Shown piece after piece: positions 1-25,793 of a DNA stretch of 25,793 nucleotides. Under the pieces are notes generated by a model. That model had not been told where the DNA came from. It ran no database searches and was given only the letters and a program-made list of their open reading frames with translations. Made by a program: the position numbers and the translations under genes. The DNA is taken from the IMG/VR virus record IMGVR_UViG_3300037264_000108, positions 1-25,793 of that record, one strand, 5' to 3'. Each line of letters opens with the position of its first letter. Positions within the stretch are counted from its first letter, which is position 1. This DNA is from a virus.

Positions 1-779
1 GCCAAGATGTCTCCGGCGTCGATGTTCACCCCGAACACCGGATCACCAAGGATCGACTTGGCATCGACGATGGTGCTGTCGGCTGTCCCGAACACAAGCT
101 CGATCTGCTCACGATGGCGCTTCGATGCTCCGATGACGTTGGCCTGGAGTACCGCTGCATCTTCGAGAGCCACCCCGAGGAACATCTGCTCGGTCCCCGC
201 CAGGTTGCGGAAGATCGTGCGCTTGAAGCGATCTCGCAACTGGTCGTCGGTCTCGGTGTCCGCTCCCCCCGTGAACGCCACGGGATTCGTGAATGCGGTG
301 ACGCCTTGGAGTGGAGCGAAGCGCACCCGGACCGAGAAAGCTGCGATGTTGCCAACCGTCCCCGCCTGGATCGCCTGAGCCGGAACGGTGATGACCGAAT
401 CTCCAATGCCCATGACCGCCGGAACGACCGTTGCCACAATCACCGCAGGATTGCTGTCGGTGCCGACCTGCGTACCGATCGGAATGATGATCTCGGATGC
501 TGTGTCAGTGCGCTCGAAGCGAAGCTCCCCCGTAGCCCTCTTAGCCGGGAAGCGGGTGAAGCCGAAGAGCCTCACGAAGTCGTCTAGATCAGCCCCGGAC
601 TTCGTTTCGATGTCGTAGGTGTAGGACAGGAGATAACGGTCGATCGACGCCTCGGACAACGACTCTGCAACGGAGTCGAGGATCTTCCGGGTGACCGTTC
701 CGATGGACGTGTCCAACTCTGGCTCGGAGATCGCCAGAGCACGACGCATCCTCTCGGTCCACTCAGCTTGCGTGGGCAT
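1..779 (-). CDS. Baseplate J-like wedge protein (3' end outside window)
   Basis: The reading frame is open from the ATG at 779 to base 1, so about 259 residues are visible and the C-terminus is missing. The protein begins MPTQAEWTERMRRALAISE. Near residue 160 it has the segment GGADTETDDQLRDRFKRT, followed by NLAGTEQMFLGVALE. That arrangement (GG-x-D-x-E-x-D-x-x-LR-x-R, then a G-T-x-x-x-Y/F segment) is typical of the baseplate J / T4 gp6 family, which forms the wedge ring around the hub of contractile tails. The start follows the stop of the gp25-like gene by one base (TGAGATG) and has a GGGAGG ribosome site inside that gene, which implies translational coupling. The order gp25-like then J-like is standard in contractile systems. 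Family assignment is from remembered motifs, not a search. Confidence 0.92.
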   Translation of the reverse strand, partial: MPTQAEWTERMRRALAISEPELDTSIGTVTRKILDSVAESLSEASIDRYLLSYTYDIETKSGADLDDFVRLFGFTRFPAKRATGELRFERTDTASEIIIPIGTQVGTDSNPAVIVATVVPAVMGIGDSVITVPAQAIQAGTVGNIAAFSVRVRFAPLQGVTAFTNPVAFTGGADTETDDQLRDRFKRTIFRNLAGTEQMFLGVALEDAAVLQANVIGASKRHREQIELVFGTADSTIVDAKSILGDPVFGVNIDAGDIL

Positions 780-780
780 C

Positions 781-1209
781 TCAGCCTCCCACCGACGCCA
801 CGATGCTCTCCCGTCGGCGGGAAAGCATGGTCATCTCGATCTTGACGTGGATCTTGTCCTGATCCTGCCTCACTCGCACCCCGTTGAGGGAGCCGATCAC
901 CTCGTTGGCGTTGAGCCGAGAGCGTCGAGTACCGATCGAATCCCGCTCCAAGACATTCGCCTGTTGGGCAACGTAGTTCTGAACCACCCGGGTCGTCTCC
1001 GTCTCTACGAGCAAGCCGGTGCTCCGCTGGATCGGCTCCCCGATGTAGTTGGGCAACATGCTCCCCCACTCCCGATGGAAGCGATCGACCCCCACAGGCT
1101 CACGGAGGGTCAGCCCGATCTCCTGTCGTACCTTCGATGCCCCGTCGATGACGAGATGCCCCTCGGGGCCAATCACGAGGTCTCCGTTGCGGATCGCCAA
1201 GGTCTTCAT
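781..1209 (-). CDS. gp25-like baseplate wedge protein
   Basis: This 142-residue protein begins MKTLAIRNGDLVIGPEGHLV, continues VRQEIGLTLREPVGVDRFHREWG, and ends in a beta-rich segment. The size, the early 'I.NGDL.....G' segment, the R-x-E-x-x-L-x-L-x-x-x-x-G core, and the position directly before a J-like gene fit the gp25/lysozyme-like wedge family. That family anchors sheath to baseplate and has no enzymatic role. The ATG lies four bases after AAGGTG, which is the right half of the repeated 36-bp element at 1210-1245. That element therefore supplies the ribosome site directly and decides the start. The stop is followed one base later by the J-like start. Confidence 0.85.
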   Translation of the reverse strand: MKTLAIRNGDLVIGPEGHLVIDGASKVRQEIGLTLREPVGVDRFHREWGSMLPNYIGEPIQRSTGLLVETETTRVVQNYVAQQANVLERDSIGTRRSRLNANEVIGSLNGVRVRQDQDKIHVKIEMTMLSRRRESIVASVGG

Positions 1210-1245
1210 CTCACACCTTCGGGGGATTCTGTGGGGAGGCGACAG
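1210..1245 (-). promoter_or_regulatory. Repeated 36-bp element, copy E
   Basis: On the minus strand this reads CTGTC, 21 bases, AAGGTGTGAG, matching both halves exactly. The spacer carries GAATCCCCC where other copies have GATTCCACC. It begins right at the TGA of the collar-domain gene, and its final G touches the ATG of the gp25-like gene. If transcription started at the right half, the message would be nearly leaderless. If it acts in RNA, AAGGTG serves as the ribosome site. The function is inferred only. Confidence 0.7.
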
Positions 1246-2469
1246 TCACGAGAACGCCTCACTGAACGATGGGGTGAACGCTGTGATGGGCAACGGGCCT
1301 CCCAGAGAGTCGCCGTAAGGGTCCACATTTGGACACCCGGACGAAATGATCCTCTGACCATCGGTCAAAGGTGACGAGAAAGGCACCGTGAAGTACGGAA
1401 TCCCAATCTCAAGATCAGGCTTGATGGAAACCACAACCATCACCCAATCATCGGGGCTTACGAACTCTCCGTACGCAACCACATCCTCTGGCTCCAGCAA
1501 CAATCTCCCAGAGATGTCGATGAACGCAGCCGAGTCTCCATACGAGTACGAAGCCAAGCTCTGCCATTCGAGAGGAGCTTGGTTCCACGGTCCATTGACG
1601 GCTACTTCTCCGGGGTTCGTGTCGTTGAGGTTGTGCGCCCGCATGAGCATGGCGACGAGGAAGGCGTTGTTCTCCGTCGGGATGATCCGGCAGAAGGGCT
1701 GCTCTGCTGTCACCCCGACCTGGACCTCGACCACATCGACCGGCACATCGTTGGCTCCGGTCACCCGCAGAGGGGTGGCAACGAGCAGAGGAGTGCGTCC
1801 ATCGAGGGTGATGGTGTACGAACCCGCCACCGGGGTCGTGCCTTCTCCGAGCCAGACCTCAGCCCGAGTGCCGTGCTTCTTCGTCTGAGCTTGGGCGATT
1901 CTCGTCCATGTCAGTCCATTACCAGTGATCGAAGTGACTTCCGTTGCCTCCCAGTCACAGAAGGTCACCGGGAGAAGGATCACCTCTCCGGCTTCAGGGG
2001 TCCACGAGGGCGACACCACCGGAGCACCTACATCGACCGATGAGGTCTGACCATCGGGGAGAGACCAGTTGATCTGGTTGCCGACCGGCCCGTGGATCTC
2101 CTTGAGCAGCCTGTAGAGATCGGGGTACACCGCCTGAGCCACATGCCGCCCATCGGCCGGGAGATGGCACTCAGGCACCTCTCCTGGGCCATGCAGCTTG
2201 ACCGCCCCCAGGAAGTCCACAGGCTCGGGCTGGACCGTCTCGGCCATCACCGCAGCGAAGCTCCACGGCCCGAGAGATCGGTCGATGACCCAGGATTCCC
2301 CCGCCTTCGGGCGTAGTCCCTTGTGACGCATCACGTCGGTACGGATCTTCATACGGTGCCCGAGTTGATCGACCGTCTCGGCCATCCCTTCGTCGGTGAC
2401 ATGCAGCACCTTGACCAACCTCGGTGCCCCGTATGCGCCCTCTTGGGCTGTCGCCTTCTGTCGTGTCAT
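1246..2469 (-). CDS. Tail-collar-domain baseplate protein
   Basis: A 407-residue protein. Residues about 1-80 look like a small beta domain. Residues about 86-141 resemble the phage tail collar domain: a short beta segment, PADGR, a YPDLYRLLKEIHGP helix, then WSLPDGQ, matching the family pattern of ...DG...YP.L....G........LPD. The remainder is beta-rich, containing for example TPEAGEVILLPVTFCDW, and could be a carbohydrate-binding or fibre-like module. It lies between the hub gene and the gp25-like gene, so a baseplate spike, collar or short-fibre attachment role is likely. The start ATG has a weak AGGGG site six bases upstream. The stop TGA abuts the repeated element at 1210-1245. The structural role is confident; the exact role is not. 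Confidence 0.7.
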   Translation of the reverse strand: MTRQKATAQEGAYGAPRLVKVLHVTDEGMAETVDQLGHRMKIRTDVMRHKGLRPKAGESWVIDRSLGPWSFAAVMAETVQPEPVDFLGAVKLHGPGEVPECHLPADGRHVAQAVYPDLYRLLKEIHGPVGNQINWSLPDGQTSSVDVGAPVVSPSWTPEAGEVILLPVTFCDWEATEVTSITGNGLTWTRIAQAQTKKHGTRAEVWLGEGTTPVAGSYTITLDGRTPLLVATPLRVTGANDVPVDVVEVQVGVTAEQPFCRIIPTENNAFLVAMLMRAHNLNDTNPGEVAVNGPWNQAPLEWQSLASYSYGDSAAFIDISGRLLLEPEDVVAYGEFVSPDDWVMVVVSIKPDLEIGIPYFTVPFSSPLTDGQRIISSGCPNVDPYGDSLGGPLPITAFTPSFSEAFS

Positions 2470-2478
2470 CCCATGCCC

Positions 2479-5124
2479 CTAGAACAACGCCTCGAAAGCG
2501 GAGAGCGCAAACGTGATCGGGTTGAAGTTGTCGTACTTGGTTCCTGCCCGGACAAGACCGTGGAGTCCTCCCCCATCAGGATCAGACGGAGCGATCACGC
2601 TGACGGTGGTGTCGAATCCTCCACCGTTCGCCATGTTGATGTTGTGGCTCACCCCTTGGACGTAGAACTGGATGTGATACTCGGGAATCCGCAGGATCAT
2701 TCCGGGGAACAACTCTGGCATGAACGTAAGAGGGATCGACGCAGAGAACTGGCTCGACCAGTTCCGCATGAACTCGAAGCACGCTGCCCAGAACTCGGCT
2801 TCATGCGTTGTGGCGATGTTCATGTATTGCTCACCGCTATTGACCCTTGCTCCAAATCGTCGCAGGAGTGGTTCCCTCGACCACAGAGGATCATTCGGTT
2901 GAACACCCATCAACGCTTGCATCAACTCGGGAAAGTCAATGGATGCGATGCCATGAGTCAAGAGCTTACCCGCCAACTCGTTCTCCGAACCTGAGATGTC
3001 GGAAGTTCCGGCACTCAACACGTTGCCGTACTTGAACACATGCGTCTTGAGTCGTTCATCGTTCCAACCCATCGAGAACGCTTGGAGTTCGATTGTCTGG
3101 ACTTCCATCACCCCGGCCATACCGTATAGACCGAAGTAATCGGGGAACCAAGCGATGAAGTCGCCATTCGGGGCAGATGTGAAAGTACGAAGCGAAGATG
3201 CAAGCAATTGTTCGATGGTCGGTTGCAAGCCATCGTCGTTCATCAACAGGCGAGGACCGGCCAACATGATCGACTCTTGTACGGGCGTACGCAAGAACTG
3301 GGAAATACTTGTACCAAAGGCGCTTTGCCCGAAAGATGAAGCCGAAGCCACTGGAGCAGGCGTAGCAGATGTATCTCCAAACTGAGTGGCGAACTCGGCT
3401 GGCGAAGATCCAGCCCACCCTCCACCTGACGGACCTACTTGTCCAGTGTTCTCCGAGTTGAACGAGATGTGAACATGCCGAACATGCTCAGCATCGCCTG
3501 ACGCCCCGGCAGAAGGAACGAAGTCTCTCCAACCAGATGCGTTAGCTTGTCTACTAAACCAGATGATCGACTTGACGTTGAACATATTCGGGTTCTGCGA
3601 CAAGAACATCGCCACGGAGTTCAGCACTTCCTTCTGCTTACCGTATGCCTCTCCAGAACCCTTGGCTCCAGGTCCAGTGAATGCCACATCTATGGCTAGA
3701 CCCTTGTAATGGTCACCCTTCGCACTATGCCTACCGCCGTTCGAGGAACTGATCTCTACTTGCTCGAAGTTCCTAACGATGAAATCCGCTGCGGCAGCAA
3801 CATGCCCCTTCACGGGCTTATCTTGCGGGAGAATCTGCCGTTCCGTGAAGTCCAATCCTTGAGCATCCGCTCCAGTTGGAGTTGGCGATCCCGTCGTAGT
3901 AACCGGCTGGTCGCCACCGGCCAGTTGTTCCTGGGCAGCAGCAGCATCAGCCTGAGCTTGCTGGAGAGATTCAGTAGCCGCCTGTTGTGCTGCTGTATGC
4001 TCCTGGGACACCGCCGTCGAATCAGGAGCTTTGACCAGTCCCAAGGTCTCACGAGTATCGACGATCGCTGCATCGAGAGCATGGCTGGCATCCCCCTCGA
4101 CGGTCGAGGTCTTGAGCGGGGCAAATCCGATGGTCACCGGAAATCGAGCGCCTGGCTGTCCGATGAGCGCCTTGTCGAAGCCGAGAGCCTTCAGGGCATC
4201 TCCAGAAAGACCGACCGCAGCCCCGGGGAAGTCCAAGAACCCGACAGACTTGACGACGATCATCTTGTCGCTCTTGGGGTTACGAACCAGGATGCGTTGC
4301 CCTCCGCCTTCAGGAGCTTTCTTGAGCCACCATGACTTCGCAGCGATGGACTCCGCACGAGTCAACCCAGGAGGAGGCATCAAGAGGGTTCCGTCAGCGT
4401 CCTCTGAGGCGTAGGGGAAACGCATGGTGGCTTCCCACTTCCCCACCGGGCCATCCTCTGTAGATCCGATCACAGCGTTGCCTGACGAGGCTGGGATGAT
4501 CCCAGTCCCGTTGCCATCCCCAGGGATCTGGGTGAGAAGAGGAACGAACTGTCCAGCGATCACCGACTCGGTTCCAGGCTTCGATGGAGCGGAGAACTGT
4601 GGCGAGATCGACTTGTAGATGTCGTTGACAGTCTCCATCCATTCACTTGGTACTCGACCAATATGAATCTTCTTCTCGGGCCATCCACCTACTTCGACAA
4701 GTAGATCCTTCGCCTTGTTGGCAAGCTGTTGTTCGTCGATGACAGACCCAACAAGACCACGCCTCATCAACTCTACTGATTCTGGCGCTCCTGCATCCCA
4801 AAGGGTATACCGAAGCCTCTTGAGAGTATCCTCACAAGTCAGCGTGATCGAATCTGGATATGCGCTGAAGAATGGCGCTGTGTTTATATATCCGGCAAAC
4901 ACCTGCACCAATCGAAGACGCTTCATTCGGATGATTACACGGTCGTTTGGTGTAAATACTCCATCATATTTGCGACGGTAGTTCACCAAGCCAATGTTGG
5001 CAGTATGCCCATGCCCCTGAGCGAGATCGACTGTGCAACTACTGATGTCATCCGATACATCAAGTGTACCCTTACGGGTGTCGATGATGACCTGAATCCC
5101 TGGTGAGTAAACGAATGTACCCAT
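2479..5124 (-). CDS. Baseplate hub protein with inserted zinc peptidoglycan peptidase domain
   Basis: An 881-residue protein whose start overlaps the previous stop (TAATG). Residues 1-125 (YSPGIQVIIDTRKGTLDVSD ... DRVIIRM ... VFAGYI) and about 610-881 (ending in PGMILRIPEYHIQFYVQGVSHNIN and a TTTVSV-like strand) resemble gp27/gpD-type hub domains. Residues about 371-400 are a Q/A-rich linker. Residues about 437-556 form an enzyme domain with H472-x6-D479 (GDHYKGLAIDV) and H550-V-H552 (VRHVHISF). That is the metal-binding pattern of M15-type and related D,D-peptidases, which cut peptidoglycan cross-links. It probably acts at the tail tip during cell-wall penetration. Bases about 4860-4980 and about 3000-3800 are visibly less GC-rich than neighbouring genes. 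Hub identity rests on context and fold-like motifs. Confidence 0.85.
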   Translation of the reverse strand: MGTFVYSPGIQVIIDTRKGTLDVSDDISSCTVDLAQGHGHTANIGLVNYRRKYDGVFTPNDRVIIRMKRLRLVQVFAGYINTAPFFSAYPDSITLTCEDTLKRLRYTLWDAGAPESVELMRRGLVGSVIDEQQLANKAKDLLVEVGGWPEKKIHIGRVPSEWMETVNDIYKSISPQFSAPSKPGTESVIAGQFVPLLTQIPGDGNGTGIIPASSGNAVIGSTEDGPVGKWEATMRFPYASEDADGTLLMPPPGLTRAESIAAKSWWLKKAPEGGGQRILVRNPKSDKMIVVKSVGFLDFPGAAVGLSGDALKALGFDKALIGQPGARFPVTIGFAPLKTSTVEGDASHALDAAIVDTRETLGLVKAPDSTAVSQEHTAAQQAATESLQQAQADAAAAQEQLAGGDQPVTTTGSPTPTGADAQGLDFTERQILPQDKPVKGHVAAAADFIVRNFEQVEISSSNGGRHSAKGDHYKGLAIDVAFTGPGAKGSGEAYGKQKEVLNSVAMFLSQNPNMFNVKSIIWFSRQANASGWRDFVPSAGASGDAEHVRHVHISFNSENTGQVGPSGGGWAGSSPAEFATQFGDTSATPAPVASASSFGQSAFGTSISQFLRTPVQESIMLAGPRLLMNDDGLQPTIEQLLASSLRTFTSAPNGDFIAWFPDYFGLYGMAGVMEVQTIELQAFSMGWNDERLKTHVFKYGNVLSAGTSDISGSENELAGKLLTHGIASIDFPELMQALMGVQPNDPLWSREPLLRRFGARVNSGEQYMNIATTHEAEFWAACFEFMRNWSSQFSASIPLTFMPELFPGMILRIPEYHIQFYVQGVSHNINMANGGGFDTTVSVIAPSDPDGGGLHGLVRAGTKYDNFNPITFALSAFEALF

Positions 5125-5756
5125 TACCAGAGCCAGTCACTAGTATCGGAATACAACTCGTCCGCTGGCGCTCCTACACGATCACCAAGCTCTTGAACTC
5201 CTTGCAGGAAGTCTTGGATCTGCTGGGCGTTCTGTGCGATCACTTCTTCGGCATACTCAGATGTAGTGAGATCAGTCGCTCCGGCCGGGAACTGGTACTT
5301 GGACTCGGGATCTTCAGTGTTCTGAGGAGCGAAGTATCGAGAGAGGATCGAGGACTTGTAGTCCACAGGGTCAGCCGTACCCTTGAACGAGATGGACATG
5401 CGGTGAACAACCGTCCTGATGTTGTCACCGAACGTGATGCCGTCCACCGGCACCCCGAGCTTGAAGAAGCCTCGGGTCGGGATGATGACCGCCATCGGAC
5501 TGGTGGGGTCGAAGGCTCGGGATCGTCGCTCTCCGTAGCCCTGAAGCCAGGTAGCGAAGTCCTCATACTCGTCATGGCGGGTGAACCAACACCCGATCGT
5601 GAACGACCCGGTGGTCACCTTCTGGCCGAAGAAAGTCCGGTAAGCCCGAGCGGACGACTCTCCGAGCGCAGGAATCTTCATGCCGTGATCCAGCGACTCG
5701 ACGTGGATCGTTCGAGCGCCATACCCCGGAGCGATGAGTAGGCAGTTACCGGCCAC
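5124..5756 (-). CDS. Baseplate / distal tail structural protein
   Basis: A 210-residue protein starting at GTG 5756. It overlaps the previous gene by 11 bases, and a GGAAGA sequence lies a few bases upstream. The N-terminal two thirds are beta-rich (TTGSFTIGCWFTRHDEYEDF, then TRGFFKLGVPVDGITFGDN, then VVHRMSISFKG), a layout like tube-fold proteins that sit between tape measure and hub. The C-terminal 60 residues (EYAEEVIAQNAQQIQDFLQGV) are helical. I do not recognise a named family. Its stop (TAA) is fused to the hub start as TAATG, so the two are translationally coupled and probably assemble together. Confidence 0.6.
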   Translation of the reverse strand: MAGNCLLIAPGYGARTIHVESLDHGMKIPALGESSARAYRTFFGQKVTTGSFTIGCWFTRHDEYEDFATWLQGYGERRSRAFDPTSPMAVIIPTRGFFKLGVPVDGITFGDNIRTVVHRMSISFKGTADPVDYKSSILSRYFAPQNTEDPESKYQFPAGATDLTTSEYAEEVIAQNAQQIQDFLQGVQELGDRVGAPADELYSDTSDWLW

Positions 5757-6024
5757 GAGGGATCTTCCGATCGCTGGTCACTGGCGGCTGAGGACGAGGA
5801 GTGGACTGACGATGAAAGTCGTCGAGGGGAGGCAGATCGACCGGGATCGGAGCGAAGTAGGGAGCCATGACTTCCTCACGCTCGCTGTCGGTGATGGCGT
5901 GGCAGAGTCCCCCAGTCGTAAAACCGAAGCCGCCGAGGTCAACTCGGCACGGTTGGAGGTCATCAGGGGCGACCGGCATGGAGATCGGCGTATCAGCACC
6001 CCACTTGTCATCTCGTCGTCCCAT
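5746..6024 (-). CDS. Small hypothetical baseplate-region protein
   Basis: A 92-residue protein rich in proline, aspartate and glycine (for example APDDLQPCRVDLGGFGF and IPVDLPPLDDF). No transmembrane segment or recognised motif is visible. I chose the ATG at 6024 over an in-frame TTG at 6030 because GGAGGG lies six bases upstream of the ATG. It is wedged between the transglycosylase protein, whose stop it nearly overlaps, and the distal-tail protein, which it overlaps by 11 bases. A small virion component is likely by context only. Confidence 0.6.
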   Translation of the reverse strand: MGRRDDKWGADTPISMPVAPDDLQPCRVDLGGFGFTTGGLCHAITDSEREEVMAPYFAPIPVDLPPLDDFHRQSTPRPQPPVTSDRKIPRGR

Positions 6025-6026
6025 CG

Positions 6027-7010
6027 TCAACCCTCCAGAGCTTGCACAACAGCAGCCTCAGCAGCAGAAAGGAACCCTTCGTAGGCACCATTCGTATACG
6101 TTGACCAAGGATTCCAGTTCGACCCCACTCCGCTGATTCGAGCCATAGCAGCGGCGTTCTGATTTGGGTCTTTCATCTGTTCCACTGTGTATTGAGTATG
6201 AGCCAATAGGTTTATCTGCCACAACCCAACCGAATTATCTGGTGGAACTGGATTGTGGGCTGCGGTGTTGAATCCGCTCTCGGCCTGTGCGATTGCCACA
6301 GCAATAGCAGCATTGGTCTGACTCAGGCCAACACTCAGGGCCAATCTCGCAACATCTACGGCCGGAAGAACCACCCCTCCTTGAGATGAAGCCGTCGGGG
6401 TCTCGAAGTTGGTAGCCACCGTGGTCCCTCCGGGCACCTGGACTCCTTGTTGCTGAAGAGCAGAGAAAGCATCGGTGAGGCTGAACCCAGCCGACTCCGC
6501 CGCCTCTGCGGCATCCTCCCACCCCTGGGGGCCGTTGTAGTCGCTGATCGACCATCCGATTCCGTCAGCCAGTCGCTCGATGAAGGCGTTCTTCGCCACC
6601 TCCTTGAGTTTGAGGTTGTCCTGCACAATGAAGAGCGTCAACTGCCACTGAGGATTGACGACCGTAGGGTCCATATGGATCGAGGATGGCCCCGCCGGAT
6701 CTCGGAACTCCTTGAGATACACCTTGAAGTCCCAGCCCTTCGGAGGGTAGGTGAAGCGGCTCGGAGGGAGGGTGTGATCCTTCGTCTGTGCCTCGGCAAG
6801 CTCCTTCATTCGACCGAGGAAGAGCGTCTGCTCCGGCCAACCCCCTCGACCGAAGGAGCCTCGGATCACCATGTCGCTGAACTCGACGCCGTAGACCTGC
6901 ACCACCTTGCCTCCGATGGTCTGAGTCTCGGAGGTCTTGACCTGGAACGACCAGGAGACCTGCTCTGGGTCGAGCCGGAAGGGGATGCCCGCAAGGGTCG
7001 CCTCACCCAC
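6027..7010 (-). CDS. Tail protein with C-terminal lytic transglycosylase domain
   Basis: A 327-residue protein starting at GTG 7010. Residues 1-150 are beta-rich (FRLDPEQVSWSFQVKTSETQ, then GKVVQVYGVEFSDMVIRGSF, then PQWQLTLFIVQDNLKLKEV), like tail-tip adaptor proteins. After a linker (about 155-212), residues 215-314 form a lysozyme-like SLT domain: the helix AAIAVAIAQAESGF carries the probable catalytic E244, followed by GLWQIN at 262-267 and a final NPWSTYTNGAY. This fold cleaves the glycan strand and is used by tail tips for local wall digestion. It directly follows the tape measure, a common site for such enzymes. The enzyme-coding part (about 6030-6370) is lower in GC than the adaptor part, which hints at domain acquisition. 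Confidence 0.85.
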   Translation of the reverse strand: MGEATLAGIPFRLDPEQVSWSFQVKTSETQTIGGKVVQVYGVEFSDMVIRGSFGRGGWPEQTLFLGRMKELAEAQTKDHTLPPSRFTYPPKGWDFKVYLKEFRDPAGPSSIHMDPTVVNPQWQLTLFIVQDNLKLKEVAKNAFIERLADGIGWSISDYNGPQGWEDAAEAAESAGFSLTDAFSALQQQGVQVPGGTTVATNFETPTASSQGGVVLPAVDVARLALSVGLSQTNAAIAVAIAQAESGFNTAAHNPVPPDNSVGLWQINLLAHTQYTVEQMKDPNQNAAAMARISGVGSNWNPWSTYTNGAYEGFLSAAEAAVVQALEG

Positions 7011-7020
7011 GAATCATCTC

Positions 7021-9657
7021 TCAGGGCGTGCTGGCGGAAGGAACGCCAGACATCTGATCGGAAGCAGTAGATCCATCCTGGTTGACCTTGAGCCATCCGT
7101 CGAGCTTCCTATCGGTCGTGATGTTGACATTGACCTGTTGGTACGCCGCTTCCTCACGTCCTTTCTTGATTTCCTTTAGCAACTTCGATGCGGCGGAACG
7201 CTTGAGTTCGCTGCCGCTCTGAGTCATCTTGTAAAGATCGGCACTATCCTCTGGAGAAAGCCCAAGCTGAGAAACTTCCTTCTCGAAAGCTGCTCGTTTC
7301 TCATCTACTTCTTGACCAACCATTCCGGTCACTTTCTTGCCCATGACCTGCTCTGTCCTCTTAGCGGACTTCTTCTCGGATTTCACCGAAGAGTAGCGTT
7401 CCTTGAACCCGAACTCATCAGCAACGGTCCTATTAGTGCCAGCCTCTCGGGCAGTACCGAATACTACTTGGTCGATGTATCCATACCCGATGGCTGCTTC
7501 TAGTGTCATGGTTCGCTCACCTTCCTTCGTAGAGAAGATGAACTGACGATTCTTGTTCTTCCCCCAGTCTTGGAACATGGCCTCAAGAGCAGGACTCTGC
7601 TCCCCTCCGCCACTACGCCACTCGGCGTAAGCCGCACGAGAACGATCACTCCCTAGGAATCCGGTTTCTTCTAGAGTAGTTTCCCCAGCCATCAACTGAG
7701 CAAACTTGACTTCTTGGCCCATGCTTTGCAAGTGCATTCCAAGCTGTTCTCTGGCGTACTTGGATGTACCTCCCGCCTTACTCACTTCGCCCTTTACATC
7801 GACGCCCTTCTTGGGAGCCATCGACTTCTTCAGGGCTTCCTGGGCTACAGATTTACCCAAGAAGATTTGGGCGATCAACTCTGCAACATTTGACTGATCT
7901 ACCGAACCTGGAGCGAAACTTCCAACCATAGGATTGTTCTGTAGTGCCCCAACTACGAAATCAACCCTATTGCCTAGATGTTCGTAGATGAGTGGCACTA
8001 GAGCATCAGCCTCAAACTCCGTCATTTGTCCAGGCTGGACGTTGTTTGTTTGTGCCCAACCGTTTATAAGACCAGTAATACCGGGAGCAAACATCTCAAG
8101 TTGTTGCTTTAGTTCGGCTTCTGTCTTGGCCTCGATGATTGCAGCGCCCTCAGTAGTAGACCCAAGGTTGATAAGCTGACCTTGGGTCATACCCATCGTA
8201 TGTGCTGTATAAGCCAAATTACTACTTCCTCGTACAGCCCCTCGAAGCTCGTGACCGTAGGACGTGGCGACCTCTGCACGAGAGGCTGCCATCACGGTGG
8301 CTCCCTGGCCTCCGTAAACCTTCGACATCGCAGCGAAGGACTCCTCGAAGGTCTGACGGGCCACCTTGGCGTTCATCCCAGCCTCTCGGGCGCTCTTGGT
8401 GACTCCCTTGAGGGCTTCCCCGATGTCGTCGAGAGCGGTGACCCCCTCCTCTGCTGCCAGCTTGAGCACCCGGCCGGACTCCTCGGGGGACATGCCAAGC
8501 GACTTGTAGAGGCCGGTCGAGACATCCTGGTAGCGGTTCCTCATGGTGCGATCGGTGCCGTAAAGCTCCATTGCTCCCTTGTAGATCGCCTCAGCGTCCT
8601 TGCCGCCCATCTGTCCGAAGACCCGGTTCTGCAACGTGAAGCCGAACTGCTTGGCTCGTTCTCCGAACCCCTCAGCATTCGAGCCTCCGAGCACCGACTG
8701 GTACTCCATGTTCGCTCGACGCTGCTCTGCGGCGAAGTCCAACACTCGATTCCCGGCTTCGTACGCCAGTCCAGCAACAGCCAACCCAGCCCCGACCTTG
8801 GGCAGCCCTTTGCCAACTGCTGCTCCAAACCCCTCGCCCTGAGCCATGCTCTGAGCAACGGTGCGACCAGTCCGAAGCGTTGCCTGTGTCTTCATAAACC
8901 GGCTCACTCGGGGATCAGATGGAGCAAGCGCAGGCCCATAGGCATTGCCCGTCGATCCAATACGCCGCATCCCTCGCATGAATCCATTCGACTCTGCAAA
9001 GGCGGGATCAGCCGTCAAGTCTCGGGCAAGAGCGTCAGCCACTCGATTGCCCTCGGGGTCGTACCAGACAGTCTTGGCCTCGGCATACCGAGGACCGACG
9101 TTGACTTCACTGAGCCACTGGTCTGCCCGCTCTCCCACTCGGGTTCGGATGCCTCCGATGCTGAACGGCGTGTGAGCGACCGCTGGAGATCCAATCATGG
9201 ACCTGCCCCCAGCGAACGATGAAGGCCAAGGGGTCACATGGCTCCCAACCGCCTGCGTCGGTTGTTCCGCTCCGGCTGGCATACCCGATCCGGCTCGCAT
9301 GGATGACGTTGGTGTGACATCTCCTGTGCTCGCAGGACTAATGCTGAAAGGACCGTCACCGGCACCTACCGCACCTACTCCCCCACGACCTCGACCACCG
9401 GGAGTGGAGATCGCTCCGCTGCCGATGGCTGCCTCGACAGTTCGCACTCGATCCTCAGCGGTGCCAAGAAACTTCGCTGTCCTCTCGGCCAGCTTCACCA
9501 TGTCACTGGCAATCTTCTGCTGTTCCCGCTGGGCTGCGATGCTTGACTCCAGGAACCCCTGGAACGCCTTGAGGACCGTCAAAGAGTCAGTCGGCTGCCC
9601 AGCGATACTTCGCTGGCCGAGCGCATCGACAGAGCCGTCCCGGGGCTTCTCAGGCAT
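7021..9657 (-). CDS. Tape measure protein
   Basis: An 878-residue protein, the equal longest in the window, placed right after the frameshifted chaperones as tape measures are. Residues about 28-75 are a coiled coil (AFQGFLESSIAAQREQQKIA ... VKLAERTAKFLG). Residues 80-170 are a Gly/Pro/Ser linker. Residues about 283-302 are a hydrophobic Gly/Ala stretch (LPKVGAGLAVAGLAYEAG). The rest is mostly helical, with a lysine/glutamate-rich C-terminal coil. By the usual rule of about 0.15 nm per residue this predicts a tail near 130 nm. The ATG overlaps the chaperone stop by eight bases, with GGAGG upstream. Bases about 7100-8230 are clearly lower in GC than 8230-9657, although this is one gene. Confidence 0.9.
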   Translation of the reverse strand: MPEKPRDGSVDALGQRSIAGQPTDSLTVLKAFQGFLESSIAAQREQQKIASDMVKLAERTAKFLGTAEDRVRTVEAAIGSGAISTPGGRGRGGVGAVGAGDGPFSISPASTGDVTPTSSMRAGSGMPAGAEQPTQAVGSHVTPWPSSFAGGRSMIGSPAVAHTPFSIGGIRTRVGERADQWLSEVNVGPRYAEAKTVWYDPEGNRVADALARDLTADPAFAESNGFMRGMRRIGSTGNAYGPALAPSDPRVSRFMKTQATLRTGRTVAQSMAQGEGFGAAVGKGLPKVGAGLAVAGLAYEAGNRVLDFAAEQRRANMEYQSVLGGSNAEGFGERAKQFGFTLQNRVFGQMGGKDAEAIYKGAMELYGTDRTMRNRYQDVSTGLYKSLGMSPEESGRVLKLAAEEGVTALDDIGEALKGVTKSAREAGMNAKVARQTFEESFAAMSKVYGGQGATVMAASRAEVATSYGHELRGAVRGSSNLAYTAHTMGMTQGQLINLGSTTEGAAIIEAKTEAELKQQLEMFAPGITGLINGWAQTNNVQPGQMTEFEADALVPLIYEHLGNRVDFVVGALQNNPMVGSFAPGSVDQSNVAELIAQIFLGKSVAQEALKKSMAPKKGVDVKGEVSKAGGTSKYAREQLGMHLQSMGQEVKFAQLMAGETTLEETGFLGSDRSRAAYAEWRSGGGEQSPALEAMFQDWGKNKNRQFIFSTKEGERTMTLEAAIGYGYIDQVVFGTAREAGTNRTVADEFGFKERYSSVKSEKKSAKRTEQVMGKKVTGMVGQEVDEKRAAFEKEVSQLGLSPEDSADLYKMTQSGSELKRSAASKLLKEIKKGREEAAYQQVNVNITTDRKLDGWLKVNQDGSTASDQMSGVPSASTP

Positions 9658-10614
9658 CTTCCAGATCCTCCGGCCGCAAAGTCACCGAACGCCCGAGGAA
9701 GGAGAGCACATCTTCGACATCTCCCTTGTTCATCTCAGGCATCACTAGCTCCATCGGCTCATCGTTGTCATTGGTCAGGTCAACTTCTTCGCCACCATCC
9801 TCAAGGAACCACTCAGGCCACAGCCCACTGATCGACCCTCGACCCTCTCTCGAAAGCAGATGGAGCCTGAACTGATCGACGAACTTCTCGGACTCGATGC
9901 GATCATCAACCGCCATGAGGATCTGCAAGCCGAAGCGTTGCACTGAGTTGATCTTCAGTGATCGGTAGAGACCCTGGCGTTCGGCTAGACGGAGTTGACC
10001 CTCAAGCCAAGGGTCGCATCGGCCTAGCCCGACGCTTTTCCCATCGACTCCAAGACCCGATCCACGACCTCTTCAAGAAGCAGGTACTCCTCGTACACAG
10101 CATCGAGAACGGGCGGGAACCAGTGATTCCTGACGTAGTGGAAACGATTGCGGAGGATGGTGTCCGTGCTCTCGTCGGTGATGGGTAGAGGTGGTGTCTT
10201 CCCATCGACGGTCACGATGCAGGCTGCCGTGATGGCTGCCTGGTATGCCTTGATCTCCCCCAGCGTCCCGACGTAGGGCTTGTGGAGGATTCCGACCTCG
10301 ATGACCTCATCTACCGTCAGCGTGCGGATCAAGAAGTCGTGGCCGTACCGGCTGAACGTCTTCGTGAGCGCCCCGAGGTAGTTCAGACCAACGAAGTCCT
10401 CTCGGCATCTGGGGTCGAACTCAGGTAGCTCCTCATCCTCCGCTTCCCCATCATCGGCGGCGGGTGACCGTTGTGCCTCCACATCTGCGGGAGGCGGAGC
10501 AAAGCTCGACGCCTCCGGGGCTAGTGATTGGGCACCGACCTCCTGGGGATCGAAAGGAGCGTACTCGGAGGCTGTGGCCTCCAAGACCCCATCTCGGTTG
10601 TCATCGACCGGCAT
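9650..10614 (-). CDS. Tail assembly chaperone, -1 frameshift fusion product
   Basis: This is the long product made when ribosomes slip by -1 at GGGAAAA (10036-10042). The first 193 residues are those of the short chaperone, ending in Lys. The new frame then reads SVGLGRCDPWLEGQLRLAER and stays open for 128 residues to TGA at 9650, giving about 321 residues. There is no stop between the slip site and the downstream segment containing VQRFGLQILMAVDD, and that segment has no convincing start of its own. The arrangement equals lambda gpG/gpGT: two overlapping frames directly before the tape measure, whose long product binds the tape measure while tube subunits add. The slip site and frames are seen directly; the function is from the conserved phage family. 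Confidence 0.85.
10024..10614 (-). CDS. Tail assembly chaperone, short form
   Basis: A 196-residue protein terminating normally at TAG 10024. Residues about 1-65 are disordered and acidic (ADDGEAEDEELPEFD). The remainder (NYLGALTKTFSRYGHDFLIR, then LTVDEVIEVGILHKPYVGTL, then TDTILRNRFHYVRNHWFPPV) looks helical and resembles the N-terminal half of chaperones from long-tailed phages. It has an AAGGAGAGG ribosome site seven bases before the ATG. It follows the tube gene and precedes the tape measure, the canonical location. The last five codons contain the slip site for the long form, so most ribosomes would make this product and a minority the fusion. Confidence 0.85.
   Translation of the reverse strand: MPVDDNRDGVLEATASEYAPFDPQEVGAQSLAPEASSFAPPPADVEAQRSPAADDGEAEDEELPEFDPRCREDFVGLNYLGALTKTFSRYGHDFLIRTLTVDEVIEVGILHKPYVGTLGEIKAYQAAITAACIVTVDGKTPPLPITDESTDTILRNRFHYVRNHWFPPVLDAVYEEYLLLEEVVDRVLESMGKASG
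10036..10042 (-). other. -1 ribosomal frameshift slippery heptamer GGGAAAA
   Basis: In the zero frame the codons are ATG GGA AAA GCG, giving G GGA AAA, an exact X XXY YYZ heptamer. It is followed three codons later by the zero-frame TAG at 10024. The -1 frame entered here is open to 9650. I did not resolve a clear downstream pseudoknot by eye. Confidence 0.85.
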
Positions 10615-10651
10615 GTTCCGCCTCTCCTTCTTGCCGCCTCACCCCTTGCGG

Positions 10652-11143
10652 TTAGGCAGCAGGATGGAAGGCGTGCGTCTTGTGGGTGTAGGTGACCGTG
10701 AGGGTCTTGGGGATGGTGAGTTGCGCCAGGGAGATCGTCTCGCCATCGTCGATCGCCGTGATGACGCAATTGTGGTAGGTGCGGATGCGCCACGTCGGAG
10801 CACCAGGCGGCTTGATGATGACCTCGCAGGTCAGATCACCCGGCTCTGATTCCAGCGCCTCGAACACGTCGATGATGTCCACCGCACCCGAGAGACCAAC
10901 AAGCTGGTTCCAGACCGGCTCGTTCCAGGTCTCTCGAATCGTGAGCGTGAGCGTTCCTGTGGCGATGGCACGGGCAGTAGCGATCTCCCGAGCCACCTTC
11001 GACTCCAGGGTGTAGACCGCCTCGGACCCTGCCAATGGCGCTTGGCCGGAGTCGGCAACAGACTCCAACCACAGGATCGGCTGTCCTCGATAGTTGAAGG
11101 TCGTGAACCCCGATCCAACAACCCGGGTCTGTGTTCTGGGCAT
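10652..11143 (-). CDS. Tail tube protein
   Basis: A 163-residue protein beginning MPRTQTRVVGSGFTTFNYRG. It is beta-rich (GTLTLTIRETWNEPVWNQL, then CEVIIKPPGAPTWRIRTYHN, then ISLAQLTIPKTLTVTYTHKT) with one helix around VDIIDVFEAL. The size and strand pattern fit the contractile-tail inner tube family (gp19-like). The position, directly after the sheath gene and before the chaperones, is the canonical one. It has an AGGAG ribosome site nine bases before the ATG, and the gap to the sheath gene is 12 bases. It would polymerise as hexameric rings through which DNA passes. Confidence 0.88.
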   Translation of the reverse strand: MPRTQTRVVGSGFTTFNYRGQPILWLESVADSGQAPLAGSEAVYTLESKVAREIATARAIATGTLTLTIRETWNEPVWNQLVGLSGAVDIIDVFEALESEPGDLTCEVIIKPPGAPTWRIRTYHNCVITAIDDGETISLAQLTIPKTLTVTYTHKTHAFHPAA

Positions 11144-11155
11144 GGCTCACAACTC

Positions 11156-12610
11156 CTATGCGAACGTCGTGGCACCAGTGGTGGTGTCGATGGCGAAGGT
11201 GACGAGGACGTAGTTCAGCGGGTAGGCAGGCGAGTAGAGGAACTTGACCTCCATCACCGTCGGATCTCCACCCTCTTCGCCCAACTGCTGCCGAACCTTG
11301 ATCTCTCGGTAGCCGTTGATGGTCCCGGCCTTCACCAAGGACTCCAGGCCACCCTGCACCACACTACGCACTTGGACAGGCGTGTTGGCGGTGATCGGAG
11401 ATCCGATGAGGCCCGAGTTGTCGAGCATGTCCGTCAGAAGCCGGACCATCTCGTCCTTCGCCCTGGTGAGCGAGAACTCCCGGGTGAGGACGTTCGACGG
11501 GTCAGTGGCAACCCCATGCCGATTCACGAGTCGGTTCTGTCGGTTGATCTCCACCACCGACACTCCACTCGATGACCACAGGTTCTTGTTGGCCTGGGTC
11601 ATGGTGGCGAACACGTCAGCCGGGATACCAGAGAAGCCCCGAATGTCCTTCTTGGTAAGAGCCTGCTGAGAAGGCAGCGAAGCGAAACGACCGGCATATG
11701 CAGCAGCCAGGTAGTAGCCCGACACCTCGATCACTGTGTTGCTGAACCCGTTGTAGTAGTTCATCTTGTTCGGGTAGGCGAACATCACCCGAGACGAGTT
11801 GATCCCACCAGAGATGTCCTCGGGGTCCACCGTGACGGTCTTCTCGTAGCCGACGATGCCGACCCGGAAGTAGCCATCCCCGCTCAGACCTTCCACATGA
11901 GTCTTGAGGTCGGTGCCGACGTTGATTACATCGCCAGGAGCCATATCTGTACCTGTGATGCCAACCGGAAGCGGAACCACGATGGCAACGTCATACAACG
12001 ACTCGATCTGCTCGTAGGCGTCAGTGAGTTGCGTTCTGGTCACCGCCGAAGGAGTGCCCTCTGATGCCACGAGCACGAGCCGGGCTGCTCCGTTGTCGAA
12101 GGCAAACTTCGCCGCCATCGACAGAGGCGACAGGATCTCTCCGGTCTGGGTGTCGAACGGCTGGCCGTACGCTTCCTTCACCCGGTCGAAGTCCGACACC
12201 GTGAGCGGCTGGAAATAGGCCGCATCGGTGTATTGGTAGCTGACTCTCACCGTTTCGGGGTCAGCGATCGCACCACCACCATCTCGGGCGATGTCGGTCG
12301 TGTTGTCCTGAGTCGTCAAGAGGCTGGCATCCTCGCCAGCGCCTTCGGTGAGGTTGTAGTCCACCGTATCGACGTAGGTGGTCAGCCCATCAAGGCTCAT
12401 CACCACGATGCTGCCCTGGTCGATGCCGAGCTTCGTTAGACGAACATCGGTGGTGCCGCTGAGGGTCACCAACTCCGTGAACGTCCTATACCCCACTGAG
12501 GGGCCAACCAGCACTACCGCCGTCGGCAAAGGGCCGAGGGCGGCGACAAGTGGCGTCTCCTCCTCCGTGAAGTAGACGCCAGGGGGCTGGTATTGCGTGA
12601 AGTCGGGCAT
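11156..12610 (-). CDS. Tail sheath protein
   Basis: A 484-residue protein. The N-terminus (YQPPGVYFTEEETP, then TAVVLVGPSVGYRTFTE) is the sheath hallmark of a P-G-V-Y opening and an early V-x-x-x-G-x-S/A segment. The middle contains FDNGAARLVLVASEGTPSA and the VVPLP segment. The C-terminal domain (TREFSLTRAKDEMVRLLTDM, then NTPVQVRSVVQGGLESLVKA, then a final NYVLVTFAIDT strand) matches the conserved sheath C-domain that links neighbouring subunits. This gene establishes that the tail is contractile. The start has AGGGAG six bases upstream and lies 18 bases downstream of repeated element C. Confidence 0.95.
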   Translation of the reverse strand: MPDFTQYQPPGVYFTEEETPLVAALGPLPTAVVLVGPSVGYRTFTELVTLSGTTDVRLTKLGIDQGSIVVMSLDGLTTYVDTVDYNLTEGAGEDASLLTTQDNTTDIARDGGGAIADPETVRVSYQYTDAAYFQPLTVSDFDRVKEAYGQPFDTQTGEILSPLSMAAKFAFDNGAARLVLVASEGTPSAVTRTQLTDAYEQIESLYDVAIVVPLPVGITGTDMAPGDVINVGTDLKTHVEGLSGDGYFRVGIVGYEKTVTVDPEDISGGINSSRVMFAYPNKMNYYNGFSNTVIEVSGYYLAAAYAGRFASLPSQQALTKKDIRGFSGIPADVFATMTQANKNLWSSSGVSVVEINRQNRLVNRHGVATDPSNVLTREFSLTRAKDEMVRLLTDMLDNSGLIGSPITANTPVQVRSVVQGGLESLVKAGTINGYREIKVRQQLGEEGGDPTVMEVKFLYSPAYPLNYVLVTFAIDTTTGATTFA

Positions 12611-12627
12611 GTCGCTCTCCCTGCGTA

Positions 12628-12663
12628 CTCACACCTTCTGTGGAATCACCCCGCCCCGGACAG
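12628..12663 (-). promoter_or_regulatory. Repeated 36-bp element, copy C
   Basis: CTGTC, 21 bases, AAGGTGTGAG on the minus strand, both halves exact, with GATTCCACA inside the spacer. It fills the gap between the tail-terminator-like gene and the sheath gene, starting two bases after the upstream stop and ending 17 bases before the sheath ATG. A separate AGGGAG ribosome site follows, so the right half is not needed as the ribosome site here. That favours a DNA-level role. Confidence 0.7.
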
Positions 12664-12665
12664 GC

Positions 12666-13295
12666 TCAAGGAAGCCATCCGGGCTGGAGGGGGAAGGGGT
12701 CTCCCTCCAACTCTGTGTAGGGGTGCATGATTACCTGGCTCAACGGGACCAATTCGCCAGTGAGGCCGTCGCTCACGAACTCTCCGACGACCTCCATCCG
12801 AACCGTGACCTCGTAGATGATGTCGTCAGTTCCCCAGGGGGTGCCCGGAGTCTCCGCCCAGCCCGCAAGAGCGATCTGATCGAAGTTGAAGTTGACAGCG
12901 ATGAACGGATTTCCCTCGATAAAGTCCCTGAATCGACGCCGATACTGATTCTCCGTACCGAACGCCATAACCTTCACCAACTCGTCAGCCAGTCGTGCTC
13001 TCTCAAGACTGGTCAACACCGCAACCGTGTAGTTGACCAACCCGGCGAAACGCCACCGATGAACCTGAGTCCATTCTCCAGCATCTTCGTCAGTGGTGTA
13101 TTCGATGTGACCGATACCTACGTTCTCCAACTCAGTCGTCGTCTCAAAGGTGATCCACACCGATGGGTACTCTTGAGACTTGATTGGGAACTCGATTGAA
13201 GCATGGAGATCACGGAAGTCCTCTTCTGGATAATTCCCGTCGAAGGTCTCCTTGATGCCCTTGGTGAGCGTCGTGAGCAGATGGGTGACGAACAT
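12666..13295 (-). CDS. Probable tail terminator / tail completion protein
   Basis: A 209-residue protein beginning MFVTHLLTTLTKGIKETFDG. I chose ATG 13295 because it overlaps the previous stop as TGATG; a longer in-frame ATG at 13358 would overlap that gene by 64 bases. The sequence mixes helices and strands (YPSVWITFETTTELENVGIG, VHRWRFAGLVNYTVAVLTSL, DDIIYEVTVRMEVVGEFVSD). The alternation of a YPS-V/I strand, a helix with ADELVKVM, and a late Y-x-V-T-V-R strand suits tail-terminator-type proteins, and the position between a gp10-like gene and the sheath supports it. No specific signature is certain. Confidence 0.6.
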   Translation of the reverse strand: MFVTHLLTTLTKGIKETFDGNYPEEDFRDLHASIEFPIKSQEYPSVWITFETTTELENVGIGHIEYTTDEDAGEWTQVHRWRFAGLVNYTVAVLTSLERARLADELVKVMAFGTENQYRRRFRDFIEGNPFIAVNFNFDQIALAGWAETPGTPWGTDDIIYEVTVRMEVVGEFVSDGLTGELVPLSQVIMHPYTELEGDPFPLQPGWLP

Positions 13296-13969
13296 CAGAC
13301 CGCCTGCGGAACTGGGCCAGAAGAGACCTCGATCTTGCCAGGCCGAACGCCGTTCCACTCAGCGGCAAGCTCAAGCGAACGATGGAGGAACCACTTGGGA
13401 TACACCCCGGGGTGCCGCCAACGGACCCCGACGTTGCCCTTGGCGATCTGTCCTCCGAGCTTCCCAGGGCGAGTGTAAGGGGCAGGAGCTTCCCGTCGAG
13501 TGATCCGGCCAGGGGCACCTGGATAGGACATCGGAACGTCCACCATCACACCGTTGCGATTCACCACCTTGCGCTGACCCTGCTTTGCTGCTCGACGGAA
13601 CAGGAGCACCTGGACCCGCCCAGAAGGAAGCCACCGGATCTGTGCCTTGCGGTTCTTGCTTCGTTCCAAGCCGGTGGGATCGTCGATCCACATGGGGATG
13701 ACCTTGCCAGCCAACGAGCGCATGGTGAAGGGACGGATGCCCGTCTCTTGGAACCAGAGGTAGTAGTCGGCCCAATGCAGTCCGAACCACCCTGGTCCCG
13801 AGATCGGAGTGATTCGCAGAGCAGCGTCTCCGGTGAGCTTGGGAGCAAGGCGACGAGCGGCTGTGACCGCCTGTGCGGCCATGAGGGCAGCCGACATCGA
13901 ATCGAGTCCCTTGACCCGCATGAAGATGCGATCGGGCAGAGGTCGAGCGGTGGCGGGCAGAGGACTCAC
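13295..13969 (-). CDS. HK97 gp10-like neck / tail-completion protein
   Basis: A 224-residue protein from GTG 13969, overlapping the preceding stop (GTGA). Residues about 25-75 (QAVTAARRLAPKLTGDAALR, then FGLHWADYYLWFQETGIRPF) show the gp10 pattern: helix, A-P-x-x-T-G, strands, then Y-x-x-x-x-E-x-G. This family connects head and tail. The C-terminal half is basic and proline-rich (SYPGAPGRITRREAPAPYTR) with a final helix (YPKWFLHRSLELAAEWNG), longer than the 110-150 residues usual for the family. An internal ATG at residue 17 lacks a ribosome site. Translational coupling to the tail-terminator candidate downstream fits a joint neck role. Confidence 0.75.
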   Translation of the reverse strand: MSPLPATARPLPDRIFMRVKGLDSMSAALMAAQAVTAARRLAPKLTGDAALRITPISGPGWFGLHWADYYLWFQETGIRPFTMRSLAGKVIPMWIDDPTGLERSKNRKAQIRWLPSGRVQVLLFRRAAKQGQRKVVNRNGVMVDVPMSYPGAPGRITRREAPAPYTRPGKLGGQIAKGNVGVRWRHPGVYPKWFLHRSLELAAEWNGVRPGKIEVSSGPVPQAV

Positions 13970-14280
13970 GGAACGAGAACCGCTGCTTCCTCGGGAGTCA
14001 GGGGATCACCCGTGGTGAGCTTGGTCCGTGCGGAGGCCCGGAGTGTGGCGATCTCGGCCTTGTGCTCTTCCAACGCCTCCAGGCGTGCTTCACGAGCGTC
14101 TTCACGTTCCTGCTTGATCGCAACCACCGCAGCATCGAACTCCCCCTCCGTGATGTCTGTCGCCCCCGATGGCCTGGTCTTGAACGAGCAGACCACCAGA
14201 TCAGCGTCGTCGGTGGTCGTCTGATCGCAGCCGACCTCATCGCCCTTACGCCAATAGCTCTTCGTTGTCGTGTGCGCCAT
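13966..14280 (-). CDS. Small coiled-coil virion protein
   Basis: A 104-residue protein. The N-terminus (TTTKSYWRKGDEVGCDQTTT) leads into GATDITEGEFDAAVVAIKQE, then a charged helix (REARLEALEEHKAEIATLRA) that should form a coiled coil. The T-D-I-T-E-G-E-F segment resembles V-T-E-A-E-Y in the 58-residue protein at 18558-18734, suggesting a small paralogous pair. It lies between a fibre-like protein and the gp10-like protein, overlapping the latter's start. The function is unknown. Confidence 0.65.
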   Translation of the reverse strand: MAHTTTKSYWRKGDEVGCDQTTTDDADLVVCSFKTRPSGATDITEGEFDAAVVAIKQEREDAREARLEALEEHKAEIATLRASARTKLTTGDPLTPEEAAVLVP

Positions 14281-14288
14281 CTCGTGCC

Positions 14289-14894
14289 TCAGATCAGATT
14301 GCCGACAGGACGCATCAGCCCGCCCATGATGATAGACAGCCCCTTGCCCCCGGGAGTGGTGACGTAGCTCAACGTGGTGGCATCCTCCAACATCACCCGA
14401 AGCCGGAACCTATTCGTGATCTCATCCGGTGGAGTGCCTTGAGGCAACGCCCCTCCGATGATGACCTTGGTGAGTTCTGCGTAGTGCAGAAGCATCACGT
14501 CGGATGTGTTCGAGGGGTTCGATGCCTCCCAGAGCTTCGACTCGAAGAACGATGGAGCGCCGAACTCATCGACCGGGACGATCGAGACGTAGAAGTGCGC
14601 CCCCGGCTCCAGAGCTACAGCGAACTCTGGGATCGTGATGAAACCAAGCATCAACATGGGGAATACCGTCGATGGGTTCGCCAACGTCACGTCGATCCAT
14701 GTGGTCCCCCACATGATCGTCCCGCCTGTGTTGGCGGTGATGTCGGGCAGAGAACCGTCGGTCTGTGCTCCTCCACCGATGGCTGCGTTCCACACCTCAT
14801 CGAGAAGGTCGTAGTTGGCGTTGAGGTCGTTGAAGTCCACGTTGTCAGCCCCCTCGGGCTTGGACAACAACAAGAAGTCGGTCAACGTCGCCAC
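14289..14894 (-). CDS. Virion accessory protein with KP-DN-AN(Y)LLD N-terminus
   Basis: A 201-residue protein from GTG 14894, six bases after AGGAG. The first 35 residues (LLLSKPEGADNVDFNDLNAN followed by YDLLDEVW) form a short helical motif shared with the N-terminus of the protein at 16937-17527. Such segments often begin fibre or minor tail proteins and probably serve as an attachment helix. The rest is beta-rich (TIMWGTTWIDVTLANPS, then FPMLMLGFITIPEFAVALEP, then PGAHFYVSIVP), consistent with a fibre- or jelly-roll-type domain. It is a probable surface or neck appendage; no exact family is recognised. Confidence 0.6.
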   Translation of the reverse strand: MATLTDFLLLSKPEGADNVDFNDLNANYDLLDEVWNAAIGGGAQTDGSLPDITANTGGTIMWGTTWIDVTLANPSTVFPMLMLGFITIPEFAVALEPGAHFYVSIVPVDEFGAPSFFESKLWEASNPSNTSDVMLLHYAELTKVIIGGALPQGTPPDEITNRFRLRVMLEDATTLSYVTTPGGKGLSIIMGGLMRPVGNLI

Positions 14895-14906
14895 GTCATG
14901 CTCCTA

Positions 14907-15674
14907 TCAGCACAGCAGGTCATCCCATGTGCTCGTTGTGATGTCACTCCATCGGTAGGGTAGGAGTTCGGTCCAGGTTGTGCAGGCCAGCGCAAGATAC
15001 GGAACGCCGATCTCCAAGAGGTTGCCCAAGATCGTCTCGACCGTGCTGAAGTCCCCAGGGAAGTGCGGGTGAGTCGGGTCGAGGAACGCCACCAACTCGT
15101 CTCCTGATGGCGGCACCTTGTAGATGACCGTCGTTGGATCTTCTTGCACCACCTGGGCGTAGTTGAACCCCACCGATGTCTCGGCCCTGGTCGGGTGATC
15201 GAATCCAGTCCGCAAGAGGTTGGTGGCAAGTCCCTCAACCTTCCATCTGCTTCCATCGGCTCGCAAGATGTAATCACCGATCCGAGCACGAAAGTCCTCG
15301 GTGGACTGCACGGTGGAATTGCGCTTGTTGATCTCTCCTCGGCGTTCCGCCTCGTCGGCTTCCTCTGAGATGTCCCAGATCGAAGGCCGAACGAGCAACG
15401 CCTTGATGCCTCCCTCGAAGGTGGTTCCCACGCATGGCACGCACCCCTCCTTCGAGGATTGTCCGAAAGTATCTGCGATGTCTCCGTAGGCGAGATAGCA
15501 CTCAGGGCATCTTCCAACGAGGCCGTTCTCATGGTCTCGGAGATCCCACAGCAGCAGGTACACCGAATACTCCCCGAAGCGGTACAGGGCGTCTCGATGA
15601 CTCTGCCGCAGATTGCCAGTGGCGAAGTGCTGAGGGTCGATCAGTTGATACGGCTGTGTTCCCCATCGGGGCAT
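14907..15674 (-). CDS. Neck / connector protein with CxxC pairs
   Basis: A 255-residue protein (MPRWGTQPYQLIDPQHFATG ...). Residues about 55-83 contain RCPECYLAYGD and GCVPCVGTTFEGG, two CxxC pairs 22 residues apart, a plausible single zinc site. The centre (STEDFRARIGDYILRADGSR, then WKVEGLATNLLRTGFDHPTR) looks like a beta-barrel of the kind seen in head-tail stoppers and connector proteins. The gene order, after a long head-side protein and before gp10-like and terminator-like genes, supports a neck position. The zinc site is inferred; the family name is not recognised. Confidence 0.6.
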   Translation of the reverse strand: MPRWGTQPYQLIDPQHFATGNLRQSHRDALYRFGEYSVYLLLWDLRDHENGLVGRCPECYLAYGDIADTFGQSSKEGCVPCVGTTFEGGIKALLVRPSIWDISEEADEAERRGEINKRNSTVQSTEDFRARIGDYILRADGSRWKVEGLATNLLRTGFDHPTRAETSVGFNYAQVVQEDPTTVIYKVPPSGDELVAFLDPTHPHFPGDFSTVETILGNLLEIGVPYLALACTTWTELLPYRWSDITTSTWDDLLC

Positions 15675-15683
15675 GAGTACGCC

Positions 15684-16043
15684 TCACGACTCCATCGAGC
15701 GGAACTCGTAGGCATCGCTCGCAGCCAAGCCTCCACCTGTGATGTCGAGCTTGATCCGGTAGACAGGGAAGAGGACATTCAGGATCTCATCGCCACCTCC
15801 GGTGGTCAACAACTCAAGCGATCCAACTGCCAAGACACTACTCAGGTCCACATCGGTCCATGCTGCTGCTGGATCGTTCGACCATCCACCCTGCAACGTG
15901 ACGCTCCCTGTCGGCACTCCTCCCGTTGTCACGAGGTAGGTGATCCCGATGAGCGTGGCAAGACCATTCGGGGTCCACGGATCGCTGTAGTACGTCCCGT
16001 TGGCGGTGATGCCGGTGATGATCTGCTGAACTCCTGAACGCAT
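15684..16043 (-). CDS. Small beta-rich structural protein
   Basis: A 119-residue protein: RSGVQQIITGITANGTYYSD, then LATLIGITYLVTTG, SVTLQGGWSNDPAAAWTDVD, and FPVYRIKLDITGG. It is almost all strands, like a single jelly-roll or Ig-type domain. It has GAGAGG six bases before the ATG and gaps of about ten bases to both neighbours. Its place between two neck candidates suggests a decoration or collar component; the function is inferred from position only. Confidence 0.6.
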   Translation of the reverse strand: MRSGVQQIITGITANGTYYSDPWTPNGLATLIGITYLVTTGGVPTGSVTLQGGWSNDPAAAWTDVDLSSVLAVGSLELLTTGGGDEILNVLFPVYRIKLDITGGGLAASDAYEFRSMES

Positions 16044-16052
16044 CGTGACCTC

Positions 16053-16937
16053 TCAATAGAACGAGTAGTAGTACCTCGGCCGGGCTGCTGCCGAGCCAGG
16101 TAGTCTGGTGGGTCCGAACCTGCCGTACACCCCACCAGAGACGAGCACCCCGGGGGAGCCGAGGTTCATCGAGGCGATCTTGAACGTCTCAAGACGCTCA
16201 CGGAGATCCTTCTCCTCCATGTCCAGAATCGTCTGCCAACGGGTGAGGTAGTCCCTCCGGTCGAGCCATGCGACCGACACGTTGCGAGGGTCAGGCTGCT
16301 CGACGTAGCTCCTCATCAAGTGCTTCAGGATCTCGACGTAGAGCGCCTGCTCCAAGAGCGCACCCCACTGAGCGAGCGGGAAGTTCGTGAGGTCGTAGGT
16401 CTGGTGAGGTTGGGCGATCGTGTTGAGCCGTCCCACCGCAACCCGGAGAAGCTGCGCCATGCGTCCTCGACCGAAGGCGGTCTGGAAGTAGACCTGAAGA
16501 TGAGGACCGCCGTAGGGCGAGTCATACAGGTCACGGAAGCGGATGTACGTCTGCTCGACGAGCGCCTTCATCTCCGGCGAGAGGGCGTCGTAGTCCGGGT
16601 GGGCCGCTCCAACCTCCAAGAAGCTCTCGTAGGTCTGGGGCACCGCAGCGATGTCGTAGGACCAGATGAGCTTGTAGAGGCCCGGAGTCTGCGTGTGGGC
16701 CGACGTGAGGGTGAACTCGAACGTGCCCGTAGAGATGTAAGTGGCCGCAGTAGGAGCGAAGATGACCGTGGGAACGGCCGGAGGCGGTTCGTCCGTCTCC
16801 ATGCTCACATCAGCCGTAGCTCCGTCTGGGTCGGCAGGAACCCCAGCGATATGGACGACCAGACCGAAGGTCGGCTGATCGAACTGGGAGACGTAGACCC
16901 GATCGAGAAGGGCATAGGGATCGACGACCGACACCAC
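16053..16937 (-). CDS. Neck-region structural protein with Ig-like N-terminal domain
   Basis: A 294-residue protein from GTG 16937, which shares a base with the previous TAG (TAGTG). Residues 1-105 are strand-rich (FGLVVHIAGVPADPDGATAD, TGTFEFTLTSAHTQTPGLYK, LIWSYDIAAV), resembling an Ig or BppU-like domain. Residues 115-260 are helical (LSPEMKALVEQTYIRFRDLY, MAQLLRVAVGRLNTIA, ALLEQALYVEILKHLMRSYV), ending in a glycine/tyrosine tail (ARPRYYYSFY). The helical part could be a connector or adaptor domain. No family is recognised with confidence. Confidence 0.6.
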   Translation of the reverse strand: MVSVVDPYALLDRVYVSQFDQPTFGLVVHIAGVPADPDGATADVSMETDEPPPAVPTVIFAPTAATYISTGTFEFTLTSAHTQTPGLYKLIWSYDIAAVPQTYESFLEVGAAHPDYDALSPEMKALVEQTYIRFRDLYDSPYGGPHLQVYFQTAFGRGRMAQLLRVAVGRLNTIAQPHQTYDLTNFPLAQWGALLEQALYVEILKHLMRSYVEQPDPRNVSVAWLDRRDYLTRWQTILDMEEKDLRERLETFKIASMNLGSPGVLVSGGVYGRFGPTRLPGSAAARPRYYYSFY

Positions 16938-17527
16938 TACACCTCGACCACATCGAGGGTGATCTTCGCTGTGGTATCAGCCTCCATCGTGGTCGTCGTG
17001 CCGTCGGTCTTCATCCTCAGAGCGTAGGTGAACGCCCCCGACCCACCAGGCAGGTCGAAGAACTCGATGGACCCAGCCGAGTCGGGGTTCTCGTAGAACC
17101 TCTCGATCAGATCGGTGACGCCACGACGAATGCGGATGAACGCATCATCGCCAGTCATGTTCCGCCACGAGGCCACTACTCGAATGCGGCGGTTGCCCTC
17201 GGGCACCATCACACCAACCGAGGTGACGGTCTGGAACGCTGCCGTGTTCTCGATGAAGTCGGTGGTGCGTTCAACCCGACCGAGATGGCCTGTGGGGGCA
17301 AGACGTTGGAACGTCGCTCCATCCCATCGGTACACAAGGCCCGTGTCCGGCTGAGACCAGAGCATTCCCTCTTGGGGGATGCCCCAGACTGGAGGGCTTC
17401 CAGAGTCCTCGATAAAGGTGCCCGGATGGTCGTCGAGGATCTGCCAGTTGGCAGCGATCTCCGCCGTATCGAAGTTGTCGGTGGTGATCGGCTTGGCGAT
17501 CCCGAGTCTGGCGCTTGGAGTTGGCAT
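16937..17527 (-). CDS. Fibre-like virion protein
   Basis: A 196-residue protein. The N-terminus (ARLGIAKPITTDNFDTAEIA then ANWQILDD) carries the same KP-x4-DN-x-D...AN(W/Y)xxLD motif as the protein at 14289-14894. Then comes GMLWSQPDTGLVYRWDGATF, typical of short fibre repeats, and a beta-sandwich C-terminus (RRIRVVASWRNMTGDDAFIR, RIRRGVTDLIERFYENPDSA, GSGAFTYALRMKTDGTTTTM). It is a probable appendage or head fibre. The ATG lies eight bases after repeated element D, with GAGG seven bases before the start. Confidence 0.65.
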   Translation of the reverse strand: MPTPSARLGIAKPITTDNFDTAEIAANWQILDDHPGTFIEDSGSPPVWGIPQEGMLWSQPDTGLVYRWDGATFQRLAPTGHLGRVERTTDFIENTAAFQTVTSVGVMVPEGNRRIRVVASWRNMTGDDAFIRIRRGVTDLIERFYENPDSAGSIEFFDLPGGSGAFTYALRMKTDGTTTTMEADTTAKITLDVVEV

Positions 17528-17535
17528 CTGTCGTC

Positions 17536-17571
17536 CTCACACCTTCGGTGCCGTTAGCTTCTTCTCGACAG
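17536..17571 (-). promoter_or_regulatory. Repeated 36-bp element, copy D
   Basis: CTGTC, 21 bases, AAGGTGTGAG on the minus strand, both halves exact. The spacer is the most divergent (AACGGCACC instead of GATTCCACC). It sits in the widest gap of the window, between a 9-bp-stem hairpin (17574-17602) and the ATG at 17527. A hairpin immediately followed by the element resembles terminator then promoter. Confidence 0.65.
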
Positions 17572-17573
17572 GA

Positions 17574-17602
17574 CAGCGACCCCCGAGAACCGAGGGTCGC
17601 TG
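17574..17602. terminator. GC-rich hairpin, possible terminator or RNA processing site
   Basis: CAGCGACCC at 17574-17582 pairs perfectly with GGGTCGCTG at 17594-17602 across an 11-base loop. There is no U-run on the transcribed strand, so classical intrinsic termination is uncertain; such U-poor hairpins are often proposed as terminators in high-GC bacteria. It lies 35 bases after the SAP-like gene and two bases before element D. Positions 17603-17636 hold nothing recognisable. Confidence 0.5.
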
Positions 17603-17636
17603 CCGAGGAACCGGGTTGGACGGGAGGGAGTGTTGC

Positions 17637-17969
17637 CTAGCCAGTTCCTCGGATCAGAGCGATCAGGTCAGCCTTCTTGATGCCGACCGGAACACCCTCG
17701 ATCCCCTCCTCTTTGGCGAGAGCCTTGAGTTGGGGGACCGTCAGACCTTCGAGACCATCATCCGTACCCGCTGGATCATCTGCAACGCCCTCGACCTCCG
17801 GGTTGGAGGCAGGGACGGTATCCGGCTCAACAGCAGCCGGAGCGGCCGGGGTAGAACCCTTCGGAGCGAAGATGTCCTCAGCGATGGTGTTGCGGATGTC
17901 CGAGAACCGGGTGGTGCCCCGAGTGTCGTGGACCGCAACGATGTCGGTGTTCTGGCGCTTGTAAGTCAC
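17637..17969 (-). CDS. Small protein with C-terminal SAP/Rho-N-like domain
   Basis: A 110-residue protein from GTG 17969, five bases after AAGGAG. Residues 1-37 (TDIVAVHDTRGTTRFSDIRN) are structured, and residues 38-73 are an Ala/Pro/Glu linker. Residues 76-107 (LTVPQLKALAKEEGIEGVPV then GIKKADLIALIRG) match the two-helix pattern of SAP, HeH or Rho-N domains: L-x-x-L-K-x-x-A-K-x-x-G ... K-x-D-L-I-x-x-I. These small domains bind nucleic acid or proteins and recur in phage structural genes. A role in contacting packaged DNA or another virion protein is possible. It is the last gene before the hairpin at 17574. Confidence 0.65.
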   Translation of the reverse strand: MTYKRQNTDIVAVHDTRGTTRFSDIRNTIAEDIFAPKGSTPAAPAAVEPDTVPASNPEVEGVADDPAGTDDGLEGLTVPQLKALAKEEGIEGVPVGIKKADLIALIRGTG

Positions 17970-17988
17970 GATGACTCCTTGATCCGGC

Positions 17989-18534
17989 CTATGACTGAGA
18001 AGGCAGGGCGTCTTGCGAGATGACCACTCGGGTCCAGACCTTCTTCGGTGTGAAGCCGTCAGCCTCCACCTCGGTCGCTGACTCGGTGAGCACGAACTGG
18101 TCGATCAGGTGGCGATGGCTGCCACACAGAGGAGGAGCATCGCCCTTCTGCAACTCGGCCACCGGAACGGGGTTGGCACACTGGCCCGTTCCCCGAGAGT
18201 CAGGACCGATGCAGGAGACCTGCACGATGTCACGGTTGGCGACCTCGTTCAGAGAGAGCTTGGCCTGCTCCTCTTCTTGCTCTATGCGCTTGCGCCACAT
18301 CTCCGATTGGCTCTCGAACTTCGCAAGGATCTCGGGTTCGGCTTCGACGATCTCCAAGATGCCCCGGTTCACAGCCCGACGGAAGTTGACGTTCTCCAAG
18401 AACGCTTCCGGCACCTGCTGGACATCGTTGTGCATCGGATCGCCCTTTCCGCCCCACTCCACCGATTCCTTGGTGGCGTGGTCCTGAAAGACGGTCGGAC
18501 CCTTCTGGTTGTTGCGGACGAGAACCAACGGCAT
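17989..18534 (-). CDS. Virion-region protein with possible zinc site
   Basis: A 181-residue protein. The N-terminus (PLVLVRNNQKGPTVFQDHAT, then HNDVQQVPEAFLENVNFRRA) is followed by a charged helix (KRIEQEEEQAKLSLNEVA). Residues 108-142 carry C108, C119, C137, H140 and H142 (VSCIGPDSRGTGQCANPVPV ... PPLCGSHRHL), a candidate zinc site. The C-terminal strands (GFTPKKVWTRVVISQDALPS) follow. The ribosome site is AGGGAG about nine bases before the ATG. No family is recognised. The gene lies among accessory virion genes, so it is probably structural. Confidence 0.6.
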   Translation of the reverse strand: MPLVLVRNNQKGPTVFQDHATKESVEWGGKGDPMHNDVQQVPEAFLENVNFRRAVNRGILEIVEAEPEILAKFESQSEMWRKRIEQEEEQAKLSLNEVANRDIVQVSCIGPDSRGTGQCANPVPVAELQKGDAPPLCGSHRHLIDQFVLTESATEVEADGFTPKKVWTRVVISQDALPSQS

Positions 18535-18557
18535 AGCTTTTCTCCCTGTTCAGAGCC

Positions 18558-18734
18558 TTACGGCCCAGCGATCTCTGCGAGCTTGTCGGCCACAGCCTGC
18601 TTGGCTGCCTCGATCTGGTCAAGGTACTCGGCCTCGGTGACTTCTGTGACTCCATCAGGAACCACAACTCCATTCCCGATGGCGTACGAGTACGACCCAT
18701 TGGCATTCAGCCAGAACTTCTTTACGACGATCAT
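18558..18734 (-). CDS. 58-residue small virion-region protein
   Basis: Begins MIVVKKFWLNANGSYSYAIG and ends in a helix (TEAEYLDQIEAAKQAVADKL). I chose ATG 18734 because it overlaps the preceding stop as ATGA; a longer start at 18794 would lie 60 bases inside that gene. The G-V-T-E-V-T-E-A-E-Y segment resembles G-A-T-D-I-T-E-G-E-F in the protein at 13966-14280. The function is unknown. Confidence 0.6.
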   Translation of the reverse strand: MIVVKKFWLNANGSYSYAIGNGVVVPDGVTEVTEAEYLDQIEAAKQAVADKLAEIAGP

Positions 18735-19453
18735 GCCGGAGTCCCCACGATCGTCAAGATACCAAGATTGAACACCATGATCGAAGCGTTCCATGCACCG
18801 ACGTATCCGAAGTCCAACTGAACGTCGATGTCGATGCTTTCTCCCGGGTCAAGTATGGGAAGTCCCATGAAAAGTCCGTTGGAAATATCAACAAGGGTTG
18901 CCTCATCAGCAGACTGATACCCGTTGATACCAAATGGGAGCACCGTTCCGTCCCCGCCGAATGCAGGATCATCACCGATGGTTCCACTCAACCCGATGAT
19001 GCGCTGGTTGATGTCGTTGTATCCGCCTCCGTCTAGCTGAAGCTGACACTTGAGATCAGGGAAGCACGAACCTTCGGGGAACATATTCGACCGAAGGATC
19101 GAATGTGCAGTTAGGACCAGCGGACGAGAAGTCGTGTTGGTGAACGTCGTCGAAGTAGGCCCAGCAACGATCGTACGAACGAATGGCGCAGACGGAGCCA
19201 CCGGACCAATGATGAGAGCAAACGCCCCTGTCTGGTGCGTCAGGGTGGCTCCTGCAAGCTCTGAGCCGGTGTCGATGACTTCGAGGACCACCCCGAACAC
19301 ATCGGGGTCGATCTGATCGAACTCATGCGGAGTCAAGGCGATGGTGTCGCCAGGGTTGCCAGCGGTGCCGTTCGGGAGCGCAACGATCCCTGATCCTGGC
19401 AGTACGAGGACCAGGATCGGGCGTTCCTTCGTCGGTGTGGCGGTGAAGGACAT
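18731..19453 (-). CDS. Virion accessory protein, LPNG-domain paralogue 3
   Basis: A 240-residue protein. Residues about 12-60 (LVLVLPGSGIVALPNGTAGN then PGDTIALTPHEFDQIDPDVF) match the N-terminal domains of the proteins at 19457-20080 and 20530-21261: I-V-x-L-P-[ND]-G, then GD-x-[IV]-x-L-[TN]-x-x-E-F, then a [VLI]-G-x-[VI]-L/V strand. The C-terminal 170 residues are beta-rich (VRTIVAGPTSTTFTNTTSRP, LVLTAHSILRSNMFPEG, IDIDVQLDFGYVGAWNASIM) and different from the paralogues. That suggests a common attachment domain carrying exchangeable outward domains. It is a probable capsid or neck accessory protein. Confidence 0.6.
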   Translation of the reverse strand: MSFTATPTKERPILVLVLPGSGIVALPNGTAGNPGDTIALTPHEFDQIDPDVFGVVLEVIDTGSELAGATLTHQTGAFALIIGPVAPSAPFVRTIVAGPTSTTFTNTTSRPLVLTAHSILRSNMFPEGSCFPDLKCQLQLDGGGYNDINQRIIGLSGTIGDDPAFGGDGTVLPFGINGYQSADEATLVDISNGLFMGLPILDPGESIDIDVQLDFGYVGAWNASIMVFNLGILTIVGTPA

Positions 19454-19456
19454 GGA

Positions 19457-20080
19457 TCAGGTCGCCTGAACCAGAATCTCCAGAACTCCCGCCCCAGCGG
19501 TGAAGGCGGTGACCGCAGCAGCCTCGACCTCGATGGCCTGACCGGCGAGGAAGGCGTTGTCGCCTGTGGTCGGGTCGGAACCCGTCGTGATCTCACCGAC
19601 TGACGAGGTATTCGCCAGGGGGAGGACGAGAGTGGCGTCGGGAGAACCGACGTTGGTGGCCCCGATCTCCAAGTTGAAGGTGATGGTCGCAGCGGCTCCG
19701 GTGCCGACCTCGGTGGTCAGGAAGCGCCAGGAGAGGATGTCGCCATCGAAGCCCGGCATGTCGATCGAACCACCGGAGGGGATCGAAGGAGGAACACCCG
19801 GGATGATCGAGGTAACCGGGCCGTTCACGACCGAAGCCAGATCGAGTGCTACCTGGACGATGAACAGATCAGCGGAGCCAGGCAGGGGGATGGTCCCTCC
19901 TACGAGGTCGAGAACCGTGCCCAGCAGGGCGACGTTCAGATTCGAGAACTCCTCGTCGTTGAGGGCAACGATGTCCCCCGGCTCGTAGGGGTAACCATCC
20001 GGTAGTTGGACGATTCCCTGACCGGAGCGGACCCGGACGAGGTTGTGGCGAGGCCAGTCGTAAGCGGCTTGGGTGCCCAT
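19457..20080 (-). CDS. Virion accessory protein, LPNG-domain paralogue 2
   Basis: A 207-residue protein. Residues about 13-62 (HNLVRVRSGQGIVQLPDGYP then YEPGDIVALNDEEFSNLNVA) carry the shared N-terminal domain. The C-terminal domain is strand-rich (ILSWRFLTTEVGTGAAATIT, FNLEIGATNVGSPDATLVLP, AIEVEAAAVTAFTAGAGVLE), like a jelly-roll decoration domain. The ATG has GGGAG six bases upstream and is 26 bases downstream of repeated element B, which makes it the first gene of a putative unit. Confidence 0.6.
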   Translation of the reverse strand: MGTQAAYDWPRHNLVRVRSGQGIVQLPDGYPYEPGDIVALNDEEFSNLNVALLGTVLDLVGGTIPLPGSADLFIVQVALDLASVVNGPVTSIIPGVPPSIPSGGSIDMPGFDGDILSWRFLTTEVGTGAAATITFNLEIGATNVGSPDATLVLPLANTSSVGEITTGSDPTTGDNAFLAGQAIEVEAAAVTAFTAGAGVLEILVQAT

Positions 20081-20106
20081 GTGATCTCCCTGGAGGGTCG
20101 TTTCCT

Positions 20107-20142
20107 CTCACACCTTGGGTGGAATCAGAGGGGTTGGGACAG
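20107..20142 (-). promoter_or_regulatory. Repeated 36-bp element, copy B
   Basis: CTGTC, 21 bases, AAGGTGTGAG on the minus strand, both halves exact, with TGATTCCACC in the spacer. It occupies the 69-base gap between the stop of the gene at 20150 and the ATG at 20080. It is closest to copy A on the left (CTGTCCCAACCCC in both) and to copy C on the right. Confidence 0.7.
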
Positions 20143-20149
20143 GCTCGGG

Positions 20150-20533
20150 CTACTCCTCGACCACCACGAGGTCGTTGCCCGCATCGTTTGTTGCGATTGT
20201 AAGAGAGCCGGGACTCTCGAAGATGTATGGCATACCCCCGGGAAGCCCGGCGATTGGCTGTCCATCCACCGTGGGACGGTCTGCTGTCGGTCCTCCCGTG
20301 GGGGAGATGACGTAGATGGTGACCTTCCTTGCCGAAGCAGAAGTCACATGACTCAGGGCGTCTCCGGTGAGCGGAGTGATCGTCGGGCCAGAAGGACTGG
20401 TAGCCGCCTGAATCTCGTCTGAGGCTGTCTCCCACTCGATCTGGGTCAGTTCCTCGGCCCCAGGTTCGCCCGAGAGGTCTACATCGTCAGGGGAGGTGCC
20501 CAGAGAAGCAGGACCGAAGCGCCAGTACCTCAT
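20150..20533 (-). CDS. Virion accessory protein, duplicate of a C-terminal domain
   Basis: A 127-residue protein whose start overlaps the upstream stop (ATGA). Residues about 64-127 (HVTSASARKVTIYVIS, ADRPTVDGQPIAGLPGG, SLTIATNDAGNDLVVVEE) align by eye with the C-terminal 90 residues of the preceding protein (RITSTSARRVLILWEN, ASRPTVNGIPLF, ITIRTNLGTDDLTVVEEL). This looks like a tandem domain duplication. The N-terminal 60 residues (RYWRFGPASLGTSPDDVDLS) are unique. It is probably a surface-exposed decoration or fibre protein. Confidence 0.6.
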   Translation of the reverse strand: MRYWRFGPASLGTSPDDVDLSGEPGAEELTQIEWETASDEIQAATSPSGPTITPLTGDALSHVTSASARKVTIYVISPTGGPTADRPTVDGQPIAGLPGGMPYIFESPGSLTIATNDAGNDLVVVEE

Positions 20534-21261
20534 AGCTCCTCCACAACAGTCAGATCGTCGGTCCCCAGATTCGTACGGATGGTAATAGCCGGGAGAGTTC
20601 CGTCGCAGTTCAAGTCACCGATGACGATGGAAGCACCACCTTGGGAGGACTGTTGGAACAGCGGAATGCCGTTGACCGTGGGGCGAGAGGCTGATGCAAG
20701 TGCTGAGTTCTCCCACAGGATCAGCACCCTTCGGGCCGAAGTCGATGTAATCCGTTGTGCCGTGGCTACAGGAAAGGCGTCAAAGACCCGGGTGACGATG
20801 ATCGTGCTCGGTTGGGGTTGTGCCCCACCAGAAGTGATGTTGACATCGACAGGCGTGGAATCGTCGATCGTTACGGTGCCATCGACGGTGATGATCCCGC
20901 CACCATCGTCGATCGAGAGGGTAAAACCCCCGTCATCGACTGTCAGGGAACCGCCGTTGTCATCCACCGAAACCGGCTCGGTAACCGAAACCGTGCCATC
21001 GACCGTGATACTGCCCCCGCCATCGCTGACCGTGACCGTGCCAGGGATGGAAACGGACCCTGTGACCTTCACCGCATCGGCGTCGATGGGGATGTTGTCA
21101 AGCTCGTCGCCTGGGGCAACGAGAACGATCGTCCCGATGATCGAAGGCGGGATCGAGGCGAACTCAGCGTCGGTGAGGTCAGCCTCCTCCCCCTCGGCGT
21201 AGACCCTTCCGTTGGGGAGAACGATCGCCTTGTAGCCCGGAGCTATCGAGACGTGGATCAT
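20530..21261 (-). CDS. Virion accessory / fibre-like protein with DGGG repeats (LPNG paralogue 1)
   Basis: A 243-residue protein. Residues 1-55 (YKAIVLPNGRVYAEGEEADL then TDAEFASIPPSIIGTIVLV) are the shared N-terminal domain. Residues about 68-145 are short beta repeats built on DGGGSITVDGTV-like units (SVDDNGGSLTVDDGG, LSIDDGGGIITVDGTV), which would form an extended solenoid or shaft. Residues about 150-243 form the C-terminal domain duplicated in the next gene. It has a strong GAGGAGGG ribosome site. It is a plausible capsid fibre or long decoration protein, encoded next to the nuclease inserted after the capsid gene. Confidence 0.6.
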   Translation of the reverse strand: MIHVSIAPGYKAIVLPNGRVYAEGEEADLTDAEFASIPPSIIGTIVLVAPGDELDNIPIDADAVKVTGSVSIPGTVTVSDGGGSITVDGTVSVTEPVSVDDNGGSLTVDDGGFTLSIDDGGGIITVDGTVTIDDSTPVDVNITSGGAQPQPSTIIVTRVFDAFPVATAQRITSTSARRVLILWENSALASASRPTVNGIPLFQQSSQGGASIVIGDLNCDGTLPAITIRTNLGTDDLTVVEEL

Positions 21262-21297
21262 GGGTCAGCCCTCCTCATCCCTTCCCTGCTCTTGGAG

Positions 21298-22029
21298 CTA
21301 GGAAGGCAGGAAGGAAGAGAACATCTCGATGAATGACTGGCGATCCGCCCTGCGGAGTCGGTCGATCTCGTCGTATCCGAGGACGACAAGGATTCCCCGC
21401 TCGGTCTTCCATGCGGTCCACTTTGCATCGTCGTCCGGGTGTTCCTGGCCCTTGACCTCGATCCACAGATCGAGTTGCGGGATGTAGAGGTCTGGGGCAT
21501 ACCAGCCCGAATCGAGCTTGATGGCCGTAGCCCGATTGACTCGCTCGATGCCGACTTTCAGGAAGGATGCCAAGCACCAGACTAAGCCTTCCCATGAGGA
21601 GTCAAGCAGTACGTCCTCATCCCGAAAGGCGAGATGGTGCTTCGTCTTAGTGTGTTTCTGAGCGCATTCGTTCGAGCAGAACTTGTGCCCTGGAGCAGAT
21701 TTCCTACGAACCACTTCTTTGCCGCATGTTCGGCAATAGAATGTGATGTAGTTTTCTGGTTTGGACTGCTTCTTCTTCCCGTACTTCTTACGGCACTCAT
21801 CGGAGCAGTATTGCTTGTAGGTGTAGACGTTCTTTCCAGTAGCAGATCGTCTTGGAATGACCGCTCCGCATGAGCATGTCTTGTCAGGCTTTCGTACTGC
21901 ATCTGCGCCTTCTAGGTTCCGGCACATAGCCGAGCAGAAACGGGCCTTGGAAAAACGAGACGGAGCCACCGCAAAGGTGACCCCGCATCGTTCGCACGTC
22001 TTGGAAATCTTCGTAGATGCTCGTGGCAT
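21298..22029 (-). CDS. Free-standing PD-(D/E)XK nuclease with three zinc modules, probable homing endonuclease
   Basis: A 243-residue protein that does not belong to virion structure. Three short zinc modules come first: C12/C15/C32/C36, C52/C54/C75/C79 and C99/C102/C118/C122, each ending in FCS- or YCS-x-x-C. A nuclease domain follows, with E147 (DSSWEGLVWCLASF), D180 (WYAPDLYIPQ) and E191-V-K193 (LWIEVKG), the PD-x10-ExK catalytic pattern. Zinc modules plus this fold suit DNA-recognising mobile nucleases of phages. It sits alone between the major capsid gene and the fibre-like gene. Its zinc-coding half is lower in GC (a hand count of 21721-21780 gives about 47%), a sign of transfer. The ribosome site is weak. 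The activity is inferred from the motif. Confidence 0.75.
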   Translation of the reverse strand: MPRASTKISKTCERCGVTFAVAPSRFSKARFCSAMCRNLEGADAVRKPDKTCSCGAVIPRRSATGKNVYTYKQYCSDECRKKYGKKKQSKPENYITFYCRTCGKEVVRRKSAPGHKFCSNECAQKHTKTKHHLAFRDEDVLLDSSWEGLVWCLASFLKVGIERVNRATAIKLDSGWYAPDLYIPQLDLWIEVKGQEHPDDDAKWTAWKTERGILVVLGYDEIDRLRRADRQSFIEMFSSFLPS

Positions 22030-22039
22030 CCCGTAAGAG

Positions 22040-22063
22040 TGACAGGGGTTCTCGATCCTGTCA
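22040..22063. other. Inverted repeat between capsid and nuclease genes
   Basis: TGACAGG (22040-22046) pairs with CCTGTCA (22057-22063) across a ten-base loop, in the 48-base gap after the capsid stop. It could attenuate transcription into the nuclease gene, or be a nuclease or regulator site. There is no U-run. It does not match the 36-bp element beyond CCTGTC. Confidence 0.45.
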
Positions 22064-22077
22064 ATCTACACAGGGTT

Positions 22078-23070
22078 TCACGGCTTTTCTACTGTCGAAA
22101 TCCCTCTTGGATTCAGGATCGCCATGCTGACCATCTCGTCGAAGACCCAGCCCTTCCAGAACGCCTCGACGTTGTGGTTCTCCTCGACATCCAGCGAGTA
22201 GAGGACGGGGAACACACCGAGGAAGTCGGGGTTCGGGAGGATGAAGAGCTTGTTCGTCGGCACGGTGATCGACCGCTGGAACTGGAACTCACCGAAGGTG
22301 GTGATGGTCTCACCGGCCACCACTCGGTCCTTGAAGGCCCAGCCCGTCTGGTTGATGTCCCAGCGGTAGAAGTCACGGAAGTCGAGCGGGCTGACGAGGA
22401 TGCGGCCCGCCGGGATCTCGTGCATGTCCGTCTGAGCGATCGCCGTGTAGAGGCTCTGCGGGGTGAAGTACCCCGAGGTCTCGGTGATCGTGTGATCCGG
22501 GGTGATCGTGTGATCCGGCCGGGTGGCGTAGTTCGTGACTGCCGCCTGGAGGATCACCAGCAGTCGGGAGTCCTCCTGCCGCATGATCGCCTGCTTGGTC
22601 TCGTCCTGAGCCTGCTCGACGACGTTGACCCGCAGGTAGTAGAGGTCTTCCTTGCGGATCGCCGGACGGGAGGCGATGCGGAAGAACCGCACCGGCACTC
22701 GCTTGCCCTCGAACGGGGTCACTCGGACCTCGCCCTCGGTGCCCGACATGATGTACGCCTGGCCGAGATCGTCCCACACGTCGTACTCGACGGGGGTACC
22801 CGGGGTGATCGGGTCTTCCATCAGCACGTTGCGGACGATGCCCTGGTAGCGCAGCTTCAGTTGGATAGGACCAACCATGCCGACACCAAGGCGACGGATG
22901 CCGTCGTTGCTGTCCTTGAGGACGAGTGCCATCTTCCGCATCTTCGCCTCGTGGGTGAGTGCGGACTTCGACGGATCGTTGCCCCGGCGCTTGAGGATGT
23001 CGGAGACGTAATCGTCCGACTTCTTGGCAACCCTGGGGCGCAGGCCCGATGCGAGTTGGAGGGTGCTCAT
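22078..23070 (-). CDS. Major capsid protein
   Basis: A 330-residue protein starting MSTLQLASGLRPRVAKKSDD. I chose ATG 23070 because AGGAG lies 12 bases upstream, and an earlier in-frame ATG would overlap the decoration gene by about 86 bases. The N-terminal helical arm (SALTHEAKMRKMALVLKDSN) is followed by strands (IQLKLRYQGIVRNVLMED), an E-loop-like region, and a P-domain-like segment (YLRVNVVEQAQDETKQAIMR). The C-terminal half (IPAGRILVSPLDFRDFYRWD, then PTNKLFILPNPDFLGVFPVL, ending MAILNPRGISTV) resembles HK97-fold capsid proteins of large tailed phages. An exact 18-bp tandem duplication at 22483-22518 encodes PDHTIT twice. The position after a scaffold-like and a decoration-like gene supports the call. 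Confidence 0.85.
   Translation of the reverse strand: MSTLQLASGLRPRVAKKSDDYVSDILKRRGNDPSKSALTHEAKMRKMALVLKDSNDGIRRLGVGMVGPIQLKLRYQGIVRNVLMEDPITPGTPVEYDVWDDLGQAYIMSGTEGEVRVTPFEGKRVPVRFFRIASRPAIRKEDLYYLRVNVVEQAQDETKQAIMRQEDSRLLVILQAAVTNYATRPDHTITPDHTITETSGYFTPQSLYTAIAQTDMHEIPAGRILVSPLDFRDFYRWDINQTGWAFKDRVVAGETITTFGEFQFQRSITVPTNKLFILPNPDFLGVFPVLYSLDVEENHNVEAFWKGWVFDEMVSMAILNPRGISTVEKP
22483..22518 (-). repeat. Exact 18-bp tandem duplication inside the capsid gene
   Basis: On the plus strand GGTGATCGTGTGATCCGG occurs twice back to back (22483-22500 and 22501-22518). It is in frame and inserts a second PDHTIT hexapeptide. Because the copies are identical, the duplication looks recent. Confidence 0.9.
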
Positions 23071-23110
23071 GGTGCGTTTGTTCTCCTGTGTGCTCTCGAA
23101 CTCGGACGGA

Positions 23111-23629
23111 TCAGGCCCGGACCGGCAGGCCACCGATGGTGAGGGTGGTGTCGGAGTTGACCTTGACAAGCCGTGCCACCGGATCGGTGGAGGCACCGAC
23201 GGTGCCAGCCGGGACGAGCTTGCCCCGAGTAGCGCCAGCGGTCTGTGCGTGGATCAGAAGCTCCGTACCGTCGGTCGGGTCCGTCCACACGAGAGAATCG
23301 TCGAACGCCGGAGCGTCCACCTCGAACTCAGCGTCGGGGCCGAGCACCCAGACTGCGAAGGCGTTGATGCCCGCATCCAGAAGCTCGTCGATGTCGTAGC
23401 CGCCAATGAAGTGGGCGGCAAGGCCGAGGGGGAACCCCGTGGCGTCGATCAGGTTGACCGTATCGCCGGTCGCCCCACGCATCATCACCATGCCCGGGAA
23501 GATTTCCGGGTCGGTGCTGCGGTCGTAGGCCGGGTCGAGGTACATCGCCTTCGGCGTGGTCTGAGTCCAGCCGTACAGCGGGCGAAGCGACCGCTTGATG
23601 TACGCCTGATCGAGAGTGGTGCGGATCAT
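23111..23629 (-). CDS. Probable capsid decoration / head accessory protein
   Basis: A 172-residue protein (MIRTTLDQAYIKRSLRPLYG ...). It contains PEIFPGMVMMRGATGDTVNL, then FPLGLAAHFIGGYDIDELLD, NAFAVWVLGPDAEFEVDAPA, and a C-terminal DTTLTIGGLPV. The order of a 'P-G-x-V/M' strand, a 'GLAA.F.gg' segment and late barrel-like strands resembles small decoration or head-stabilising proteins encoded beside capsid genes. The AGGAG site six bases before the ATG is clear. It is the first gene after repeated element F and is followed after 40 bases by the capsid gene, so the two shell proteins may be expressed as one unit. Confidence 0.7.
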   Translation of the reverse strand: MIRTTLDQAYIKRSLRPLYGWTQTTPKAMYLDPAYDRSTDPEIFPGMVMMRGATGDTVNLIDATGFPLGLAAHFIGGYDIDELLDAGINAFAVWVLGPDAEFEVDAPAFDDSLVWTDPTDGTELLIHAQTAGATRGKLVPAGTVGASTDPVARLVKVNSDTTLTIGGLPVRA

Positions 23630-23650
23630 GCTCTGCTCCTGCTGCTCTGC

Positions 23651-23668
23651 GAGTGAGGTCTCTCACTC
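23651..23668. other. Short hairpin in the leader of the decoration gene
   Basis: GAGTGAG (23651-23657) pairs with CTCACTC (23662-23668) across a four-base loop. It overlaps the right half of element F and lies upstream of the AGGAG ribosome site. It could stabilise the leader or control its translation. Confidence 0.45.
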
Positions 23669-23697
23669 ATTTCGTGGAAATGGACTGGGAAGGACAG
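23662..23697 (-). promoter_or_regulatory. Repeated 36-bp element, copy F
   Basis: CTGTC, 21 bases, AATGAGTGAG on the minus strand. The left half and spacing are exact, and the spacer core is TTTCCAC. The right half differs from AAGGTGTGAG at two of ten positions. It lies in the gap between the scaffold-containing gene and the decoration gene, 32 bases before that ATG. The changed right half can no longer act as a ribosome site, yet the rest is retained, which favours a DNA-level role. Confidence 0.6.
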
Positions 23698-23702
23698 GGT
23701 GA

Positions 23703-24545
23703 CTACTCGAAGAGAGCGTCATCCTGACCCGATGAGGCCGTTGCGAACATCGGCTCGGGCGGGGCGAGAAGAGCAGCGGTAGCCAACGAAGGCACCGTAC
23801 GCTCGACGTTGCGGCCCTGTTGACGGGCTGCGGTCTTGGGCTGGTTGGCGAGAACCGCCTCCAGCGTGTCGATCTCGTGGGCGATCTCCCGATCGCTCAT
23901 CTTCGACGTGGCGATGGTCTGCCCCAAGATGATGTCGTCGCCCTGGGCGATGCCTGCGGTCACCCGAAGGCGAGCAAGGCGGATCGCAGCGAAGGTACGA
24001 GCAGCAACGGTCTGCTGATCCGAGAAGGCCGGGGTCATGGGGTAGGCCGTCTCGGTGTCGAGTCCACGGAACTCCACATCGACCTCGGTGCGGATGTCTG
24101 CCGTGGGGACCGGCTCCTGGGTGCCAGCCACCGGAGCGGTCACATCCTGAGCCACCGCCGGAACGGCTGGGATCGAAGTGCCAGGGGCCATCACCGTGTC
24201 GATCATGGCCGGAGCCACGTTCGTCTCCGAAGTCCCCCCGGGAGCCACGACGGAATCGAGGCTCCCTCCGCCAGCCGGAGCGGCGTTGTTCACATCACCC
24301 AGCGTCTCGGGAGTCGAAGCCGGAGCAGGCTGGGCCGCAGGTTCGGGAACCGGCTGGGCCGGGTTCATCTCGTCTGCCAGCTTGGGCAGAGCGGCGATCC
24401 GTCGCTGTGCCTGGTGCTTGATCGCCTCGACCTGGGGCTTTACCCCCGCCAACCGGGCGATCATGTCGATCTGCGCCTGTTGGGCGTCGAGTTGAACCTG
24501 CTGCCGCCGAGCGATGTCAGCGATGGCTCGAAGTGCTGGACGCAT
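23703..24545 (-). CDS. Possible separate scaffold protein from internal in-frame start
   Basis: ATG 24545 (residue 414 of the long frame) is preceded by AGGAG with a seven-base spacing, as good as any site in the window, although it lies inside a gene. It would yield 280 residues beginning MRPALRAIADIARRQQVQLD: a coiled-coil start, a Pro/Ala-rich linker and a helical C-terminus, plausible for a scaffold. Repeated element A ends 20 bases upstream, exactly as other copies precede gene starts. Nested scaffold starts are known from lambda C/Nu3. Whether the product is made is inferred. Confidence 0.45.
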   Translation of the reverse strand: MRPALRAIADIARRQQVQLDAQQAQIDMIARLAGVKPQVEAIKHQAQRRIAALPKLADEMNPAQPVPEPAAQPAPASTPETLGDVNNAAPAGGGSLDSVVAPGGTSETNVAPAMIDTVMAPGTSIPAVPAVAQDVTAPVAGTQEPVPTADIRTEVDVEFRGLDTETAYPMTPAFSDQQTVAARTFAAIRLARLRVTAGIAQGDDIILGQTIATSKMSDREIAHEIDTLEAVLANQPKTAARQQGRNVERTVPSLATAALLAPPEPMFATASSGQDDALFE

Positions 24546-25793
24546 GGATTCACTCCTCATGGTCTTCCACACCTTGTGTGGATTTGCGGGGGTTGGGACA
24601 GGTCGCCGGACGACAAACCCGGACTTGGGCAACTTCTTGCGCCACTTATCGTCCTCATCGTCTTCCTCGTCCTCGTCATCTTCCTTGTCGTCCTCGTCGT
24701 CAGCCGACTGGTCAACGGGCTGGTCAGAGGACTTATCCGAAGGAGGAGGCTGCTCCTGCTGACCTTCGAGTAGTTCGGCAAGCTCCTGATCCTCGGTGGG
24801 GTCGCCTTCTTCATCGAGATCGACCTCGGCAAGCTCCTCGTCGATCTCCTCCACGCCATCAGGGAACTCGCCTTCCTCGCCGTCGATCTCCCCTTCCTGG
24901 GGAAGTTCTCCGCCGCCCTCGACTTCGGACTCGTCCCGAATCTCCTGGGCCTTGGTCAGATCGGGGTCCGAGAGGAAGTCCGGGGCAGCCTTGTACCCAC
25001 ACATCTGGCATTCATCACCATCGAAGTTCTGGTCGTTGCCACAGATCGGGCACATCTCATCACGGAGCGTGTCCACCTGGGGTGGGGCAACGGTCTCGCC
25101 GTATGCGTGCTTGCGTGCCACCTTGAACCCAGCCTTTCTCTGTGCAGCCATCCACGGACGGTTCATCCACCGTTGAGGGGCTACCTCGGACTCTTGTACC
25201 CGTTGCTGGGCATGATCGAATGACTCGTCCGAGACAGTGACGTACTGGTAGGGAGGTCCACCCCCAGATCGAACGGTGACCGTCTCAGGGTCGTCATGCT
25301 CGACGACGACCTTGCCATCGGGGATCTTCCCACTCGGACCACCAGTCGGCCAGGCAACATCGACCTCATCCCCAGGTGCATAGGCAACCCGGAAGCCGAG
25401 CTTGTTTCCGCATCGACAGTCGTTGATGAACCCACAGATCCCCTCGTCATCGAGGTCATCGGGGTCGATACCGATGTAGAAGCGGTGCGTCGGGGTGTGA
25501 GATGCCGCCTTGGCAAGCGAGACCGCCTGCTTCGACTTGAGGTCGTAGATGGCAAGCTGGCCGTGCTTGCGACCAAGCTCCTCGGCCTCCTTGCGGTCCT
25601 TCACCCACTGAGAGGTGTCGAGGTAGGTCTTGCCCTCATCGACCCATCCACCGAGGTAGCGATCACCTCCCCGCAGGTGCTTCTTCTTCGACTTGGCGTA
25701 CTGCCGGATGTCCGTAGGGGTCACGTCCCCGGACTTCACCTGCTCGTGGCCTCGGAGCGAGACCATGTAGCCCTTCTTGGGCACCGTCTCGTT
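23703..25793 (-). CDS. Long acidic head-region protein with zinc ribbon and scaffold-like C-terminus (5' end uncertain)
   Basis: The frame is open to the window edge; candidate starts are GTG 25784 (693 residues) and ATG 25766 (after AAGAAGG). Counting from GTG: residues 1-90 are a basic domain (VSLRGHEQVKSGDVTPTDIR, then DRYLGGWVDEGKTYLDTSQW, then GRKHGQLAIYDL). Residues 117-125 carry C-x5-C-x-C. Residues 245-262 are a zinc ribbon C-x2-C-x10-C-x2-C (CPICG ... CQMCGY). Residues 284-380 are strongly acidic. Residues 414-470 are a helical coil (RPALRAIADIARRQQVQLDA). Residues 475-565 are a Pro/Ala linker, and residues 570-665 are helical. The position just before decoration and capsid genes suggests a head-assembly role. 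The 3' third is scaffold-like and contains a repeated element and an internal start. No protease motif is clear. The function is unproven. Confidence 0.65.
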   Translation of the reverse strand, partial: NETVPKKGYMVSLRGHEQVKSGDVTPTDIRQYAKSKKKHLRGGDRYLGGWVDEGKTYLDTSQWVKDRKEAEELGRKHGQLAIYDLKSKQAVSLAKAASHTPTHRFYIGIDPDDLDDEGICGFINDCRCGNKLGFRVAYAPGDEVDVAWPTGGPSGKIPDGKVVVEHDDPETVTVRSGGGPPYQYVTVSDESFDHAQQRVQESEVAPQRWMNRPWMAAQRKAGFKVARKHAYGETVAPPQVDTLRDEMCPICGNDQNFDGDECQMCGYKAAPDFLSDPDLTKAQEIRDESEVEGGGELPQEGEIDGEEGEFPDGVEEIDEELAEVDLDEEGDPTEDQELAELLEGQQEQPPPSDKSSDQPVDQSADDEDDKEDDEDEEDDEDDKWRKKLPKSGFVVRRPVPTPANPHKVWKTMRSESMRPALRAIADIARRQQVQLDAQQAQIDMIARLAGVKPQVEAIKHQAQRRIAALPKLADEMNPAQPVPEPAAQPAPASTPETLGDVNNAAPAGGGSLDSVVAPGGTSETNVAPAMIDTVMAPGTSIPAVPAVAQDVTAPVAGTQEPVPTADIRTEVDVEFRGLDTETAYPMTPAFSDQQTVAARTFAAIRLARLRVTAGIAQGDDIILGQTIATSKMSDREIAHEIDTLEAVLANQPKTAARQQGRNVERTVPSLATAALLAPPEPMFATASSGQDDALFE
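24566..24601 (-). promoter_or_regulatory. Repeated 36-bp element, copy A (intragenic)
   Basis: CTGTC, 21 bases, AAGGTGTGGA on the minus strand. It matches the left half, the spacing and the first eight bases of the right half; the spacer core is AAATCCACA. It is the only copy inside an open frame. The TGA seen in four copies is TGG here, so translation passes through. CCACAC-AAG-GTGTGG forms a perfect short inverted repeat in this copy. Confidence 0.6.

Follow-up and report, generated by a model that had tools for sequence, protein, structure and literature searches.

The window analyzed here, a whole stretch of 25,793 nt of viral DNA, contains a short two-part repeat, CTGTC followed 21 bases later by AAGGTGTGAG, that recurs in front of its genes. 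This raises the question of what the repeat does there. The original prediction, made from the letters of the window, described six copies and proposed a late promoter or a binding site for a phage regulator. Alternatively, such a repeat could block transcription, or it could act at the RNA level. To weigh these readings, we examined the copies in the window, their counterparts in related phages, and the proteins that might recognize them. We found that the element precedes late and virion genes in the orientation of those genes, and we conclude that it is very probably a late promoter of a large family of actinobacterial myophages.

The window corresponds to the late region of a Ceeclamvirinae-like phage; a DNA megablast of it against phages returned no match. 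It contains seven copies of the element (Table 1), all of them on the minus strand, which also carries all of the window's genes. The six copies first reported are real, four being perfect and two carrying 2 mismatches, but the count was one short: it had missed the copy at 21274-21309, which has the top matrix score among the window copies (29.4). Scored with a weight matrix built from other phages only, the seven copies reached 18.1-29.4, compared with 3.4 for the best site on the opposite strand and 17.1 for the best of 200 shuffles. A shuffle control for copy number (100 shuffles) never attained the window count (mean, 0.89; maximum, 3). The claim that the copies lie just upstream of starts held for gaps of 0-32 nt, whereas copy 1 sits within a longer in-frame open reading frame (ORF), at an internal start in its scaffold-like part. 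The start codon after copy 7 is flush with the element, leaving no space for a separate leader. A strong inverted repeat precedes copy 5.

Table 1. Element copies in the window, in order of transcription, and the genes they precede
Feature	Coordinates	Strand	Details
Copy 1	24566..24601	-	CTGTC-N21-AAGGTGTGGA; at in-frame internal start (ATG 24560 or 24548) of ORF 23703-25784
Copy 2	23662..23697	-	Right half AATGAGTGAG; 32 nt before ATG 23629
Copy 3	21274..21309	-	CTGCC-N21-AAGGGATGAG; 12 nt before ATG 21261; newly found
Copy 4	20107..20142	-	26 nt before ATG 20080
Copy 5	17536..17571	-	8 nt before ATG 17527
Copy 6	12628..12663	-	17 nt before tail sheath gene
Copy 7	1210..1245	-	Flush with ATG 1209 of baseplate wedge gene
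Scaffold-like product, from internal start after copy 1	23703..24560	-	Putative, from position
Gene directly before capsid gene, served by copy 2	23111..23629	-	phrog_2783, E 9e-30
Major capsid gene	22078..23070	-	phrog_2522, E 3.8e-100; no element directly before
Gene without annotated function, served by copy 3	20530..21261	-	PHROG: no match
Gene without annotated function, served by copy 4	19457..20080	-	PHROG: no match
Gene without annotated function, served by copy 5	16937..17527	-	PHROG: no match
Tail sheath gene, served by copy 6	11156..12610	-	phrog_2839, E 2.7e-88
Baseplate wedge (gp25-like) gene, served by copy 7	781..1209	-	phrog_2669, E 2.6e-23

Relatives were found with the major capsid gene as the marker; the tail sheath, used as bait, found none. 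Most of the relatives examined carry the element, and variants of it occur in Streptomyces phage-plasmids and in the mycobacteriophages Myrna and HyRo. Rather than being scattered over both strands and inside genes at chance frequency, the pattern named in the original prediction as speaking against it, the copies had no reverse-strand counterparts in nearly all genomes (four genomes of 154-160 kb have 14-17 forward and 0 reverse copies each), and 77 of 85 fell in non-coding DNA, where 8.6 were expected. Orientation alone is weak evidence, because these phages have all their genes in one direction. In the annotated pRLB1-9.1 of Streptomyces sp. RLB1-9, 15 of 16 matches are followed at 9-39 nt by a RefSeq start on their own strand. 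Across divergent genomes, the same gene slots are occupied, namely those before the sheath, the gp25-like baseplate gene, and the pre-capsid gene: the copy 1 slot, some 1.5-2.3 kb upstream of the capsid gene, is filled in more than 20 relatives, the copy 2 slot (about 630 nt before it) in most, and the copy 6 slot before the tail sheath in about a dozen, including Myrna, and also in HyRo. Copies were concentrated in the structural arc in five genomes (P 0-0.003 in G011, G015, G007, MH60, and pRLB), while G006 showed a weak late-arc bias (P 0.057) and G023 showed none (P 0.38), and the early arc was avoided in most genomes with a checkable whole map.

The consensus of 182 instances, TC-CTGTC-N10-Y-N-A-G-N-C-C-N3-GAAGGGGTGARRR, consists of two strongly conserved blocks spanning about 39 bp, the size of a polymerase footprint. 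The right half seen in the window is a local variant of a family consensus that reads AAGGGGTGAR. The invariant spacing noted in the window proved rigid throughout the family (172 copies at N21, 6 at N22, 2 at N23, and 0 at N20), and the spacer bases are, as claimed, mostly variable. The weak A-T-T-C-C-A-C core that had been proposed within the spacer did not survive, however; the real core is A18-G19-N-C21-C22 together with G26, and C22 is about 99% conserved in the family even though it was absent from the search pattern. The view that the element does not look like a standard -35/-10 promoter was borne out: no sigma-70-like site (TTGACA/TATAAT-like hexamers, 16-18 apart) overlapped a copy in scanned ranges that include all seven, and neither hexamer appears in the family logo. 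By its sequence, then, the element would not qualify as a housekeeping sigma-70 promoter. An RNA hairpin within the element (CCCC..GGGG) was rejected, as its loop position varies and no complementary covariation was found in 158 non-redundant copies.

We compared the distance from the element's end to the start codon across the family, where it varies from 0 to well over 50 nt; our home-made start-caller picks late starts at long gaps, and so only distances to about 30 nt are interpreted. Eight start codons lie at -2 to 0, only 3 at 1-6, and many from 7 nt on, the last with their own GGAGG. A Shine-Dalgarno reading of AAGGGGTGAG was rejected on this spacing and on the separate GGAGG sites. Given that start codons either adjoin the element directly or, for the most part, follow it by 7 nt or more, we infer that transcription would begin at the element's end, on purines at positions 35-38. 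Hairpins are enriched just upstream of the element relative to other offsets, but no excess over other gaps between genes was seen (P 0.30), and we therefore dropped upstream terminators as promoter evidence. In three Streptomyces phage-plasmids, a structured RNA of about 81 nt comes after one copy and is itself followed by a second copy; in pRLB1-9.1 this RNA lies downstream of the capsid gene. It is conserved, non-coding, and free-standing, its terminal hairpin is terminator-like and shows compensatory changes, and no start codon follows the copy that precedes it.

Given their position before virion genes, their departure from sigma-70, and their polymerase-sized two-part geometry, the copies are best read as promoters or sites for a phage regulator, as the original prediction had supposed. 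CTGTC, with the TC before it, would act as a -35-like recognition site, and A18-G19...C21C22 together with GAAGGGGTGA as an extended -10 or -10-like region. Every copy would launch its own late transcript, so that about 7-17 dispersed promoters, and not a single late operon, would supply the virion genes. Since the sequence differs from host sigma-70 promoters, the host RNA polymerase is most likely steered to these sites by a phage factor.

The best candidate for this factor is a conserved helix-turn-helix protein of about 110-130 amino acids that resembles sigma region 4, is encoded in every relative larger than 100 kb that was first searched, and would read the CTGTC half; WP_143626633.1 is one such protein. 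PF08281 scored above the cut-off for one of three members (E 9e-7) and below it for the other two; fold matches were to sigma region-4 domains and to a protein of Finch that carries a sigma-factor annotation, with E-values above 0.01 for the PDB matches. The protein thus appears to have the -35-binding helix-turn-helix of region 4. It appears to have no region 2, the part responsible for -10 recognition and core binding: PF04542 had no match in 13 genomes, while control genomes did match, and no complete sigma factor was found in our searches. A T7-like polymerase (PF00940) also gave no match, although neither did its controls, and a DxDGD motif scan for a multisubunit-type polymerase produced nothing convincing. 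Three genomes (G012, G041, and G042) encode the region-4-like protein and yet have few or no clear copies of the element, and in the E3 and Finch genomes, both of which have a distant version of the protein, the element was not found with the patterns used. We consider the protein a likely, though putative, partner of the element.

How the two would work together is more tentative. One idea, which we hold as somewhat doubtful, is a split sigma, in which the stand-alone region-4-like protein supplies -35 recognition and the host polymerase or an unrecognized partner carries out -10 opening, an arrangement that would have spread through actinobacterial myophages and phage-plasmids. There is also a real possibility, if short of an even chance, that the late promoter is read by another factor, such as an unrecognized phage sigma-like protein, a modified host polymerase, or a host ECF sigma, with the region-4-like protein serving as a small terminase subunit or an unrelated regulator. 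The absence of a detectable region 2 would fit this, as would the position of the gene, which precedes the large terminase gene by 2-12 kb, and the weak matches between the protein's helix-turn-helix and small terminase structures. However, the protein's best sequence and fold matches are to sigma region 4, and several genes lie between its own and the terminase gene.

That the element is instead a repressor or silencer site blocking transcription, like the stoperators of the cluster A phages L5 and Bxb1, is improbable. Like those sites, it is intergenic and unidirectional (PMC3029335), and some carriers are phage-plasmids with ParA/ParB and thus likely temperate. Nevertheless, the copies are tied to gene starts and not ends, one of them precedes a free-standing non-coding RNA, and cluster C phages, which are not known to form stable lysogens or to have an integrase (PMC3029335), carry a related variant. 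An RNA-level leader element, whether a translation-initiation or standby site or an mRNA processing site, is very improbable, since, even though AAGGGGTGAG is partly complementary to the 16S 3' end and is at times immediately followed by the start codon, and the placement recalls the start-associated sequences (SAS) of cluster K (PMC3203893), most copies have a separate GGAGG closer to the start, starts at the 1-6 nt optimal for AAGGGG as a Shine-Dalgarno sequence are nearly absent, no base pairs covary, the fixed 21-nt distance of CTGTC is left unexplained, and one copy precedes a non-coding RNA that has no start.

A late promoter of this kind would matter beyond the window. The family that carries the element comprises large, mostly uncultured, contractile-tailed phages of actinobacteria, and the wider group includes cluster C mycobacteriophages, Streptomyces phage-plasmids, and many uncultured soil phages. 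Late-gene control in this group appears to be undescribed, as the open-access literature held no account of it, subscription papers being outside our scope. The element offers a sequence handle for annotating the late operons of metagenomic phages; the predicted promoter, start site, and candidate factor make the late switch testable in Mycobacterium smegmatis and Streptomyces; and such work may reveal a sigma-like factor that lacks region 2.

Among known systems, cluster K SAS are 13-bp sites (GGGATAGGAGCCC) with a Shine-Dalgarno core, found 3-7 bp from the starts of non-structural genes (PMC3203893). Our element is likewise a short repeat in a single orientation just before gene starts, but, as the original prediction recognized, the likeness is one of placement: the element is a 39-bp two-block sequence at a more variable start distance, mainly before structural genes, and would not count as an SAS by sequence, distance, or gene class. 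It shares with cluster A stoperators an asymmetric intergenic site present in one orientation and in many copies per genome, and it differs from those 13-bp repressor sites in its two blocks 21 bp apart, its link to starts, its mostly late-arc distribution, and its occurrence, as a related variant, in phages not known to be temperate. ArpU/RinA-type late activators are small helix-turn-helix proteins resembling sigma region 4 and encoded before the terminase genes, as is our candidate, although it matched none of their families in NCBIfam, Pfam, or PHROG scans. In the bipartite sigma SigO-RsoA of Bacillus subtilis, a region-4-like protein acts without a region 2 of its own, which may provide a precedent for the candidate, for which no partner was found here. 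Finally, T4 gp55/gp33 and SPO1 gp28 and gp33/34 are phage sigma-like factors that read phage-specific late promoters. Our element differs from all of those promoters in sequence and in the long, rigid 21-bp spacing between its GC-rich halves, and our candidate differs from those factors in having a region-4-like domain only. Like them, however, the element forms many dispersed short sites before late genes, off the host consensus, where a phage factor would redirect the host polymerase.

The original prediction described six copies of the element in the window, with a fixed spacing of 21 nucleotides between the halves. All six were recovered together with a seventh, and a matrix trained without the window scored precisely these seven above 8 (at 18 to 29), the best reverse-strand score in the window with the same matrix being 3.4. 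The spacing also held up, with a sharp peak at 21 across relatives. In the family logo (182 distinct instances) the element reads TC-CTGTC-N10-Y-N-A-G-N-C-C-N3-G-AAGGGGTGA-RRR. Position C22 is ~99% conserved, though it was absent from the search pattern, and the GGTG of the window copies is a local variant of the family GGGG. A strong inverted repeat beside one copy may be a terminator, albeit one that has no T run.

The window, an IMG/VR record of 25,793 bases, comes from the late region of a contractile-tailed phage, and its minus strand carries all of its convincing genes. The HNH endonuclease gene has no element in front of it. A -1 frameshift at GGGAAAA, whose first G is position 10042, likely links the tail assembly chaperone pair; the shifted frame stays open as far as 9650. 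In the large gene in the tape-measure position, GC content falls sharply from 62% to 52% near 8300, which suggests a mosaic origin.

Features of the window and its relatives (L208, L262 and L274 are Streptomyces phage-plasmid sequences)
Feature	Location	Strand	Remark
Inverted repeat GCGACCC..GGGTCGC	window 17572-17601		strong; just upstream of element 17536-17571
HNH endonuclease gene	window 21298-22029	minus	insertion immediately after major capsid gene
Tail assembly chaperone pair	window 10024-10614 and 9650-9943	minus	
Large gene, tape-measure position	window 7021-9657	minus	
~81-nt segment	L208:46027-46106 (pRLB1-9.1 146027-146106); L262:495-575; L274:14435-14511		
HyRo element copy	67193-67229		sheath start 67254

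The window capsid protein has 275 candidate relatives among viral contigs, of which we kept the best 80 (identity 76-85%). The nearer named relatives (72-74%) are 150-kb elements of Streptomyces sp. A0642, MH60 and RLB1-9; the RLB1-9 element is a circular plasmid that encodes ParA/ParB as well as virion genes. Cultured relatives, at 56-58% identity, are the mycobacteriophages Phabba, Myrna and HyRo, Rhodococcus phages E3 and Finch, and Gordonia phages Skog and Stormageddon. NZ_CP041653.1 (pRLB1-9.1) and the MH60 and A0642 contigs are 150-kb phage-plasmids related to cluster C mycobacteriophages; a plasmid collection lists pRLB1-9.1.

Four related contigs of 154-160 kb carry 17 (G006), 16 (G011 and G015, each) and 14 (G007) forward copies, with no reverse copy in any. 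Across seven genomes or contigs, 77 of 85 copies were mostly non-coding, versus 8.6 expected. Most copies lie in the structural arc, and most genomes add one copy ~2 kb after the large terminase gene start. Of the seven genomes, five showed this bias significantly, while it was borderline in G006 and absent in G023. Variants occur in G016 (..GGTAGA), the 45% GC phage G008 and the Streptomyces elements. Looser forms occur in Myrna (10 forward, 1 reverse), HyRo (8/0) and Skog (4/0), where reversed-pattern controls gave 0-1; the patterns used for this search found no element in E3 or Finch.

A copy stands ahead of the tail sheath gene in the window, and the same holds for about a dozen relatives, Myrna and HyRo among them. 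In most relatives copies also stand ahead of the gp25-like baseplate gene and of the gene that comes before the capsid gene. One window copy lies inside an ORF (23703-25784), at an internal start codon in the same frame. Given that the corresponding copy in most relatives occupies a stop-interrupted gap, we infer that scaffold may be translated from this start.

Judging from these sequence patterns, the element is very probably a real, family-wide late promoter. Its two blocks cover ~39 bp, and if transcription began at positions 35-38, CTGTC would lie at about -33 to -37 and A27/A28 at about -8 to -11, by our own reasoning a sigma-like geometry. Eight start codons fall at offsets of -2 to 0 from the element end and very few (three) at 1-6; they reappear at 7 and beyond, there with their own GGAGG. 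The window baseplate ATG is flush with the element; its orthologues instead have a short GGAGGTG leader. No sigma-70 promoter was found overlapping the window copies.

In three Streptomyces phage-plasmids the capsid gene is followed at once by a copy, a ~81-nt conserved non-coding segment and a second copy. The segment has three hairpins (fold z -2.7 to -3.9), and compensatory changes preserve pairing in the last stem; Rfam gave no convincing family match. It is probably a small RNA that has a promoter and a terminator to itself, and the arrangement would read promoter, RNA, terminator, promoter.

We tentatively hypothesize that the element is read by a protein of 110-130 aa with a sigma region-4-like helix-turn-helix. 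This protein occurs in all records >100 kb of the first set searched (contigs G001, G006, G007, G008, G011, G012, G015, G016 and G023 and two Streptomyces elements), and in pRLB1-9.1 it is annotated 'sigma-70 region 4 domain-containing protein'. Distant homologues are found in 188 mycobacteriophage records, all of the matches listed being of cluster C type (27% identity, E 2e-3), and in Skog, E3 and Finch. Its AlphaFold model (pLDDT 85) matches mostly sigma region-4 domains, with no PDB match below E 0.001; matches among viral models include Tonenili and Finch proteins, the latter named sigma factor. No region 2 was found. Three contigs (G012, G041 and G042) encode the protein yet show few or no clear elements, and because its gene precedes the large terminase gene, its position would allow a small terminase subunit. 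As for the promoter element itself, its sequence is new as far as the open-access literature shows, while its general kind is known.
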